From Frigoribacterium endophyticum (GTDB lineage: Bacteria; Actinomycetota; Actinomycetes; Actinomycetales; Microbacteriaceae), in the NCBI RefSeq assembly GCF_011759585.1, contig NZ_JAAOYV010000001.1, forward strand, positions 62,001 to 126,000: DNA of 64,000 nucleotides. Direction: 5' to 3'. A program made the translations under genes and the position numbers. A model generated the notes under the pieces. That model had not been told where the DNA came from, made no database searches, and worked only from the letters and a program-made list of their open reading frames with translations. Of the stretch, positions 1-64,000 are shown one piece after another (within the stretch, counting starts at the first letter, position 1; every line of letters starts with the position of its first letter).

Positions 1-270
1 GTCGCCGACATCAGCCCGCTGCCGCTGAGCTGCGTGCTGCAGGCGTGCTTCGGCGACACGTCGCAGGGCCGCTGGCTCGCGGAGAACGCCTGGCGGTTCG
101 GCTGGCTGCTGCGGTACCCGGCCGACAAGACCGCGGTGACGGGCTTCACGTACGAGCCCTGGCACTTCCGCTACGTGGGCGTGCCGCTCTCGACCGAGAT
201 GCACCAGCAGGGCGTCACCACGCTCGAGGAGTTCTTCGGCCTGCCGGCCGCGCCGACGTACGCCGGCTGA
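1..270 (+). CDS. D-alanyl-D-alanine carboxypeptidase, VanY/M15B family (3' fragment)
   Basis: Only the last 89 codons are present; the 5' end lies outside the window. The reading frame is open from base 1 and ends at TGA 268-270. The motif EPWHFRYVG is the C-terminal Glu/His signature of M15B zinc peptidases (catalytic Glu and zinc-binding His). These enzymes trim D-Ala from peptidoglycan stem peptides outside the membrane. The zinc-binding SxHxxGxAxD part is missing, so this is family assignment from the C-terminal half. The gene converges on pgm and a strong hairpin separates the two. Confidence 0.8.
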   Translation, partial: VADISPLPLSCVLQACFGDTSQGRWLAENAWRFGWLLRYPADKTAVTGFTYEPWHFRYVGVPLSTEMHQQGVTTLEEFFGLPAAPTYAG

Positions 271-312
271 CCGCCGCTGTGGCTGCGGCCGCGGCTGCGG
301 CCGTGGTCGTGA

Positions 313-360
313 CGACGAGGAGGGGCCGGGCTGCGATCGCAGCCCGGCCCCTCCTCGTCG
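313..360. terminator. 48-bp perfect palindrome, bidirectional terminator
   Basis: The two 24-base arms are exact reverse complements, meeting at GATC. It sits between the convergent carboxypeptidase and pgm genes. There is no long T-run, as is common in very GC-rich actinobacteria. Confidence 0.75.
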
Positions 361-374
361 CGTGAGGCCCGTCG

Positions 375-1994
375 CTAGCTGCCGAGGGCGGCGTCGACGA
401 TCGTCTTCGCCTCCTGCTGCACGCGCGCCAGGTGCTCGGGGCCCTCGAACGACTCGGCGTAGATCTTGTAGACGTCCTCCGTGCCGCTGGGGCGGGCCGC
501 GAACCACGCCTTGTCGGTGACGACCTTGAGGCCGCCGACCGCGGCGCCGTTGCCGGGCGCCTCGCTGAGCGTGGCGGTGATCGGGTCGCCCGCGAGCTCG
601 GTGGCCGTGATGGCGTCGCCGTCGAGCTTGCCGAGGCGCGCCTTCTGCTCCTTGCTGGCCGCGGCGTCGACGCGCTCGTAGACGGGGTCGCCGAACTCCT
701 CGGTGAGCTCGCGGTAGAGCTGCGACGGGGTCTTGCCCGTGACGGCGATGATCTCGCTCGCGAGCAGGGCGAGGAGGATGCCGTCCTTGTCGGTCGTCCA
801 GACCGTGCCGTCCTTGCGCAGGAAGGACGCGCCGGCGCTCTCCTCGCCGCCGAAGGCGACGGAGCCGTCGACGAGCCCGGGCACGAACCACTTGAAGCCG
901 ACCGGCACCTCCCAGAGGCGACGGCCGTGCTTCTCGGCGACCTTGTCGATGATGCTCGACGACACGAGCGTCTTGCCGATCGCGGCGTCCTCGCGCCACT
1001 GCGGGCGGTGCGTGTAGAGGTAGTCGATCGCGACGGCCAGGTAGTGGTTCGGGTTCATCAGGCCGCCGTCGGGCGTCACGATGCCGTGGCGGTCGGCGTC
1101 GGCGTCGTTGCCGGTGAGCACGTCGAACTCGTCCTTGCGGCGCACGACGCTCGCCATGGCCGAGGGGCTGGACGGGTCCATGCGGATCTTGCCGTCCCAG
1201 TCGAGCGTCATGAAGCGCCAGGTCGGGTCGACGCCGGGGTTCACGACGGTGAGGTCGAGGCCGTAGACGTCGCGGATGGCGCCCCAGTACTCGACGCTCG
1301 CGCCGCCGAGCGGGTCGGCGCCGATCTTGACGCCCGCGGCCTTGATGGCCTCCATGTCGATGATGTTCGCGAGGTCGCCGACGTAGCCGCGGAGGAAGTC
1401 GTGGCGACCCGGGCTGCCGTCGCCGCGGAGCACGTCGACGTTGCCCGCCGCGATGATCTCGTTGGCCCTGTCAGCGATCCAGCCGGTCGCGTCGCTGTCG
1501 GCGGGCCCGCCGTGCGGCGGGTTGTACTTGAAACCGCCGTCGCGGGGCGGGTTGTGGCTCGGCGTGACGACGATGCCGTCGGCCTTGTCGAGGTTCGCCG
1601 GGTCGGAGTTGTAGACGAGGATGGCGTGGCTGAGCGCGGGGGTCGGCACGTAGCCGCCCTCGGCGTCGGCGAGCACGTGCACGCCGTTGCCGGTGAGCAC
1701 CTCGACCGCGGTGCGCTCGGCCGGCCCGCTCAGCACGTGGGTGTCGCGCCCGATGAACAGCGGGCCCGTGATGCCCTGCCCCGCCCGGTACTCGACGATC
1801 GCCTGCGTGATCGCGGCGATGTGCGTCTCGGTGAACGCGGCGTCGAGCGACGAGCCGCGGTGGCCCGAGGTGCCGAAGACGACCTTCTGCTCGGCCTTCG
1901 TGACGTCGGGGACGAGGGAGTAGTAGGCGTCGACGACCTCACCGGTGTCGATCAGGTCGCTGTCTTGTGCGGGGGTTCCGGCGCGGTCGGTCAT
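375..1994 (-). CDS. pgm: Phosphoglucomutase (alpha-D-glucose phosphate-specific)
   Basis: The 539-aa product interconverts glucose-1-phosphate and glucose-6-phosphate in the cytosol and feeds glycogen and envelope sugar synthesis. It has the phosphohexomutase signatures in order: FGTSGHRGSS near residue 40, the phosphoserine loop TPSHNPP (Ser146), the metal loop DADADRHG, the sugar-binding GGEESAGA and the C-terminal phosphate-binding RPSGTEDVYK. Length matches the roughly 545-aa family. The frame stays open upstream to 2834, but that part is antisense to pheA. The ATG at 1994 has CAGGAT 6 nt before it, fitting a leaderless start. It is divergent from pheA. Confidence 0.95.
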   Translation of the reverse strand: MTDRAGTPAQDSDLIDTGEVVDAYYSLVPDVTKAEQKVVFGTSGHRGSSLDAAFTETHIAAITQAIVEYRAGQGITGPLFIGRDTHVLSGPAERTAVEVLTGNGVHVLADAEGGYVPTPALSHAILVYNSDPANLDKADGIVVTPSHNPPRDGGFKYNPPHGGPADSDATGWIADRANEIIAAGNVDVLRGDGSPGRHDFLRGYVGDLANIIDMEAIKAAGVKIGADPLGGASVEYWGAIRDVYGLDLTVVNPGVDPTWRFMTLDWDGKIRMDPSSPSAMASVVRRKDEFDVLTGNDADADRHGIVTPDGGLMNPNHYLAVAIDYLYTHRPQWREDAAIGKTLVSSSIIDKVAEKHGRRLWEVPVGFKWFVPGLVDGSVAFGGEESAGASFLRKDGTVWTTDKDGILLALLASEIIAVTGKTPSQLYRELTEEFGDPVYERVDAAASKEQKARLGKLDGDAITATELAGDPITATLSEAPGNGAAVGGLKVVTDKAWFAARPSGTEDVYKIYAESFEGPEHLARVQQEAKTIVDAALGS

Positions 1995-2000
1995 GGGGTC

Positions 2001-2006
2001 ATCCTG
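2001..2006 (-). promoter_or_regulatory. -10 box of pgm (leaderless)
   Basis: CAGGAT lies 6 nt before the pgm ATG, so transcription should begin at or next to the start codon. Confidence 0.5.
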
Positions 2007-2050
2007 GCACCAGCGGCCCCGCTCCGTCGCGCCTCGTCGACGGCCCTCAG

Positions 2051-2056
2051 TAGGCT
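2051..2056 (+). promoter_or_regulatory. -10 box of pheA (leaderless)
   Basis: TAGGCT lies 7 nt before the pheA ATG. Confidence 0.55.
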
Positions 2057-2063
2057 CTCGGTC

Positions 2064-3017
2064 ATGTCGACCCCCGCCTCCTCGCCGACCTACAGCTACC
2101 TCGGCCCGGCCGGCACCTTCACGGAGGCGGCGCTCAAGCAGGTGCCCGAGGCCGCGGGCGCCGTGTGGCACAGCGTCAACAACGTCGGGGAGGCCCTCGC
2201 CGACGTCGTCTCGGGCCGCAGCACGGCCGCGATGATCGCGATCGAGAACAGCGTCGAGGGCGGCGTCTCGGCCACGCAGGACGCCCTCGCGACCGTGCCG
2301 GGCCTGCGCATCGTCGGCGAGTACCTCGTGCAGGTCGACTTCGTGCTCGTGGCGCGCCCCGGCACGACCCTCGACCAGGTGCGCGTGGTCAACGCACACC
2401 CCGTCGCCTACGCCCAGACGCACCGGTGGCTCGAGGCGGCGCTGCCCGGCCACGGCCACCTGCCCGCGACGTCGAACGTCGCCGCGGCCGCCGACCTGCT
2501 CGCCGCGCCGGCGGGCGCGGGGCGCGCCGACGCCGCCGTCGCGCCGCCCACGATCACCGAGCACCACGACCTCGACGTGCTCGCGACCGAGATCGGCGAC
2601 AACCGGAACGCCGTCACGCGGTTCGTGCTGGTCAGCCGCACGGTGCCTGTGCCCCCGGCGACCGGGGCCGACAAGACGAGCCTCATCGTCGAGCTGCCCG
2701 AGGACGGCGCGGGCGCGCTGGTCGACATGCTCGAGCAGTTCGCGACGCGGGGCATCAACCTCAGCCTGATCCAGTCGCGCCCGATCGGCGACGCCCTCGG
2801 GCGGTACCGGTTCGTCATCGACCTCGAGGGGCACGTGCTCGACGAGCGCGTCGCCGACGCGCTGCTCGGGCTCAAGCGCTTCAGCCCGAACGTCATCTTC
2901 CTCGGCTCGTACCCCCGGGCCGACGGCCGACCGGTCGAGGTCTCGCCGCGCAACGACGACGACGCGTTCGTCGACGCCCGCGACTGGCTCCGGATGCTGG
3001 TGGCCGGGTCGCTCTAG
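2064..3017 (+). CDS. pheA: Prephenate dehydratase
   Basis: The 317-aa enzyme converts prephenate to phenylpyruvate in phenylalanine synthesis. The catalytic domain begins YLGPAGTFTEAAL and contains IAIENSVEGGVSATQ and NAVTRFVL (the TRF motif). A C-terminal ACT regulatory domain (about residues 210-290) carries GALVDMLEQF and QSRPIG, the sites expected to bind phenylalanine for feedback control. There is no chorismate mutase domain, so it is the monofunctional actinobacterial form. ATG 2064 is chosen because a -10 box lies 7 nt upstream and the protein then starts just before the conserved domain. Confidence 0.95.
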   Translation: MSTPASSPTYSYLGPAGTFTEAALKQVPEAAGAVWHSVNNVGEALADVVSGRSTAAMIAIENSVEGGVSATQDALATVPGLRIVGEYLVQVDFVLVARPGTTLDQVRVVNAHPVAYAQTHRWLEAALPGHGHLPATSNVAAAADLLAAPAGAGRADAAVAPPTITEHHDLDVLATEIGDNRNAVTRFVLVSRTVPVPPATGADKTSLIVELPEDGAGALVDMLEQFATRGINLSLIQSRPIGDALGRYRFVIDLEGHVLDERVADALLGLKRFSPNVIFLGSYPRADGRPVEVSPRNDDDAFVDARDWLRMLVAGSL

Positions 3018-3074
3018 GTCGCGAGCCGGCGGGCCGCGCCCAGCTCGGCCCCGCTCGGCCCGGCCCGGCGGTGC

Positions 3075-4103
3075 CTAGCTGTCGGCGGGCACGCGCACGG
3101 TCAGCGCGCCCTCGTCGACGACCGCGCGGAGGGCCACGGCCTTGCCGACGGAGTCGCCGTCGATCTCGAAGTCCTGCGGCGACTCGAGCCGCACCACGAG
3201 CTTCCGGCCCTTCATGTAGCGCAGGGTGCGCACCTCACGGCTGTTGGCGGCGAGGATGCGGCGGCCGACCTGGGTGCGACGCAGCACGCCGTTCTCCCAC
3301 ACGATCTTGAACCAGATCTGGAACCAGCCGAAGAAGCCCTCGGGGCGCAGGGCGACGATGTCGAACTGGCCGTCGTCGATCGCGGCGTCGGGCAGCAGCA
3401 TGATGTTCGCCGGCAGCAGGCCGCAGTTGCCGACGATGACCGTGTGGGCGCGCATCGACTTGCGGCCGCGCCCGTCGAGCTCGTAGCGCACGTCGATCTT
3501 GTTGTTGTCGCGCAGGGCGCGGATGATCGCGTCGACGTAGGCGAGCCAGCCGACGCGCGCCTTCAGGTCGTCGTTGGTGTTCGCGAGCATCTTGGCGTCG
3601 AGGCCGACCCCGGCCATGACGACGAAGGCGAACGTCTCGCGCTGGCCGTCCTCGCGCTCGATGTCGACCACCCCGAGGTCGATGTCGCGGTCGCGCCCCT
3701 GGAAGGCGGTGGCGATGGAGTCGTCGAGGTTGTCGAGCGACAGGTCGAGGTTGCGGGCCAGGAGGTTGCCCGTGCCCGACGGCAGCAGGCCGATCGAGGC
3801 GCCCGTGCCCCGCAGGGCCTCGGCCACGGCCCGGACGGTGCCGTCGCCGCCCGCGGCGATCACCATGTCGGCGCCGTCGGCGAGGGCCTGCGCGGTGACC
3901 TCTCCGCCCGGGTCCTCCTTGCTGGTCTCGTAGAAGCGGGTCTCGCCCCAGCCGGCCTCGCGCTCGTGGCGGGCGATCGACTCCTTGACGGCCTCGATGT
4001 CGACCTTGATCGGGTTGTAGACCAGCGCGGCCGTCTTCTGGGTCGTCTCGGCCGAGGGCGTCGAGCCGGGCTCGGCGGGCGAGGAGGAGGGGGAGGGGGT
4101 CAT
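3075..4103 (-). CDS. Diacylglycerol kinase / NAD kinase-like lipid kinase
   Basis: 342 aa, LCB5/YegS-type lipid kinase. Residues about 25-160 form the DAGK catalytic domain: ALVYNPIK, then the nucleotide loop AAGGDGTVRAVAEALRG and LPSGTGNLLARNL. The family phosphorylates diacylglycerol (or related lipids) at the membrane face; the substrate cannot be read from sequence. The low-complexity Ser/Pro N-terminus (residues 2-20) is probably disordered. The start is ATG 4103, with TACGCT 6 nt upstream; an in-frame extension beyond it would overlap the promoter. It is divergent from serS. Confidence 0.88.
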   Translation of the reverse strand: MTPSPSSSPAEPGSTPSAETTQKTAALVYNPIKVDIEAVKESIARHEREAGWGETRFYETSKEDPGGEVTAQALADGADMVIAAGGDGTVRAVAEALRGTGASIGLLPSGTGNLLARNLDLSLDNLDDSIATAFQGRDRDIDLGVVDIEREDGQRETFAFVVMAGVGLDAKMLANTNDDLKARVGWLAYVDAIIRALRDNNKIDVRYELDGRGRKSMRAHTVIVGNCGLLPANIMLLPDAAIDDGQFDIVALRPEGFFGWFQIWFKIVWENGVLRRTQVGRRILAANSREVRTLRYMKGRKLVVRLESPQDFEIDGDSVGKAVALRAVVDEGALTVRVPADS

Positions 4104-4109
4104 GCGCCG

Positions 4110-4115
4110 AGCGTA
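4110..4115 (-). promoter_or_regulatory. -10 box of the lipid kinase gene
   Basis: TACGCT with 6 nt to the ATG; leaderless layout. Confidence 0.5.
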
Positions 4116-4219
4116 TTGGTCGGGGAGCCCCCGCGACCGGTCTCGGGGCAGGTCGCAGGGAGAACGGGCCGACCCGCGACTCCGGGGAGGGACGGGGGCT
4201 GACGTCCACACGCACTCCT

Positions 4220-4225
4220 TAGGAT
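4220..4225 (+). promoter_or_regulatory. -10 box of serS (leaderless)
   Basis: TAGGAT, then GGTCGC, then the GTG start. The 6-nt gap leaves no room for a ribosome binding site. Confidence 0.6.
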
Positions 4226-4231
4226 GGTCGC

Positions 4232-5497
4232 GTGATCGATCCCCAGCTGCTCCGAGACGCCCCCGACCTCCTCAAGGCCAGCCAGCGCGCCCGCGGCGAC
4301 TCCGAGTCGCTGGTCGACGACGCCGTGGCCGCCGACTCCGCCCGCCGTGCCGCGATCTCGGCCTTCGAGGCCCTGCGCGCCGAGCAGAACGCCTTCGGCA
4401 AGACCGTCGCGAAGGCCCCGAAGGAGGAGAAGGCCGCGCTCGTCGCCGAGGCGCAGGCGCTCGCCGCCCGCGTGAAGGAGGCGCAGGCCGCCTCGACCGA
4501 GGCCGACGCCGCGTTCGACCGGGCGATCCGCTCGCTCGGCAACCCCGTCATCGAGGGCGTGCCCGCCGGCGGCGAGGAGAACTTCGTCACCCTCCGCGAG
4601 GTCGGCACCCGCCCCGCCTTCGACTTCGAGCCGCTCGACCACGCCGACCTGGGCGAGGTGCTCGGCGCGATCGACATCAAGCGCGGCACCAAGGTGTCGG
4701 GCTCGCGCTTCTACTTCCTCCGCGGCATCGGCGCGCGGCTCGAGCTCGCGCTGATGAACATGGCGCTCGACCTCGCGGTGCAGAACGACTTCACCCCGCT
4801 GATCACGCCCACGCTCGTGCGCCCCGAGATCATGGCCGGCACGGGCTTCCTCGGCTCGCACAGCGACGAGGTCTACCACCTGCCCGCCGACGACCTCTAC
4901 CTCACCGGCACGAGCGAGGTCGCGCTCGCCGGCTACCACGCCGACGAGATCCTCGACGTCGAGGCCGGGCCGATCCGCTACGCCGGCTGGTCGACCTGCT
5001 ACCGCCGCGAGGCCGGCGCCGCCGGCAAGGACAACCGCGGCATCCTCCGCGTGCACCAGTTCAACAAGCTCGAGATGTTCAGCTACGTGCACCCCGACCA
5101 GGCCACCGCCGAGCACGACCGGCTCGTCTCGTTCCAGGAGACGATGATGCAGTCGCTCGGCCTCAACTACCGCGTCATCGACGTCGCGGCCGGCGACCTC
5201 GGCTCGAGCGCCGCCCGCAAGTTCGACATCGAGGCCTGGGTGCCGACGCAGGGCACCTACCGCGAGCTCAGCAGCACGTCGAACTGCACCACCTTCCAGG
5301 CCCGCCGGCTCGACACCCGCTACCGCACCGAGAGCGGCAAGACCGCTCCCGTGGCGACGCTGAACGGCACCCTGGCGACGACGCGCTGGCTGGTGGCGAT
5401 CCTCGAGACGCACCAGCGGGCCGACCGCTCGGTGGTCGTGCCCGAGGCGCTCCGCCCGTGGCTCGGCGGCCTCGAGGTCATCGAGCCGGTCGCGTGA
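4232..5497 (+). CDS. serS: Seryl-tRNA synthetase
   Basis: 421-aa class II synthetase that charges tRNA-Ser with serine. The N-terminal coiled-coil arm (about residues 20-110, Ala/Glu/Lys-rich) binds the long variable arm of tRNA-Ser. The class II motifs follow: [15 protein letters not shown], the motif 2 loop [21 protein letters not shown], and motif 3 [18 protein letters not shown] 4232 follows a -10 box directly. Its TGA overlaps the next gene's GTG (GTGA), so the HAD phosphatase is co-transcribed. Confidence 0.97.
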
Positions 5498-6354
5498 GCG
5501 GCGTGGGCAGCCCGACCGACGTCGCGGCCTCGGCCGCCGCCGCGGGCGTGGTCGACGGTGAGCGCTGGCTCGTCGCCCTCGACGTCGACGGCACCATCAT
5601 GCAGGAGGACGGCACGATCACCGACGGCGTCGCCGAGCAGATCCGCCGCCTGCGCGAGGCCGGCCACGCGGTGATGATCGCCACGGGCCGCTCGGTCTCG
5701 ACGACGCTGCCGGTGATGGACCGCCTCGGCCTCGTCTCGGACTACGTCGTCACCGCGAACGGGGCGATCACGCTCGGGCGCGACGAGTCGGCGCCCACCG
5801 GCTACGGGCAGGTGCACGTCGAGGAGTTCGACCCGACCGACGTGCTCACCACGATCCGCGGCGAGATCCAGGAGGGCGGCTACGCCGTCGAGGACCGCGA
5901 CGGGGTGCTGCGCTACTGCGGCTCGTTCCCGACCGTCGAGTCGAGCGGCAACGCCGAGAAGGTCGAGTTCGAGCAGCTCTTCGACCGCCCGGCGACCCGG
6001 GTGGTCGTCGTCTCGCCCGACCACGGCACCGACGACTTCCTCGAGGTCGTCGAGCGGATGGGCCTCTCGAAGGTGAACTACAACGTCGGCTGGACGGCCT
6101 GGCTCGACATCGCGCCCGACGGCGTGACGAAGGCGACGGCCCTCGAGCGGGTGCGCGAGTGGCTGGGCATCCCGCGCGAGCGCGTGTTCGCCGCCGGCGA
6201 CGGCCGCAACGACATCGACATGCTGCGCTGGGCCTCGGCCCAGGGGCGCGGCTGCGCGATGGGCCAGGCGCCCGACGACGTCTTCGCCGTCGCGAACGAG
6301 CGCACCGGCTCCGACGTCGACGACGGGCTCGCCGCGGCGCTCGCGACGCTGTAG
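5494..6354 (+). CDS. HAD-superfamily hydrolase, Cof type
   Basis: 286 aa. HAD motif I is ALDVDGTI (nucleophile and acid Asp), motif II is ATGRS, the motif III Lys lies in the GVTKATAL segment, and motif IV is [10 protein letters not shown]. The C2 cap between motifs II and III marks the Cof/phosphatase subfamily, which usually removes phosphate from sugar phosphates or cofactors; the substrate is unknown. The start is GTG 5494, overlapping the serS stop by 4 nt. The N-terminal 20 residues are Ala/Gly-rich and may be dispensable. Confidence 0.88.
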
Positions 6355-6454
6355 CGGCGGGAGCGGCTGCGGCGGCGGCAGCGGGGTCGGGGTCGAGGGG
6401 GCGACCGCCTCGCGGACCGGGGGATCCCGCCCGTGTCGCCCGCGCCTCCTCGGT

Positions 6455-6460
6455 TAGACT
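6455..6460 (+). promoter_or_regulatory. -10 box for tRNA-Ser(UGA)
   Basis: TAGACT lies 36 nt before the mature tRNA end. No clear -35 is visible. Confidence 0.4.
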
Positions 6461-6496
6461 CGGCCACGGTCGTGCGGGCTCGCCCGTCGCGCACCG

Positions 6497-6581
6497 GGAG
6501 GGCTGTCCGAGCGGCCGATGGAGCTTGTCTTGAAAACAAGTGGGCAGAGATGTCTCGTGGGTTCGAATCCCACGCCCTCCG
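6497..6581 (+). tRNA. tRNA-Ser (anticodon UGA)
   Basis: The acceptor arms GGAGGGC and GCCCTCC pair fully, followed by discriminator G. The anticodon stem CTTGT/ACAAG holds loop CTTGAAA, giving TGA, which reads UCA. A long variable arm and the T-loop GGTTCGAATCC are present, as expected for a class II tRNA-Ser. CCA is not encoded. Confidence 0.95.
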
Positions 6582-6615
6582 CACCACGTCGCCTCGGCGA
6601 CGACGAACCACGTCC

Positions 6616-6652
6616 TCGCACCCGAACCATGCCGCGGCGTGGTTCGCGTGCG
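6616..6652. terminator. Hairpin between tRNA-Ser and arfB
   Basis: GAACCA(T)GCC pairs with GGC(G)TGGTTC around a short loop, extended by CGCA/TGCG. It separates the convergent tRNA and arfB genes. Confidence 0.45.
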
Positions 6653-6683
6653 ACGACCTGGTGCCTCACGGCCTGAGCGGCTG

Positions 6684-7106
6684 CTAGTCGTCGGTGGGGC
6701 GGCGGCGCTGCTGCTTGGTGGCCGAGCGCTCGCCCTTGGCGCTCAGCCGGCGGCGGTCGGAGCCGCGCGTCCGGCGCGTCGGCCGTCGTGGTGCGGCGTC
6801 GGGGGCGAGCGCCGCGGTGACGATCTCGGCGAGCTTCGCCAGCGCCGTCTCGCGGTTGCGCAGCTGCGACCGCTGCTCGGACGACGTGACGGTCAGGGCG
6901 CCGGCGACCAGGCGCCCGTCGAGACGCGACGTCAGGCGCTCGCGCTGCGCCTCCGTCAGGCTGTCGGCGTGGGCGACGTCCCACGACAGCTGCACCCGGC
7001 TGTCGGAGGTGTTCACGTGCTGCCCGCCCGGCCCCGACGACCGCGAGAAGCGCCAGGTCAGCTCCGCCGCGGGGATCGTGAGCGCACGCGACACGACCAG
7101 GTCCAT
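6684..7106 (-). CDS. arfB: Peptidyl-tRNA hydrolase ArfB (ribosome rescue)
   Basis: 140 aa. It carries the release-factor catalytic motif GPGGQHVNTSDS near residue 30, without the stop-codon recognition domains of full release factors. The C-terminal tail (about residues 110-140) is Arg/Lys-rich, as needed to enter the empty mRNA channel. ArfB hydrolyses peptidyl-tRNA on ribosomes stalled at mRNA ends. ATG 7106 begins the domain cleanly; GAGGGT lies 6 nt upstream as a possible weak -10. Confidence 0.9.
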   Translation of the reverse strand: MDLVVSRALTIPAAELTWRFSRSSGPGGQHVNTSDSRVQLSWDVAHADSLTEAQRERLTSRLDGRLVAGALTVTSSEQRSQLRNRETALAKLAEIVTAALAPDAAPRRPTRRTRGSDRRRLSAKGERSATKQQRRRPTDD

Positions 7107-7203
7107 GCCCCCACCCTCGCACGCCGGGGGCGCCCGTGGCGGCACTGGCGCAGCAGCGCGGCGGGCCGCGGCGGCGCTGGTCGCGGCGGGGTGCCCGAGC
7201 AGG

Positions 7204-7209
7204 TACCGT
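7204..7209 (+). promoter_or_regulatory. -10 box of the CPA1 antiporter gene
   Basis: TACCGT, with a short leader that contains the purine-rich GAGGGG (7226-7231) before ATG 7245. Confidence 0.4.
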
Positions 7210-7244
7210 GCTCCGGTGACGACACGAGGGGTGAGAGCGGCCCG

Positions 7245-8801
7245 ATGATCCCCGAGACGATCGCGTGGGTGGTCGCGGCGGTGCTCGTCACCGTCGCCAC
7301 GAGCGGAGTCGCGGGTCGGGCCGGCTGGTCGGCCCCGGTCGCGCTCGTCACGGTCGGCGCCGTCGCGTCGTTCCTGCCGTTCGTGCCCGAGGTGGTGATC
7401 GAGCCCGACGCCGTGCTCTACGGGCTGCTGCCGCCGCTGCTCTTCGCGGCCGCGATCCGCACGCCGCTCGCCGACATCCGGGCCCGGCGCGACAGCATCC
7501 TCGTGCTCTCGGTCGGGGTCGTCGTGGTCACCCTCGCCGTCGTCGGCTTCGCGCTCTGGGCCCTCGTGCCCGCGGTGGGCCTCGCCGCGGCGCTGGCGCT
7601 CGGCGCCGTGGTCGCCCCGACCGACGCCGTCGCCGTCCAGGCTGTCGCCGGCAAGGCCCGCCTGCCCCGCCGCGTGCTCTCCATCCTCGAGACCGAGAGC
7701 CTCCTCAACGACGCCACGGCGCTCGTCGCCCTCAACACCGCCATCGCGGCCGTCGTCGGCGTCGTGCACCCGATCGAGGTGGGCGGCGAGTTCCTCCTGG
7801 CGGTCGGTCTCGGCGTGGGCATCGGCCTCCTGGTCGGCTTCGGGTTCTCGGTCGTCCGCCGCTTCCTCCACTCGCCGGTGCTCGACACGAGCCTGTCGCT
7901 CGTCGTGCCCTTCGTCGCGTTCGTGCCGACGCAGGAGATCGGCGGCAGCGGCGTGCTCGCCGTCGTCGTGGCCGGGCTCTGGCTCGGCTGGCGGGCCCCG
8001 CTGATCCAGTCGCCCGAGGCGCGCATCGCCGAGTCGGTCAACTGGCGCACGATCCAGTTCCTGCTCGAGAACGCGGTCTTCCTGCTCATCGGGCTGAGCC
8101 TGTCGGGCATCGTGCGCGGCCTCCGCCGCTCGAGCCTCGACGGGGTGCAGATCACCGGGGTCGTCGTCGCCCTCCTCGTCGTCCTGGTGGCGTCGCGCTT
8201 CATCGCCGTCGGCCTCGCGAAGGTGCTCTTCGACCACGGGCCGCGGGCGCTGCGCGAGCGCTCGTGGAACTGGCGCACCGTCACCGCCGTGTCGGCCGCC
8301 GGCATCCGCGGCGTGGTCACGCTCGCCGCCGTCTTCCTCCTGCCCGCCGAGACGCCCGAGCGCGAGCTGCTGCAGTTCCTCGCCTTCGCGGTGGTCGTCG
8401 GCTCGCTGCTGCTCGGCCTCTTCCTCCCGCCGATCATCCGGGCGCTCCGCCTGCCCCGCACCGCCGACCTGCAGGAGGAGTCCGACCGCGACCGCCTCCT
8501 CGACGAGGCCAGGGCGGCGGGCCTGGAGGCCCGGCGCGAGGCGAAGGAGTCGCGGGTCGACGAGCAGGGCGAGCCGGCCGTCGGGGCGGCCGGCCGCGAC
8601 GAGTCCGACGACCTCACCGACCTCACGGGCGAGCGGCTCGAGCACGACCGGGTGCGGCGCCGCATGATCGAGGCCGAGCGGGCCGCCGTGCTCGCGGTGC
8701 GAAGGGAGCACCGCTACCCGGAGACCGCGGTGCGCCAGGTGCTCGAGCTCATCGACGCCGAGGACGTCGCCCTGCGCCGCCGCGAGGGGCCCCGCGAGTA
8801 G
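7245..8801 (+). CDS. Na+/H+ antiporter, CPA1 family
   Basis: 518-aa membrane protein with about 12 hydrophobic segments up to residue 410 and a hydrophilic, charged cytosolic tail (residues 415-518). Family signatures are APTDAVAVQ and ETESLLNDATALVAL (the ND ion-binding pair), and SAAGIRGVVTLAAVF in the later helices. CPA1 proteins exchange Na+ (or K+/Li+) for H+ in pH and salt homeostasis. The start is ATG 7245, since the helix-forming N-terminus MIPETIAWVVAAVL follows at once. Upstream codons in this frame overlap tRNA-Ser and arfB. Confidence 0.9.
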   Translation: MIPETIAWVVAAVLVTVATSGVAGRAGWSAPVALVTVGAVASFLPFVPEVVIEPDAVLYGLLPPLLFAAAIRTPLADIRARRDSILVLSVGVVVVTLAVVGFALWALVPAVGLAAALALGAVVAPTDAVAVQAVAGKARLPRRVLSILETESLLNDATALVALNTAIAAVVGVVHPIEVGGEFLLAVGLGVGIGLLVGFGFSVVRRFLHSPVLDTSLSLVVPFVAFVPTQEIGGSGVLAVVVAGLWLGWRAPLIQSPEARIAESVNWRTIQFLLENAVFLLIGLSLSGIVRGLRRSSLDGVQITGVVVALLVVLVASRFIAVGLAKVLFDHGPRALRERSWNWRTVTAVSAAGIRGVVTLAAVFLLPAETPERELLQFLAFAVVVGSLLLGLFLPPIIRALRLPRTADLQEESDRDRLLDEARAAGLEARREAKESRVDEQGEPAVGAAGRDESDDLTDLTGERLEHDRVRRRMIEAERAAVLAVRREHRYPETAVRQVLELIDAEDVALRRREGPRE

Positions 8802-8820
8802 GCCCCCGGCGGCCGGTGTC

Positions 8821-8826
8821 TAGGCT
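8821..8826 (+). promoter_or_regulatory. -10 box of the histidine phosphatase gene
   Basis: TAGGCT, 6 nt before ATG 8833; leaderless layout. Confidence 0.55.
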
Positions 8827-8832
8827 CGGGGC

Positions 8833-9519
8833 ATGGCCACCGTCATCCTCGTCCGTCACGGGCGCACCACCGCCAACGCGAGCGGAGTCCTCGCCGGGCG
8901 CACCCCGGGCGTCCTGCTCGACGACGTCGGGCGCCAGCAGGCCGTCCGCACCGGCGAGCGGCTCGCCGTCGTGCCCCTAGTCTCCGTCGTCTCGAGCCCG
9001 CTCGAGCGCTGCCGCGAGACCGCGGGGTACATCGTCGACCGGCAGGAGGGCAGCCCGACGACCCCGGTCGAGGAGGGCATCTCCGAGTGCGACTACGGCG
9101 ACTGGCAGGGCCGCACCCTGAAGGAGCTCAGCGCCGAGCCGCTCTGGGCGACCGTGCAGGGGCAGCCCTCGGCCGTGACCTTCCCCGGCGGCGAGTCCAT
9201 GGCGGGCATGCAGGCCAGGGCGGTGGCGGCGATCCGTCGCCACGACGCCGCCGTCGAGGCGGAGCACGGCCCGGGCGCCGTCTGGGTCGCGGTCAGCCAC
9301 GGCGACATCGTCAAGTCGGTGCTCGCCGACGCGCTCGGCATGCACCTCGACCTCTTCCAGCGCATCGCGGTCGGCCCGGCGTCGGTCTCGATCGTCCGGT
9401 ACGGCACGAGCCGCCCCGAGGTCCTCGCGACCAACACCGACTCGGGCGACCTCTCGTGGCTGCGCGCGGCGGCGCCCGCGGCGGACGCCGCCGTCGGGGG
9501 AGGCGCGGGGCACGAGTGA
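8833..9519 (+). CDS. Histidine phosphatase, MSMEG_4193-type
   Basis: 228 aa of the histidine phosphatase (phosphoglycerate mutase-like) superfamily. The phosphohistidine motif LVRHGRT is at residues 6-12, SSPLERCRETA supplies the second Arg, ISECDYGDW matches the family, and VSHGDIVK carries the catalytic second His. The substrate is unknown. It is the first gene of a trio with DUF3090 and SCO1664 family genes, an arrangement widespread in actinobacteria, which suggests a shared but uncharacterised role. The C-terminal Ala/Gly-rich tail ends in a GGAGGCGCGG motif (9499). Confidence 0.88.
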   Translation: MATVILVRHGRTTANASGVLAGRTPGVLLDDVGRQQAVRTGERLAVVPLVSVVSSPLERCRETAGYIVDRQEGSPTTPVEEGISECDYGDWQGRTLKELSAEPLWATVQGQPSAVTFPGGESMAGMQARAVAAIRRHDAAVEAEHGPGAVWVAVSHGDIVKSVLADALGMHLDLFQRIAVGPASVSIVRYGTSRPEVLATNTDSGDLSWLRAAAPAADAAVGGGAGHE

Positions 9520-9611
9520 CGACCGGCACCGTCGACGAGGCGGCCAGCCCGCCCGCCGGCACCGCGACTCCCGCCCTGCACGCAGCCTGAGCCGGGCCGG
9601 CCCGCCGCTCG

Positions 9612-9617
9612 TAGGAT
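9612..9617 (+). promoter_or_regulatory. -10 box deciding the DUF3090 gene start
   Basis: TAGGAT overlaps an in-frame ATG at 9616, so that ATG cannot be transcribed. The next ATG (9625) is 7 nt downstream of the box. Confidence 0.55.
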
Positions 9618-9624
9618 GGGCGGC

Positions 9625-10290
9625 ATGCCCACCATCGTCCACGGATTCGACTGGCCCGACCGGATCGTCGTCGGCACGATCGGCCAGCCCGGTCAGCGCG
9701 AGTTCTACCTCCAGGTGCGCGACGGTGCCCGCGTCGTCAGCGTCGGCCTCGAGAAGCAGCAGTCCGCGGCCCTCGCGGAGAAGATCGACGAGATCCTCGA
9801 CGAGCTGAGCTCGCGAGAGGGCACCTCGCTCACGATCCCCACCGTCACCCCGGTCGAGCTCGTCGACAACGAGCCGCTCGAGCAGCCCGTCGAGCCGGAG
9901 TTCCGCACCGGCGCGCTCAGCCTCGGCTGGGACCCGACCACGGCCCAGGTCGTCATCGAGGCGTTCCCCGTCGTCGAGCTCGACGACGACGAGTCGCAGG
10001 CCTTCTCGGCGGCCCTCGCCGCGGCCGAGGCGGACGACGACGAGGCCGCGGTCGAGATCGAGGTGGAGGCCCCCGAGCTGCTGCGCGTGCGCATCCCCGT
10101 CGGCACCGCCCGGGCGTTCGCGGCCCGGACCCACGAGGTCGTCGGCGCCGGCCGCCCCCTCTGCCCGCTCTGCGGCACGCCGATCGACCCCGAGGGCCAC
10201 GTCTGCCCGGCCGCCCCCGGTCTCGGCGAGATCGGGCCCGACGACCTCGACGACCTCTTCGACGGCGACCGGCCCGACGGTCGGCCGTAG
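9625..10290 (+). CDS. DUF3090 family protein
   Basis: 221 aa, beginning MPTIVHGFDWPDRIVVGT and including FYLQVRDGARVVSVGLEK, the conserved N-terminal DUF3090 part. An acidic middle (residues 105-150) is followed by a C-terminal zinc-ribbon-like stretch CPLCGTPIDPEGHVCP (C-x2-C...H-x-C). Function is unknown. It sits between the histidine phosphatase and the SCO1664-like gene, the usual neighbours, and ends 3 nt before the next start. Confidence 0.88.
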   Translation: MPTIVHGFDWPDRIVVGTIGQPGQREFYLQVRDGARVVSVGLEKQQSAALAEKIDEILDELSSREGTSLTIPTVTPVELVDNEPLEQPVEPEFRTGALSLGWDPTTAQVVIEAFPVVELDDDESQAFSAALAAAEADDDEAAVEIEVEAPELLRVRIPVGTARAFAARTHEVVGAGRPLCPLCGTPIDPEGHVCPAAPGLGEIGPDDLDDLFDGDRPDGRP

Positions 10291-10293
10291 GCC

Positions 10294-11136
10294 GTGACCG
10301 CCGTCCCCGAGCCGGACGCGCCCGTGCCCGGTGCTCCTGCAGCGGACGCGCCCGTGCCCGGTGCCCCCGCCCCGTCGGGGCCCGTCCCGTCGGGCGACCT
10401 CGAGCTGACGGGGCGCGTGCGCATCGCCTCGAACGACACCTTCGTCGGCACGATCGACGGCACGGCCGTCGTCTACAAGCCCGTCGCGGGCGAGGCTCCC
10501 CTCTGGGACTTCCCCGACGGCACCCTGGCGGGCCGCGAGGTCTCCGCCTTCCTCGTCAGCGAGGCGTTCGGCTGGGGCGTCGTGCCGACCACGTGGCTGC
10601 GCGACGGGCCGCTCGGCCCGGGCATGGTGCAGCTCTGGCAGGAGGTCGACCCCGAGCAGTCCGCGGTCGACCTCGTCTCGAGCGACGAGGTGCCCGAGGA
10701 GGGCTGTCTGCCGGTGATCGACGGCGCCGACGAGCGCGACCTGCCGGTCACCCTCGTCCACGAGGACTCCGCGGCGCTCCGCCGCATGGCCGTCTTCGAC
10801 GTCGTCGTCAACAACGCCGACCGCAAGGGCGGCCACGTGCTGGCCCTGCCCGACGGGCACCGGCACGGCGTCGACCACGGCCTCACCTTCCACGTCGAGC
10901 ACAAGCTGCGCACCGTGCTCTGGGGCTGGCTCGGCGACGAGCTCGCCCCCGACGAGCTCGAGGGGCTCGTGCGCGTGAGGGCCGACCTCGACGGGGCCCT
11001 GGGGGAGGCGCTGGCCGAGCACGTCACCCCGTTCGAGATCAGCGCGACGATGGCGCGGTGCAAGCACCTGCTGTCGTCCGGTCGCTTCCCCGAGCCCCGC
11101 GGCCACGGCTCCGCCGTTCCCTGGCCGCTCTTCTAG
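10294..11136 (+). CDS. SCO1664 family protein (PI3/4-kinase-like fold)
   Basis: 280 aa, GTG start 3 nt after the DUF3090 stop. The core (residues 35-270) has the pattern of the SCO1664 family, distantly kinase-like: VVYKPVAGEAPLWDFP, GREVSAFLVSEAFGWGVVP, DVVVNNADRKGGHVL and DHGLTFH. The N-terminal 33 residues contain a Pro/Ala segment made by a 30-bp direct repeat (10315-10344, 10345-10374) and look disordered. Its substrate and partner are unknown. In many relatives mshC follows this trio; here the next gene is convergent and unrelated. Confidence 0.85.
   Translation: MTAVPEPDAPVPGAPAADAPVPGAPAPSGPVPSGDLELTGRVRIASNDTFVGTIDGTAVVYKPVAGEAPLWDFPDGTLAGREVSAFLVSEAFGWGVVPTTWLRDGPLGPGMVQLWQEVDPEQSAVDLVSSDEVPEEGCLPVIDGADERDLPVTLVHEDSAALRRMAVFDVVVNNADRKGGHVLALPDGHRHGVDHGLTFHVEHKLRTVLWGWLGDELAPDELEGLVRVRADLDGALGEALAEHVTPFEISATMARCKHLLSSGRFPEPRGHGSAVPWPLF
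10315..10374 (+). repeat. 30-bp direct repeat inside the SCO1664 gene
   Basis: Two near-identical tandem units, each encoding DAPVPGAP plus two residues at the N-terminus. Confidence 0.7.
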
Positions 11137-11149
11137 GGGCCGATGCGGT

Positions 11150-13153
11150 TCAGGCCGCGCGGCCGGGGCCCGGCTGCCGCCCGTCGAGGTACGACTCGAC
11201 CACCGCGGCACCGAGGTCGTCGGCCTCCGGGGCGACGACCGTGCCGCCGACCCGGCGCGCCATCGCGTCGACGAACCGGGCGAGGCCGGGGTCGTCGCCG
11301 AGGCGGAAGATCGTCGTCTGCGCGCCGAGGCGCATCGAGGCGTCGAGCTCGCGCACGGTGACGGCGATCGTCAGCGGCGCCGGCGGGTAGTCGAACCAGG
11401 TCGCGCCGTCGGCCTCCAGGTGGGAGGTCGGCTCGCCGTCGGTGACGATGAGCAGCACGGGCTGAGCGGAGGGGTGCTTCCGGAAGTGGCGGTTCGCGAG
11501 CAGCAGCGCGTGGTGGAGGTTCGTGCCCTTCTCCCACTTCGCGTCGAGGCCCACGAGCTCCTCGATCTCCATCGTCCGCGCCTCTCGGCCGAAGCCGATC
11601 AGCTGCAGGTCGTCGCCGCGGAACCGGCTGGTGACCAGCGTGTGCAGCGCCAGCGCCGTCCGCTTCATCGGCACCCAGCGGTCGTCCATCGCCATCGAGA
11701 ACGAGGTGTCGACCAGGAGGGCGACGCACGCCTGCGTCCGGGCCTCGGTCTCCTGCACCTCGACGTCGCCGATCTCGATCCGCACGCCGTCGCGGGTGGA
11801 CCCGCCGCCGCCGGCCACGCGCGTCACGGCGTTGGTGACCGTCCGGGTGACGTCCCAGGGCTCGGTGTCGCCGAACGCCCACTCCCGCGTCGCGCCCGAC
11901 CGCTCGCCGGCCGCGCCCGCCCGGCGCACGTCGCGCGCGCCTCGTCGGCCGGAGACCGTCTCGGCGATGTCGCGGAGCAGCGCCTTGCCCAGCTGCCGCA
12001 TCGCCTTGGGCGTGAGGCGCAGGCGACCGTCGGCGGCGCGCGACATCGTGCCCGAGTCGCGCAGGGCCTGCTCGAGGCGCTGGAGGGCCCGCGCGTCGAC
12101 CACCGCCTCCTGCCCCAGCTGCCGGGTGAGGGCGTCGAGGTCGAGGTCGTCGAGCTGGGAGCCGGGGCCCGACCGCGCCAGCTGCTCGGCGAGGGCGTCG
12201 AGGTCGGCCAAGTCCTGGAAGACGCCGGTGCCGTCGCCGAGGCCCATGCCCTCTCCGCCGCCGAACTGCTCCGAGCCGCCCCAGTCTTCTCCGGGCCGGA
12301 GCCCGCGGAGCACGTCGTCGAGCTGCGACAGCTGGCCCATCAGCTCGGGCGAGCCGAAGGCCTGCTGCGCGAGCGCGTCGAGCTCGTCGCGCTGTTCGGG
12401 GGTCAGCGAGTTGCGCAGCCGCTGCGCCGCGGCCGCCCGCGCCGCGAGGGCGTCGATCAGCTCGTCGACCGTCTCGGGCCCCTCGGGGAAGGCGTCGCCG
12501 TGCGCGGCCATGAAGTCGTCGAACTGCTGCTCGACGTCGTCGCCGCGCCGGTGGGCCTCGAGGAGGTCGGTGAGGTCGGCGAGCATCTGCGTCGTCGCGG
12601 CACGGTCAGCGTCGGTGGCGCCCTCGAGCGCCTGCTTCATGCCGGCGAAGCGCTGGTCGAGCATCTCGCGGCCGAGCAGGTCGCGGATGGCGTCGTAGTC
12701 GGCCTGGGCCTGCCGGCTCTGCCAGCGGTAGTCCGCCAGCTCGGCGACGGCGGCCGCGGGCGACGGCGGCAGGCTGTCGAGCTGCAGCTCGGCCAGCGCA
12801 CGGTCGCCGTCGTCGAGCTCGACGTCGCGCGCGAGCTGGCGGCGCTCGTCGAGCACCGCCCGCTCGAGCAGCGCCGCGACCTCGCGCAGCGTGCCGTCGA
12901 GGTCGGTGCCCCGCGTCAGCTCGCGGCGTCGCTCAGCGACGCGGCGGGCGAGGTCGTCGAGACCGCGACCGTCGCTGCCGCCGCGGCGCAGGAACTCGCG
13001 CAGCGCCGCCTCGGGCGACCGCCCCGCCATGACGTCCTCGCCGACCGCGTCGAGGGCCTCGCGCAGGTCGACCGGCGGCGCCAGTGGGTCGGGCCCGCCG
13101 TCGAACCTCCGGTAGCTCGAGCCGCGCCCGAGCCGCCGGTTCGCCCTAGCCAT
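11150..13153 (-). CDS. VWA domain protein, partner of MoxR/chelatase-like ATPase
   Basis: 667 aa. Residues 1-420 are mostly charged helices with no domain I recognise. The C-terminal von Willebrand A domain (about 465-645) has the metal site LLVDTSFSMAMDD (DxSxS) and VTDGEPTSH. Its start overlaps the AAA+ gene's end by 8 nt, so the two are translationally coupled. AAA+/VWA pairs of this type resemble the I and D subunits of Mg chelatase and MoxR systems, where they remodel client proteins or insert metals; the client is unknown. Confidence 0.85.
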   Translation of the reverse strand: MARANRRLGRGSSYRRFDGGPDPLAPPVDLREALDAVGEDVMAGRSPEAALREFLRRGGSDGRGLDDLARRVAERRRELTRGTDLDGTLREVAALLERAVLDERRQLARDVELDDGDRALAELQLDSLPPSPAAAVAELADYRWQSRQAQADYDAIRDLLGREMLDQRFAGMKQALEGATDADRAATTQMLADLTDLLEAHRRGDDVEQQFDDFMAAHGDAFPEGPETVDELIDALAARAAAAQRLRNSLTPEQRDELDALAQQAFGSPELMGQLSQLDDVLRGLRPGEDWGGSEQFGGGEGMGLGDGTGVFQDLADLDALAEQLARSGPGSQLDDLDLDALTRQLGQEAVVDARALQRLEQALRDSGTMSRAADGRLRLTPKAMRQLGKALLRDIAETVSGRRGARDVRRAGAAGERSGATREWAFGDTEPWDVTRTVTNAVTRVAGGGGSTRDGVRIEIGDVEVQETEARTQACVALLVDTSFSMAMDDRWVPMKRTALALHTLVTSRFRGDDLQLIGFGREARTMEIEELVGLDAKWEKGTNLHHALLLANRHFRKHPSAQPVLLIVTDGEPTSHLEADGATWFDYPPAPLTIAVTVRELDASMRLGAQTTIFRLGDDPGLARFVDAMARRVGGTVVAPEADDLGAAVVESYLDGRQPGPGRAA

Positions 13154-14531
13154 AGACGGCCTGCCCGTCGCCCGCCTCTTTGCTGACCCGACGGGCCAGC
13201 CAGAGGCCCTCGAGCGCGAGCTCGATCGCCCCCGCGCGCTGCCCGTCGCTGGTGGCGCCGAGACGCTCCGCGACCCGGTCGTAGAGGTCGGACTCGCCGA
13301 GCGAGGGCAGGCCGGCGAGGAAGTCGCGCGCCGTCACCTGCTCGCCGGTCGTCACCATGCGGCCGGCCTCGAGCGCGTCGACCAGCAGGTCGAGGTCGAC
13401 GCCCCGCAGGTGCGCGCGCACGGCCTCCGCCGTGGCCGTCCGCAACAGGTGGTCGAGGATCTCGTCTTCTCGCCCCTCCTCGCCCGACTCGAACTCGATC
13501 TTGCCGCCGAGCACGTCGACGGCCGTCTCGAGGTCGATCGGCCGGGCCACGGCCTCGGGCTCGCCCTGGCGCGTCGCGCGGTGCAGCGCGGCGGCGGCGA
13601 TCGTCTCGGCCCCGGCGATCGCGAACCGAGCGCTGACGCCGCTGCGCTGGTCGACCGAGGGCGAGTCGCGGAGCGCGCGCGTGAAGCGGGCGAGCACCTC
13701 GACGAGCACGTCGGGCACCTCGGCCACGAGGTCGGCCTCCTGCCGGATCACCGCGATCTCGTCGTCGAGCTCGATCGGGTAGTGGGTGCGGATCTCGGCA
13801 CCGAACCGGTCTTTCAGGGGCGTGATGATGCGGCCGCGGTTCGTGTAGTCCTCCGGGTTCGCGCTCGCGACCACGAGCACGTCGAGCGGGAGCCGCAGCA
13901 CGTAGCCGCGGATCTGGATGTCGCGCTCCTCCATCACGTTGAGCATCGCGACCTGGATGCGCTCGGCCAGGTCGGGCAGCTCGTTGACGGCGACGATGCC
14001 GCGGTGGCCGCGGGGGATGAGCCCGAAGTGGATCGTCTCGGGGTCGCCGAGGCTACGGCCCTCGGCCACCTTCATCGGGTCGACGTCGCCGATCAGGTCG
14101 GCGACGCTCGTGTCGGGCGTCGCGAGCTTCTCGACGTAGCGCTCGTCGCGCCCACGCCAGGCGACCGGCAGGTCGTCGCCGAGCTCCGCCGCCCGGCGGA
14201 TGCTCTCGGTCGTGATCGGCTCGAACGGGTGCTCGCCGAGCTCGGACCCCTCGATCACCGGCGACCACTCGTCGAGCAGGCCGGCCAAGGTGCGCAGCAG
14301 GCGCGTCTTGCCCTGGCCCCGCTCTCCGAGCAGCACCACGTCGTGCCCGGCGAGCAGGGCCCGCTCGAGCTGGGGCAGCACGGTGGTCTCGAGCCCGTGC
14401 AGCCCGGGCCAGGGGTCGCGGCCCTCGCGCAGGGCGGAGAGCAGGTTGTCGCGGATCTCGGTGCGGAGCGGTCGCAGCCGGTGCCCGGAGGCTCGCAGCT
14501 CGCCGACGGTCGTCGTCGTGGGTCGTGTCAC
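13146..14531 (-). CDS. AAA+ ATPase, Mg-chelatase subunit I-like
   Basis: 461 aa. The AAA+ core has Walker A LLGERGQGKTRLL near residue 75, a Walker B region IVAVNELPDL, sensor-like VVASANPEDYTNRGRI, and Arg-rich IITPLKDRFGAEI. The C-terminal helical lid follows. The frame is open to 15068, but GTG 14531 has TACCGT exactly 7 nt upstream and matches the conserved N-terminus, so I choose it (leaderless). It forms an operon with the VWA gene. Confidence 0.85.
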   Translation of the reverse strand: MTRPTTTTVGELRASGHRLRPLRTEIRDNLLSALREGRDPWPGLHGLETTVLPQLERALLAGHDVVLLGERGQGKTRLLRTLAGLLDEWSPVIEGSELGEHPFEPITTESIRRAAELGDDLPVAWRGRDERYVEKLATPDTSVADLIGDVDPMKVAEGRSLGDPETIHFGLIPRGHRGIVAVNELPDLAERIQVAMLNVMEERDIQIRGYVLRLPLDVLVVASANPEDYTNRGRIITPLKDRFGAEIRTHYPIELDDEIAVIRQEADLVAEVPDVLVEVLARFTRALRDSPSVDQRSGVSARFAIAGAETIAAAALHRATRQGEPEAVARPIDLETAVDVLGGKIEFESGEEGREDEILDHLLRTATAEAVRAHLRGVDLDLLVDALEAGRMVTTGEQVTARDFLAGLPSLGESDLYDRVAERLGATSDGQRAGAIELALEGLWLARRVSKEAGDGQAVYG

Positions 14532-14901
14532 GCGAGCGACGGTACGCCTGACCACCGACGTCCACCAGGGCCCGGGGCGGGCGCCGTGCCGGCTCGTAGC
14601 CCGCACCCAGGGAGCGGGCGGCCCGCTGCCAGCCCGGATGCGGGAGACGTGCAGCCACCGTGCCCGCGACTCCCACGGCTCCCGGTGCGAGCTCGCAGGA
14701 GGCGCGGGCCGGGTCGGCCGGAGGGGGGACGACGGGCGTGCCCCCACCCCCGAAGACGGGCGGCGTCGGCACCGCACGGGGGCTTGAGGCGCACGGGGGC
14801 CCGTGCTGCACTGACGGCACCAGGTCGGCGTCACCCGCGTCCGTCGCCTGGTCGACGGGTGCTCCGCCCCGCCGCCCTCCCCACCGAACGGAACCCACCC
14901 C
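14532..14901. other. Intergenic region between divergent AAA+ and GH6 genes
   Basis: The 370-nt stretch holds the AAA+ promoter at its left end and a copy of the GGAGGCGCGGGCCGGG motif at 14698-14713. The GH6 promoter is not evident. No gene is supported here; frames lack start signals and conserved residues. Confidence 0.5.
14539..14544 (-). promoter_or_regulatory. -10 box of the AAA+/VWA operon
   Basis: TACCGT, 7 nt before GTG 14531. Confidence 0.55.
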
Positions 14902-15933
14902 GTGACCTCCCTCGCCCGCCGGGGCCTGGTGCTCGGGGCCGCCGTCGCGCTCGCGACCGGCCTCGTCGCCGTGCCCACCGCCTCCCCTGCAGACCCCGCG
15001 GCCGCGGCGACCGCCGCGTCGTCCGCGACCGTCACCTCCGCCACCATCCGCACGGCCTCGGCCGGCACCGTCTACCGCGGCGGCCTCTACGTCGACCCGA
15101 CCGGCGCCGCCGCGACGGCGGCCGCGCAGCTGCAGGCTGCAGGCCGCACCACGGAGGCCGCCGCGGCCCGGACGATCGCCGACCAGTCGATCGCGACCTG
15201 GCTCGGCAGCTGGTACGACGACGTCATGCTGGTGAAGGTCGTGCAGCGCACCCTCGCCGCCGCCGAGGCGAAGGGGCGCACGCCCGTCTTCGTCACGTAC
15301 GAGATCCCCGGCCGCGACTGCGGCGGCTGGTCGGGCGGCGGGGCGGTCGACGACGCCGCCTACCTGCGCTGGAACCAGCTCGTCGCCGACACCCTCCGGG
15401 GCCACCGCGCCGTCGTGCTCGTCGAGCCCGACTCGCTCGGCCACCTCGGCTCGTGCCCCGAGACGACCACGACCCGGACCGCGACCCTCGCCGCCGCCGT
15501 CGCGGCCCTGGCCGACGCGGGCGTGCCCGCCTACCTCGACGGCGGCAACTCGAACTGGGTCGCGCCCACCGAGATGGCCGCCCGGCTGAAGGCGGCGGGC
15601 GTCGACCGCGCCCGGGGCTTCTTCACGAACGTCGCGAACTACTACGGCGTCGACCCGGAGCGGGCCTACGCCGACAAGGTCTCGGCGGCGCTCGGCGGCA
15701 CCCACTACGTCATCGACGTGTCGCGCAACGGGCGGGGCTGGAAGGGCACCTGGTGCAACGCCCCCGGTGCGGGCCTCGGCCAGACCCCGCGCGTGACGGG
15801 CGGCACCACCGGGCTCGACGCCCTGCTCTGGGTGAAGACGCCGGGAGCCAGCGACGGGCCCTGCAACGGCGGCCCCCCGGCGGGGCAGTGGTACCCGGCG
15901 TACGCGGTCGCGCTGGTCGCGAACCGGAAGTAG
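14902..15933 (+). CDS. Secreted GH6 endoglucanase/cellobiohydrolase
   Basis: 343 aa with a Sec signal peptide (RR, hydrophobic residues 8-25, Ala-rich cleavage region near 35). The GH6 signatures follow: YEIPGRDCGGWS (catalytic-loop Asp139), VLVEPDSLG (Asp177), YLDGGNSNW, and WVKTPGASDGPCNGGPP with GQWYPAYA. GH6 enzymes cut beta-1,4-glucan with inversion. No cellulose-binding module is present. GTG 14902 is the first start giving a full signal peptide. It is convergent with the kinase gene, 20 nt away. Confidence 0.92.
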   Translation: MTSLARRGLVLGAAVALATGLVAVPTASPADPAAAATAASSATVTSATIRTASAGTVYRGGLYVDPTGAAATAAAQLQAAGRTTEAAAARTIADQSIATWLGSWYDDVMLVKVVQRTLAAAEAKGRTPVFVTYEIPGRDCGGWSGGGAVDDAAYLRWNQLVADTLRGHRAVVLVEPDSLGHLGSCPETTTTRTATLAAAVAALADAGVPAYLDGGNSNWVAPTEMAARLKAAGVDRARGFFTNVANYYGVDPERAYADKVSAALGGTHYVIDVSRNGRGWKGTWCNAPGAGLGQTPRVTGGTTGLDALLWVKTPGASDGPCNGGPPAGQWYPAYAVALVANRK

Positions 15934-15953
15934 GAGGCGCGGCGCGGGCAGGG

Positions 15954-17753
15954 TCAGTCGGTCGCCGTGCCGGGGCCCTTGCCCTTGTCCTTGCCGTTGC
16001 CGTTGCCCGGCCCGGTGACGACGGTGGCGTCCACGCCGGGCACAGCGGCGCCGGCGCCGGTGGGCTTGCCGTTGCCGTTGCCGTTCCCGTTGTTGCCGGT
16101 GCCGGTGCCGGTGCCCTGGCCGGGCACGGTGCCCGACGGCGGCGTCGCCTGGCCCGGACCGCCCTCGTCCTCGTCGGGCTCGTTCTCGTCCTCGTCCGGC
16201 TCCTCCTCCGACGGCGCGGGCGCCGTCGTCTCCGGCGCGGGAGCGGGCGCCACGGTCGGCTCCGTGCTCGGCTCCCCGGCGGGGGCCTCCTCGCTCGGCG
16301 CGACGCTCGGCTCCGGGCTGGTCTCGGTCGTCTCGACCGGCCTGCTCGGGTCGTCGGCGGGGTCGCTGCCGCGGCCTGCGCCGAGGGCGAGGGCCACGGC
16401 GGCCAGCACGGCGAGCAGCACGACGGCGACGACCACTCCGACCAGCACGCGACGGCGGCCGGGCCGTTCGTCGTCGCCCCCGGCGCTGCGCGCGGCCCCC
16501 GAGGAGGCGCGGGTCGACCCGAGCGGGGAGGTCGCGGCCCCGGCTGCCCCGGCCCCCGCGGCGACCCCGGCCGAGCCCGCCTCGGCGAAGCGCCGCGTGG
16601 GGGCGTCGTCGGACGGGAGCGCCCGGGTGGGGGCGTCGCCGGCGCCGGCCGCGGGGTCGAGACGGGCCGTCGGGGAACCTCCGGCGGGGAAGCGGGCGGT
16701 GGGGGCGTCGCCGGCGGGCATCGCGCCGGTCGGCTGGTCTGCTCCGGCGGCCGCAGTCGCGGCAGCGGCAGTCCCAGCGCCCGCGGCGAGGCCGGCACCG
16801 GCGGCCAGGCCCGCCACGGCAGCGCCACCGGCCCCGCGCCCGTCGCTGGTCGCCCCGGGGGCCGTCGCCGCGCCTCCGGCACCCGCTCCTGCTCCCGCGG
16901 TCACGACGGGCGCAGCCGCAGCGCGCGCCTCGCGCAGCACGTCGAGGGCGGTCGGGCGGGCCGCGGGGTCGCGGGCCGTCATCGCGGTGAGCAGGGCCTG
17001 CCAGTCGGCGCCGACCGACGCTGGGACGACCGGGTCGCGGCTCAGGCGGGCGCTCAGTGACTCCATCAGCGTGCCCGGGAACTCGCGGCGGCCCGTGACG
17101 ACCTCGAGCAGCACGAGGCCGAGCGACCAGATGTCGGAGGCCGTGCCGACGTCGCCGCCGAGGGCCTGCTCCGGGCTGAGGTAGGCCGCGGTGCCGAGCA
17201 CGGAGCCCGGCGCCGTCAGCCGCGTCGCGCCGCTGAGCTGGGCGATGCCGAAGTCGGCGAGCAGCGCGCGGAACTCCTGGCCCGGGACGGGCGACGGCGC
17301 GAGCAGCACGTTGCCCGGCTTCAGGTCGCGGTGCACGATGCCGGCGGAGTGGACGACGTGGAGGGCCTCGGCGAGGTCGGCGGCCATCCGCTGCACCTCG
17401 TCGCCCGCGACGGGGCCGTCGTGCAGGCGCCGGTCGAGGGTGGGGCCGTCGACGAGCTGCATGACGAGGTAGGGGCGCTCGTCGCCGTCCACGACCGCGA
17501 CGTCGGCGTCGTAGAGGGTCACGAGGGCGTGGTGCTCGAGCGAGGCGAGCAGGTCGATCTCGGAGTGCGCGCGCCGCAGGTCGTCCGCGTCGCCGCTGTT
17601 CGGCGCGAGCAGCTTCAGCGCCACCGGGCGCCGGAGGGCCGTGTCGACGGCGCGGTACACGGTGGCCATGCCCCCGCGCCCGAGGACGCCGTCGAGTCGG
17701 TAGCGGTCGCCCAGGAGGGCGCCGCTCAGGTCACGGCTGCGGTCGTCGCCCAT
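15954..17753 (-). CDS. Transmembrane serine/threonine protein kinase
   Basis: 599 aa. The kinase domain (about 15-275) has LGRGGMATVYRA, VALKLL, IVHRDLKPGNVLL, LADFGIAQL and AYLSPEQ. An Ala/Gly/Pro/Thr linker (290-440) with repeated APTAR/APTRR units precedes one membrane helix LVGVVVAVVLLAVLAAVALAL. The outer part is Glu/Pro/Thr-rich, then Gly/Asn-repeat (GNGNGNGK) to the C-terminus, with no PASTA domains. ATG 17753 has GGAGGG 6 nt upstream and a TACAGT -10 box at 17781-17786. It is divergent from an LCP gene, fitting an envelope role. Confidence 0.9.
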   Translation of the reverse strand: MGDDRSRDLSGALLGDRYRLDGVLGRGGMATVYRAVDTALRRPVALKLLAPNSGDADDLRRAHSEIDLLASLEHHALVTLYDADVAVVDGDERPYLVMQLVDGPTLDRRLHDGPVAGDEVQRMAADLAEALHVVHSAGIVHRDLKPGNVLLAPSPVPGQEFRALLADFGIAQLSGATRLTAPGSVLGTAAYLSPEQALGGDVGTASDIWSLGLVLLEVVTGRREFPGTLMESLSARLSRDPVVPASVGADWQALLTAMTARDPAARPTALDVLREARAAAAPVVTAGAGAGAGGAATAPGATSDGRGAGGAAVAGLAAGAGLAAGAGTAAAATAAAGADQPTGAMPAGDAPTARFPAGGSPTARLDPAAGAGDAPTRALPSDDAPTRRFAEAGSAGVAAGAGAAGAATSPLGSTRASSGAARSAGGDDERPGRRRVLVGVVVAVVLLAVLAAVALALGAGRGSDPADDPSRPVETTETSPEPSVAPSEEAPAGEPSTEPTVAPAPAPETTAPAPSEEEPDEDENEPDEDEGGPGQATPPSGTVPGQGTGTGTGNNGNGNGNGKPTGAGAAVPGVDATVVTGPGNGNGKDKGKGPGTATD

Positions 17754-17780
17754 GTCGTCCCTCCGGCAGGTCGACTCCCC

Positions 17781-17786
17781 ACTGTA
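17781..17786 (-). promoter_or_regulatory. -10 box of the protein kinase gene
   Basis: TACAGT reading leftwards; the leader carries the ribosome site GGAGGG before ATG 17753. Confidence 0.45.
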
Positions 17787-17935
17787 GGCGGGGACGGCGC
17801 CCCCGCGTGCGTCGGGGCGGGCCCCGGCAGGGCCGCGGGACCTCCCGCACGGCCCCGGGCGGGACCCCGGCGCGGCACCCCCAGAGAGGGGCTTCGTCGG
17901 CCCGTTCCTGTGGCGGGCACCTAGGGCGCTCTGTC

Positions 17936-17941
17936 TACAAT
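17936..17941 (+). promoter_or_regulatory. -10 box of the LCP gene
   Basis: TACAAT, the best -10 match in the region. It overlaps an in-frame ATG at 17940, which rules that codon out as start. Confidence 0.5.
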
Positions 17942-18029
17942 GCCTTCTGCCCGCCCATCGCACGGGCACCGCCGGCCTCCTCGTGAGCGTGACCGTCGTG
18001 TGCCCGCGACGACCGAGAGGACCCCCTGC

Positions 18030-19463
18030 GTGAGCGATCTCCGTGACCGACGTGACCGACGTGACCGCTCTCCGCGACGCGACCGCGCGACCGGGGGCCA
18101 CGGTGCCGGCCGGAGCCGCACCACGCCCGCCCCGGCCGACGAGACGGTGCACCTCTCGCGGCGCGCGGCGAGGTCGGGCTCGACGGGGATCGCCCGCCAC
18201 GGCCGCCTGCGCTCGGGCGGGCCGGTCGGAGGCGTGGCCAAGATCCTCGCCGGGGCCCTCGCCGTCGTGCTGGTAAGCGGCGCCTCCGTCGGGGCGATCG
18301 CGGCCTACCAGGTGAAGAGCGACCTCGGCACCGGCGTGGCCCTGCCCGCGGCGAAGGGCGAGACGAAGGCCCCGGAGGCGCCGTCGATCGCCGCCTTCGA
18401 GGGCGGCTTCAACATCCTCGTGGTCGGCACCGACAACGACGCCTCGCAGGACGCCGCGGCGTTCGGCGAGCGTGACGCGACCCTCAACGACGTCAACATC
18501 CTGCTCCACGTCTCCGCCGACCACACCAACGCCACGGCCGTCAGCATCCCGCGCGACATGGTGGTGCCCATCCCGGCCTGCGCCCGCGAGGACGGCAGCG
18601 GCTACTACTCGGCCATGTCGGCCAGGCCCATCAACGAGGCGTGGTCGTACGGCGGACTGAGCTGCGTGGTCTCGACCGTGTCGGCCCTCACCGGCCTCGA
18701 CATCCCCTTCGCCGGCATGATCTCGTTCAACGGCGTCATCGAGATGTCGAACGCGGTCGGGGGAGTGCCCGTCTGCGCCGCGACGCCGATCACCGACCGC
18801 TACACGGGGCTCGACCTGCAGGCCGGCGAGACCGTGCTGTCGGGGGCCGACGCCCTGGCCTTCCTGCGCACCCGTCACGGCGTCGGCGACGGCTCCGACC
18901 TGGGCCGCATCAGCAGCCAGCAGGTCTACCTGTCGTCGCTGCTGCGCACGGTCAAGAGCGCCGACACCCTCGGCGACCCGACGAAGCTCTACTCCCTGGC
19001 CCGCGCGGCGGCGAGCAACATGACCCTCTCCGAGGGCCTGACGAACGTCACCACGATGGTGCAGATCGGCAGCGCCCTCAAGGACCTGCCGCTCGACGCG
19101 GTCAACTTCGTGCAGTACCCCGGCACGACCGGCGGCACGGGCGTCTACGCGGGCAAGGTGCAGCCGACGACGTCGGTGGCGACGCAGCTCTTCGACGCCA
19201 TCGCCGCCGACGTGCCGTTCACCCTCCCCGAGGGCAGCACGGGCATCGGCTCGGAGACCACCGAGAGCGCGGCGCCGACCGACCCGGGGGCGGCGGCTCC
19301 GGCACCTGCCGACACCGCGACTCCTGCCCCCACGGCCGCGCCGACCACCGACCCGGGCGTGACGACGACCACGCCGCCGGCCGCGGGGTCGACCGAGGTG
19401 ATCACGGGGCTCACCGGGCAGACGGCCGCGGACCAGACCTGCTCGGTCGGGTTCGGCAAGTAG
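18030..19463 (+). CDS. LytR-CpsA-Psr (LCP) family glycopolymer transferase
   Basis: 477 aa. A basic N-terminus (Arg/Asp repeats) leads to one membrane helix near residue 75 and then the LCP domain: FNILVVGTDND, TNATAVSIPRDMVV, INEAWSYGG, and ALAFLRTRHGVGDGSDLGR. LCP enzymes join polyprenyl-linked polymers to peptidoglycan outside the membrane. The C-terminal 70 residues are Ala/Thr/Pro-rich. GTG 18030 is preferred: GAGAGG lies 10 nt upstream, and the earlier ATG overlaps the -10 box. It is divergent from the kinase gene. Confidence 0.9.
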   Translation: MSDLRDRRDRRDRSPRRDRATGGHGAGRSRTTPAPADETVHLSRRAARSGSTGIARHGRLRSGGPVGGVAKILAGALAVVLVSGASVGAIAAYQVKSDLGTGVALPAAKGETKAPEAPSIAAFEGGFNILVVGTDNDASQDAAAFGERDATLNDVNILLHVSADHTNATAVSIPRDMVVPIPACAREDGSGYYSAMSARPINEAWSYGGLSCVVSTVSALTGLDIPFAGMISFNGVIEMSNAVGGVPVCAATPITDRYTGLDLQAGETVLSGADALAFLRTRHGVGDGSDLGRISSQQVYLSSLLRTVKSADTLGDPTKLYSLARAAASNMTLSEGLTNVTTMVQIGSALKDLPLDAVNFVQYPGTTGGTGVYAGKVQPTTSVATQLFDAIAADVPFTLPEGSTGIGSETTESAAPTDPGAAAPAPADTATPAPTAAPTTDPGVTTTTPPAAGSTEVITGLTGQTAADQTCSVGFGK

Positions 19464-19502
19464 GTCGCGGGCCCGCAGGCGGGCCCGAGGTGCGACCGGG
19501 AA

Positions 19503-19537
19503 GTCGTCCCGGCGAGTAACCAGCTCGCCGGGACGAC
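19503..19537 (+). terminator. Terminator after the LCP gene
   Basis: A 14-bp perfect stem (GTCGTCCCGGCGAG and its complement) with a 7-nt loop. Confidence 0.7.
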
Positions 19538-19797
19538 CCGGGTCTCACGCGGCGGCCCGAACCGGCACGCATGAGGGGCCCTGCGGCGCCGGGATCAGGG
19601 GTTCGGCGCCGCAGGGGGACGGAGTCGACGTCGCTGTCGGCGGGGGTGTGCCCACCGCGGGCGTCGGGTACGCTCGCGGAGTCGGGGTGGCACGGTGACG
19701 CGCTCGGGCAGCGGGGGAGTGTCCGGCAAGGGGTGGACGTGCTCGTGCTGTCGAGCTGCCGCACCTCCGCCGTCGTCGGCGTCAGGGGTACTCTATG

Positions 19798-19817
19798 TGT
19801 CCGCATAATGGCGGACA
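19798..19817. promoter_or_regulatory. Inverted repeat TGTCCGC-N6-GCGGACA
   Basis: A perfect 7-bp inverted repeat around ATAATG in an AT-richer patch. It could be an operator; no adjacent gene start is certain. Confidence 0.35.
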
Positions 19818-19922
19818 AGCCGGTCGTGGCCCCCAGGAGGGGGGCTTGCGGGTGAATCGCGGGTGAGAGACCACGGCCCGACCGACCGTCGAGCGGCGGG
19901 CCACGCGGTGCAGGGGGCGCGG

Positions 19923-19952
19923 TTCGGCAGATCGCGCTCGGCCCGCTATGAT
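19923..19952 (+). promoter_or_regulatory. Promoter of tRNA-Ser(GCU)
   Basis: TTCGGC, an 18-nt spacer, then TATGAT (19947-19952), about 38 nt before the tRNA. Confidence 0.5.
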
Positions 19953-19989
19953 CGTCGGTGCGCGCTGTCGTCCCTGACCCAGCGCTCGA

Positions 19990-20079
19990 GGAGCCGTCGC
20001 ATAGTTCGGCCTAGTGCACCACCCTGCTAAGGTGGAGTTCCCTTTGTGGGAACCGTGGGTTCAAATCCCACCGGCTCCG
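19990..20079 (+). tRNA. tRNA-Ser (anticodon GCU)
   Basis: Acceptor arms GGAGCCG and CGGCTCC pair fully; discriminator G. The anticodon stem CCACC/GGTGG encloses CTGCTAA, giving GCT, which reads AGC/AGU. A long variable arm (TTCCC...GGGAA) and T-loop GGTTCAAATCC are present. Confidence 0.95.
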
Positions 20080-20081
20080 CT

Positions 20082-20130
20082 GGAAAGCCCCGATCGAACA
20101 CCTCTCGCCAGGTGCCGACCGGGGCTTTCC
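20082..20130 (+). terminator. Terminator of tRNA-Ser(GCU)
   Basis: An 11-bp stem GGAAAGCCCCG/CGGGGCTTTCC followed by TTCGTTC. Confidence 0.75.
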
Positions 20131-20171
20131 TTCGTTCAGAGCGGCCGTGTCGGTGCTCACGGAGTCTGGGC

Positions 20172-20801
20172 TCACGGAGTCTGCGCGGTGCGGGCGCGGC
20201 GGCGGCGACCGACGAGGACGACCAGCGTCGCGAGCACCGCCAGGGCGACGACCAGCACCACGAGGTACAGCGCGACCCCGCCCGCCCCGCCCACGGCCGA
20301 CGGGTCGTAGAACGGGTACGGGTAGAACCCGATGACCGCTCCGCGGACGAGCGAGTACACGCTGTAGACGACCGGGTAGACGAGGCACACCGCGGCCGCC
20401 CACCAGGGCAGGCGTCGCTCGGGCGGCCACACGACCCAGTCGACCAGCACCGCCACCGGCATCAGCATGTGCACCACGACGTTCACCCACGGCACGAGGG
20501 CCCCGACGTCGAGGCCCGCCAGCAGCACGTTGAAGACGATCCCCACGAAGACCATGGCGACGACCGTGCCGGCCCGCACGACCGACCAGGCGCGGGAGTC
20601 GGGGGCGCCGCGGGCGACCCTGATCGCCCCGACCGTGAACACCACGGTCGCGAGCAGGTTGCTGAGGTTCGTGAAGTACGAGAAGAAGTTCGCGATCGAC
20701 GAGTCGTTCACGAGCGTCACCCGGAACTGCGCGGTCACCGCCGTGAGGGTGAGCGCCGCGAAGACGAGGCGGTAGACGATCGTGACGGGGCCGGGGCGCA
20801 T
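20172..20801 (-). CDS. Pr6Pr family membrane protein
   Basis: 209 aa with six hydrophobic segments. The family pattern is visible: FFSYFTNLSNLLA in an early segment, then HMLMPVAVLVDWVVWPP, YPVVYSVYSLVRG and FYPYPFYDP. Pr6Pr proteins are predicted six-helix membrane proteins, distantly like androgen-induced FAR-17a/AIG1 hydrolases; the actual activity in bacteria is not known. It lies alone, convergent with the tRNA terminator and divergent from kdpD. Confidence 0.85.
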   Translation of the reverse strand: MRPGPVTIVYRLVFAALTLTAVTAQFRVTLVNDSSIANFFSYFTNLSNLLATVVFTVGAIRVARGAPDSRAWSVVRAGTVVAMVFVGIVFNVLLAGLDVGALVPWVNVVVHMLMPVAVLVDWVVWPPERRLPWWAAAVCLVYPVVYSVYSLVRGAVIGFYPYPFYDPSAVGGAGGVALYLVVLVVALAVLATLVVLVGRRRRARTAQTP

Positions 20802-20902
20802 GGGCCGACCCTAGCGCTCGCCGTGAGTCCTCCCCAGGTGGACGCTTCGCGGTGCCCTCCCCGGCGCGACGGGCCCTCGACGCCCCGGTCGTGCGCGGGT
20901 GC

Positions 20903-20908
20903 GATGCT
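20903..20908 (+). promoter_or_regulatory. -10 box of kdpDE
   Basis: GATGCT, 6 nt before ATG 20915; leaderless layout. Confidence 0.45.
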
Positions 20909-20914
20909 GAGCGC

Positions 20915-23521
20915 ATGACACGAGGACGACTGCGGGTGCTGCTCGGCGCGGCACCGGGGGTGGGCAAGACCTACACGATGCTCGAGGAGGGGCGTCGGCT
21001 GCGCGACGAGGGCAAGGACGTCGTCGTCGCGGTCGTCGAGACGCACGGCCGCGCCGCGACGGCCTCGGTGCTCGGCGACCTCGAGGTCGTCCCGCGTCGC
21101 GTCGTCGAGCACCGCGGGGTCGAGCTCGACGAGATGGACCTCGAGGGCGTGCTGGCCCGCCGGCCCCAGCTCGCGCTCGTCGACGAGCTCGCCCACACGA
21201 ACGCCCCGGGCGGCACGCACGACAAGCGCTGGCGCGACGTCCAGGTGCTGCTCGACGCCGGCATCTCCGTCATCTCGACCGTCAACGTGCAGCACATCGA
21301 GTCGCTCAACGACGTCGTCGAGCAGATCACCGGCACGGTGCAGCGCGAGACGGTGCCCGACGCCGTCCTGCGGTCGGCCGACCAGCTCGAGGTGGTCGAC
21401 CTCGCGCCCCAGGCGCTGCGCGACCGCCTGGCGGCGGGCGACGTCTACCCCGCCTCGCGCGTCGACGCCGCCCTCTCGAACTACTTCCGGCTCGGCAACC
21501 TCACCGCCCTCCGCGAGCTGGCGCTGCTCTGGCTCGCCGACGAGGTCGACAGCGCCCTCAAGGCCTACCGGGTCGAGCACGGCATCGACAGCCCGTGGGA
21601 GGCGCGAGAGAGGGTCGTCGTCGCGCTCACCGGTGGTGCCGAGGGCGAGACCCTCGTGCGGCGGGCGGCCCGCATCGCCGCGCGGTCGGCCGGGGGCGAG
21701 CTGATCGCCGTGCACGTCAGCAGCCAGGACGGCCTGCGGCAGGGCGTGCCGGGAGCGCTCGCGGCGCAACGCGCCCTCGTCGAGAAGCTCGGCGGCACGT
21801 ACCACCAGGTCGTCGGCGACGACGTGCCCCAGGCCCTCGTCGAGTTCGCCCGCGGCACGAACGCCTCGCAGCTGGTCATCGGCGTCAGCCGACGGGGGCG
21901 CCTCGCGACGGCGCTCACGGGCCAGGGGATCGGCGCCACCGTCATCCGCGAGTCCGGGCAGATCGACGTGCACATCGTCAACCACGGCTCGGCCGGTCGG
22001 GGCTGGGCGCTGCCGCGCATCGGCGGTGCCCTGTCGCGCGGGCGCGTCCTCGCCGGCTTCGCCCTCACGCTGCTCGGCGGCCCGCTGCTCGCGTGGCTGC
22101 TGGTCGGGCACCGCAGCGAGGACGGCATCGCGGGCGACGTGCTGCTCTTCCAGCTGCTCGTCATCGTGGTGGCCGTCGTCGGCGGCCTCTGGCCCGCGCT
22201 CGTCGCCGCCCTGCTCTCGGGCGTGGCGCTCGACCTCCTCTTCATCGCGCCGGTGTACGAGCTGACCATCGCCGAGCCCCTGCACTTCCTGGCGCTGGTG
22301 CTCTACGTCGTCAACGCCGCGCTGGTCAGCTGGGTCGTCGACCAGGCGGCCCGGCGCAGCCGGGCGGCGGCGAGGGCCCTGGCCGAGACCGAGCTGCTCG
22401 CCACCGTCTCGGGCAGCGTGCTGCGCGGCCAGGACGCCGTTCAGGCGCTCGTCGAGCGCACGCGCGAGGCGCTGGGGCTGACGCGGGTCCGCGTGCTGCA
22501 GGGCGACGTCGAGCTCGCGTCCTCCGTCGCCCCGGGGGGCGGGGCCGCCGGGGCGGATGCTCACCCCGACCCACGCTCCGACTCCGACTCCGACTCCGTC
22601 GCGACGCTGCCCGCGGGGTCGGGGGCTGCCCTCGAGCTGACCGGCGGCGGGCTCCTGGCGGCCGACCGCCGCCTCCTCGTGGTCGTCGCGGCCCAGGTCG
22701 AGGCGGCGCTCGAGCACTCCGCCCTGAGCCGCGAGGCCGGCCAGGTGGCACCGCTCGCCGAGGTCGACCGCATGCGGAGCGCCCTGCTCGCCGCCGTGGG
22801 GCACGACCTCCGACGCCCGCTGGCCGCGGCGACGGCCTCGATCAGCGGGCTGCGCCAGGCCGACGTCGACTGGAGCGACGCCGACCGCGACGAGCTGCTC
22901 TCGACCGCGTACGAGAGCCTCGAGTCGCTCGCCGCCCTCGTGACCAACCTGCTCGACGTGAGCCGCGTGCAGGCCGGCGCCCTCGCCGTCTCGACCGACG
23001 ACGTCGACGTCGACGAGGTCGTGCTCGGGGCGCTCGACGAGCTGGGGCTCGGCCCCGCCGACGTCGAGCTCGCGCTGCGGGCGTCCGTGCCGCCCGTGCG
23101 GGCCGACCGCGTGCTGCTGCAGCGGGTCCTGGTCAACCTGCTCGACAACGCCCTGCGGTTCTCGCCGGAGGGGCAGCGGGTGCGCATCTCGACGAGCGGC
23201 TTCGCCGACCGGGTGGAGGTGCGGGTCGTCGACCGGGGGCCGGGCATCCCTCCCGAGCGGCGCGGCGAGATCATGACGGCGTTCCAGCGGCTCGGCGACA
23301 CCGACAACGCGACCGGCCTCGGCCTCGGGCTCGCGCTCAGCAAGGGCTTCACCGAGGCGATGTCGGGCACGCTCACCCTCGACGACACCCCGGGCGGCGG
23401 GCTGACGATGGTGGTGTCGCTGCCCGACGGCGACGGCCCCGGCGATCCTGACGGGATCCCTACGCCGGCGGCCCTCGCCGTGGCCGGGGCGTCGGGTACG
23501 GTCGGCGGGGAGGAGCCGTGA
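20915..23521 (+). CDS. kdpD: Osmosensitive K+ channel histidine kinase KdpD
   Basis: 868 aa. The N-terminal KdpD domain has Walker A LLGAAPGVGKTYTM (residues 6-19) and LVDELAHTNAPG. A USP-like domain follows (about 230-355), then four membrane helices (about 375-480), a GAF-like region, HisKA ending GHDLRRPL (His630) and a HATPase with NLLDNALRF, GPGIPP and GLGLGLAL. KdpD senses K+ limitation or salt and phosphorylates KdpE. ATG 20915 is preferred to an upstream ATG because of the -10 box. No kdpFABC genes are near; a KimA-like permease follows kdpE instead. Confidence 0.93.
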   Translation: MTRGRLRVLLGAAPGVGKTYTMLEEGRRLRDEGKDVVVAVVETHGRAATASVLGDLEVVPRRVVEHRGVELDEMDLEGVLARRPQLALVDELAHTNAPGGTHDKRWRDVQVLLDAGISVISTVNVQHIESLNDVVEQITGTVQRETVPDAVLRSADQLEVVDLAPQALRDRLAAGDVYPASRVDAALSNYFRLGNLTALRELALLWLADEVDSALKAYRVEHGIDSPWEARERVVVALTGGAEGETLVRRAARIAARSAGGELIAVHVSSQDGLRQGVPGALAAQRALVEKLGGTYHQVVGDDVPQALVEFARGTNASQLVIGVSRRGRLATALTGQGIGATVIRESGQIDVHIVNHGSAGRGWALPRIGGALSRGRVLAGFALTLLGGPLLAWLLVGHRSEDGIAGDVLLFQLLVIVVAVVGGLWPALVAALLSGVALDLLFIAPVYELTIAEPLHFLALVLYVVNAALVSWVVDQAARRSRAAARALAETELLATVSGSVLRGQDAVQALVERTREALGLTRVRVLQGDVELASSVAPGGGAAGADAHPDPRSDSDSDSVATLPAGSGAALELTGGGLLAADRRLLVVVAAQVEAALEHSALSREAGQVAPLAEVDRMRSALLAAVGHDLRRPLAAATASISGLRQADVDWSDADRDELLSTAYESLESLAALVTNLLDVSRVQAGALAVSTDDVDVDEVVLGALDELGLGPADVELALRASVPPVRADRVLLQRVLVNLLDNALRFSPEGQRVRISTSGFADRVEVRVVDRGPGIPPERRGEIMTAFQRLGDTDNATGLGLGLALSKGFTEAMSGTLTLDDTPGGGLTMVVSLPDGDGPGDPDGIPTPAALAVAGASGTVGGEEP

Positions 23522-24228
23522 AGATACTGATCGCCGACGACGACCCGCAGATCCTGCGGGCGCTCAAGGTGACCCTGGGGGCCCGGGGGTACGAGATCCA
23601 CACCGCGGCCGACGGCCGCGAGGCGCTCGACGCCGTCGTCGCTCACCGCCCCGACCTGGTGATGCTCGACCTCGGCATGCCGCGGCTCGACGGGGTCGAG
23701 GTGATCGCGGGCATCCGCGGCTGGTCGACCGTGCCGATCCTCGTGGTCTCGGGGCGCACCGACGCGGCCGACAAGGTCGAGGCGCTCGACGCGGGCGCCG
23801 ACGACTACGTGACGAAGCCGTTCGCGATGGAGGAGCTGCTGGCCCGGCTCCGGGCGCTCACGCGGCGGCTCGCGCCCGGCGACGACGACGCCCCCGTCGT
23901 GGCCTTCGGCGACGTGCGGGTCGACCTCTCGTCGACCACCGTCACCCGGGGCGGCGAGACGGTGCGGCTGACCCCGACCGAGTGGCGCGTGCTCGAGCTG
24001 CTGCTGCAGAGCCCGGGCAAGCTCGTCACCCGTGAGACCCTGCTGACGCAGGTATGGGGTCCGTTCCACGCGAAGGACACCGGGTACCTCCGCCTCTACT
24101 TCGCGCAGCTGCGCAAGAAGCTCGAGCCGGTGCCCGCGACTCCGCGCTACCTCGTGACCGAGCTCGGCATGGGCTACCGCTTCCTGCCCGACGAGACCCC
24201 CGCGGGGGAGGCCCGCCCCGAGTCCTAA
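23518..24228 (+). CDS. kdpE: Response regulator KdpE
   Basis: 236 aa, OmpR/PhoB type. The receiver has acidic DDD at residues 7-9, the phosphoacceptor Asp51 in VMLDLGMPR, and Lys in VTKPFAMEEL. The C-terminal winged helix has LTPTEWRVLELL and YLRLYFAQLRKKLE. It is the DNA-binding partner of KdpD. GTG 23518 overlaps the kdpD TGA (GTGA), so both are translated from one message. The downstream target is plausibly the permease gene 96 nt later. Confidence 0.93.
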   Translation: MKILIADDDPQILRALKVTLGARGYEIHTAADGREALDAVVAHRPDLVMLDLGMPRLDGVEVIAGIRGWSTVPILVVSGRTDAADKVEALDAGADDYVTKPFAMEELLARLRALTRRLAPGDDDAPVVAFGDVRVDLSSTTVTRGGETVRLTPTEWRVLELLLQSPGKLVTRETLLTQVWGPFHAKDTGYLRLYFAQLRKKLEPVPATPRYLVTELGMGYRFLPDETPAGEARPES

Positions 24229-24324
24229 CGCGATCCTCACGCCCGCTCGGCTCCCGGCGCACCACCGGGGCTTAGCGTTGTGTGCGCGCGCCGTCCCGAG
24301 GCCGCGCGAGCGAGAGGTCCGACC

Positions 24325-26316
24325 GTGTCCACAGTCTCCGAGAAGTCCGGCAGGGACGCCGATGCGCTGGAACCGCAGCCGACCCCGGTGGCCGGCGCGC
24401 GCCTCCGGAACTGGCTGCTGGACGGCCTGACCGAGAACTCCGGCGCCCACCAGGGCCCGCACGCCGAGAAGGTGGAGAAGACCCACTCGTGGTGGCGCGT
24501 GATGTGCCTCACGGGCGTCGACTACTTCTCGACCCTCGGCTACCAGCCGGCCATCGCCGCCGTCGCCGCGGGGCTCCTGTCGCCGCTCGCGACCATCGTG
24601 CTCGTGGTGCTGACGCTGCTCGGCGCGCTTCCCGTCTACCGTCGCGTCGCCCGCGAGAGCCCGCGCGGCGAGGGCTCGATCGCGATGCTGGAACGCCTGC
24701 TGCCCTGGTGGGGCGGCAAGTTGTTCGTGCTCGTGCTGCTCGGCTTCGCGGCCACCGACTTCATGATCACCATCACGCTGTCGGCCGCCGACGCCACGGC
24801 GCACGCGGTCGAGAACCCCTTCACGCCCGAGTGGTTCCACGGGGCAGAGGTACCGATCACGCTCTTCCTGGTCGCCCTCCTCGCGGCGGTCTTCCTCCGC
24901 GGGTTCAAGGAGGCGATCGGCATCGCCGTCGTGCTGGTCGGCGTCTTCCTGGTGCTGAACCTCGTCGTGATCGCCGTGTCGATCTTCCACGTGGCCGAGA
25001 ACACGGTGGTGATCGGCAACTGGTGGCAGGCGCTGACCGTGCAGCACGGCAACCCGGTCGTGATGGTCGGCATCGCGCTCATCGTCTTCCCGAAGCTCGC
25101 GCTCGGGCTCTCCGGCTTCGAGACCGGCGTCGCGGTCATGCCGCAGATCACCGGTGACCCCGACGACACCGACGAGCGGCCCACCGGGCGCATCCGCGGA
25201 GCTCGACGGCTGCTGACCACGGCCGCCCTGATCATGAGCTCGTTCCTCATCCTGTCGAGCTTCGTCACCACCCTGCTCATCCCGCAGGAGGAGTTCCAGT
25301 CGGGAGGGTCGGCGAACGGCCGGGCCCTGGCCTACCTGGCGCACGAGTACCTCGGCAACGGCTTCGGCACGCTCTACGACGTCAGCACCATCTGCATCCT
25401 CTGGTTCGCCGGCGCCTCCGCCATGGCCGGGCTGCTGAACCTCGTACCGCGCTACCTGCCCCGGTACGGCATGGCTCCGCAGTGGGCCCGGGCCGTGCGG
25501 CCGCTCGTCCTGGTCTTCACGGTGATCGCGTTCGTCATCACCGTCGTGTTCGACGCGGACGTCGACGCCCAGGGCGGGGCCTACGCGACCGGCGTGCTCG
25601 TGCTGATCACCAGCGCCTCCGTCGCGGTCACGCTCTCGGCCCGTCGGGCCCGGCAGCGCAAGCGCACGGTGGGCTTCGGGGCCATCGCGCTCGTCTTCGT
25701 CTACACGACGATCGTCAACGTGGTCGAGCGGCCCGACGGTGTGCGGATCGCCGCGATCTTCATCGTGGGGATCATGGCGGTGTCGCTGATCTCACGGGTG
25801 CGGCGGTCGTTCCAGCTGCGGGCGACGTCGATCACCTTCGACGACACGGCCCTCGGGTACGTGCGGGAGGACGCCGACGAGTACGGCTCGATCCGGCTCA
25901 TCGCGCACGAGCCCGGCCGCGAGGTCGCCGAGATCTACAAGAAGAAGCTGACGGCGGAGCGGCGCTACAGCGGGATCCCGCAGCGGGCGCCCGTGATCTT
26001 CGTCGAGGTGCACCCGGGCGACTCGTCGAACTTCGAGGAGGACCTCGTCGTCACCGGCCACGTCGTGCACGGCTACCGGGTGCTGCGGGTCACGAGCGGC
26101 GCGGTGCCGAACACGCTCGCCTCGGTGCTGCTGGCCATCCGCGACGAGACCGGGGTCGCGCCCGACATCTACTTCGAGTGGACCGAGGGCGGGCCGCTGT
26201 CGAACATGGGCCGCTTCCTCGTCACGGGCGCCGGCGAGGTCGCCCCGGTGACGCGCGAGGTGCTCCGCCGCGCCGAGCCGAACCGCTCCCGCCGCCCTGA
26301 CGTGCACGTCAGCTAG
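24325..26316 (+). CDS. APC-superfamily permease, KimA-like potassium importer candidate
   Basis: 663 aa with about 12 membrane segments (residues 55-510) and a roughly 150-residue soluble C-terminal domain. The N-terminal part [15 protein letters not shown] and [15 protein letters not shown] resemble KimA/YdaO-type K+/H+ symporters. Those are known to be controlled by c-di-AMP; substrate here is inferred from family and from kdpDE next door. GTG 24325 is chosen because AGAGG (24313-24317) lies 7 nt upstream. No riboswitch fold is evident in the 96-nt gap after kdpE. Confidence 0.75.
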
Positions 26317-26354
26317 CCCGCCCCTCGCGCCGCTCCCGTCCCCTGGGTCGTCCC

Positions 26355-26403
26355 CGAAGAACCCGCGATCGGACAAAACACCCCTGCACGCACGGGTTCT
26401 TCG
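26355..26403. repeat. Hairpin repeat, copy 1 (also terminator)
   Basis: CGAAGAACCCG and CGGGTTCTTCG form an 11-bp stem. Its left arm continues as GATCGGACA, giving a 20-mer that recurs with one change at 27565, on the other side of the AbiEi-like gene. It lies between two convergent genes. Confidence 0.7.
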
Positions 26404-26416
26404 TCCGGAACGAGGT

Positions 26417-27472
26417 TCATCGAGGCCCGACGCCGTCGAACCTGGCACGGGCAGCACGAGCAGCGGCCCGGATCCGCCGGGGATCGAGGGAGACGCCGCC
26501 CGCCCTCAGCAGCTCCGCCAGCTGCTCAGGCCGGACCACGTCGACGTAGTCGCAGTGGATGACCGTCCTCACGTCAGGCAGGGCGAGGAGGGCGCGGTCA
26601 CGTGCCTTCTGCTCGCGGAGCGCCTGGGCGGTCGAGCGGCCGGCGAGCATGCGACCGTCGACGAGCTTCTCCATGCCGTCGAACCCGAGCACGGCCCCGT
26701 CGGGGAGCTGGACATCGGCGCGAGCGACGACGCGCCCGTGCAGGCGGAAGACCTTCTGGAGGACGGGCTGCGCGACTCCCAGCTCATGGAGGGCGATCCG
26801 CAGCAGCGACTCGCCCCCGTTCTCGGCCCACGGTGACGCGAAGGCGATGATGCGCCTGGCCGCGCGCCCGCCTTTGTGCCCGGGCGGTCCGACCCGGGAC
26901 ACGAGCGCTGCTCGGACCTGCGTCAGCCTCGCGTCGACGTCAGGGCCATCGCGGTGCTCGCCCCCCAGCACGATGCGGCGGAGGACGGCGTCCACGCAGA
27001 GCACCGCCTCGGCGAACGACGCGGTCCTGGCCATGTCGGCTGCCGTCCTCAACAGCGAGGTGACCCGGACGCCCGCGACCTCCACGACGTCGTCGTCGGG
27101 GAGGGGGCCCGGCCGGACTAGGAACGTCGGCGTGCGCTTGACCGTCCTCCGGTGCTCGTCGATCGTGCGGACGACGTCATCGAGTCGGCGCCCCACCGTC
27201 GGGAGCCCATGGAGGGCGACAGCCGACTCGTGCGACACCGCGATGCTCGGGGACGCGCCGGCCACGCTGGCACGGACCGTCACGACGTGCCTGCCCCGCG
27301 CCTCCAACGCCGTCCAGTCGGCGAGGTCGACGTAGACGCCTCGACGCACGCGGTGGAGCAGGCCACGCTCGGCCCCGCGACGCAGAGCCCGAGCTTCGCG
27401 GGACGAGTCGCCATGAGTCGCGACGCGCAGCAGGGGCAGCAGGGGCAGCTGGGTGGGATCGGTACTGGCCAT
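26417..27472 (-). CDS. AbiEi-like antitoxin-domain protein with C-terminal nuclease-like domain
   Basis: 351 aa. Residues 20-130 resemble the AbiEi winged-helix antitoxin family: RGLLHRVRRGVYV, then AVSHESAVALHGLP. The C-terminal part (about 220-320) has ESLLRIALHELGV, DVQLPDGAVLGFDGMEK and LREQKARDRALLALP, the layout of DUF559/Vsr-like endonuclease domains, with GFDGMEK in the catalytic Asp/Lys position. No AbiEii toxin gene is adjacent. The gene is single and bounded on both sides by related hairpin repeats. Domain calls come from pattern memory only. Confidence 0.65.
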   Translation of the reverse strand: MASTDPTQLPLLPLLRVATHGDSSREARALRRGAERGLLHRVRRGVYVDLADWTALEARGRHVVTVRASVAGASPSIAVSHESAVALHGLPTVGRRLDDVVRTIDEHRRTVKRTPTFLVRPGPLPDDDVVEVAGVRVTSLLRTAADMARTASFAEAVLCVDAVLRRIVLGGEHRDGPDVDARLTQVRAALVSRVGPPGHKGGRAARRIIAFASPWAENGGESLLRIALHELGVAQPVLQKVFRLHGRVVARADVQLPDGAVLGFDGMEKLVDGRMLAGRSTAQALREQKARDRALLALPDVRTVIHCDYVDVVRPEQLAELLRAGGVSLDPRRIRAAARAARARFDGVGPR

Positions 27473-27564
27473 GCCCGAGTGTGCGCGATTCGCGGCCGGG
27501 AGCGCCGCTGACGGGAGTGGCCCTGTGGACGGGGGAGGCGCCTCCCGGGCGGAGGAGGCTCACG

Positions 27565-27627
27565 GAAGAACCCGGGATCGGACATCGCACCCGTGCGCAC
27601 AGGGGTGCGATGTCCGATCGCGGGTTC
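27565..27627. repeat. Hairpin repeat, copy 2 upstream of the AbiEi-like gene
   Basis: 25-base arms (27568-27592 and 27603-27627) are complementary except one pair. The loop contains GTGCGCAC, itself a palindrome. The first 20 bases match copy 1 in 19 positions. Confidence 0.75.
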
Positions 27628-27718
27628 GACGAAGAGCGGAGGGCGGGCGCGCGGGAAGTGAGAGGGGCGGGTTTTAGGGGGCGGGGCGAGGGGTACGGGG
27701 GCGAGCGGACCGCTCAGC

Positions 27719-27749
27719 TTGGCCCGCGCCTCCCGCGCTCCTGTACATC
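27719..27749 (+). promoter_or_regulatory. Promoter of glgX
   Basis: TTGGCC, a 19-nt spacer, then TACATC (27744-27749), 6 nt before ATG 27756. The sequence also carries the CCGCGCCTCC motif (27724-27733). Confidence 0.4.
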
Positions 27750-27755
27750 TGAGTG

Positions 27756-29822
<2,067 letters not shown>

Positions 29823-29913
29823 GGGGCCTGCCGGAGGCGCGGGCCGGCCACCCGGGGGAGACCCCGGTGGCCGTGCCCCCGCCTCCGCTCCCGCCCCCGC
29901 CTCGTCGGCGGGG

Positions 29914-29990
29914 GCACGACGAAGGGCGGGTGCCCGTCACCGTGGTCGATCGAGATCGACCCGGCGACGGGCACCCGCCCTCCGTCGTGC
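29914..29990. terminator. 77-nt bidirectional hairpin terminator
   Basis: 25-base arms (29914-29938 and 29966-29990) differ by one base. The loop holds a second hairpin GGTCGAT/ATCGACC. It separates glgX from the convergent small gene. Confidence 0.75.
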
Positions 29991-30004
29991 GGTGCGGCGG
30001 CCCG

Positions 30005-30289
30005 CTACGCGGTCGCGAGCTGGCGCGACGTCTCGAGCCGCAGGAAGTCCGCGTAGGTCGGCTCGGCGACCGCGGCGGGGGCAGCGTCGACGCGGATGGT
30101 CGTCAGCTCCGACGACAGGCGGCGACGCTTGGGGTAGGGGTGGATGCGGGCGGCGGGCACGCGCTCGTCGCGGAGGTAGGAGCTGTCGCTCGTGACGTCG
30201 ACGCGCGACCGGACGTGGCGGACGAGCTGCTCGGCCGAGAGCCCGGCGAGCTGGCGGGCGGAGGGGTGCAGCGAGGTGGTCATGTTCAT
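30005..30289 (-). CDS. Small basic protein of unknown function
   Basis: 94 aa, not recognised. It is Arg- and Ser-rich with a helix-prone start (ARQLAGLSAEQLVRHVRSRV) and no membrane segment or cysteine. ATG 30289 (MNMTTS) is preferred because AGGA lies 5 nt upstream. An alternative ATG at 30283 would give 92 aa. It is convergent with glgX and divergent from the DUF4383 gene. Confidence 0.55.
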   Translation of the reverse strand: MNMTTSLHPSARQLAGLSAEQLVRHVRSRVDVTSDSSYLRDERVPAARIHPYPKRRRLSSELTTIRVDAAPAAVAEPTYADFLRLETSRQLATA

Positions 30290-30678
30290 CTCATTCCTGG
30301 CGGTCCTGCGAACGCCTAGAGGGGAACTCGGGGCTGGTGACGCCGCCGTGAATCGGCGTCGAGACGAGTGTGGCACGCAGATGTCTAGAGAAACTAGTTA
30401 GCGCCATGAACGTTCGCTTCGTGGATACCGGTGTACCCCGCCCGGACGCCGGGGAGCCTCTCGAGGCGTCGCCGGGGCCGCTCGTCGGCGTCGGGCCGGG
30501 CTCTCCCCTGAGCTCGCCCGTGCGCTCGCCCCTGCGCTCGTCCCTGCGCTCTCCCCTGCGCTCGCCCGCCCGCGCGTGCCCCGTGCTCCGTGCCCCTGTC
30601 AAGGCCCGGACACCGCCGGGCCGGGCGGCCTTCATGGGACGGGACCGACCACCAGGGCCCACCACGAAGGAGATCCCC
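30290..30678. other. Intergenic region with minisatellite and shared leader block
   Basis: The region holds the promoter area of the leftward small gene, the AT-rich AACTAGTT patch near 30392, the 12-bp minisatellite, and a block (30574-30678) aligning without gaps to 63505-63609. An open frame from ATG 30406 runs in phase into the DUF4383 gene, with TAGTTA 5 nt upstream; a long form starting there is a weaker alternative. Confidence 0.55.
30508..30567 (+). repeat. 12-bp tandem repeat, five units
   Basis: Units are CTGAGCTCGCCC, GTGCGCTCGCCC, CTGCGCTCGTCC, CTGCGCTCTCCC and CTGCGCTCGCCC. A degenerate sixth unit precedes them. Confidence 0.8.
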
Positions 30679-31146
30679 ATGAGCACCTCAGCTCGGACCA
30701 CCACCGCCCGTCACCGCTTCGCCGAGACCCCCGTGCAGAAGGCCTCGCTCGTCGTCGGCGTCGTCTTCCTCGTCGTGGGGCTGGCCGGGTTCATCCCCGG
30801 CCTCACGACGAACGTCGGCGAGCTGCACGGCGCCGGCCACGGCTCGGGCGCCCTGCTGCTCGGCGTCTTCCAGGTCTCGGTGCTGCACAACGTCGTGCAC
30901 CTGCTGTTCGGCGTGCTCGGCGTCGCTCTGGCCCGCGCCGTGCGCAGCGCCCGCCTGTACCTGATCGTGGGCGGCGTCGTCTACGCCGTGCTCTGGATCT
31001 ACGGCCTCGTCATCGACAAGGAGAGCCAGGCCAACTTCGTGCCGCTCAACTCGGCCGACGACTGGCTGCACTTCGTCCTCGCGATCGGCATGGTCGCGCT
31101 CGGCCTCCTCCTCGGCCGCCGCGGCACCACGCGCTCGGCCGTCTGA
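30679..31146 (+). CDS. DUF4383 family membrane protein
   Basis: 155 aa with four hydrophobic helices (about 20-40, 60-85, 90-115, 130-148). The family features VLHNVVHLLFGVLG and DDWLHFVLA are visible. DUF4383 proteins are small actinobacterial and deinococcal membrane proteins of unknown role, often in stress-related contexts. ATG 30679 has a perfect AAGGAGAT ribosome site 5 nt upstream. The SDR gene starts 7 nt after its stop, so they are likely one operon. Its leader matches that of the gene at 63610. Confidence 0.88.
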   Translation: MSTSARTTTARHRFAETPVQKASLVVGVVFLVVGLAGFIPGLTTNVGELHGAGHGSGALLLGVFQVSVLHNVVHLLFGVLGVALARAVRSARLYLIVGGVVYAVLWIYGLVIDKESQANFVPLNSADDWLHFVLAIGMVALGLLLGRRGTTRSAV

Positions 31147-31153
31147 CGCCCCG

Positions 31154-32248
31154 GTGAGGACGCCGCGCTCGCTCGCCGCCGTGCTGCGCCGGCCCGGCCG
31201 CGTCCACGACGGCGACCTCCGGCCCCTGGCCGAGCAGGTCGTCGTCGTCACAGGCGCCACGAGCGGCATCGGGCTCGCCACGGTGCGGGCCCTCGCTGCG
31301 CGCGGCGCGGCCGTCGTGACGGCCGCGAGGGACAGGGAGGCGCTGGTCGCCGAGGAGCAGCGGCTGCGGGCCCAGGGCGCCCGCGTCGTGCACGTCGTCG
31401 CCGACGTCGGCGATCCGGACGACGTCGACCGCATCGCCGAGACGGCCGTCGAGGAGCTCGGCGGCGTCGACACCTGGGTGAACGTCGCCGGGATCTCGGT
31501 CTTCGGCGGCGTCGAGGAGGTCACCCTCGACGACATGCACCGGCTGTTCGACACCGACTTCTGGGGCGTCGTGCACGGCACCCGGCGGGCGCTCGCGCAC
31601 TTCAGGGCCCGGGCGGCGGAGGAGGGGGGAGGCGCGTTCGCCCTCGTCACCGTGGGCAGCGTCTTCGGCGACCGGGCGGCCCCGGTCGAGTCCACGTACT
31701 CGGCGGCGAAGCACGCGGTCCACGGCTTCGTCGAGGCCACGCGCACGGAGCTCGAGGCGCAGCACGTGCCCGTCTCCGTGACCCTCGTGCACCCCGGCCG
31801 CGTCGACACGCCGTTCGACCGCAACGCCCAGAGCTACCTCGACCAGCACCCGGCGCACCGTGACGTGACGTATCCGCCGGAGGCGGTCGCCGAGGCGGTG
31901 CTGTACGCCGCCGAGCACCCCGTGCGCGACCTCTTCGTGGGCGGCCAGGCGAAGCTGGCGGTCGTCGCCCGGGCGATCAGCCCCCGCCTGGTCGACGACG
32001 TCATGGAGCGGTACTTCTTCTGGGGGCAGCGGGGGGACGCCCCGTCGCCGCCTCGAGAGACGAGCGGCCTGCACCACCCGGGGGGCGGGCACGAGGTGCA
32101 CGGCGACCACCCCGCGTGGGCCCGGTCGCACAGCTGGTGGCTGCGGGCCGAGGAGCACGCACCCGCGCTGCGCCGGGCGGCCGCCGTCGCGGGGGCGGTG
32201 GGGGTCGGCGTGCTGGTGGCCCGGAGGAGGCGGCGGTCGGGTCGGTAG
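31154..32248 (+). CDS. Short-chain dehydrogenase/reductase with C-terminal extension
   Basis: 364 aa. A classical SDR core (about 25-250) has the cofactor loop VTGATSGIGLATV, NVAGIS, Ser in TVGSVFG and the active YSAAKHAV. The extra 100 residues contain His-rich LHHPGGGHEVHGDH and a final hydrophobic helix AAAVAGAVGVGVLV followed by Arg residues, suggesting membrane association. The substrate is unknown. GTG 31154 lies 7 nt after the DUF4383 stop. Confidence 0.88.
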   Translation: MRTPRSLAAVLRRPGRVHDGDLRPLAEQVVVVTGATSGIGLATVRALAARGAAVVTAARDREALVAEEQRLRAQGARVVHVVADVGDPDDVDRIAETAVEELGGVDTWVNVAGISVFGGVEEVTLDDMHRLFDTDFWGVVHGTRRALAHFRARAAEEGGGAFALVTVGSVFGDRAAPVESTYSAAKHAVHGFVEATRTELEAQHVPVSVTLVHPGRVDTPFDRNAQSYLDQHPAHRDVTYPPEAVAEAVLYAAEHPVRDLFVGGQAKLAVVARAISPRLVDDVMERYFFWGQRGDAPSPPRETSGLHHPGGGHEVHGDHPAWARSHSWWLRAEEHAPALRRAAAVAGAVGVGVLVARRRRRSGR

Positions 32249-32263
32249 GTGACCCCGCCTCCC

Positions 32264-32374
32264 CCGGCCGTGCAGCGCCGGCAGTCGCGCCGCGCCGCTC
32301 CGCCGGCCGTGCAGCGCCGCCGGCCGCGCCGCGCCGCTCCGCCGGCCGTGCAGCGCCGCTAGTCGCGCCGCGCC
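32264..32374. repeat. 39-bp tandem repeat straddling the stop of the next gene
   Basis: Units start at 32264, 32303 and 32342, each beginning CCGGCCGTGCAGCGCC. The third is partial and contains the stop codon and last codons of the leftward PabC-like gene. Confidence 0.85.
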
Positions 32375-33267
32375 TCCATCGCGTCGGCGAGGTCCTGCGA
32401 GAAGTCGCGGTCGAACGCGACGGGGACGCCGTCGAGCGACGAGATCGGCGAGATCTGCCGACCGCTCGACGCGAGCCAGAGGGCGTCGGCCGCGCGGACG
32501 CTCTCCATCGGCAGCAGCTCGTACGCCGTCTCGTGGCCGAGGGCCTCGAGCGTCTCGAAGACCGCGGCCTGCGTCGTGCCCTCGAGGATGCCCTGGTCGG
32601 TGCTCGGCGTGACGAACCGGTCGCCGAAGCGCGCGATCAGCGACGCCGAGGGGCCCTCGAGCGCGTAGCCGTCGCTGCTCACGAAGATCACGTCGTCGGC
32701 CCCGCGGCGGGCGGCCTCGCGCAGCACGCTCTTGTTGACGGCGTACGAGAGCGTCTTGGCGCCCTGCAGCAGCCAGGGCGAGGTCTGCGCGACGTCGTGG
32801 CGGTAGCCGCGGTCGAGCGCGACCACGGCGATGCCGTCGCGGCGCTCGTGCGAGTGGTCGGGCATCGCGTCGGTGCGCACCCACGCGGTGGGCGTGCCGT
32901 CGCCGCCCTCGACGCCCCGGGTGACGACGAGCTTCTGCAGGAGGAACGGCGCGGGGGCGTGCAGCCGCGCCGAGGCCAGGCAGGCCTCGCGGACCACGTC
33001 GAGGTCGAGCTCGGGCAGGTCGAGCATCGCGGCGGACCGGGCGAGGCGCCGCAGGTGCGGCTCGAGCGCCTGGATCGCGCCGTCGGCGACTCCCAGCCCC
33101 TCGAAGACGCCGTCGCCCCGCGTCACGCCGAGGTCGGCGACGTCGATCACGGGCTCGTGCACGTCGACGACGTGCCAGCCCGTCTCGCCCTCGGCCAGGG
33201 GCGGGCCCCCCGCCGTGACCTTGTCGATCAGCACGAGGACGGGCGCGGAGGCGGGGGAGTCGGTCAC
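32359..33267 (-). CDS. Class IV aminotransferase, aminodeoxychorismate lyase-like
   Basis: 302 aa, fold type IV PLP enzyme. VTRGDGVFEGLGV starts the family signature, GAKTLSYAVNKSVLREA holds the PLP lysine, and EGPSASL replaces the usual EGxxSN loop. It could be PabC (4-aminobenzoate formation) or a D-amino acid or branched-chain aminotransferase; I favour PabC-like. GTG 33267 is chosen because TATGCT lies 6 nt upstream; an earlier in-frame start would precede the promoter. The C-terminal MEARRD and stop lie in a tandem repeat. Confidence 0.82.
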   Translation of the reverse strand: MTDSPASAPVLVLIDKVTAGGPPLAEGETGWHVVDVHEPVIDVADLGVTRGDGVFEGLGVADGAIQALEPHLRRLARSAAMLDLPELDLDVVREACLASARLHAPAPFLLQKLVVTRGVEGGDGTPTAWVRTDAMPDHSHERRDGIAVVALDRGYRHDVAQTSPWLLQGAKTLSYAVNKSVLREAARRGADDVIFVSSDGYALEGPSASLIARFGDRFVTPSTDQGILEGTTQAAVFETLEALGHETAYELLPMESVRAADALWLASSGRQISPISSLDGVPVAFDRDFSQDLADAMEARRD

Positions 33268-33273
33268 GTCGTC

Positions 33274-33279
33274 AGCATA
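33274..33279 (-). promoter_or_regulatory. -10 box deciding the PabC-like start
   Basis: TATGCT, then GACGAC, then GTG 33267. Confidence 0.6.
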
Positions 33280-33339
33280 GGAGTCGCGGGTCGGGTCGGG
33301 CCAGGACCTCCCGGAGCCGCACGGCGAGCACCCGCCCAC

Positions 33340-33560
33340 TCGCAGCCCCGGTGGGTCGCTAGACAGCCTCGTTAGGCCGTCTAGCTAAAAAAGGGTGCTG
33401 ATCAGCTTTTTCTGGGGTACGCAACCCCTGGTGGCTCCCAGTTCGACGCCGTACCGTGGGCTGTGCCCGCCTAGGCCGGCTCGTGGTTCCCCACAGGGTG
33501 CGGAGCTTCACACGCAGGGGCGTCTCCTGTGGGGGACCACCACGAGCCGGGGCCAGGCGG
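33340..33560. ncRNA. Structured, AT-richer intergenic stretch; candidate small RNA
   Basis: Three foldbacks occur in 200 nt: GCTAGAC...GTCTAGC (33358-33385), GCTGATCAGC between A6 and T5 runs (33386-33413), and a long stem CCGGCTCGTGG...CCACGAGCCGG continued by CCCCACAGG/CCTGTGGGG (33476-33552). No open frame with a ribosome site is seen. It could instead be stacked terminators. Confidence 0.35.
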
Positions 33561-33618
33561 CGGTGCAGCGGCCAGCGCGACCAGCGCGACCACCAGGCCA
33601 GGCCGGCCTGGCAGCGGC

Positions 33619-33894
33619 CTACTCGGGCTTCGGGTGCCCCGGGATCGAGTCCCCCGACAGGTTGAGCTCGGAGGGATCGACCTCGATCTCGCCCACGTCG
33701 TCCGGTCCGCCGGTGCCCGGCAGGGTCTTCACGGCGTCGGAGTCGATCTCGTCGTCGTCCATGGCCGGCGAGTCGCCCGGCTCGGTCGACTGCATCTCGC
33801 GGATCGTGCCGTCGCTGCGCGGGCTGTCGAACGTCGGGTCGTCGGTGGTCTCGGTCGCCTCGTCGAGGCCCTTGGAGTGATCGTCGTTGGTCAT
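33619..33894 (-). CDS. Small acidic, probably disordered protein
   Basis: 91 aa, not recognised. It is rich in Asp, Glu, Ser, Thr and Pro with no hydrophobic core (for example ETTDDPTFDSPRSDG and AMDDDEIDSDAV). Similar small acidic genes occur at 48949 and 63610; their makeup is reminiscent of hydrophilin-like stress proteins, which is inference. It stands alone between the structured region and the epimerase gene. Confidence 0.6.
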   Translation of the reverse strand: MTNDDHSKGLDEATETTDDPTFDSPRSDGTIREMQSTEPGDSPAMDDDEIDSDAVKTLPGTGGPDDVGEIEVDPSELNLSGDSIPGHPKPE

Positions 33895-33966
33895 GCCGTG
33901 ACGCTACGCCGCGGTCGCCCGCGGGCGTCCGGGTGGTGCCCAGCCAGCAGCCCGCTGTCGACGCCG

Positions 33967-34983
33967 TCAGCCGCTGAGCGGGTGCGAGCCGTCGTGCGAG
34001 TCGCGGAAGGCGACCGCGCGGGCGAACTCGCGGAGCGTCGCGTCGGAGCTGTGCCGCGGCGCCCAGCCGAGCACGCGGCGCGCACGGTCGGTCGACATGA
34101 CCGGGATCTTCGCCGCGATGTCGAGCCAGCCCGGCTCCGTCGGCTGCAGGCGCAGCAGCCAGGTGACCGAGACGAGGGCACGCATCGCCCGGTACGGCAC
34201 GGGCAGCAGGCGCGTGCCGAAGGCCTCGGCGACGTGCTCCGGGGTGACCACCGGCTCCGCGGCCAGGTTGAACACGCCTCCGGCCTGTCGGTCGACGGCA
34301 CGCCAGAACGCGTCGGCGACGTCGTCGGCGTGGACGACCTGCGACACGAAGCGCGGGGCGAGCGGGAGGAAGGGGAGGCGGTGGCGCTGCATCCAGCGCG
34401 TGGGCACCCAGCGGCCGAGGAAGAGGCCGACGATCTCGCTCGCGGCGGCCGGCTGGAAGACCAGGCCGGGGCGCATGCGGGTGAGGGTCACCTCCGGGTG
34501 CTCGCGCTCGAAGTCGTCGAACGCGCGCTCGTTGGCGGCCTTCTGCCGGGAGTAGCTCGAGCGGCGCACGCCCTTCGTCCGGTACGTCTCGTCGACGCGG
34601 CGGCGCTTGGGGCCGCGGCTGTAGGCGCCGACCGACGAGGCCGCGAGCACGTGCGGCACGCCGGCGCGGACCGCCGCGGCGAGGACGCGGGAGGTGCCGG
34701 TCACGTTGGTGCGCCACATGCCGTCACGGTCGTGGCTGGGCTGCAGGGCCCAGCCCAGGTGGACGACGGCGTCGGCGCCCTCGAAGGCGTGCGCGAGCTG
34801 CGCCACCGCGACGTCGTCGCCGACGTCGATCGAGAACCAGGCGACGCCCCCGTAGGGCGGCGAGGCGGTGCGGGGCGCCCGGCGGGCGACGCCCGCGAGC
34901 TCGGTCACCTCGGGCTCGGCCTGGAGCCGGGTCAGCAGGGCGGTGCCCAGGTTGCCCGTGGCTCCGACGACGACCACGCGCAT
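33967..34983 (-). CDS. NAD-dependent epimerase/dehydratase family protein
   Basis: 338 aa, extended SDR type. It begins MRVVVVGATGNLGTALL (GxxGxxG) and has ASSVGAYSRG, YSRQKAANE (YxxxK) and RPGLVFQPAA. It likely acts on a nucleotide sugar or a related carbonyl substrate, not defined by sequence. ATG 34983 puts the nucleotide loop at residue 7 and has AGGAAGAG 7-8 nt upstream. The frame is open farther upstream, but without a start signal. Confidence 0.85.
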   Translation of the reverse strand: MRVVVVGATGNLGTALLTRLQAEPEVTELAGVARRAPRTASPPYGGVAWFSIDVGDDVAVAQLAHAFEGADAVVHLGWALQPSHDRDGMWRTNVTGTSRVLAAAVRAGVPHVLAASSVGAYSRGPKRRRVDETYRTKGVRRSSYSRQKAANERAFDDFEREHPEVTLTRMRPGLVFQPAAASEIVGLFLGRWVPTRWMQRHRLPFLPLAPRFVSQVVHADDVADAFWRAVDRQAGGVFNLAAEPVVTPEHVAEAFGTRLLPVPYRAMRALVSVTWLLRLQPTEPGWLDIAAKIPVMSTDRARRVLGWAPRHSSDATLREFARAVAFRDSHDGSHPLSG

Positions 34984-35107
34984 GCGGGCTCTCTTCCTGT
35001 CCGGGGCGGGGGCGACGACGGCCCCCGGGTGCTGCGTCGAGCGTACGCCGGGGCGCCTGGGCGCGGCGCGGGCCGGATGCGCCACCGCGCGGGCGGCGCG
35101 CGGGTGC

Positions 35108-36001
35108 TCAGCGCGGCGGAGCGGCCGGGCCGGCCTCCGCGGCGATGCGGCGCACCGCCTCCTCGTCGAGCACGAAGACCTCCTCGCCGTCGCCGCGGGC
35201 GTGCGCCCGCACCACGGTCGAGCGCACCGGGCCCTCGGCCAGCACGTCGACGACGAGGAAGGCCGAGCCCCGCACCGCCCGCTCGGTGCCGTGGGGCGCC
35301 GCGACGTCGGTCTCGTTGGTCACGCCCGGCGCCACGAGCACGGGCACCCCGGCCAGCGACCCGACGATGTGGTGGTGGTAGTGCCCGGCCAGGACGACGC
35401 GGACGTCCGTTCCCTCGATCACCGCGCCCAGCGCCTCCGGGGCCTGCAGCGCCAGCGACTCGTGCAGCGTCGTCGGTGCGGGCACGGGCGGGTGGTGCAG
35501 CACGAGCACGGTGCCGCGCTCGGCCGGCGTCGCCAGCAGCTCGCCGAGCCAGGCGAGCTGCGCGGGGCGGAGCGAGCCCCAGCCCGCGCGCGGCACCGAG
35601 GTGTCGAGCGTCACCACGCGCCACCCGTCGAGGTCGGTCACCCCGTCGATCGGCACCTCGACGGAGTCGGGCACCGGCCCGCCGTGCCCGTCGCCGAGCA
35701 CGGCGCCGAAGCCCTCGCGCACGTCGTGGTTGCCCGGGGCCAGCACGACCGCGGCGTCACGGCGGCCCGCCCACGTCTCGAGGCGCCCGCGCAGCAGGGC
35801 GTAGGAGTCGCGGGTGCCGTCGTCGGACAGGTCGCCCGAGCCCACGAGCAGCCGCACCCCCTCGACCCGGTCGGCCTCGGCGAGGACGCGGTCGAGCGCC
35901 GCGGTCGTGTCGACGACCCCCTGGTGCAGGCTGCCGTCGCCGGAGAGGTGGGTGTCGCTGAGGTGGACGAGGCGGAGTGCTCCCGCGGGCAGGGCGTACA
36001 T
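35108..36001 (-). CDS. Metallophosphoesterase, CpdA-like phosphodiesterase
   Basis: 297 aa with the calcineurin-like metal motifs in order: HLSDTHL, GSGDLSDDG, APGNHD, LHHPPV and LAGHYHHH. The layout matches class III cyclic nucleotide phosphodiesterases (CpdA/Rv0805). The family hydrolyses cAMP or other phosphodiesters with two metal ions; the true substrate is open. ATG 36001 follows TACGCT by 6 nt. Confidence 0.85.
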   Translation of the reverse strand: MYALPAGALRLVHLSDTHLSGDGSLHQGVVDTTAALDRVLAEADRVEGVRLLVGSGDLSDDGTRDSYALLRGRLETWAGRRDAAVVLAPGNHDVREGFGAVLGDGHGGPVPDSVEVPIDGVTDLDGWRVVTLDTSVPRAGWGSLRPAQLAWLGELLATPAERGTVLVLHHPPVPAPTTLHESLALQAPEALGAVIEGTDVRVVLAGHYHHHIVGSLAGVPVLVAPGVTNETDVAAPHGTERAVRGSAFLVVDVLAEGPVRSTVVRAHARGDGEEVFVLDEEAVRRIAAEAGPAAPPR

Positions 36002-36007
36002 GGGGGG

Positions 36008-36013
36008 AGCGTA
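36008..36013 (-). promoter_or_regulatory. -10 box of the phosphodiesterase gene
   Basis: TACGCT, then six C, then ATG 36001. Confidence 0.5.
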
Positions 36014-36037
36014 CTGCCGCGGGCGGGCGGGGCGTGG

Positions 36038-36469
36038 CTAGGAGCTGAGCTCGTCGACCGGGCAGAGCCGCGCGTCGAGCAGGCGGCCGAGCCGGTCGAA
36101 CATGCCGGTGACGCTCGCCCACTGGTCGGGGGTCGGAGCCGTCGGCTCGACCCAGAGGCCGTAGAAGCGGCGGCCGAGCGAGAGGGACTCGAGCAGGATC
36201 GTGCCGGTGAAGTCGGTCAGCACCGTGCCGTCGCGCTTGAGGTCGGCGGCGAGCACGAGGTCGCCGGCATCGGTGCGGAAGCCGTTGGCCGCCAGGGTCC
36301 GGGCCGTCCTCGCCGCGGAGAGCCGGGGCAGGTGCGCGCGCCGGGCGAGGGCCCCCGCCCGGGTGCGGTCGCCGTCGAGGGCCGCGGCGCCGTCGAGCCG
36401 GGCGCGCACGTGCGCGAACACGAGCGCGGGCTCGTGCACGGGGCGGGCGGCACGGTCGTCGGGGAACAT
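36038..36469 (-). CDS. Hypothetical protein
   Basis: 143 aa, family not recognised. It has a helical Ala/Arg-rich first half and a beta-rich second half (DLVLAADLKRDGTVLTDF, LESLSLGRRFYGLWV) that looks like a compact soluble domain. No membrane segment. ATG 36469 has CACGCT 6 nt upstream. Its stop lies 37 nt before the phosphodiesterase start, so co-transcription is possible. Confidence 0.65.
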   Translation of the reverse strand: MFPDDRAARPVHEPALVFAHVRARLDGAAALDGDRTRAGALARRAHLPRLSAARTARTLAANGFRTDAGDLVLAADLKRDGTVLTDFTGTILLESLSLGRRFYGLWVEPTAPTPDQWASVTGMFDRLGRLLDARLCPVDELSS

Positions 36470-36475
36470 GCGCCC

Positions 36476-36481
36476 AGCGTG
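36476..36481 (-). promoter_or_regulatory. -10 box of the 143-aa protein gene
   Basis: CACGCT, 6 nt before ATG 36469. Confidence 0.4.
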
Positions 36482-36606
36482 GCAGCACAGGGGCCTCCCG
36501 GGCGACGCCCAGTTCGGGGAGCCCCGGGACGGGGGAGCCCGGAGGCGGGGGAGGCACGGGTCGGGGAGGCGCGGGTCGGGCCGTGGTCGGGCCGTCGCCG
36601 ACGCGG

Positions 36607-36612
36607 CAGGAT
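36607..36612 (+). promoter_or_regulatory. -10 box of the YchJ-like gene
   Basis: CAGGAT, 7 nt before ATG 36620. Confidence 0.5.
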
Positions 36613-36619
36613 GGTCGCC

Positions 36620-37036
36620 ATGGACGACGCCACCCGCTGCCCCTGCCTGAGCGGCGAGACCTTCGGGGCCTGCTGCGGCCCGCTGCTCCGCGGCGAGCGG
36701 CCCGCCCCGACCGCCGAGCGCCTCATGCGCAGCCGCTTCACCGCGTTCGCCCTGCACGACGACGCGTGGCTGCTCGCGACCTGGCACCCCTCGACCCGGC
36801 CGGGCGACCTCGAGCTCGACCCCGGCACCCGCTGGTACCGGCTCGACGTGCTCGGCACCCGCGCCGGGGGCCCGTTCGACGACGACGGCGTGGTCGAGTT
36901 CGCGGCGCACCACCGCTCGGCCGACGGCGCCGGGGTGCTGCACGAGGTCAGCCGGTTCGTCCGTGAGCGGGTGCCGGGCGACGCGGGCGGCCCGGCCGAC
37001 CGGCGCTGGCTGTACGTCGACGGCGACGTCGGGTGA
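36620..37036 (+). CDS. YchJ/UPF0225 family SEC-C protein
   Basis: 138 aa. The N-terminus CPCLSGETFGACCGPLL is a SEC-C zinc site, followed by the family's helix TAERLMRSRFTAFALHD and an NTF2-like fold with TWHPSTRP and WYRLDVLGT. The function of YchJ proteins is unknown; SEC-C motifs often bind zinc and help contact SecB or ribosomes. ATG 36620 places the motif at residue 7 and fits the -10 box. Convergent with the next gene. Confidence 0.9.
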   Translation: MDDATRCPCLSGETFGACCGPLLRGERPAPTAERLMRSRFTAFALHDDAWLLATWHPSTRPGDLELDPGTRWYRLDVLGTRAGGPFDDDGVVEFAAHHRSADGAGVLHEVSRFVRERVPGDAGGPADRRWLYVDGDVG

Positions 37037-37037
37037 C

Positions 37038-37065
37038 GACGACCCGGCGCTGAGTTCGGGTCGTC
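37038..37065. terminator. Terminator of the YchJ-like gene
   Basis: A 9-bp stem GACGACCCG/CGGGTCGTC with a 10-nt loop, directly after the stop codon. Confidence 0.6.
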
Positions 37066-37137
37066 AGGCCCCGTTCCGCCTCGCGCCCGGCGCCGTCTCG
37101 CGCCCTGGCCGGAGCGGGGCCCACGACGCGGCCGCCG

Positions 37138-37527
37138 TCAGCGCTGCGGCGTGCCGCCCTCGACGTGGCCGGCGCTCGCCGCGGCGGCGTGGCCGAGCGC
37201 GGTGGCGACGTCGACGAAGGCCGAGTGCGCCTTGGAGGCGCCGATCGCGCCGCCCTTGACGGCGGCCGTGCCGAGGTCGCGCGAGATGCGGGCGACGAGC
37301 CGGCCCTGGTCGTCGACGAAGTACGCGAGCCAGAGCGTGACGTGGAACCCCTTGCCGGCCAGCCCGCCGAACAGCAGCGTCGTCGCGAGGTTGCCGCGGA
37401 CGGCCTTGGTCGTGCCGTTCGGCATCGCCTCGAGGGCGAAGCCCTGGGCCTGCACCGTCGAGTCGATCAGGTGCCGCGCCGCGTCGTGCGGCCCGCTGAA
37501 GAAGTAGTCGTAGCTGCTCTCGGCCAT
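37138..37527 (-). CDS. Conserved-looking hypothetical protein
   Basis: 129 aa, not recognised. Predicted mixed alpha/beta: SSYDYFFSGPHDAARHLI starts it, then GFHVTLWLAYFVDDQGRLV and DLGTAAVKGGAIGASKA. No signal peptide or membrane helix. The Gly-rich central part GGLAGKGF resembles small ligand-binding loops but no family can be named. Confidence 0.65.
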   Translation of the reverse strand: MAESSYDYFFSGPHDAARHLIDSTVQAQGFALEAMPNGTTKAVRGNLATTLLFGGLAGKGFHVTLWLAYFVDDQGRLVARISRDLGTAAVKGGAIGASKAHSAFVDVATALGHAAAASAGHVEGGTPQR

Positions 37528-37578
37528 CGTGGCCCCCCGGTCCGGCTGTCGCGACGCCCCCGCCGGGCGTCGTCGGGC

Positions 37579-39030
37579 TCACTGTAGCGGCAGGCGCAGC
37601 TCCCGCTCGAGGGCGGTCGGGTCGAGGGGGTAGGGCGAGGTCGCGCCGGTCGGGGCGAAGCCGCGGCGACGGTAGAACGCGATCGCCCGGTCGTTGGCTT
37701 CGTGCACCTGCAGGAACAGCGCGTCGCCGTGCCCCCTCGCCCACTCGACGACGCCGTCGAGCAGCGCGTCGGCCACCCCGGCGACGGCGCCCCGCGACGT
37801 CGGCGTCACGTAGACGCCGACGAGCACGGGGTGCCCGGGCTCGGGCAGGTACCCGCCCATCGTGCCGAGCCAGCGGCCGTCGGCCTCGTCGACCGCGGCC
37901 AGGAAGACCCCGGTCGCCGAGGTGCCCCGTGCCGCCCGCAGCCGCCAGGCCTGCTCGTCGAGGGGCTGTGCGGCGGCCAGCGTCTCGCCGAACGCCCGCG
38001 GGGTGTCGGCGAGCATCTCGAGCCGGAGGTCGCGCACCTCCCGCCAGTCGTCCGCCGTCGTGGGCCGCACGGTGACGCCGCCCCGCGGCCCGGACGGGGT
38101 GCTCGGCGCGGCCGCCGCGGCGACCGGGTGCCCCCGCAGCGGCTGCGGCGCGGGCTGCCGACGCTGCTCGTCGCGGCACGGCGTGAGGATCGTGGCGCGA
38201 CGCCCCCGCGCATCCGGCTCGGTCGCGTGCCCGAGCACCTGCAGCCGACCCGGGGCCTGTGCCCGCAGCGACGCCGTCCACGCGCAGACGAGGGCGTCGA
38301 GCAGGTCCTCACGGTGCTTGTAGGCCCGGTCGACGAGCGGCGACGGCTCGTCGAGCAGGAGGCGCGACACCGGGTGCGAGCGCAGCTGCAGCGCCGGGGA
38401 GGCGGCCGAGAGCGTGCCCAGCCGACGCAGCAGGTCGTCGCAGACCGCTGCTCGGGCCTCGCGCCGCGCCTCCGGCGGGAGCGTCGTGTCGGGCCGCTTG
38501 TAGCGCGGCCGCCGCTCGTCGTAGCCGAGCTCGGCCGCCCCCACGAGCGTCGTGTACGGGTAGCACTCGAAGTAGCTGGTGCGGCCCTCGGGCACGAGCT
38601 GCACGCCGTCGTCGAGCACGAGGCCGGCGCGCTCGAGGCGCTCGCCGAGGTCTCGACCGCCGAGCCAGGGCAGGGAGGCGCTGCTCGCGTTCGCCGCCAC
38701 GTGCCACCGGCCGTACGACCGCGAGACCTCGCGCTCGCTCGCGCGCATGCCGGTCGCGTTCGGCACGAGGACCGGCGCGTCGATCGCGACCACCGAGCCG
38801 GGGGTCGCCCAGCGCAGCACCCACTCCTCGACGGCGTCGACGCCGCGCGCCCAGCCTGCGTCGAGCACGGTGCCGTCGGCGGCGAGGACGGCGAGGCCGG
38901 TCTCGTTCGCGGGTCGCCCGGGCGTCGAGTCGCGCCAGGCGAGGTCGACCCCGAGGTAGCGCGGGGCGGCCGCGGCGGGCCCGGCGGCTCCGGCGGGCCC
39001 GGCGGGGGAGTCGGCGGAGGCACGGGTCAC
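37579..39030 (-). CDS. DUF429-GNAT fusion protein
   Basis: 483 aa. The N-terminal half (about 25-265) matches DUF429: YLGVDLAWRDS, VVAIDAPVLVPNATGMR, YFECYPYTTLVG, and HREDLLDALVCAWTA. After a roughly 40-residue linker, residues 320-483 form a GNAT acetyltransferase: VTVRPTTADDWREVRDLR, GTMGGYLPEPGHPVLVGVYV and the acetyl-CoA part VADALLDGVVEWARG with HEANDRAIAFYRRRGF. GTG 39030 is chosen because TAGCGT lies 7 nt upstream and overlaps the earlier in-frame GTG (39039). DUF429 has an RNase H-like look; its role is unknown. Confidence 0.82.
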   Translation of the reverse strand: MTRASADSPAGPAGAAGPAAAAPRYLGVDLAWRDSTPGRPANETGLAVLAADGTVLDAGWARGVDAVEEWVLRWATPGSVVAIDAPVLVPNATGMRASEREVSRSYGRWHVAANASSASLPWLGGRDLGERLERAGLVLDDGVQLVPEGRTSYFECYPYTTLVGAAELGYDERRPRYKRPDTTLPPEARREARAAVCDDLLRRLGTLSAASPALQLRSHPVSRLLLDEPSPLVDRAYKHREDLLDALVCAWTASLRAQAPGRLQVLGHATEPDARGRRATILTPCRDEQRRQPAPQPLRGHPVAAAAAPSTPSGPRGGVTVRPTTADDWREVRDLRLEMLADTPRAFGETLAAAQPLDEQAWRLRAARGTSATGVFLAAVDEADGRWLGTMGGYLPEPGHPVLVGVYVTPTSRGAVAGVADALLDGVVEWARGHGDALFLQVHEANDRAIAFYRRRGFAPTGATSPYPLDPTALERELRLPLQ

Positions 39031-39037
39031 CCCGGTC

Positions 39038-39043
39038 ACGCTA
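39038..39043 (-). promoter_or_regulatory. -10 box deciding the DUF429-GNAT start
   Basis: TAGCGT overlaps one in-frame GTG; the next (39030) is 7 nt downstream. Confidence 0.55.
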
Positions 39044-39184
39044 GTCGCGTCGTCGGCCGGTCACCCCCGGCGCTCGGGCCTGCCTCCCGGCCCCGCGGCC
39101 GGTCCGGAGGTCGTGGGGCGCGCCTCCCGCGGGTCCGAGCAGCGCTCCGTGACGGGTCGGCACGCGCGGGCGGGCCGGAGGAGG

Positions 39185-39190
39185 CACGAT
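39185..39190 (+). promoter_or_regulatory. -10 box of the VIT1-type gene
   Basis: CACGAT, 6 nt before ATG 39197. Confidence 0.45.
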
Positions 39191-39196
39191 GAGGCC

Positions 39197-40405
39197 ATGA
39201 CCGACACGAGCGACCTCCGCCGCTGGCGCCGCTACCTCGCCGACGAGCGCGCCGAGGAGGCCACCTACCGCGACCTCGCCCGTCGCCGCACCGGCGAGGA
39301 GCGCGCCATCCTCGTCGCCCTCGCCGACGCCGAGGCGCGGCACGCGCAGCACTGGCTCGATCTGCTCGGCGACGACGTCGGGCGGCCGGTGCGCACCGAC
39401 CTCCGCACCCGGGTGCTCGGCCTGCTGGCCCGCCGCTTCGGCTCGATCTTCGTGCTGGCCCTCGTGCAGAGCGCCGAGGCACGGTCGCCGTACGCGACCG
39501 ACGCCGACGCGACCGACGCGATGGCGGCCGACGAGCGCATCCACGGCGAGGTCGTGCGGGGGCTCGCGGAGCGAGGGCGCAACCGCCTCTCGGGGTCGTT
39601 CCGGGCCGCGGTCTTCGGGGCGAACGACGGGCTCGTGAGCAACCTCGCGCTCGTGCTCGGCATCAGCGCCTCGGGGGTGCCGAACCGGGTCGTGCTCGCC
39701 ACCGGCCTCGCGGGCCTGCTCGCCGGGGCCCTGTCGATGGGGGCCGGCGAGTACGTCTCGGTGCGGTCGCAGCGCGAGCTGCTCGACGCGTCGACCCCCG
39801 ACGCGGCGGCGCGGAGCGTGCTGCCCGACCTCGACGTCGACGCGAACGAGCTCGCGCTGGTCTACCGGGCACGGGGCATGTCGCCGGCCGACGCGGAGGC
39901 GCGGGCGCGCGACGTGCTGCGCGCCGTCACGCCCGTGACGTCGCCGTTCCGGCTGCCGGGCGAGGCCGTCGCGACGACCCGCCGGGCCGAGCCGACGGGC
40001 GACGGGGCCGACACGGCCGACGCCCTGCCCGGCGACGCGGCCGAGGCGGGCGGTGCCGGGGGCGCAGGAGGCGCCTCCCGCGCCCCAGAGGAGGCCGCGA
40101 CGCCCGCCCCGGTCGAGCACGAGACCCTCGGCACCGCCCTCGGCGCGGCCGGCTCGAGCTTCTGCTTCTTCGCGTCCGGGGCGGTGATCGCCGTGCTGCC
40201 TTACCTGTTCGGGCTGCAGGGGCTCGTCGCCGTCGTCGTCGCCGCCGTGCTCGTCGGGCTCGCGCTGCTCGGCACGGGCGCCGTGGTGGGGCTGCTCTCC
40301 GGGGCGAGCCCGCTCCGGCGCGCGCTGCGCCAGCTCGCGATCGGCTACGGCGCGGCCGGGGCGACGTACCTCCTCGGGCTGCTGCTCGGCACCGGCGGGC
40401 TCTGA
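39197..40405 (+). CDS. VIT1/CCC1-type metal transporter with ferritin-like domain
   Basis: 402 aa. Residues 1-135 form a ferritin/rubrerythrin-like four-helix domain with metal-ligand pairs EEATYRDLARR, ADAEARHAQHW and ADERIHGEVV. The VIT1/CCC1 part follows: FRAAVFGANDGLVSNLALVLG, GLLAGALSMGAGEYVSVRSQ, then a roughly 50-residue Gly/Ala/Pro insertion (about 255-305) and three more helices. VIT1 proteins export Fe2+ or Mn2+ to avoid toxicity. The low-complexity insertion contains GGAGGAGGA-like coding and may be a flexible loop. Confidence 0.9.
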   Translation: MTDTSDLRRWRRYLADERAEEATYRDLARRRTGEERAILVALADAEARHAQHWLDLLGDDVGRPVRTDLRTRVLGLLARRFGSIFVLALVQSAEARSPYATDADATDAMAADERIHGEVVRGLAERGRNRLSGSFRAAVFGANDGLVSNLALVLGISASGVPNRVVLATGLAGLLAGALSMGAGEYVSVRSQRELLDASTPDAAARSVLPDLDVDANELALVYRARGMSPADAEARARDVLRAVTPVTSPFRLPGEAVATTRRAEPTGDGADTADALPGDAAEAGGAGGAGGASRAPEEAATPAPVEHETLGTALGAAGSSFCFFASGAVIAVLPYLFGLQGLVAVVVAAVLVGLALLGTGAVVGLLSGASPLRRALRQLAIGYGAAGATYLLGLLLGTGGL

Positions 40406-40578
40406 GCCGGGCGGTCGTCGACCCGCCACGTCGCCCCCTCTCGTCCGCCGTCGTCCGCTGCGGGATCGGGAGGCACCCCGTCCTCGCACACGCACCCCGC
40501 CGCGGCGGGGTTCGTGGGCGAGAACAGGGTGCCGGACGGCGGAACGCGCTGCACGGTGCGCAGATCGGACGCCGCCCC

Positions 40579-40607
40579 TTCCGATGTTTGCGCAAACACC
40601 GTACGCT
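40579..40607 (+). promoter_or_regulatory. GH30 promoter with LacI-type operator in the spacer
   Basis: TTCCGA, exactly 17 nt, then TACGCT. The spacer begins with the 14-bp perfect palindrome TGTTTGCGCAAACA (40585-40598), with the central CG typical of LacI/GalR family operators. A bound repressor would block RNA polymerase. Confidence 0.6.
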
Positions 40608-40681
40608 CCCGTTCGGGGGTCGACGACGACCGCCCGGTCGCCGTCAGGGGCGACCGTCAGCACGACAGAGGGGCTGCATCG

Positions 40682-43600
40682 ATGACGATGCGACGATCAC
40701 GATCTGTAGTACGACGAGCACTCGCGGGGGCGAGCGTCACGGCGCTCGCGGCCGTGGGGCTGGTCACCGGGCTCCCGCCCGCCGACACCGCAGCGGCCGC
40801 GGCGACCGCCGAGGGGGTGACCATCACGCCGAACCCCTGGTACGCGGGCGACCCGTTCCAGGGCTGGGGCACCAGCCTCGTCTGGTTCGCCAACGCCACG
40901 GGCGGCTACCCGGAGGAGCTCCGCGAGGACCTCTACCAGGCCGTCTTCGGCGAGGAGGGGCTCGACCTCAACATCGCCCGGTACAACATCGGCGGCGGCA
41001 ACGCGACCGACGTCGTCGACTACCTCCGCGCGGGCGGAGCGGTCGACGGCTGGTGGGCGCCCGACGCCGACGGCAGCGAGGGCACCTACGGGGGCGCCTC
41101 CACCGCGTACGCGGACCGCGAGGCCGTGCGCCAGGCCTTCGACCCTGACGACCTGTCGCAGTACGACCTCGACGCCGACGCCACGCAGCGCTGGTGGGTC
41201 GACCGCCTCGCGGCCGACGACCAGATCACGCACTGGGAGACGTTCGCGAACTCCGCGCCGTACTTCATGACCGAGAGCGGCTACGTGTCGGGCGGGTTCG
41301 ACTCGACGGCGCAGCAGCTGAAGACGGCCTCCGAGGCCGACTTCATCACGTACCTCACGCGGGTCACCGAGCAGCTCGAGCAGGCCTCGGGCATCGAGGT
41401 CGAGTCGATCGACCCGTTCAACGAGCCGAACACGAACTACTGGGGCACGACGATCCGGAACGGCCAGCCGACCGGGCGCCAGGAGGGCATGCACGTCTCG
41501 CCCGACCAGCAGGTGCGCATGATCGCCGACCTGCAGGCCGAGCTCGCCGAGCCCGGCACGACCACCGACGCGATGATCGCGGCGATGGACGAGACCAACC
41601 CCGGCATCTTCGCGACCAACTGGGCGGCCTACCCCCAGGAGGCGCGGGACGCGGTCGGGCGCATGAACGTCCACACCTACGGCACCAGCGGCCGCCTGAC
41701 CGTCCGCGACCTCGCGAAGCAGGCGGACTCGCCGCTCTGGATGAGCGAGATCGAGGGCAGCTGGGTCAACGGCTGGGATCCGTCGAACATCGAGAACGGC
41801 CTCGGCATGGCCGGCCGCGTGGCGGACGACCTCCGCGAGCTCGAGCCCGACGCCTGGGTGCTCTGGCAGCCCGTCGAGGACCTCTACAACATGGAGCCGC
41901 AGGGCGAGGACCTCAACTGGGGCTCGATGTTCATCGACCTCGACTGCGTGCCCTTCACCGAGGGCGGCGTCGAGGTCTGGAAGAGCGAGCGCCGCGTCGC
42001 CGACGCGGGGGGCGACTCCACCGCCGTCGAGCCCTGCTCGGTGAAGGTGAACTCCAAGTTCTCGGCGCTCCGCAACTTCACGAAGTTCATCCAGGAGGGC
42101 GACCGCCTGGTCGCCGTCGACGACGTCGACACCACCGCGGCCGTGCGCCCCGACGGTGACGGCGCCACGCTCGTGCACCGCAACACGACCGACGCCCCCC
42201 GCACCGTCACGCTCGACCTGTCGCGCTTCGGCGCGATCGCCGACGGCGCGGCCGTCACGCCGTACACGACCACCGAGGCTCCCGAGGGCGCCGAGGTCAC
42301 GTCGACCGGCGTCGTCCCCGGCGCCCCGGTGGCCGTCGACGTCGCCCGCGGCACCGCGACCCTGACGGTGCCGGCGAAGTCGGTCACCACCTTCGAGGTC
42401 TCCGGCGTCTCCGGCGTCGCCGCCGACGCCCCCGCGGTGCTCGACGGCCACGACTACCAGTTCGTCGGCGTGCAGAGCGGCAAGGCCCTCAGCACGGGCA
42501 CCGGCACCGGTGCGGCCACGACCCTCGCCTCGTCGGCGACCACGACGGAGGCGGCGGCGCGGCAGTCCTGGACGGCCCGCACCGTGCCCACCGAGTCCGG
42601 CGACGAGCGCCGGGTCACCCTCCGCGCCGCCGACGGCCGCTACCTCGCGGCGACCTCCCGCGGCACCGAGCTGAGGAGCGTCGACGAGGCCACCGCGGCC
42701 GGCGACCCCGCCTCGCGCTGGTGGGTCACCACGACCGACGGATCGACCTTCTCGCTGGTCGGCGAGGGAGTCGCGCAGTCGCTGGACGTGAACGGACAGT
42801 CCTCCGCAGAGGGCGCGGGCGTCGGCGTCTACGGCTCCAACGGCGGCGCGAACCAGCGCTGGGTCGTCCGCGACCTGGAGCCGGCCGTCGGGCAGACCGT
42901 CGCGCTCCGGACCGACGTGGGCGTGCCTCCGGCGCTCCCCGCCACGGTCGTGGCCGGCTACTCGTGGGGCTCCGGCGCCGCGGCGAGCGTCGTCTGGGGC
43001 GCGGTCGACGCCGCGGCCTGGCAGACGCCCGGCCGCGTCGAGGTCGGCGGCACCGCCACCGACGTGTTCGGCCGCGAGTTCGCGGTCACGGCGCTCGTCG
43101 ACGTCGGAGGCCTGACCGTCACCGACCCCGTGTCGCTCACCGTCGCGGTGGGCAGCGCGGTCGACGGGGTCGTCGCGGCCCTGCCCGAGACCGTGCCCGC
43201 CCGGGTCGGCGCCTCGGAGCAGACCTTCGACGTGCCCGTCACCTGGGGCTCGTCGACCCTCACGGCCGGCGACCTCGCCCAGCCCGGCGTCGTGACGCTG
43301 GCCGGCACGGCGACGGTCGACGGCGGCGAGCTGCCCGCCGAGGTCTCGCTGATCGTCACCACGGCGACCCTGCGCAACTTCGCCCCCGACCAGGGAGTCG
43401 CGGCCACGGCCTCGTCGACCGAGTCGGGCTACCCCGCCGACCGCACCCGCAACGGGGTGTCGGGCGACAAGGGCTGGTCGAACTGGGTGTCGTCGGGCAA
43501 GCCCGCGCAGAGCTGGCTGCAGTACTCGTTCGACGCTCCCCGCGACGTCTCGCAGGTGACCGTGCAGTTCTACCCGGACGGCTCGGCCACCAGCTGGGCC

Positions 43601-44677
43601 CAGACGATCCAGCTGCAGCAGCGGGCGGCCGACGGCAGCTGGCAGCCGCTGCCGGGCTACGAGACGCCGCAGCCCGTCGCGGTGCCGACCGCCGGTGCCC
43701 CCGTCGTGACGGCGGAGTTCCCGACGGTGACCACCTCGGGCGTCCGCGTCGTGATGGACGCCTACGCGAACACGCACCTCACCGTGAGCGAGGTGCAGCT
43801 CTTCGAGCCGGTCGCCTCCGACTCGTCGGTGAGCACGGCCGCGACCCTGCGCCTCGACGGCGTCGAGGTCGAGGGCTTCGACCCCGCCACGTCGGCCTAC
43901 ACGGCGACGGTGCGGGGCGAGCGCTGGCCGCTCGTCTCCGCGATCGCCACCGACACGACGGCCGACGTGGCCGTCGAGCAGGCGTCGGAGGCCACCGACG
44001 GCGTCGCCACGGTGACGGTCACCTCGCCCGACGGCACGACCACGACGACCTACACGGTCGACGTGACGCGCCAGGTCGCGCTGGGCTCCGTCGTCGTCAC
44101 CGGCGAGGCGCGCGTCGGGTCGGAGCTGCGCGTCGTCGCGGTCGCCGACCCGGGCGAGGCCGAGCTGACGGCCGAGTGGCTGCTCGACGGCGAGCCCGTG
44201 GCCCCGGCCGCGGCGCCCGGCGACGAGCCCGCGACCCGCGCCGCCGCACCGGTCGAGAGCGCGACCTTCGTCGTGCCGGCCGGGTCGGAGGGCCGGGTGC
44301 TGAGCGTGCGGGTCACCGCCCGCGCGGCCGGCTTCGCCGACTCGGAGCCCGTCACGAGCGACGGCGTCACGGTGCTCGCCGCACCGGTCGACCCGCCCGT
44401 GGACGGCACCGACCCCGGCGCCGGGACGCCCGGCACGCCCGGCACGCCCGGCGGCACGGCCCCCGGGACCGGAGCGGGTGCCGGCACCGGCACCGGAGCG
44501 GGTGCCGGGACCGGAGCCGGAGGGGGCGCGACCGACACCGCCGCCCGCGCCGAGGCCCGCCGCCTCGCGATGACCGGCTCGGGCCCGGCGCTCGGCGTCG
44601 CGCTCACCGCGGCGCTCGCGCTGCTCACGCTCGGCGGGGCGCTCGTCGCCCGCCGACGGGGGCGCGCCGCCGAGTAG
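40682..44677 (+). CDS. Cell-wall anchored GH30 glycosidase, multidomain
   Basis: 1331 aa. A signal peptide (residues 1-45) is followed by a GH30-type barrel (about 50-440) with acid/base Glu248 in DPFNEPNTNYW and nucleophile Glu356 in WMSEIEGSW; this resembles endo-beta-1,6-galactanases. Then come a GH30 beta domain (to 575), a ricin-type lectin domain (590-735), an Ig-like region (740-895), an F5/8-type CBM32 (899-1040), a cadherin-like repeat (1054-1135) and a Gly/Thr/Pro linker. LAMTG at 1295 plus a helix and Arg tail is a sortase signal. ATG 40682 has AGAGGGG 8 nt upstream. The promoter carries a palindrome. Confidence 0.88.
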   Translation: MTMRRSRSVVRRALAGASVTALAAVGLVTGLPPADTAAAAATAEGVTITPNPWYAGDPFQGWGTSLVWFANATGGYPEELREDLYQAVFGEEGLDLNIARYNIGGGNATDVVDYLRAGGAVDGWWAPDADGSEGTYGGASTAYADREAVRQAFDPDDLSQYDLDADATQRWWVDRLAADDQITHWETFANSAPYFMTESGYVSGGFDSTAQQLKTASEADFITYLTRVTEQLEQASGIEVESIDPFNEPNTNYWGTTIRNGQPTGRQEGMHVSPDQQVRMIADLQAELAEPGTTTDAMIAAMDETNPGIFATNWAAYPQEARDAVGRMNVHTYGTSGRLTVRDLAKQADSPLWMSEIEGSWVNGWDPSNIENGLGMAGRVADDLRELEPDAWVLWQPVEDLYNMEPQGEDLNWGSMFIDLDCVPFTEGGVEVWKSERRVADAGGDSTAVEPCSVKVNSKFSALRNFTKFIQEGDRLVAVDDVDTTAAVRPDGDGATLVHRNTTDAPRTVTLDLSRFGAIADGAAVTPYTTTEAPEGAEVTSTGVVPGAPVAVDVARGTATLTVPAKSVTTFEVSGVSGVAADAPAVLDGHDYQFVGVQSGKALSTGTGTGAATTLASSATTTEAAARQSWTARTVPTESGDERRVTLRAADGRYLAATSRGTELRSVDEATAAGDPASRWWVTTTDGSTFSLVGEGVAQSLDVNGQSSAEGAGVGVYGSNGGANQRWVVRDLEPAVGQTVALRTDVGVPPALPATVVAGYSWGSGAAASVVWGAVDAAAWQTPGRVEVGGTATDVFGREFAVTALVDVGGLTVTDPVSLTVAVGSAVDGVVAALPETVPARVGASEQTFDVPVTWGSSTLTAGDLAQPGVVTLAGTATVDGGELPAEVSLIVTTATLRNFAPDQGVAATASSTESGYPADRTRNGVSGDKGWSNWVSSGKPAQSWLQYSFDAPRDVSQVTVQFYPDGSATSWAQTIQLQQRAADGSWQPLPGYETPQPVAVPTAGAPVVTAEFPTVTTSGVRVVMDAYANTHLTVSEVQLFEPVASDSSVSTAATLRLDGVEVEGFDPATSAYTATVRGERWPLVSAIATDTTADVAVEQASEATDGVATVTVTSPDGTTTTTYTVDVTRQVALGSVVVTGEARVGSELRVVAVADPGEAELTAEWLLDGEPVAPAAAPGDEPATRAAAPVESATFVVPAGSEGRVLSVRVTARAAGFADSEPVTSDGVTVLAAPVDPPVDGTDPGAGTPGTPGTPGGTAPGTGAGAGTGTGAGAGTGAGGGATDTAARAEARRLAMTGSGPALGVALTAALALLTLGGALVARRRGRAAE

Positions 44678-44695
44678 CGGACGGCACCACCTCAG

Positions 44696-44733
44696 GGAGG
44701 CGCGGGTCGGGCACCAGCCCGGCCCGCGCCTCC
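44696..44733. terminator. Hairpin made of two facing GGAGGCGCGGG motifs
   Basis: Arms of 17 bases pair with one wobble and a 4-nt loop. It lies between convergent GH30 and LuxR genes and so can serve as terminator; both arms are copies of the dispersed motif. Confidence 0.75.
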
Positions 44734-44794
44734 TGCGCTGTGCTCCGCGCTCGTGCCCTCCCGCGCCGCACCCTCCCGTGCCGCGCCGCCGGCC

Positions 44795-45475
44795 TCAGGG
44801 CCCGCCGAGCCAGTGGTCGATGCGGTGGTGGTCGGGCGTGAACCCGTTCTGCACGCCCCAGAGCACCGCCTGGGTGCGGCTCGTCGCGCCGATGCGGCGG
44901 TACACCGAGCGGATGTACGACTTGACCGTGTTGGGGCTGAGGTACGTGAGCGCGGCGACCTCGGCGTTGCTCTTGCCCTGGGTGATGAGGGCGAGGATCT
45001 CGCTCTCGCGGTCGGTGATGCCCTCCTTCTTGCCCGGCCAGTCGAGGCCCGGCGCGCTGGGCGCCCGGTGCCGGACGTCGCTGACGACGAGCTCCCCGCG
45101 GTGGACGGCCTCGAGCGCCTCGACGAGCTCGCGGGCCCCGAGGGTCTTGGAGAGGTAGCCGTGCACGCCCTGCGCGAGGGCCGACTCCACCAGCTCGGGG
45201 TGGAAGTTCCAGGTGTAGACGACGACGCGCCGCGCGGAGGGGTTCGCGACGAGGGCCGCGAGCTCGTGGTGGTCGGACTCGGGCTGCGCGAACGAGTCGT
45301 AGAGCACGATGTCGACGCTGTCGGAGAGCGAGGTGGTCGCGTCGATCTCGGCGACCGTCACGCGGTCGCGGTACTGGTCGAACATGTGGGCGAGGCCGGT
45401 CAGCACGACGTCGTAGTCGTCGACGAGGGCGACGGTGATGTAGCTGGTCTGGACGGGCAGCTCCGCGGTGGTCAT
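44795..45475 (-). CDS. NarL/FixJ-type response regulator (orphan)
   Basis: 226 aa. A receiver domain (about 10-125) has acidic VDDYD and YDSF in place of the usual phosphoacceptor context, plus YLSKT with the conserved Lys. A LuxR helix-turn-helix (about 155-215) reads GITDRESEILALITQGKSNA and LSPNTVKSYIRSVYRRIGA. No histidine kinase is adjacent. ATG 45475 is the first start near the domain; CACCCC/GGGGTG repeats just upstream may be its operator. Confidence 0.85.
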   Translation of the reverse strand: MTTAELPVQTSYITVALVDDYDVVLTGLAHMFDQYRDRVTVAEIDATTSLSDSVDIVLYDSFAQPESDHHELAALVANPSARRVVVYTWNFHPELVESALAQGVHGYLSKTLGARELVEALEAVHRGELVVSDVRHRAPSAPGLDWPGKKEGITDRESEILALITQGKSNAEVAALTYLSPNTVKSYIRSVYRRIGATSRTQAVLWGVQNGFTPDHHRIDHWLGGP

Positions 45476-45593
45476 GGGCTCACCATCCCACCCCGAGGGG
45501 TGTGCCGCCACACCTTCAGGGGTGGTCTGCTGTGACACGGCGACAGCACGGCACCGACGGTGCCGGTCGCCGCCCCCCTAGAAGGAGAACACC

Positions 45594-45872
45594 ATGCTCG
45601 GTCTCATCGTCAGCCTGCTCGTCATCGGCCTGGTCGCCGGCTTCATCGCCCGCGCCGTCGTCCCCGGGAAGCAGAACCTCTCGATCGTCGCCACGATCGT
45701 GCTCGGCGTCGTCGGCTCGTTCGTCGGCGGGCTGCTCGGCTTCCTGCTCTTCCAGCACGACCCGACCGACGGCTTCTTCCAGCCCGCCGGCATCATCGGC
45801 TCGATCATCGGCGCGATCGTCGTGCTCGTGATCTGGGTGTCGGTCTCGGGTCGTCGCGGCGCTCGCCGCTGA
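45594..45872 (+). CDS. GlsB/YeaQ/YmgE family stress protein
   Basis: 92 aa, three membrane helices: LGLIVSLLVIGLVAGFIARAV, a Gly-rich GVVGSFVGGLLGFLL, and IIGSIIGAIVVLVIW. The family (transglycosylase-associated, PF04226) is small, stress-induced and of unknown activity. ATG 45594 has an AGAAGGAG ribosome site. Confidence 0.9.
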   Translation: MLGLIVSLLVIGLVAGFIARAVVPGKQNLSIVATIVLGVVGSFVGGLLGFLLFQHDPTDGFFQPAGIIGSIIGAIVVLVIWVSVSGRRGARR

Positions 45873-45895
45873 CCGCTGCTCGTCGCACCTCCAGG

Positions 45896-45922
45896 CCCCG
45901 CTCGGCACGCGCCGCAGCGGGG
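45896..45922. terminator. Terminator of the GlsB-like gene
   Basis: CCCCGCT/AGCGGGG 7-bp stem with an inner GGC/GCC pair, between convergent genes. Confidence 0.5.
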
Positions 45923-45947
45923 TCTGCGCGTCGTGAGGGGGCGCGGC

Positions 45948-46850
45948 TCAGAGCCGGCGGTCGAGCTTCCAGGCCAGCCAGCCCGTGACCAGCACGACCC
46001 CGGCCGCGGCGAGGCGGGCGCCCATCAGCACCCCGTCACCGGTCGACGTGGTGACGCTCATGTCGCTGCCGATGCCGATGCCCCAGGTCGCTCCCGACGC
46101 GGCCAGGCAGACGACGAGGGCGAGGCCCAGGACGCCCGACGTGACTCCGTGCGCCTTGGAGCCGACGGACTCGTCACGGCCCCGACGGTCGCCCGTGTAG
46201 CGGGCGGCGACGCCGCGGACGACGCCCAGCCAGAGCAGCGCCACCGCGCAGGCGCCGACCACGTCGCTGCAGCGGTGCCAGCCGTAGGCGACGGTCTGCT
46301 CGGCGACGATCGCCGCGAAGGCGGTCGCCACCACGTACACGACGGGCCGCGAGCGACGCCCGAAGGCGGTGAGCACGGCGAACATGGCCGCGACGGCGAC
46401 CGTGGTGTGGCCGCTCGGGAAGCTGTTGGCGTACACGTCGCCGGTGAGCTCGGGACGCGGCACGACGATCTTGAGCACCTGCGTGGTCACCGTGGCGCCG
46501 ATGACGAGGGCGCCGGCCTGGAGCGCGGCCCCGGGGCGACGGCGCGCGAACGCGACGAGCATCGTCACGCCGACGACCAGCATCAGGGCCGAGGGCGAGA
46601 TGGCGTCGAGGGCCGAGCCGGACTGCAGCAGCGTGTCGCCGTCGACCGAGCGGAGGATGCTGTCCTCCATCGCCTGGCCGGTCGGCGTCAGGACAGCGAC
46701 GACGTACACGCCGACGAGGCCCGCGGCCGAGAGGCCCGAGGTCAGCATCCACCGGTGGGCCACGCGACGGCGGACGGCCGTGCTGGCTCGGGCGGTGGTC
46801 GATGCGGTCACGGGACCATGGAACAACACCGCCCCTGGAAGCAGCCTCAC
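45948..46850 (-). CDS. PAP2-superfamily phosphatase
   Basis: 300 aa, six to seven membrane helices. The phosphatase motifs are KIVVPRPE, FPSGHTTVAVAAM and GWHRCSDVVGA (HxxxD). Such enzymes dephosphorylate lipid phosphates such as undecaprenyl diphosphate or phosphatidic acid at the membrane. The start is GTG 46850, which overlaps the MFS stop as GTGA and has GGGAGG upstream. It is the third gene of an ArsR-MFS-PAP2 operon. A start at GTG 46811 is possible but lacks that coupling. Confidence 0.85.
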   Translation of the reverse strand: MRLLPGAVLFHGPVTASTTARASTAVRRRVAHRWMLTSGLSAAGLVGVYVVAVLTPTGQAMEDSILRSVDGDTLLQSGSALDAISPSALMLVVGVTMLVAFARRRPGAALQAGALVIGATVTTQVLKIVVPRPELTGDVYANSFPSGHTTVAVAAMFAVLTAFGRRSRPVVYVVATAFAAIVAEQTVAYGWHRCSDVVGACAVALLWLGVVRGVAARYTGDRRGRDESVGSKAHGVTSGVLGLALVVCLAASGATWGIGIGSDMSVTTSTGDGVLMGARLAAAGVVLVTGWLAWKLDRRL

Positions 46851-48226
46851 ACCGACCTCCCAGAGCCCGGAGTGCGGGCGGACTCACAGGCTGCCGGGGC
46901 GCGCTCCATCTCCCGCCACGCGCCTCCCGTCAGGGGAGAGAGCGTGACGACGACGTAGACGGCGGCGACGACGCCGAACGCCACGGCGAGGCCGACCGTG
47001 TCGGCGGCGACGCCCCCGAGCAGTGCACCGAGCGGCACCCCTGCCCACGCCCCGGCCGTGATCAGCCCGAAGACCCGGGCCCGCAGGTGCTCGGGCACGC
47101 GCTCCAGCTCCACCGCGCCCAGGATGGGGTTGATCGCGCCCGCGGCCAGCCCGGAGACCGCCGTGGCCGCGACGAGCCACGCCAGCGGCAGGTCGAGCGC
47201 GAACGCGGCCGACGAGGGGCCGCCCGCGAGGGCGAAGCAGACCGCGAACGTCACGCGACGGCGAACGCGGTGGGCCACCAGGCCGAAGCCCACGCTGCCC
47301 ACGAGGGCGCAGCCGCCCATCACCGCGACGATCAGCCCGAGCGCGGCGGCGCCGCCCAGCCGGTCGTCGGCGTAGATCGGCAGCAGCGTCGAGCTGCGGG
47401 CGGCGTCGAGCAGGTTCGTCACCAGCACCAGGGCGACCACGAGGCGCATCAGCCGGTCGCGGGCGACGAACCGGGCCCCCTCCGCGAGGTCGCTCCAGAA
47501 GGAGGCACGGTTCGCGTCCGTCTGGCCTGCCGCACCCGCCGTCGACGAGCCGGCCCGCGACCCCGCCGCCGCTCGCGGCACCAGCAGCAGCGTCAGCAGC
47601 GCCGACACCGCGAACGACGCCGCGTCGACGACGAGCGTGCCGAGGGGCCCGAGCAGGGCGACCAGCAGGCCCGCGAGCGTGGCGCCGACGAGCTTCGCCA
47701 GCCGCTCCGAGCCGTCGAGGAACCCCACGCTCCGTTCGAGGCGCACCCCGGCCGCCCTGGAGAGGGACGGCAGCATGACGCGGCGAGCGGTCTGCCCCGG
47801 GGCGTCGAACAGGCCGCTGACGAAGACGAGGGCGAGCAGGGCCCAGAACGGCAGGCCGACCGTCACGGCGAGGGCGGGCACGGCCAGCACCGTGACGCCG
47901 CTGACGACGTCGGCGACCACGGCGCTCCGGCGGTGACCGACGCGGTCGGCGACGACGCCGCCCAGCGGCCCGCCGACGACGACGGGGAGGGTCGCGGCGA
48001 CGGCGGCCACGCCGACCTCGACCCCGCTGCCGCCGGTGCCGAGCACGTAGAAGGGGACGGCGAACGAGGTGACCACGTTGCCCGTCTGGCTGACGGCGTG
48101 GGCGGCCAGGAGGGCGGTCAGGGCCGTGCGGGGGCGGCCGTGGGGCGCGGTGTGCGCTGCCTCCCCGGTGCCTCCGTCGGCAGCTTCGGGCCCCGAGACG
48201 CCGGCGGGGACCCTCGGCTCCGTCAC
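46847..48226 (-). CDS. MFS transporter (major facilitator superfamily)
   Basis: 459 aa with about 12 membrane helices. It has the loop GPLGGVVADRVGHRR (motif A type) and the actinobacterial exporter pattern FDAPGQTARR and LDGSERLAKLVG. It likely exports a drug or metabolite; its substrate might be sensed by the ArsR protein encoded just upstream. GTG 48226 overlaps the ArsR stop by 4 nt. Confidence 0.88.
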   Translation of the reverse strand: MTEPRVPAGVSGPEAADGGTGEAAHTAPHGRPRTALTALLAAHAVSQTGNVVTSFAVPFYVLGTGGSGVEVGVAAVAATLPVVVGGPLGGVVADRVGHRRSAVVADVVSGVTVLAVPALAVTVGLPFWALLALVFVSGLFDAPGQTARRVMLPSLSRAAGVRLERSVGFLDGSERLAKLVGATLAGLLVALLGPLGTLVVDAASFAVSALLTLLLVPRAAAGSRAGSSTAGAAGQTDANRASFWSDLAEGARFVARDRLMRLVVALVLVTNLLDAARSSTLLPIYADDRLGGAAALGLIVAVMGGCALVGSVGFGLVAHRVRRRVTFAVCFALAGGPSSAAFALDLPLAWLVAATAVSGLAAGAINPILGAVELERVPEHLRARVFGLITAGAWAGVPLGALLGGVAADTVGLAVAFGVVAAVYVVVTLSPLTGGAWREMERAPAACESARTPGSGRSV

Positions 48227-48819
48227 GGCGCCGTGGGCCGCCGGTACGCCTGGTGTGCCCAGGTGACGTGCTCGACCGCGGGGTCGTCGGGCTCGTGGGC
48301 GGCGGAGACGTCGAGCCACCTCTCGGTGAGCCCCTCGAGCTCGTCGCGCAGTGAGGCGAGCTCGTCGACGGTGAGCCGGAGGGTGCGGTCGCCGAGCGCG
48401 GCCGCGGCGACCCACTCGCGGGGGAGGGACGGCGCCTCGTCGAGGTAGCGCCCGTACTGCGCTGCGAGCACCTGCGCGATCGAGCGCTGGAACGCGGTGG
48501 ACGCGGCGGCCCGCTCAGGGTCGTCGAGCATGTCGGCCGGCTCCCACGCGGTCAGGTCGCTCGTGGCCCGCCACCAGCGTTCGCGGCGGTCGGGCCCCTG
48601 AGCGTCGGCCTGCTCGATCAGGCCGACGGCGGCGAGCTTGCCGAGGTGGTAGCTGAGGGTGCCGGGGGCCTCGTCGACGACGTCGGCGAGGAGGGCGGCG
48701 GTCTGCGGGCCTCGCTCGCGGAGGAGCCCGAGGAGGCGCAGCCGAGTGGGGTGCGCCAGAGCACGCAGCGAGGCGGCGTCGGTGAGCTCGGCACGACGGT
48801 CGGGCAAGCGAGAGGTCAT
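48223..48819 (-). CDS. ArsR-family transcriptional regulator
   Basis: 198 aa. The winged helix (about 15-90) has ASLRALAHPTRLRLLGLLRE and GTLSYHLGKLAAVGLIEQ. There are no Cys metal sites, so the ligand is probably not a metal. A longer C-terminal domain is helical. ATG 48819 is 7 nt after TAAGGT, so the message is leaderless. An operator-like inverted repeat overlaps its own promoter, pointing to autorepression of the ArsR-MFS-PAP2 operon. Confidence 0.88.
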   Translation of the reverse strand: MTSRLPDRRAELTDAASLRALAHPTRLRLLGLLRERGPQTAALLADVVDEAPGTLSYHLGKLAAVGLIEQADAQGPDRRERWWRATSDLTAWEPADMLDDPERAAASTAFQRSIAQVLAAQYGRYLDEAPSLPREWVAAAALGDRTLRLTVDELASLRDELEGLTERWLDVSAAHEPDDPAVEHVTWAHQAYRRPTAP

Positions 48820-48826
48820 GGGCTCG

Positions 48827-48855
48827 ACCTTAGATGCGCAAGAAGTGTTGCGCAA
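48827..48855 (-). promoter_or_regulatory. Promoter and operator of the ArsR operon
   Basis: TTGCGC (48850-48855), 17 nt, TAAGGT (48827-48832). The perfect inverted repeat TGCGCAA-N6-TTGCGCA (48835-48854) covers the -35 and spacer. Confidence 0.65.
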
Positions 48856-48948
48856 TGCCCCTTGTGCATGACGGGCCCTTGTCTGAGACGGGCGGCAGTC
48901 GAGGGAGCAGACTCGACCTCACATGACCCGAGCCACAGGAGGCACGCC

Positions 48949-49221
48949 ATGACCGGCACCAACACGAACGAGCCGCACCAGGGCGGCGTCACCGACGAGA
49001 CCGCCGAGTTCGGCGACCGCACCCGGGTGCCCGTCGCCGGCAGCACCGAGAACCACGGCGACGTCGAGACCGACGAGGGCGCCGAGCGCGGCACCGCCCA
49101 CCTCAACGGGCGCGACGCGACCGGCGACGTGATGGACCGCAGCGGCACCGTCGACTCCGACGACGTCGACAGGCTGCTCGGCGAGCGCAAGGACGACGAC
49201 GAGGGGCCGCGCGCTCCGTAG
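48949..49221 (+). CDS. Small acidic, probably disordered protein
   Basis: 90 aa, not recognised. It is hydrophilic, Asp/Glu/Gly/Thr-rich (ETAEFGDRTRVPV, DRSGTVDSDDVDRLLGERK) and has no hydrophobic core. AGGAGG lies 6 nt before ATG 48949, a strong translation signal. Similar in composition to the proteins at 33619 and 63610 rather than clearly homologous. Confidence 0.65.
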   Translation: MTGTNTNEPHQGGVTDETAEFGDRTRVPVAGSTENHGDVETDEGAERGTAHLNGRDATGDVMDRSGTVDSDDVDRLLGERKDDDEGPRAP

Positions 49222-49252
49222 CCCGCCCCGAGCCGGGCCCGGTCGCCTCGAT

Positions 49253-49281
49253 TGGCGAGCGGGCCCGAGCTCGTGTATGGT
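49253..49281 (+). promoter_or_regulatory. Promoter of tRNA-Arg
   Basis: TTGGCG, 17 nt, TATGGT; about 27 nt before the tRNA. Confidence 0.6.
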
Positions 49282-49308
49282 TTCCTCTGGCCGTTCGGCC
49301 GGAGAAAT

Positions 49309-49381
49309 GCGCCTGTAGCTCAACGGATAGAGCATCTGACTACGGATCAGAAGGTTGGGGGTTCGAGTCCCTCCAGGCGCA
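49309..49381 (+). tRNA. tRNA-Arg (anticodon ACG)
   Basis: Acceptor arms GCGCCTG/CAGGCGC pair fully; discriminator A. The anticodon stem TCTGA/TCAGA holds CTACGGA, giving ACG, which reads CGU (and CGC/CGA after deamination to inosine). T-loop GGTTCGAGTCC. Confidence 0.96.
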
Positions 49382-49394
49382 CGAGATCGAGAAG

Positions 49395-49424
49395 AGCCCC
49401 TGCCCTACACTGCAGGGGCTTTTC
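49395..49424 (+). terminator. Terminator of tRNA-Arg
   Basis: AGCCCCTGC/GCAGGGGCT 9-bp stem, 8-nt loop, then TTTTCTCG. Confidence 0.85.
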
Positions 49425-49576
49425 TCGTCCTCGGTGCTCGTCTGGCCGCCTGCCGGCGGCGTGCCGGTGGCGCTCCGCGCACCGGCGTCCGGTCACCGAT
49501 CTGCGACCGGACGGGCCATGCGCCGGCGCCCTCCCCGGATCGCAGATGCCATCCCTGTCCACAGGTGACGATCCGT

Positions 49577-49596
49577 TCGTAGACATTTGCCTACGA
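49577..49596 (+). promoter_or_regulatory. Operator-like repeat before the antitoxin gene
   Basis: TCGTAG-N8-CTACGA, perfect 6-bp arms in an AT-richer patch, 19 nt before ATG 49615. Toxin-antitoxin operons usually repress themselves through such sites. Confidence 0.5.
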
Positions 49597-49614
49597 CGAA
49601 GGCACCATGGGGGG

Positions 49615-49872
49615 ATGCTGAAGACGATCAAAGTCGGGGACCTCCGTCGCAACTCCGCCGAGATGATCACCGATGTCCAGAACGGCGATCAGTACGTCTT
49701 GACGAGCAACGGGCGTGCCGTCGCCAGGGTCGTACCGGTCCGGGACGACGAGCGTTGGATGCACAACCGTGACGAGGTCGCGGCGGCGCTGAGCGCGGCG
49801 GCCAGCGACCTCGACGAGCTCGCAGAGCTCGTCGAGGTCGCTCGGCGCTCGGAGGCGGGAGCGGACCTGTGA
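49615..49872 (+). CDS. Phd/YefM-type antitoxin
   Basis: 85 aa. MLKTIKVGDLRRNSAEMI and VLTSNGRAVARVVPV are the DNA-binding part of the Phd/YefM family. The acidic C-terminal helix DLDELAELVEVARRSE would wrap the toxin. Its TGA overlaps the toxin GTG (GTGA). The gene pair follows a tRNA, a common landing spot for accessory modules, but no integrase or attachment repeat is visible. Confidence 0.85.
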   Translation: MLKTIKVGDLRRNSAEMITDVQNGDQYVLTSNGRAVARVVPVRDDERWMHNRDEVAAALSAAASDLDELAELVEVARRSEAGADL

Positions 49873-50273
49873 GGGCGGTCCTCGACACCAACGTCCTCCT
49901 CGCCCGTCACCCCGTCCCCGCCGAGTACGACGACGTCAAGGTCTCCGCGGTGACGTGGGGGGAGATCCGGCGGGGCATCGGCATCTACCGGGGCCGGGGC
50001 GACGCGGCGAAGGCCCTCCGATTCGAGAACCAGTACCAGCACCTCCGTCTCGCGCTCGGCGCTGGCCTTCCCTTCGACGACGCAGTGGCGGCGTCCTTCC
50101 AGAGCCTGGTCGAGCTGACGCACTCCGCTGGTCGCGAGTCGAGGGGGCGGATCCTCGACCTGATGATCGCGGCCACCGCCGTCGCGCACGGTGCGGACCT
50201 GGTGACCGCGAACCCTTCCGACTTCGTCGGTCTGGAGGAGCTCCTCAGGGTCGTCTCTCCGGACGCGCCCTGA
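49869..50273 (+). CDS. PIN-domain toxin, VapC type
   Basis: 134 aa. The acidic active site is visible: LDTNVLLA (Asp near residue 6), VTWGEIRRG (Glu), ILDLMIAATAVA (Asp) and LVTANPSDF (Asp). VapC toxins cut RNA, often tRNA or rRNA, when their antitoxin is degraded. Translation is coupled to the antitoxin by the GTGA overlap. Confidence 0.88.
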   Translation: MRAVLDTNVLLARHPVPAEYDDVKVSAVTWGEIRRGIGIYRGRGDAAKALRFENQYQHLRLALGAGLPFDDAVAASFQSLVELTHSAGRESRGRILDLMIAATAVAHGADLVTANPSDFVGLEELLRVVSPDAP

Positions 50274-50280
50274 TCTCGGC

Positions 50281-50326
50281 CTGACGGCTCGGGCACGGGA
50301 CTCGTGCTCCGCCTGACACCCGTCAG
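50281..50326. terminator. Hairpin between the VapC and hydrolase genes
   Basis: CTGACGG/CCGTCAG outer stem with an inner GGGCAC/GTGCTC pairing, between convergent genes. Confidence 0.45.
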
Positions 50327-50961
50327 CGCGCCGCGGCGGCCTGCGCGCCCGCGGCGCCCGACGTCGCGAGGTCGCTCTTCTCCAGCGGCTGGCCGGCACC
50401 GAGGGCGGCCGTCCACGCGTCCGTCGTCGCGACGACGGCGAAGTTCGAGTGCAGCAGCGCCATCAGGGTCGTGTGCACGGTCTCGGCGTCGACGGTGCCG
50501 GCGGCGTTCGCGATGCTGATCGCCCCCGTCGCGTCGGAGAGGACCTCCACGGCGACGCCGTGCGCCTCGGCGTCGGCGGCCGACGCGACGATGCAGTTGT
50601 TGGTCATGTAGCCGACCAGGGTGACGGTGTCGATCTCGGAGTCGCGGAGGACGCCCAGGAGGTCCGTGTGCGCGAACACGGAGCTGTACTGCTTCGTGAC
50701 GGCGTGCCAGTCGTCCCGCCGACGCCGCTCGACCTCGGGGTGCAGCGCGAAGCGGTCCGTGCTCGGGTCGAACACCGGAGCGCCCTCGCCGGCGGTGTGC
50801 TGCACGACGACGACCAGGGCCCCGGCGTCGGTGGCGGCGTCGATCGCCGCCCCGATCCGCTCCAGCGAGTCGGCGACGGGCGGGTGCTGGATCTCGAGGG
50901 GGCCGTCGAAGTACTCCTGCTGGACGTCGACGACGACGAGGGCGCGGGTGGGGGTGGTCAT
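50323..50961 (-). CDS. Cysteine hydrolase, isochorismatase-like
   Basis: 212 aa. The triad is visible: Asp in VVDVQQEYF, Lys in TKQYSSVF and Cys in YMTNNCIVASA. The family includes nicotinamidases and isochorismatases; the substrate is not clear because the metal-site His residues of nicotinamidase are not obvious. ATG 50961 starts the domain. The gene lies downstream of a member of the small repeated family (51078). Confidence 0.85.
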   Translation of the reverse strand: MTTPTRALVVVDVQQEYFDGPLEIQHPPVADSLERIGAAIDAATDAGALVVVVQHTAGEGAPVFDPSTDRFALHPEVERRRRDDWHAVTKQYSSVFAHTDLLGVLRDSEIDTVTLVGYMTNNCIVASAADAEAHGVAVEVLSDATGAISIANAAGTVDAETVHTTLMALLHSNFAVVATTDAWTAALGAGQPLEKSDLATSGAAGAQAAAAR

Positions 50962-51077
50962 GGTGCCTCCTGGCTGGGCGGGGCGGCGCGGGTGCGTCGT
51001 GACGATCCTCGCTGCTGACCCGCGACTCCACCGGCACCACCCCGCCGGTTGCTCGAGACCTCCGACCCAGCTGTCGC

Positions 51078-51467
51078 TCAGCCCTCGGCGGGCCGCGACC
51101 TCGTCGGGAAGGGGTCGTTCGGGCCGGGCGCCGGAGTGCCGTGCGTGTCCTCCTCGTCCTGCGAGTGGCCCGAGGCGGCGTCGACGAAGCGCGCCCCGCC
51201 CACGGCCGCGGTGCGCCGGACGAGCTCGGCCACGAGGGCGTCGTCCTCGGGCTGCAGGGCGTCCTCGGGGGCGACCTCGACCATGACCTGGCTCGCCGGG
51301 CCGAGCAGCAGCTCGGCCGTCACCGCCACGCCGTCCTCGTCCGCGGTCGGCACCTCGACGATGTCCGTCGTGCCGTTCTGGCCGAGGGCCGCCGCGTACG
51401 CGAGCACCGCCTCCGCGATCGCGTCGCCGGTCATGACGCGGTTCTCGCCGTAGACGATGTACTTCAC
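51078..51467 (-). CDS. Small protein of an unrecognised three-member family (copy 1)
   Basis: 129 aa. It begins VKYIVYGENRVMTGDAIAEA and continues VLAYAAALGQNGTTD, then a strand LLLGPASQVMVEV. The same core recurs at 56215 and 61608. I read it as a beta strand, a helix from GDxIAxAVxxYAAxLG, then a sheet; no known domain is recognised. The last 30 residues are polar and differ among copies. GTG 51467 has AAAGGA 7 nt upstream. Confidence 0.75.
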   Translation of the reverse strand: MKYIVYGENRVMTGDAIAEAVLAYAAALGQNGTTDIVEVPTADEDGVAVTAELLLGPASQVMVEVAPEDALQPEDDALVAELVRRTAAVGGARFVDAASGHSQDEEDTHGTPAPGPNDPFPTRSRPAEG

Positions 51468-51570
51468 GTGGGGGTCCTTTCGTAGACCACGCCACTCAAC
51501 CCCCTCGACCCTGGCAGGGCTCGGCCGGCCGCCCGGCGACCTCCGAGGGGCGGAGGAGCAGTCTCGACCG

Positions 51571-52050
51571 ATGACCGGCAGAGACGACACCTTCACCGCC
51601 CTCAGCGTCCAGCGCGCCCTCGAGAACGTCGAGGCCGGCGGCAAGCCGTTCGCGTGCCTCCTCGTCCGTGACGGCGAGGTCGTCGTCGAGGCCGTGAACC
51701 ACGTCGCCCAGACCGGCGACCCCACCGCCCACGCCGAGATCCGCGCGATCCGGGCGGCCGCCGAGCAGGGCATCACCGACCTGCGCGGCGTCGTCGCCTA
51801 CGTCACCGCCTACCCGTGCCCGATGTGCCTCGGTGCGCTCTACTACGCGCAGCCCGACCGTGTCGTCTACGCGGTGTCGCGCGAGGAGGAGGGCGAGCAC
51901 TACGAGGACGGCAACCGCCTCATGTCGCTCGCGACGTTCTACGACGAGTACACGAAGGGCATCGAGGAGCGGGCCCTCCCCGCCGAGCACGGCACGGCCG
52001 ACGACGCGACCGCCCCGTTCGTCGCGTGGACGGCGCGGCACGCGTCCTGA
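51571..52050 (+). CDS. Nucleoside deaminase (cytidine/deoxycytidylate deaminase family)
   Basis: 159 aa. Zinc and catalytic motifs are THAEIRAIR (HAE) and AYPCPMCLGALYYA (PCxxC). The arrangement resembles guanine deaminase or tRNA adenosine deaminase-like enzymes. YTKGIEERALPAEH near the end fits the guanine deaminase group better. ATG 51571 follows GGAGGAGCAG; a longer in-frame start would overlap the divergent gene's promoter. Confidence 0.88.
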   Translation: MTGRDDTFTALSVQRALENVEAGGKPFACLLVRDGEVVVEAVNHVAQTGDPTAHAEIRAIRAAAEQGITDLRGVVAYVTAYPCPMCLGALYYAQPDRVVYAVSREEEGEHYEDGNRLMSLATFYDEYTKGIEERALPAEHGTADDATAPFVAWTARHAS

Positions 52051-52051
52051 G

Positions 52052-52063
52052 CCCGCGCGGGCG
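52052..52063. terminator. Short GC palindrome after the deaminase gene
   Basis: GCCCGCGCGGGC directly after the stop; weak terminator candidate. Confidence 0.3.
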
Positions 52064-52081
52064 CCGCCCGCCCCGCCGCCG

Positions 52082-52195
52082 TCAGCCCCAGTAGGCCTCG
52101 AGCTCGGCGGCCGTCAGCTCGACGGCGCCGACCAGCCGTGACGACACGGCACGGAGCAGCTCCTCGTGGCGGAGCGCGTCGAGGGCGGTGGTCAC
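52082..52195 (-). CDS. 37-aa micro-protein coupled to the next gene
   Basis: A helical peptide: VTTALDALRHEELLRAV then SSRLVGAVELTAAELEAYWG (as read in two parts). Its GTG 52195 overlaps the TGA of the upstream 47-aa gene (GTGA), the coupling seen in real operons here. Not recognised. Confidence 0.5.
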   Translation of the reverse strand: MTTALDALRHEELLRAVSSRLVGAVELTAAELEAYWG

Positions 52196-52335
52196 GAGAG
52201 GCCGAGGACGAACAGCACCCCGGCGACGAAGGTGCCGCACGTGGCGACGGCCGACGTGGCGACGACGAAGAGGGTGACCTGGCGGTCGCGGTCGCGGACC
52301 TCGGTGAAGGGGCTCCTGGCGGTGTGGAAGCTCAT
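52192..52335 (-). CDS. 47-aa single-helix membrane micro-protein
   Basis: MSFHTARSPFTEVRDRDRQV followed by the helix TLFVVATSAVATCGTFVAGV and LFVLGLS. A GAGAAG purine site lies 4 nt before ATG 52335. Its stop overlaps the start of the 37-aa gene. The pair looks like a small membrane protein with a soluble partner. Confidence 0.55.
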   Translation of the reverse strand: MSFHTARSPFTEVRDRDRQVTLFVVATSAVATCGTFVAGVLFVLGLS

Positions 52336-52521
52336 GAGCTTCTCGTCTCCGGCAGCCCTGCGGCGCTGCCTGTTCCTGCGGTGTCTGCCCGCCGTGAACC
52401 GGGCATGTGCCGGCGTCGCGGGCACGGCCACATCGTCGCATCGATGGGGGTCCGGATGGTTAACGACGTGAACTACTGCGTTCCGCGGACAGTCACAGCT
52501 CCCATTCACGCGCATCGATCG

Positions 52522-52551
52522 TTGACAGGCCCCTGACAACCTTGTCAGGAT
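52522..52551 (+). promoter_or_regulatory. GH31 promoter with palindromic operator
   Basis: TTGACA (52522-52527), 18 nt, CAGGAT (52546-52551). The 18-bp palindrome CCTGACAACCTTGTCAGG (52532-52549) fills most of the spacer and enters the -10 box, so a repressor would block it. Confidence 0.65.
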
Positions 52552-52605
52552 CGCTGTCGATCACCTCGCACTTCCCCTCACACCCCTCGGACGACGGAGT
52601 CCTGC

Positions 52606-55600
52606 ATGCCCTCATCCCCCCGGCGCCGCACGGTCGCCACCACCTCGATCGTGACGGCGGGCCTCCTCGCCGCCCTCACCGGCCTGGGCACGGTCGCCCC
52701 GGCCGCCGCGGCGCCGACGGCCGGGGAGGTGGCCGCGGCGCAGACGGTCACCGAGGGCGACGCCCGCTTCCAGGTGCTGTCGCCCACCCTCATCCGCACC
52801 GAGTTCGCGCCGGGCGGCGCGTTCACCGACGCCGCGACCTTCAACGTCGTCGGCCGCGACTCCTTCGCGGCGACGCCGTTCACCACGACGCGCGACGACG
52901 GCTGGCTGACCATCGACACGGGGGAGGCGCGGGTCCGGTACGAGATCGGCTCCGGCTCGTTCGACCAGGGCAACCTGGAGCTCAGCCTCACGACGGGCTC
53001 GGGCCAGCAGGTCGTGGCCGCGCCCTGGCAGCAGGACGACCCCGCGCGCTGCGTCGTGGGCGTCCGCTGCGAGGCCGAGACCCTCGACCTCGTCGGGCTC
53101 GCCCCCGCCACGAACCACACCGGCGCGACCGGCGACGGCTTCGTCGCCGGCTTCGAGCGCGTCGGCGACGCCGCGAGCTTCTCGGTGGCCGCCGAGCAGG
53201 CCGGCCCCCACGACCTCGTCCTCCGCTACGCGAACTCGCAGGGCGGCGACGGCCAGGTCACGACGCGCACCCTCAGCGTCACCGTCGACGGCGGCGCCGC
53301 GCAGACCATCTCGCTGCCGCCGACCGCGGGCTGGGACGACTGGGCGCTGGCCCGGGCGACCCTCGACCTCGCCGAGGGCGAGCACGACGTCGTCGTCGAG
53401 CGCGCCTCCGGCGACTCGGGCAACCTCAACCTCGACGGCGTCGCCGTCGTCGAGCCCGGCGCGGCGTACCCCGCCGAGGCGCCCGCCGCCGTCGAGACCG
53501 TCGACTGCGCGTACGGTGCCCCGTGCGAGGCCGAGACGACGGCCCTGGCCGGCGGCGCGAGCGTCGGCGACGACCACGACGGCGCCTCCGCCGAGGCGTT
53601 CGCCGCCGGCCTCGGCCGTGGCGCGTCGTTCACGGCGCACGTCACGGGCGTGCCCGCGGGCGAGCACGTGCTGCAGATCCGCTACGCGAGCGCGCAGCCC
53701 GACGCGCGCACCGTCTCGGTCAGCACCGGTGCCGGCACCGTGACCACCGCCTCCCTCGAGCCCACCAGCGGCTGGGACCACTGGCGGACCGTCAGCGTGC
53801 CCGTCACCCTGTCGGAGGGCGAGGACGACGTCACCGTCGGCTGCCCCGACGACGCGAGCTGCCAGCTCAACGTCGACACCGTCGCCGTCGCCTCGGCCGC
53901 CGCGCCGCTGCTCGCCCCGCACGCCGCGCTCGGCGGCTACCGTCGCGACCTCGACACCGCGAACGGCACCGTCGACACGAACGCCGGCCTGCTCTACCAG
54001 GACGGCTGGTCGCTCGTCGACGACAGCGCCTCGGCGCAGTACGACGAGGCCACCGAGACCCTCACGCCGCGACCCGTCGCCGACGTCCAGGACGGCTACC
54101 TCTTCGCCGCGGGCGACGACCACGAGACGGCCCTCGGCGACCTGGCCACCCTCACCGGCCCCTCGGTGCTGCTGCCCCGCTGGGCCTACGGCGTCTGGTA
54201 CTCCGAGTACTACGACCGCACGCAGTCCGACTTCACCGACACGATCGTGCCGCGCTTCGCCGAGGAGGGCGTGCCGCTCGACGTGCTCGCCGTCGACACC
54301 GACTACAAGGCGCCCGACAAGTGGAACGGCTGGGAGGTCGACGAGACGAGGTTCCCCGACATGGCGGGCTTCCTCGCCGGGCTCGAGGAGCAGGGCGTCC
54401 ACAACACGCTGAACGTGCACCCGAGCATCACGCAGGGCGACCCGCAGCTGCCCGCGGCCCAGGCCACGGCGCAGGGGAACCTCATCCCGGACGGGGAGCG
54501 CTTCCTGTTCGACTGGTCGGACCCGGCGCAGCTGCAGGCGTACTTCGACCTGCACGACGAGATCGCCGACCAGGGCGTCGACGTCTTCTGGCTCGACTGG
54601 TGCTGCAGCGACGCGTCGCGGTACTCGCAGCCCGGCGTCACGCCCGACGCCTTCATCAACGAGCAGTACGCGCAGCGCACGGCCGACCGCATCGGCCGCG
54701 GCTTCGCCTTCTCGCGGGCCTACGGCGCCCTGACCGCGGGCGGCTACGGCAACCCTCAGCCGGTGCCGACCGGCCCCTGGGCCGACAAGCGCACCACGCT
54801 GCACTTCACCGGCGACACCACGTCGACGTGGCAGATGCTGCAGGCGCAGGTCGGCTACACCCCGGGCGAGTCGGCGGCGACCGGCCTCTCGGCGATCAGC
54901 CACGACATCGGCGGGCACACCGGCGGCACCACCTTCCCGGGCGCGGAGACCGAGAGCACGAAGCTCGCCGACGACCTCTACGCGCGGTGGGTGCAGTTCG
55001 GCACGTTCCAGCCGATCGACCGCCTGCACAGCAACCACAGCGACCGGCTGCCCTGGCAGTACGGCGCGGCGGCCGACGCCTCCGCGACCTCGTTCCTGGA
55101 CCTGCGCGAGGCGCTGATGCCGCTCACCTACACGCTGTCGGCGGAGGCCACGCGCACCGGCGTGCCCGTCGTCCGGCCGCTCTACGTGCAGTACCCCGAG
55201 CAGCAGGAGGCCTACGCCATGGCCGGCAGCGAGTACCTGTTCGGCCCCGACGTGCTCGTCGCCCCGGCGGTGACGCCCGGCGAGACCGCCACGACCCGCG
55301 TGTGGTTCCCCGAGGGCAGCACCTGGACGGACTGGTTCACGGGCGAGACGCACGCCGGCGGCACCACCGCCGACGTCACGACCGGCCTCGACGCCATGCC
55401 CGTGTTCGTCCGCTCGGGCGGCGTCGTCGCGACGCGGAGCGCCGACGTCGCGAACGACGCGACCCCGCTGACCGAGCTCACGCTCACGGCGGCGACCGGC
55501 AGCGACGGCGCCTTCTCGCTCTACGAGGACGACGGCGTCAGCGCCGACCTCACCGCCTCGGCCCGCACGGCCGTGACGTACACGGAGCAGGCCGACGGCG

Positions 55601-56106
55601 GCGTGCTCGACGTCGCCGCGGTCGACGGCAGCTTCGACGGGCAGGTCTCCGACCGCGCCCTGACGGCGGTCTTCACCGACGCCGAGCGCCCCGCGGTCGT
55701 CCGGGTCGACGGCACGCCCGTCGCCGCCGAGGCCTGGAGCTACGACCAGGCCACGCGTCGCCTCACGGTGCCGGTCGCGAGCCGGCCCGTGGCGCAGGCC
55801 ACGTCGGTGTCGTTCTCCACGACCGCGGTCGTCGACCCGGGCCAGCCGGGCGACCCCGGCGCCGGGCCGGGCGCCCCCGTCGACCCGGGCGCACCCGGGG
55901 CCGACCCGACGCCTGCGCCTCCCGTGGCGGCTCCCGGCGACGGGACCGCCCCCGGGCAGGGCGCCGGCACCGCGGGCGACCGCGGGCCCCTCGCCTTCAC
56001 GGGCTCGGACGTCGCCGGGGTGCTCGCCCTGGTCGCGGCCGCCCTCGTGGGCACGGGCCTGCTGGTGACGCGGGCGTCGCGCCGACGGGCACGTCGGGAG
56101 GGCTGA
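52606..56106 (+). CDS. Cell-wall anchored GH31 glycosidase with two CBM35-like domains
   Basis: 1166 aa. A signal peptide (1-35) is followed by an N-terminal beta domain interrupted by two CBM35/CBM6-like domains (about 140-285 and 300-430) and the GH31 barrel (about 510-870). YGVWYSEYYDRTQ starts the barrel, VFWLDWCCSD gives nucleophile Asp664, and HFTGDTTSTW gives acid/base Asp737. C-terminal beta domains, a Pro/Gly/Asp linker, then LAFTG (1129-1133), a helix and an Arg tail follow, the sortase layout. GH31 enzymes cut alpha-glucosides or alpha-xylosides; which one is not resolved. Confidence 0.88.
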   Translation: MPSSPRRRTVATTSIVTAGLLAALTGLGTVAPAAAAPTAGEVAAAQTVTEGDARFQVLSPTLIRTEFAPGGAFTDAATFNVVGRDSFAATPFTTTRDDGWLTIDTGEARVRYEIGSGSFDQGNLELSLTTGSGQQVVAAPWQQDDPARCVVGVRCEAETLDLVGLAPATNHTGATGDGFVAGFERVGDAASFSVAAEQAGPHDLVLRYANSQGGDGQVTTRTLSVTVDGGAAQTISLPPTAGWDDWALARATLDLAEGEHDVVVERASGDSGNLNLDGVAVVEPGAAYPAEAPAAVETVDCAYGAPCEAETTALAGGASVGDDHDGASAEAFAAGLGRGASFTAHVTGVPAGEHVLQIRYASAQPDARTVSVSTGAGTVTTASLEPTSGWDHWRTVSVPVTLSEGEDDVTVGCPDDASCQLNVDTVAVASAAAPLLAPHAALGGYRRDLDTANGTVDTNAGLLYQDGWSLVDDSASAQYDEATETLTPRPVADVQDGYLFAAGDDHETALGDLATLTGPSVLLPRWAYGVWYSEYYDRTQSDFTDTIVPRFAEEGVPLDVLAVDTDYKAPDKWNGWEVDETRFPDMAGFLAGLEEQGVHNTLNVHPSITQGDPQLPAAQATAQGNLIPDGERFLFDWSDPAQLQAYFDLHDEIADQGVDVFWLDWCCSDASRYSQPGVTPDAFINEQYAQRTADRIGRGFAFSRAYGALTAGGYGNPQPVPTGPWADKRTTLHFTGDTTSTWQMLQAQVGYTPGESAATGLSAISHDIGGHTGGTTFPGAETESTKLADDLYARWVQFGTFQPIDRLHSNHSDRLPWQYGAAADASATSFLDLREALMPLTYTLSAEATRTGVPVVRPLYVQYPEQQEAYAMAGSEYLFGPDVLVAPAVTPGETATTRVWFPEGSTWTDWFTGETHAGGTTADVTTGLDAMPVFVRSGGVVATRSADVANDATPLTELTLTAATGSDGAFSLYEDDGVSADLTASARTAVTYTEQADGGVLDVAAVDGSFDGQVSDRALTAVFTDAERPAVVRVDGTPVAAEAWSYDQATRRLTVPVASRPVAQATSVSFSTTAVVDPGQPGDPGAGPGAPVDPGAPGADPTPAPPVAAPGDGTAPGQGAGTAGDRGPLAFTGSDVAGVLALVAAALVGTGLLVTRASRRRARREG

Positions 56107-56117
56107 CAGGCGGAGGG

Positions 56118-56163
56118 ACGACGGAGGCGCGGTGCAGGTCGACCTGCACCGCGCCTCCGTCGT
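56118..56163. terminator. 46-nt perfect palindrome with facing GGAGGCGCGG motifs
   Basis: Arms 56118-56140 and 56141-56163 are exact complements. It lies between convergent genes and contains the dispersed motif in each arm. Confidence 0.8.
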
Positions 56164-56214
56164 GCGTGCCCCGGCCCGGCGACGTCGATGCCCCTCGGCA
56201 CCGCCGGGCCCGGG

Positions 56215-56568
56215 TCACTCCTGCGTGCTCACCCAGTCGTCGATGTCGAAGTCGGCGCCCTCGGCGGGGAGCGCCGACGGCTGCACGTCGTGCGGGGCGA
56301 TGCGCTGCGCGAGGCGCCCCTCGATGTAGGCGACCGTCTCGGCGTTGTCGGGCTCGGGCAGCGGGCTGTTCGTGCTCTCGGCGACGAGGGCGACCCCGGC
56401 CGACAGGAACAGAGTGGCCGAGACCACGTCGCCGTCGGCGCCGTAGGCGGTGAGGTCGATGGAGTCGGCGGAGCCCGTCTCGCCGAGCATCGCGGCGTAC
56501 TCGAGCACGGCGTCGGCGATCGCGTCCCCCACGAGGAAGTCCTTGTCGGCGAAGGTGATGTGCTTCAT
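56215..56568 (-). CDS. Small protein of the unrecognised three-member family (copy 2)
   Basis: 117 aa. It starts MKHITFADKDFLVGDAIADA then VLEYAAMLGETGSADS, matching copies at 51078 and 61608 over residues 1-35 and more loosely over the following strand. This copy lacks the GPAS motif and has a longer polar C-terminus. ATG 56568 has TAGCGT 7 nt upstream (leaderless). Confidence 0.75.
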   Translation of the reverse strand: MKHITFADKDFLVGDAIADAVLEYAAMLGETGSADSIDLTAYGADGDVVSATLFLSAGVALVAESTNSPLPEPDNAETVAYIEGRLAQRIAPHDVQPSALPAEGADFDIDDWVSTQE

Positions 56569-56575
56569 GCGGCCC

Positions 56576-56581
56576 ACGCTA
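56576..56581 (-). promoter_or_regulatory. -10 box of family copy 2
   Basis: TAGCGT, 7 nt before ATG 56568. Confidence 0.5.
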
Positions 56582-56800
56582 GGCAGGCGAGGCCGGGCGC
56601 GACCGAGGGTTGACGGGGGCGGGGGGCAGGGGGTAGCCCGTCGGCGGAGGCTCGTCGGGTCGCGGGTCGCGGGGCGCGGTGCTGTGTCGTGCCGTGCCGT
56701 CCGGTGCAGTGTCCTGCTGTGCCGGCTCGGGCGCCGCGCGTCCCTCGCCGGGCGGGGGCGCCTCCCCGGGGTCGCCGCTCGCGTGTGCTGTGCTGGGCAC

Positions 56801-57769
56801 ATGGATCAGGAGACGACGACGTGGGTGCTGGTCGCCCTGCTGGTGCTGGCGCTCGTGGGGGTCGTGGTCGCGATCGTCGTGGGGCGTCGACGCAGCCGGG
56901 CCGCGGCCGCGGCGGCGACGGCGCGGGTCGAGGCGGCCGAGGCGGCCCACCGCCAGGAGCTCGAGCGAGTCTCGGCCTCGCACGACGAGGGCGTCAGCAG
57001 CCTCGAGGCCCAGCACGCCCGGGAGCGTGACGAGCTCGAGGCCCGCCGCCGCGACGCGGAGGAGCGCGCCGAGCAGAGCCAGGAGTTCGCCACCCGCAGC
57101 ATGCGCTGGGACGAGCCCTCGCAGCGGGCCGTCGTCGACGCGTGCACCGAGCTCGGGCTCGACGGCGTGCTGATCACCAACGTCGTCTTCGTGCCCGTCG
57201 ACGCACCGCGCACCCGTCGCTTCGTCGCGCAGGTCGACCACGTGCTGCTGCTGAGCTCCGCCGCGGTCGTCATCGAGAACAAGGGCTGGAAGGGCGTCGT
57301 GCTCGACGGCGTGCAGCCGCGCGACGTGCACTCGTCGATCGGCACCCTCTTCGGCGACGCGACCTTCGAGCCGCCGTTCGCGGTGCAGGTCTCGCGTGAG
57401 TCGCCGACGTCGTTCCGCATCACGAGCCACGAGGGCCGCGAGTCGCCGGCCGCGCAGGTGCGGCGGCAGGCGCAGCGCGTCTCCGACCTCGTCGGGGCCG
57501 AGACGAGCCGCACCCAGTGGTTCGACACCGCCGTCTTCTACTCGCACCCCGACGCGGAGGTGTGGGCGGCCGAGACCGACGCCACCGAGGCCGGAGTCAC
57601 GACGACGATCGTCGCGGGCGGGCATCAGCTGCGCAGCTTCCTCGAGCGGGTCGGCGACCGGCCGCGCACCCTCGCGCCGACCCGGATCGACGAGCTCGCC
57701 GAGCTCTTCGCCCGGCACGGCGCCGACGTGCGTCGCTTCGGCGCGATGGCGGTGCTGGAGGGGCGCTAG
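56801..57769 (+). CDS. Membrane-anchored NERD-domain protein
   Basis: 322 aa. An N-terminal helix WVLVALLVLALVGVVVAIVV is followed by a coiled coil (about 35-95, Ala/Glu/Arg heptads). The NERD (nuclease-related) domain covers about 100-230: FVAQVDHVLLLSSAAVVIEN and then KGWKGVVLDG carry the Asp, Glu and Lys positions of the restriction-like fold. Activity is unproven in such proteins. The stop codon lies in a 25-bp tandem duplication. Confidence 0.82.
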   Translation: MDQETTTWVLVALLVLALVGVVVAIVVGRRRSRAAAAAATARVEAAEAAHRQELERVSASHDEGVSSLEAQHARERDELEARRRDAEERAEQSQEFATRSMRWDEPSQRAVVDACTELGLDGVLITNVVFVPVDAPRTRRFVAQVDHVLLLSSAAVVIENKGWKGVVLDGVQPRDVHSSIGTLFGDATFEPPFAVQVSRESPTSFRITSHEGRESPAAQVRRQAQRVSDLVGAETSRTQWFDTAVFYSHPDAEVWAAETDATEAGVTTTIVAGGHQLRSFLERVGDRPRTLAPTRIDELAELFARHGADVRRFGAMAVLEGR

Positions 57770-57824
57770 CCGAGCCTCGGCTGGGCTGGGCTAGCCGAGC
57801 CTCGGCTGGGCTGGGCTGGGCTGG
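57765..57824. repeat. 25-bp tandem duplication spanning a stop codon
   Basis: The unit starts GCTAGCCGAGCCTCGGCTGG at 57765 and is repeated exactly at 57790; a further partial GCTGGGCTGG follows. The TAG in the first unit ends the NERD gene. Confidence 0.85.
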
Positions 57825-57888
57825 CCCTCGGCCCCAGCCTCTCGCCCGCGGCGCCCTTCCCCCTGCTCGCCGCCGCCGCCTCCTGACG

Positions 57889-57916
57889 CGATCACGCTCA
57901 AATTTGAGAGTGATCG
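57889..57916. promoter_or_regulatory. 28-bp AT-centred palindrome
   Basis: CGATCAC, one unpaired base, CTCAAATTTGAG, one unpaired base, GTGATCG. It lies between convergent genes, far from any start codon. Confidence 0.5.
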
Positions 57917-58034
57917 GCTCGACACAGGCCATGAACTCGGGGAGTCGCGGGTCGGCAGCCCGGATCTCTCTCGCTTTCCCGAGACAGCCTGGCCCGGCGC
58001 CCGCCCGGGTCCCGGCAGGCACACCCCGCCGCCG

Positions 58035-59051
58035 CTAGCCGCGCTGCACCGCCTCGAACGCCGCCCGCGCCGCCGCCGCGACGAGCGCGTCGTCGTACGC
58101 CGCCGCGGGGTCGGTCCGCGTCGTCAGCACGGCGATCACCACGGGGTCACCACCCGGCCGCGTCACGACCGCGACGTCGTTCCGGACCGGCCCCGCGCCT
58201 CCGGACTTGTCGGCCACGGCCCAGCCCTCGGGCGCCCCGGCCCGGACGAGCGCGTCGCCCGTCGCGTTGCCCGTCATCCAGTCGAGCAGCTGGGCGCGGT
58301 CGTCGTCGCCGAGCCACTCGCCCGCGACGACCCGGGCCAGCAGGCCCCGGACGGCGGCGGGCGTGGTGGTGTCGGCCGTGCTCCCGGCCGTCGGGCGGTT
58401 GAGCTCGGGCTCGCCGTGCACCACGTCGGTGACGTCGTCGCCCTGGGCCGCGAGGGCCGCGTCGAGGGCGGCCGGCCCGCCGAGGTGCTCGACGACGAGG
58501 TTCAGCGCCGTGTTGTCGCTCTGCCGCACCGCGGCCTCGGCGAGCTGCCCGAGGGTCAGGCCGGTGCCCGTGGCGGCGCTCGTGGCGGGGGAGTACCCGG
58601 CGGCTGTCACGTCGCCCGCCGTCCAGGTCACGACCTCGTCGAGGTCGGCCGGCTCGGTCGCGTCGAGCAGCGCGGCGGCGGCCAGCGCCTTGAGGCTCGA
58701 GGCGTAGAGGAACCGTTCGTCGCCGCGGTGCTCGAGGGCCCGACCCGTGCCGGTGTCGACGACGCTGAGGCCGACGCGGGCTCCGTGCTCGGACTCGAGG
58801 GCGGCCAGGGCGGCGTCGAGCTCGGGGTCGTCGACCACCGTCGTGGCCGGTGAGGTCGGCGAGGGAGTCGCCCCCGCACTGGTCGACGTCGTCGAGGAGT
58901 CGCGGGTCGGCTCCCCGGGGCCGGCGCCCGAGCCGGCGTCGGCCGTCGTGCACCCGGCCAGCGCCACGACGAGGGCGAACCCGGCACCGCTCGCGGCGGA
59001 GAGGCGGCGGACGACGGGGCGGGGGAGGCGCGGTGACGGAGAGCGGATCAT
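58035..59051 (-). CDS. Class A-like beta-lactamase, lipoprotein
   Basis: 338 aa. The lipobox LAGC puts the lipid on Cys34. The penicillin-binding signatures are YASSLKAL (active Ser118, Lys121), RQSDNTALN (SDN), GEPELN (the Glu-x-x-Leu-Asn loop) and ADKSGG (KSG in place of KTG). Those motifs are the class A set. Substrate range cannot be read; an envelope-modifying relative is possible. ATG 59051 is chosen because it gives a standard lipoprotein signal. Confidence 0.88.
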   Translation of the reverse strand: MIRSPSPRLPRPVVRRLSAASGAGFALVVALAGCTTADAGSGAGPGEPTRDSSTTSTSAGATPSPTSPATTVVDDPELDAALAALESEHGARVGLSVVDTGTGRALEHRGDERFLYASSLKALAAAALLDATEPADLDEVVTWTAGDVTAAGYSPATSAATGTGLTLGQLAEAAVRQSDNTALNLVVEHLGGPAALDAALAAQGDDVTDVVHGEPELNRPTAGSTADTTTPAAVRGLLARVVAGEWLGDDDRAQLLDWMTGNATGDALVRAGAPEGWAVADKSGGAGPVRNDVAVVTRPGGDPVVIAVLTTRTDPAAAYDDALVAAAARAAFEAVQRG

Positions 59052-59269
59052 GCCTGCATGCTCGCATCCCGCCGGGGCTCGTCGGCGGGGGATCGTCCCC
59101 TGGTCGCCGGAGATCAGCCGAAGGGACGACGTCGCGGCCGCCGGGGCGCGAGAGGGTGAGGTCGACCCCGGTGCGACCCGGGGGTCAGCCCCCTGTCGCG
59201 GCACCGCGCGAGACGGTGTGCTGGAGGTCGACGCCGACGGGCGGCGTCGACGCCCGAGAGGAGACCACC

Positions 59270-59428
59270 GTGACCGACGGCCGTCCGCCCCTGCCCCGCC
59301 ACTTCGTCGTCACGCTCGCCGTCGCGTCGCTGCTGCTCGGCGTCGTCGCCTGCACGCCGGGCCTGCACGACCTGCCGGGTGCGCGCGACGCACCCGATCG
59401 CCCGGCGGCGGAGCTCGTCCGCGACTGA
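59270..59428 (+). CDS. Small putative lipoprotein
   Basis: 52 aa. VVTLAVASLLLGVVACTPG is a compact lipoprotein signal with Cys at the lipobox, followed by a short polar segment. GAGAGGAGA lies 5-6 nt before GTG 59270. Not recognised; divergent from the beta-lactamase. Confidence 0.6.
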   Translation: MTDGRPPLPRHFVVTLAVASLLLGVVACTPGLHDLPGARDAPDRPAAELVRD

Positions 59429-59450
59429 CGCGCGACGGAAGGGCTCGCCC

Positions 59451-59651
59451 TCACACCCTGTCGGCGAGCTCCCTGATCCAGTTCTCCGTGGGAACGCCCA
59501 GGCGCTCGTTGACCATCACGTGCACCTTGGCTGCCATGGCCCGCTGCTCCGGTGTGATCGGATCTGCTCGGCCCGCGGCGACACGGGCGTCGTACGAGAC
59601 CACGAGGCGTCGCGGCCCTCCCTCTGACGTCTCATGCTCGATCGGCTCCAT
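59451..59651 (-). CDS. Small hypothetical protein, coupled to the membrane gene
   Basis: 66 aa, not recognised. PITPEQRAMAAKVHVMVNER and LGVPTENWIRELADRV look helical and amphipathic. Its ATG 59651 lies 20 nt inside the end of the upstream gene, with GAGGTGAGGA before it, so the two are likely coupled. Confidence 0.6.
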   Translation of the reverse strand: MEPIEHETSEGGPRRLVVSYDARVAAGRADPITPEQRAMAAKVHVMVNERLGVPTENWIRELADRV

Positions 59652-60144
59652 CGTCCTCACCTCGTTCGTCGTGCCCTGATCCTCCCGCGGCCGGCGGAGC
59701 CGCGTCCAGCCCGTCGGCGGTCGAGTTCTCGCCGCCGAAGAACGGATCGAGAACGGCTCGGACGATCGCCGCCTCGGAGTCCGTCGCCGACTGGACGAGC
59801 GCACTGCTCGCCTGGATGCCTGCACTCCGCTCCGTGACGTTGTCGGAGAGTGCGCGGCTGAGCGCCCATTCCGCCCGGTGCCACCATTCCTCCCGTTCTG
59901 ACGCGCGTCGCTGTTCTCGGGCGTTGCGTTCGGCCGCCGAGTACGCCACAGCAGCCGCGAGGACGGCGAAAGCTCCCGCCACGGGCGGTCCCGTCAAGAA
60001 GTCGCGCCAGAACGATGCATCCACGACGAAGGGCGGCAGGAATCCTCGGACAGTAAACCCGGCGACGCCGGCGGCCGCGGTCGTCGCGACGGTGACACTC
60101 CGAGTGAGTGGCCTGCTCGGCAATCTCGTGCCCTTTCGTCGCAT
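59632..60144 (-). CDS. Hypothetical membrane protein
   Basis: 170 aa with two hydrophobic segments (about 12-35 and 45-65) and a charged helix with AERNAREQRRASEREEWW. No family recognised. ATG 60144 has GGGAGGA upstream. Co-transcribed with the 66-aa gene by overlap. Confidence 0.6.
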   Translation of the reverse strand: MRRKGTRLPSRPLTRSVTVATTAAAGVAGFTVRGFLPPFVVDASFWRDFLTGPPVAGAFAVLAAAVAYSAAERNAREQRRASEREEWWHRAEWALSRALSDNVTERSAGIQASSALVQSATDSEAAIVRAVLDPFFGGENSTADGLDAAPPAAGGSGHDERGEDDGADRA

Positions 60145-60337
60145 CGCACCGTCCTCCCGTCCTCGGCCGGGACATCGATGCGAGCCCCGTCCGACCAGCG
60201 TGAGCGTCGAAGAGGCCGAGAAGAGCCGTGCCCCGGCGATCTGTGGAGGGGACACCTTGTGGAGAACTCCACCCCGCCGACGTCGCCCCCCGGTGGACGT
60301 CTCCTGGGAGTCGCGACACGTGTCGTCCGCACGCCAC

Positions 60338-60343
60338 TACCGT
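60338..60343 (+). promoter_or_regulatory. -10 box of the lipoprotein gene
   Basis: TACCGT, 7 nt before ATG 60351. It decides the start, since the frame is open further upstream. Confidence 0.55.
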
Positions 60344-60350
60344 CCAGCCC

Positions 60351-61193
60351 ATGAGCCAGACACGAGAACGACTCACCACAGCTCTCCTCGTCGCCGGCGT
60401 CCTCGGCCTCGCCGCCGGGTGCACCTCCGACGACCAGGTCAGCGCTGCCCCGGCGGCCACGGACGTGGCCCCGACACCGGGCGCGACGGCCTCACCGACG
60501 CCCGTCGAGGCCGCCAGCCCGGAGGAGGCGCTGGTCGCCGAGTACCTCGACGCCGCCGTCGCGGGAGACGCGGCTGCCGCCTGGCAGCTCCTGACCCCGC
60601 AGGCCCAGCAGTTCTACTCGACCGAGCAGACCTTCGCGGGGCTCTTCGGCCGCGACGGAACGGTCTCCGCCGACGAGGCCGGCCAGCTGCTCGCCGGCGA
60701 CATGGTGTCGAGCGAGGGCCCCGAGGGCGCCTTCACCCTCGTCAGCGTGACCACCGACTCCGAGGCCGACGCCTGGGTCGTGCGGGCCGTCGACGGCGAC
60801 CCCGCCGACCTGCGCATCGACGACGCGGGCGTGCCGCCGACGGGCGGGTCGCTGTACGAGTGGCGGAACCCCGCGGCGGGCGCGGAGGACGCTCGCTACG
60901 AGGCAGGCCCCGCCGCCCTCGACGCCAGCCGCCCCGCGACCCTCTCGTTCGCGAGCCCCGCGAGCACGGACAGCGACGTCCCGTCGACCATCGGCTACCC
61001 CGACGCCCTGTACGGCTGGGTCGACGGCGCCTCCGTGCCCGTCGAGCTCGGCGCCGCCGCGGGGTCGGAACGCCAGTTCACCGCCGACGTCGAGCCCGGC
61101 CAGGGGGCTCCGACGGCCCTCACCGTCGTCTGGGAGACCGGCCTCGGTGGCGGGACCCCCGCCTCCTGGCGCAGCAGCACCGTCCTGCTCTAG
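60351..61193 (+). CDS. Lipoprotein of unknown function
   Basis: 280 aa. The signal LLVAGVLGLAAGCTS ends with a lipobox Cys at residue 24. An Ala/Pro/Thr linker precedes a helical domain VAEYLDAAVAGDAAAAWQLLTPQ, resembling the NTF2-like stalk found in many actinobacterial lipoproteins, and a beta-rich rest of the protein. No specific family. Confidence 0.75.
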   Translation: MSQTRERLTTALLVAGVLGLAAGCTSDDQVSAAPAATDVAPTPGATASPTPVEAASPEEALVAEYLDAAVAGDAAAAWQLLTPQAQQFYSTEQTFAGLFGRDGTVSADEAGQLLAGDMVSSEGPEGAFTLVSVTTDSEADAWVVRAVDGDPADLRIDDAGVPPTGGSLYEWRNPAAGAEDARYEAGPAALDASRPATLSFASPASTDSDVPSTIGYPDALYGWVDGASVPVELGAAAGSERQFTADVEPGQGAPTALTVVWETGLGGGTPASWRSSTVLL

Positions 61194-61244
61194 CACCGCC
61201 GACCGCGACCGCGACCACGACGCCGAGGCCGGCGCCGACGACCC

Positions 61245-61493
61245 TCAGCCGCGGGCGGCCGACTGCGCGACCGCGTGGTCGGCCTGCTCGCGGCTCAGCT
61301 CGGTGAGGCCGCCGCAGTTGCTGCACCGGTTCAGCCAGCGCTTCCGCAGCGTCACGAGCGGCACGAAGAAGAGCGTCGCCTTCGTGGCGTGCTCCTCGAC
61401 CTGCTGCGGCACCGTCTTGTCGCAGAACCGGCAGGCGAAGACGACCACGGCGAGCACGCGGCTCTTCACGGTGGTGCCGAAGAGGATGAACAT
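61245..61493 (-). CDS. Zinc-ribbon protein
   Basis: 82 aa with two CxxC pairs: ACRFCDK and NRCSNCGG, and a hydrophobic middle TLFFVPLVTLRKRW. Small zinc-ribbon membrane-associated proteins like this are common in actinobacteria; function unknown. ATG 61493 begins MFILFGTTVKS. Confidence 0.75.
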   Translation of the reverse strand: MFILFGTTVKSRVLAVVVFACRFCDKTVPQQVEEHATKATLFFVPLVTLRKRWLNRCSNCGGLTELSREQADHAVAQSAARG

Positions 61494-61537
61494 CGGTCGA
61501 CCGTAGCCGCCCGGCCTGCGAGGCGGCGCGGTGGGGG

Positions 61538-61582
61538 GCAGGAGGCGCGGGCCCTTCCCTGGGACGCGCCCGCGCCTCCTGC
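61538..61582. repeat. Facing GGAGGCGCGGG motifs in a divergent region
   Basis: 15-bp stem GCAGGAGGCGCGGGC and its complement, 15-nt loop. It lies between divergent genes, so it is not placed as an ordinary terminator. Confidence 0.75.
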
Positions 61583-61607
61583 GGTTCACTGTCAGGGGGA
61601 GGCAGCG

Positions 61608-61928
61608 ATGAAGCACATCCACTACGACGGCAGCACCATCACCACCGGCGACGACATCGCCGAGGCGGTGGTCGAGTACGCGGCCGCGCTCGGCGCGAAC
61701 GGCGGCACGGACACCGTCCACGTGCCCACCTTCGACGCGCACGGCACCGCGACGACGTCGACCATCCTGATCGGGCCGGCGAGCCAGATCGTGGTCTCCG
61801 ACGCGGACGAGGACGAGCTCGAGCCCGAGGACGAGGGCTTCGTCGGGCGCCTGCGGGAGGCGTCGGCCGCCGCCGGGTCGGTCGAGGTCGTGCACGCCGA
61901 CCGTGGGCCGTCGGCCTCGGAGCGCTGA
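61608..61928 (+). CDS. Small protein of the unrecognised three-member family (copy 3)
   Basis: 106 aa, the shortest copy: MKHIHYDGSTITTGDDIAEA, VVEYAAALGANGGTDTVHV, LIGPASQIVVSDA. It is closest to copy 1 (shared GPASQ strand and DIAEAV helix). GGGGGAGG lies upstream of ATG 61608. No known domain recognised. Confidence 0.75.
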   Translation: MKHIHYDGSTITTGDDIAEAVVEYAAALGANGGTDTVHVPTFDAHGTATTSTILIGPASQIVVSDADEDELEPEDEGFVGRLREASAAAGSVEVVHADRGPSASER

Positions 61929-62060
61929 CGCCGGACTCGGCGCGAGGGCGGCCGGGAGGGCCGGAGCAGGCCCCGCGGGCGTGGCCCCCGAACGGGTGAT
62001 CTGCACGATGCGTCACGGAATGGTCGGACGGGGGCGGATTGTCAGCTAAGCTCGCCGCTC

Positions 62061-62090
62061 TTGTGGCTCCGGCCGGAGTGGGCGTATAAA
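62061..62090 (+). promoter_or_regulatory. Promoter of the ice-binding-type adhesin
   Basis: TTGTGG, 18 nt, TATAAA. The 12-bp palindrome CTCCGGCCGGAG (62067-62078) sits in the spacer. Confidence 0.55.
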
Positions 62091-62162
62091 CGACAGGTAA
62101 CGGGGAACACGCGACGCAGTCACGCGGAGATCAGGTGCCTCCTCTTCTCAGTCAGGCGCCTC

Positions 62163-63485
62163 ATGGCCCGTTCGACCTCCTCCCGTCCCCTCTTCTCCGC
62201 CCGTCCGGTGCTCGCCGGGGCCGTCGTCCTCGGCGTCGCCGCCGCGCTGGCCCTCTCCACGGCTCCCTCCGCCCGGGCCATCGGGCTGATCGACCTCGGC
62301 GACGCGACGAGCTTCGCGGTGCTCGGCGGCCAGACCGTCACGAACACCGGCGTCTCGGTGGTGCAGGGCGACGTCGGCCTCTCGCCCGGGACGTCGATCA
62401 CCGGGTTCCAGGGCGGCCCCGGCGTCGTCACCGACGGGACCCTGCACGCCACGGACGCCCTCGCGGCCCGGGCGCAGGCGTCGCTGCAGCGCGCCTACGA
62501 GCAGTCGGCCAGCCTCAGCCCGCAGGCCAGCATCTCGCTCGCCGACCCCGCCGACCGCCTCCTCACGCCCGGCGTCTACGCGACCGACGGCGTCGACGCC
62601 CTGCTGCCCGACACCGCCGCGCTGACCTTCGCCGGCGACGCGGCCTCGACCTGGGTCATCCAGGTGCCCCAGGACCTCACCATCGGCAGCGGCACGTCGA
62701 TGGTCTTCACCGGCGGCGCCAGCGGCTGCAACGTCTTCTGGCAGGTCGGGCGCTCCGCGACCATCGGCGGCGGCTCGGCGTTCGCCGGCACGGTCATGGC
62801 CCAGACCTCCATCTCGGTCGTCGCGACCTCGACCGTCGACGGGCGCCTCCTCGCCCGCACCGGCGCCGTCACCCTCGACACGACGCGCATCGTCCGCGAC
62901 GCCTCCTGCAACGAGGCCCCGCAGATCACCTCGTCGGCCCCGACCGACGCCACCGCCGGCACGCCCTACGCCTTCACCGTGACCGCCACCGGCAGCCCCA
63001 CGCCCACGTTCACGTCGACCACGCTGCCCGCCGGCCTCTCGCTCGACGCCACGACCGGGGTCATCTCGGGCACGCCCACGACGCCCGGCACCACCACGGT
63101 GACCGTCACGGCCACCAACGGCGTCGCTCCGGCCGACACCGCGACGTACACGCTCACCACCCTCGAGGCCGCCGTGGTGACCCCGCCGGTCGTGCCGGTC
63201 ACCCCGCCCGTCGTGCCCGTCACGCCGCCCGTCACGCCGGTCACGCCGGTCGTGCCCGGGACGCCGACGACGCCGGGCGCCACCACGCCGCCGGTGACGA
63301 CGACCCGCATCACGCCCGTCGCCGACCGCGGCCGCGTGGCCGCCCGTGACGGCGGAGCCCTCGCCTACACCGGCTCCGAGGCCACGCTGCCCCTGGCCGT
63401 CGGGGCCGCCGCGCTGCTCGCCGGGCTCGCCCTCGTGCTGGGCACGCGCCTCCGTCGTCGCGGGGAGCAGCAGCACCGCGGCTAG
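62163..63485 (+). CDS. DUF3494 ice-binding-type adhesin, sortase substrate
   Basis: 440 aa. A signal peptide (1-40) is followed by the DUF3494 domain (about 40-245): FAVLGGQTVTNTGVSVVQGD, the repeated helix-plus-sheet, WVIQVPQDLTIGSG and IGGGSAFAGTVMAQTSI. DUF3494 includes ice-binding proteins, but also surface adhesins without that activity. A putative Ig-like domain follows (about 245-335) with SSAPTDATAGTPYAFTVTATG, then a Thr/Pro/Val repeat (PPVVPVTPPVVPVTPP). LAYTG at 400-404, a helix and Arg tail anchor it to the wall. ATG 62163 gives the signal peptide. Confidence 0.85.
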   Translation: MARSTSSRPLFSARPVLAGAVVLGVAAALALSTAPSARAIGLIDLGDATSFAVLGGQTVTNTGVSVVQGDVGLSPGTSITGFQGGPGVVTDGTLHATDALAARAQASLQRAYEQSASLSPQASISLADPADRLLTPGVYATDGVDALLPDTAALTFAGDAASTWVIQVPQDLTIGSGTSMVFTGGASGCNVFWQVGRSATIGGGSAFAGTVMAQTSISVVATSTVDGRLLARTGAVTLDTTRIVRDASCNEAPQITSSAPTDATAGTPYAFTVTATGSPTPTFTSTTLPAGLSLDATTGVISGTPTTPGTTTVTVTATNGVAPADTATYTLTTLEAAVVTPPVVPVTPPVVPVTPPVTPVTPVVPGTPTTPGATTPPVTTTRITPVADRGRVAARDGGALAYTGSEATLPLAVGAAALLAGLALVLGTRLRRRGEQQHRG

Positions 63486-63609
63486 TCCCGTCCGCGGGCA
63501 CGGAGCGTGCCGCGTGCGCCCGCCGGCTGTCAAGCCCCGGACGTCGCCCGGGCCGCCGGGTTCGGTGGGTCGTGACCGACACCACGACCACGGGAAGGCA
63601 GGTGACCTC

Positions 63610-64000
63610 GTGATCGAACGAGGGAACACGACGCACGATCCGGAGCAGGACGAGCAGCTGGCACACGAGGCGCAGGGCCTCGTGCAGGGCCGGGGAGGCG
63701 TGGGCCACGTCCAAGAGGCCCGCCAGACCGAGCCGCTGCCCGACGACACGGACTCCGCCGAGGTGCAGCAGGCTGCGGGCCTCGACGGCGAGCTCGTCGA
63801 CGTCGAGACCGCGGTGACGCCCGAGCCGCCGAGCACCGGGGGCGACGGCACGGACACGCTCACGGAGACCGCCGCGGGGCTCAGCGCCGACCTCGTCGCG
63901 GTCAGCACGGAGACGCCCGAGGGAGCCGACGTCGAGCGCGCCGAGCCCGACGGCTCGGACCCGTCGGCGCCCGGCCAGCCCGTCACCGACGTGGCCGGGG
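63610..64000 (+). CDS. Acidic hypothetical protein (3' end beyond window)
   Basis: GTG 63610 with GGCAGG upstream opens a frame with no stop to the window end: IERGNTTHDPEQDEQLAHEA, then DLVAVSTETPEGADVERAEP. It is rich in Glu, Asp, Gly and Pro with no hydrophobic core. Its leader aligns without gaps to that of the DUF4383 gene, and its start codon lies at the identical distance (83 nt) from the shared CTGTCAAG, supporting this start. Confidence 0.6.
   Translation, partial: MIERGNTTHDPEQDEQLAHEAQGLVQGRGGVGHVQEARQTEPLPDDTDSAEVQQAAGLDGELVDVETAVTPEPPSTGGDGTDTLTETAAGLSADLVAVSTETPEGADVERAEPDGSDPSAPGQPVTDVAG

What the first reader, a model, noticed from the sequence alone, without database searches (positions are those of the whole stretch)
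4169..61582. Dispersed motif GGAG(G/T)CGCGGGTCGG, single and as facing pairs
By eye the 13-mer GGAG(G/T)CGCGGGTC occurs at 4169, 7305, 8546, 16503, 33280, 36565, 44696, 51017, 52923, 57941 and 58896 on both strands, in all kinds of genes and between genes. The shorter GGAGGCGCGG core occurs about 20 times, several-fold more than base composition predicts by my rough estimate. Facing pairs make hairpins at 44696, 56118 and 61538. Repeated short words in coding and intergenic DNA, doubled in terminators, are the pattern of DNA-uptake sequences in Neisseria and Pasteurellaceae, but other genome-wide signals are possible. I know no such signal described for these bacteria.
Basis: partly seen in the sequence, partly recalled or inferred. 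Interest (0 to 1): 0.75.

Follow-up and report, generated by a model that had tools for sequence, protein, structure and literature searches.

The report
Genome-wide DNA word in Frigoribacterium
This bacterium's genome is sprinkled with well over a thousand copies of one short DNA word that resembles, in most measurable ways, the 'self' tags that some unrelated bacteria use to choose which free DNA to take up; whether it really guides DNA uptake here is untested.

Summary
The genome belongs to Frigoribacterium (Microbacteriaceae). The core GGAG(G/T)CGCGG occurs 1677 times in it, its reversal 188 times. In a 26% sample it is in excess inside genes (300 sites; about 44 after synonymous codon shuffling), in nearly every phase and on both strands. 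It is about four times denser between genes, most of all just after stop codons. It has no strand polarity and no conserved flanks, and changes by point substitution. The 15-mer has 33-175 copies in 15 of 15 congeners and at most 2 in 44 of 44 other genomes. Of 14 facing pairs, 13 lie within 82 bp of a gene's 3' end. This is close to the genomic signature of Neisseria/Pasteurellaceae uptake sequences, and does not fit Chi/KOPS, a mobile repeat, codon usage or Shine-Dalgarno. Many other Microbacteriaceae carry another word, GGATGCC, near baseline in Frigoribacterium: perhaps a dialect change, but it behaves differently between genes. Uptake is unproven. ComEA, ComEC and Flp/Tad genes are present, but three congeners lack type IVa pilus genes and keep the word. 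My paper searches found no published uptake word for this family.

The parts
4169..4183 (-). full 15-mer GGAGTCGCGGGTCGG (core 4174-4183), intergenic by my gene caller
7305..7319 (+). full 15-mer, T form, in gene 7245-8801
8546..8558 (+). 13-mer, T form, in gene 7245-8801
16503..16515 (+). 13-mer, G form, in gene 15954-17753 (-)
33280..33294 (+). full 15-mer, T form, intergenic
36565..36579 (+). full 15-mer, G form, intergenic; one-mismatch copy directly before it at 36550-36564
44696..44733 (.). facing pair (cores 44696-44705 + and 44724-44733 -) between convergent genes; hairpin, terminator-like position
51017..51029 (-). 13-mer, T form, intergenic
52923..52935 (+). 13-mer, G form, in gene 52606-56106
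56123..56158 (.). facing pair (cores 56123-56132 + and 56149-56158 -) between convergent genes; hairpin
57941..57955 (+). full 15-mer, T form, intergenic
58896..58910 (+). full 15-mer, T form, intergenic by my gene caller
61541..61579 (.). facing pair (cores 61541-61550 + and 61570-61579 -); flanking gene calls are short and divergent, so not a 3' gene end
6440..6449 (-). 10-bp core, G form, intergenic
9499..9508 (+). core, G form, in gene
9562..9571 (-). core, T form, intergenic
14664..14673 (-). core, T form, intergenic
14698..14707 (+). core, G form, intergenic
15933..15942 (+). core, G form, at the last base of gene 14902-15933
16868..16877 (-). core, G form, in gene
19315..19324 (-). core, T form, in gene
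24134..24143 (-). core, T form, in gene
27296..27305 (-). core, G form, intergenic by my gene caller
27724..27733 (-). core, G form, intergenic
29810..29819 (-). core, G form, at the 3' end of gene 27756-29822
29833..29842 (+). core, G form, intergenic
32368..32377 (-). core, G form, in gene
35804..35813 (+). core, T form, in gene
38464..38473 (-). core, G form, in gene
39895..39904 (+). core, G form, in gene
41638..41647 (+). core, G form, in gene
43394..43403 (+). core, T form, in gene
50638..50647 (+). core, T form, in gene
52854..52863 (-). core, T form, in gene
58193..58202 (-). core, G form, in gene
59024..59033 (+). core, G form, intergenic by my gene caller

Best explanation
The word is most likely a DNA-uptake sequence. 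A competence machine of Frigoribacterium (a surface pilus, the DNA receptor ComEA, the channel ComEC) would take up DNA that carries AGGAG(G/T)CGCGGGTCGG or close variants better than other DNA. Recombination of the imported strand would then slowly enrich the word wherever the genome tolerates it: in all gene phases, and more strongly between genes. Two neighbouring copies that face each other make hairpins, kept at gene ends, probably as transcription terminators. Shown: the enrichment and its distribution, genus specificity, lack of strand polarity, change by substitution, near absence from one probably acquired region, presence of pilus, comEA and comEC genes. Inferred: that uptake is biased by the word, that this bias built the pattern, that the hairpins terminate transcription. 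The pilus and the receptor are not identified.
For: Copy number 1677 against 188 for the reversed word. Excess beyond codon usage and peptide sequence: GGAGGCGCGG 229 in genes against about 31, GGAGTCGCGG 71 against about 13, in all six phases for the G form and five of six for the T form, in 217 of 802 called genes and 63 peptides. 300 of 460 sites (65%) in genes; G-form density 1.15 per kb between genes against 0.30 in them. No polarity: chi2 33.2 over 41 stretches, p 0.80. Near-random spacing: 172 bins of 5 kb, mean 2.66, variance 2.79. Facing pairs closer than 40 bp: 14, holding 28 of 460 sites, 13 of 14 within 82 bp of the 3' end of a called gene. A paper on uptake sequences lists the same traits: 65% (H. 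influenzae) and 35% (N. gonorrhoeae) inside reading frames, not palindromes, about 10% as inverted repeats, more in non-coding DNA than expected, no orientation bias (PMC1939737, passages). Some one-base neighbours are also raised, as a tolerant receptor would allow. Genus-wide: 33-175 copies of the 15-mer in 15 of 15 congeners, at most 2 in 44 of 44 other genomes. In congener G015 no 15-mer is listed between 2031676 and 2492836 (100 of 111 places listed), and three 20-kb samples there hold 0, 1 and 0 cores, against 47 in 80 kb elsewhere. comEA and comEC, Flp/Tad genes and a type IVa pilus cluster are present. Natural transformation is reported for two other Microbacteriaceae (PMC11577799, passages), and Flp/Tad pili are needed for transformation in the actinobacterium Micrococcus luteus (PMC6370729, passages).
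Against: No experiment. PilB-type ATPase and PilM are missing in G002, G003 and G006, which keep 131-175 copies of the 15-mer, so the type IVa pilus is not needed to keep the word unless it was lost recently (age of loss not tested). ComEC was found in 60 of 60 genomes examined, with or without a word. The word is most concentrated at 3' gene ends (2.6-3.7 per kb within 75 bp), more than drive in unconstrained DNA alone predicts; PMC1939737 says that most known uptake sequences are not biased to sites downstream of genes. Four other genera sampled have a word (GGATGCC) that is less dense between genes than in them and hardly paired, so the family-level dialect picture is not clean. Between species, 15 of 43 aligned sites are intact against about a quarter of random 10-mers, a weak difference. 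Between G013 and G015 sites are kept about as often as random 10-mers (92 of 95 against about 92.5%).
Confidence: 0.5

Rival explanations
1. A word maintained by DNA methylation and repair, like the HIP1 sequences of cyanobacteria: a resident methyltransferase and a linked repair bias create and keep the sites, and lineages swap one word for another when the enzyme changes.
For: HIP1 is also a short GC-rich word at high frequency, replaced by an alternate word in some genomes (PMC4390886, abstract and outline only), much as GGATGCC is near baseline in Frigoribacterium while GGAG(G/T)CGCGG is high. No pilus is needed, which fits the congeners without type IVa genes.
Against: HIP words are palindromic; this word is not. 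About ten fixed bases is long for a methyltransferase target (general knowledge). The four-fold intergenic excess and the concentration at 3' gene ends are not predicted. No methyltransferase was searched for.
Confidence: 0.15
2. Terminator-driven: the word is chiefly an RNA or DNA signal at gene ends (half of a terminator hairpin, or a stop signal of its own), and copies inside genes are by-products.
For: Highest density just after stop codons; 13 of 14 facing pairs near gene 3' ends; genus g139 has a related palindrome that is nearly all intergenic and paired.
Against: 300 of 460 sites are in genes, on both strands, 7 times the codon-shuffle count; only 28 of 460 sites are in close facing pairs.
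Confidence: 0.12
3. A binding site for an intracellular chromosome protein (Chi or KOPS-like signal, nucleoid or segregation protein).
For: Genome-wide, near-random spacing, genus-wide.
Against: No strand polarity (chi2 33.2 on 41 stretches), which Chi and KOPS would show; intergenic excess; near absence from one large region of G015.
Confidence: 0.1
4. Copies of a mobile repeat (REP/MITE type) or tandem expansion.
For: Facing pairs; a few tandem arrays (L052).
Against: No conserved flanks beyond about -1 to +16; in 80 kb between two close congeners all three site differences are single substitutions, none an insertion; inner stems of the pairs differ.
Confidence: 0.03

Closest known systems
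DNA uptake sequence (DUS) of Neisseriaceae and its dialects (PMC3630211: abstract, outline, results section 6)
   Same: Non-palindromic word of about 10 bases in the order of a thousand or more copies; dialects by genus or clade; known to form facing pairs in terminators (PMC1852404 and PMC13020248, passages).
   Different: Different phylum; GC-rich word; no ComP-type receptor identified; type IVa pilus genes missing in 3 of 16 genus members that keep the word; the other common word of the family shares only GGA at its start; stronger concentration at 3' gene ends.
Uptake signal sequence (USS) of Pasteurellaceae (PMC12616744 and PMC1852404, passages)
   Same: Genome-wide, both strands, about 65% in genes in H. 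influenzae (PMC1939737) as here; paired copies in terminators.
   Different: USS is AT-rich around a 9-base core with a longer spaced motif; here no spaced AT-rich part.
HIP1 of cyanobacteria (PMC4390886, abstract and outline)
   Same: Highly iterated GC-rich word, replaced by an alternate word in some genomes.
   Different: HIP1 is palindromic and associated with methyltransferases; this word is not palindromic; methyltransferases not examined.

Membership tests
DNA uptake sequence (DUS/USS) | Short word, about 9-12 bp, in roughly 1000 or more copies, far above expectation | tested here: met
   1677 copies, reversal 188; 353 against 42 and 107 against 18 in 864 kb, order-5 Markov
DNA uptake sequence (DUS/USS) | Not a palindrome, no orientation bias | tested here: met
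   sequence; chi2 33.2 over 41 stretches, p 0.80; 855 and 822 by strand. Position of the replication origin not located.
DNA uptake sequence (DUS/USS) | In genes and between them, with intergenic excess | tested here: met
   (own approximate gene calls)
DNA uptake sequence (DUS/USS) | A minority as inverted pairs in terminator positions | tested here: met
   14 close facing pairs, 13 within 82 bp of a 3' gene end; termination itself not tested
DNA uptake sequence (DUS/USS) | Not generally biased to sites downstream of genes (PMC1939737) | tested here: not met
   2.6-3.7 per kb within 75 bp of 3' ends, 0.9-1.5 within 100 bp of 5' ends. A described trait, not a definition.
DNA uptake sequence (DUS/USS) | Dialects that follow the phylogeny of the family | tested here: inconclusive
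   genus-wide word; another word in many other genera, but with a different distribution; no tree was built
DNA uptake sequence (DUS/USS) | Preferential uptake of DNA with the word by naturally competent cells | not testable with these tools
   competence known in two other Microbacteriaceae (PMC11577799, passages)
DNA uptake sequence (DUS/USS) | Dedicated receptor (minor pilin such as ComP) | tested here: inconclusive
   minor-pilin-like genes present in the own genome, but PilB/PilM genes missing in 3 of 16 genus members that keep the word; no binding test
Chi / KOPS | Strand polarity along the chromosome | tested here: not met
   also mixed strands along G015
HIP1-type word | Palindrome | tested here: not met
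   the word is not palindromic
HIP1-type word | Matching methyltransferase | not tested
   none searched
REP/MITE-type repeat | Conserved element longer than the word; presence or absence by insertion | tested here: not met
Intrinsic terminator element | Most copies in hairpins between genes | tested here: not met
   28 of 460 sites in close facing pairs; 300 of 460 in genes

The most novel reading that the evidence does not exclude
Self-recognition by DNA-uptake words has arisen in Gram-positive actinobacteria as well. Many Microbacteriaceae would be tagged with GGATGCC, while Frigoribacterium (and perhaps one species of a second genus, G461) changed to GGAG(G/T)CGCGG and thereby cut itself off from gene exchange with its relatives.
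Probability: 0.33. Interest if true: 0.87.

Novelty: new member of a known kind. Interest (0 to 1): 0.72.

Why it matters
In the papers I looked at, uptake words are described for two proteobacterial families. A genome-wide word with much the same anatomy in an actinobacterial genus, and another word in many other genera of its family, would make it possible to ask whether such tagging evolves repeatedly, which pilus reads it, and whether a change of word isolates lineages genetically. It would also suggest how to bring DNA into a large group of environmental bacteria.

Tried and rejected
Codon usage and codon context: rejected by synonymous shuffles and phase counts. The same k-mer screen also found GCAAGTCGACGCT, which encodes the Walker A motif GKSTL (my reading; 10 sites, 9 in called genes): peptide repeats do show up, but look different.

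Shine-Dalgarno: rejected, no rise just upstream of gene starts (0.92 per kb in the first 25 bp). Polar signals: rejected. Mobile repeat: rejected.

I first took the g139 word (CTGGAGGCGCG) for a dialect. One search showed GGAGGCGCG there to be mainly a terminator-like palindrome without excess in genes (27 against 26.8), and I withdrew that reading; the longer CTGGAGGCGCG does have 11 in genes against 3.2, so a small genic part is not excluded.

Listings seemed to show strand polarity in some genomes; in fetched 20-kb stretches of four genera both strands carry the word, so I took listing order as the cause. Two sets are less even than chance alone (G024 chi2 11.0 on 5 stretches; g139 GGATGCC 37.4 on 23).

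Conservation of sites between species (15 of 43 aligned sites intact over four relatives, about a quarter for random 10-mers; 28-31 of 40 sites unaligned) is too weak to use. ComEC presence says nothing either way.

Paper searches for an uptake word in this group listed none by title and abstract start; the library lacks preprints and most subscription journals.
Full report
What was checked. The 13-mer GGAG(G/T)CGCGGGTC is present at all positions given, plus 27959. In the window the 15-mer with up to two mismatches occurs 37 times against a mean of 5.8 in dinucleotide shuffles; GGAGGCGCGG occurs 25 times against 1.55 and GGAGTCGCGG 15 times against 0.59 under an order-3 Markov model. The three facing pairs exist.

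Whose genome. The window is C1:62001-126000 of a 3.32-Mb genome, G000. Its ComEC is closest to Frigoribacterium, and contigs of congeners have the lengths of named Frigoribacterium contigs: G011:C1 1394648 = sp. PhB116, G004:C1 1906797 = sp. PhB160, G012:C1 1422920 = F. faeni AS3.2, G013:C5 1464855 = sp. Leaf8 (against 26). The window also encodes an ice-binding-like protein.

Genome-wide count. The exact 15-mer occurs 160 times (84/76 by strand), its reversal 0 times. The 10-mer GGAG(G/T)CGCGG occurs 1677 times (855/822), its reversal 188 times. In a sample of 864 kb (window plus 40 stretches of 20 kb) GGAGGCGCGG has 353 copies against 42 and GGAGTCGCGG 107 against 18, order-5 Markov.

Anatomy. 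GGAG is nearly strict. Position 5 is G or T. Later positions are looser (for example position 8 C to G 59 against 22; position 9 G to T 76 against 23; position 10 G to C 57 against 34). Preferences reach from about -1 (A) to +16; beyond that flanks are nearly unconstrained. So this is a short word, not part of a longer repeat.

Not codon usage. With genes called by my own codon-model script (802 genes, 88% coding; approximate), 229 G-form and 71 T-form sites lie in genes; 50 synonymous-codon shuffles give about 31 and 13. The excess appears in all six phases for the G form (e.g. antisense phase 1: 24 against 0.6; sense phase 0: 38 against 1.1) and in five of six for the T form (sense phase 1: 0 sites); 217 of 802 genes and 63 peptides are involved.

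Where. Density of the G form is 0.30 per kb in genes and 1.15 per kb between them; by class 29 sites in 16.7 kb convergent, 67 in 48.2 kb tandem, 24 in 35.2 kb divergent. For both forms it is 2.6-3.7 per kb within 75 bp of gene 3' ends and 0.9-1.5 per kb within 100 bp of 5' ends. Spacing is close to random. Fourteen facing pairs are closer than 40 bp; 13 lie within 82 bp of the 3' end of a called gene (one of these also inside a called gene), and their inner stems differ. I infer terminator use, as known for uptake words (PMC1852404 and PMC13020248, passages). A few tandem arrays carry the word (L052).

No polarity. Across 41 stretches the strand split is as even as chance (chi2 33.2, p 0.80). 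This speaks against Chi- or KOPS-like polar signals.

How sites change. Congeners G013 and G015 differ by 0.86% over 80 kb; 46 of 47 and 46 of 48 sites are shared (random 10-mers: about 92.5%) and the three differences are single substitutions, none an insertion. Against four more distant congeners 28-31 of 40 window sites do not align, and 15 of 43 aligned sites are intact, about a quarter for random 10-mers.

Who has it. The 15-mer: 33-175 copies in 15 of 15 congeners, at most 2 in 44 of 44 other genomes. AGGAGGCGCGGG: 217 copies here (reversal 8), at most 19 in 395 other genomes of the order. In eight named Frigoribacterium loci (171 kb) GGAG(G/T)CGCGG has 54 sites in genes against 7.6; in 14 named loci of other Microbacteriaceae 8 against 8.3. 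In 150 family genomes of 85 genera it is high in the three Frigoribacterium drawn and raised also in g139 (730/153 and 715/161), G461 (443/175) and G518 (463/254). In g139 GGAGGCGCG is mainly a palindromic, terminator-like repeat: 88 of 115 sites intergenic, 30 facing pairs, 27 in genes against 26.8; the longer CTGGAGGCGCG has 11 in genes against 3.2. In G461 it is in genes, 8 against 1.7 (80 kb). The T form is frequent in G000 but rare in the congeners sampled.

A second word in the family. Four other genera sampled (G016, G021, G022, G024; 100 kb each) showed GGATGCC-type words, weakest in G024. GGATGCCSS exceeds its reversal at least 4.5-fold, with at least 0.2 per kb, in 81 of 147 non-Frigoribacterium family genomes (51 of 84 genera; median ratio 6.2), but only 1.2-1.5-fold in the three Frigoribacterium. 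The reversal is not a neutral control: in the class table most genomes outside the family also exceed it, about two-fold. Among those 282 genomes, by my reading by eye, the largest ratio is about 4.5 (G580) and the density stays at or below about 0.2 per kb. In genes the word is about 2.5-3.4 times the codon-shuffle count in the four species. Unlike the Frigoribacterium word it is less dense between genes than in them and hardly paired. It may be the older word of the family that Frigoribacterium replaced, or something else; I leave this open. In g161 one species (G461) has a Frigoribacterium-like excess, with GGATGCC at shuffle level in the 80-kb sample though GGATGCCSS is 3.1-fold genome-wide, while another (G526) has GGATGCCSS at 5.6-fold.

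Possibly foreign DNA. In G015 no 15-mer is listed over 461 kb (100 of 111 places listed; the rest fit beyond 3.40 Mb, where 80 kb hold 6); three 20-kb samples from the gap hold 0, 1 and 0 cores, and it contains two further secretion-ATPase hits and one below cut-off. That it was acquired is my inference.

Machinery. The genome has comEA and comEC between leuS and a probable holA (my reading of ORFs); a Flp/Tad cluster with T2SSE, T2SSF, TadE and Tad hits (the last just below its cut-off) and a 60-aa DUF4244 protein that resembles by eye the M. luteus Flp sequence printed in PMC6370729; and a type IVa pilus cluster beside a gene that I take to be rpoC. Pfam supports PilB, a second ATPase, a pilin, PilM and PilO; one minor-pilin-like protein has a sub-threshold methylation-motif hit; two others and PilN have none; PilC and the prepilin peptidase were named from sequence and position, not scanned. 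PilB- and PilM-type genes are missing in G002, G003 and G006, which keep the word, in genes too for G003 (21 against 3.1). ComEC is in 60 of 60 genomes that I chose. So the uptake route, if any, is more likely Flp/Tad or something shared. Natural transformation is documented in Rhodoluna and Aurantimicrobium of this family (PMC11577799, passages).

Judgement. The traits match the published list for uptake sequences (PMC1939737, passages) better than any rival, except for the bias to 3' gene ends. Function is not shown. I put 0.5 on an uptake word, 0.15 on a methylation-linked word of the HIP kind, 0.12 on terminators as the main cause, 0.1 on an intracellular site, 0.03 on a repeat, the rest on the unforeseen.

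Noticed in passing
L200-L219 and many family genomes: GGATGCC-type words are strongly over-represented in many Microbacteriaceae genera but not in Frigoribacterium, g157 or some others; on both strands and mainly in genes.
   Followed up: partly
G439 and G509, genus g139 (L141-L150, L186-L199): Palindromic intergenic repeat: overlapping over-represented 13-mers around GGACTGGAGGCGCGGTGCCAGCTGGCACC and its complement, 30 facing pairs in 477 kb; terminator-like or REP-like.
   Followed up: partly
L184 2512-15404 (own genome C2:912512-925404): Type IVa pilus cluster in an actinobacterium, beside a probable rpoC, with three minor-pilin-like proteins by position, one with weak Ig-like similarity.
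   Followed up: partly
G015 C1:2031676-2492836 (L177-L179): About 461 kb without a listed copy of the 15-mer, GC 67-69% in three samples, with further secretion-ATPase hits: perhaps an acquired island.
   Followed up: partly
L168-L171 against L180-L183: G013 and G015, held as separate species, are 99.1% identical over 80 kb.
   Followed up: no
L052 5800-5930 and 6424-6560: Tandem arrays of 33-bp units (inside a called gene) and roughly 24-bp units (intergenic), each unit carrying the word.
   Followed up: no
L049 10709-10912: Seven runs of 10-35 G or C within about 200 bp, between called genes; possibly an assembly artefact.
   Followed up: no
window 62208-63485 and 58035-58838: Ice-binding-like protein (PF11999) and a beta-lactamase-family protein (PF13354).
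   Followed up: no
G457 and G522 (genus g157): No excess of either word, although ComEC is present; the system may be lost or a third word used.
   Followed up: no
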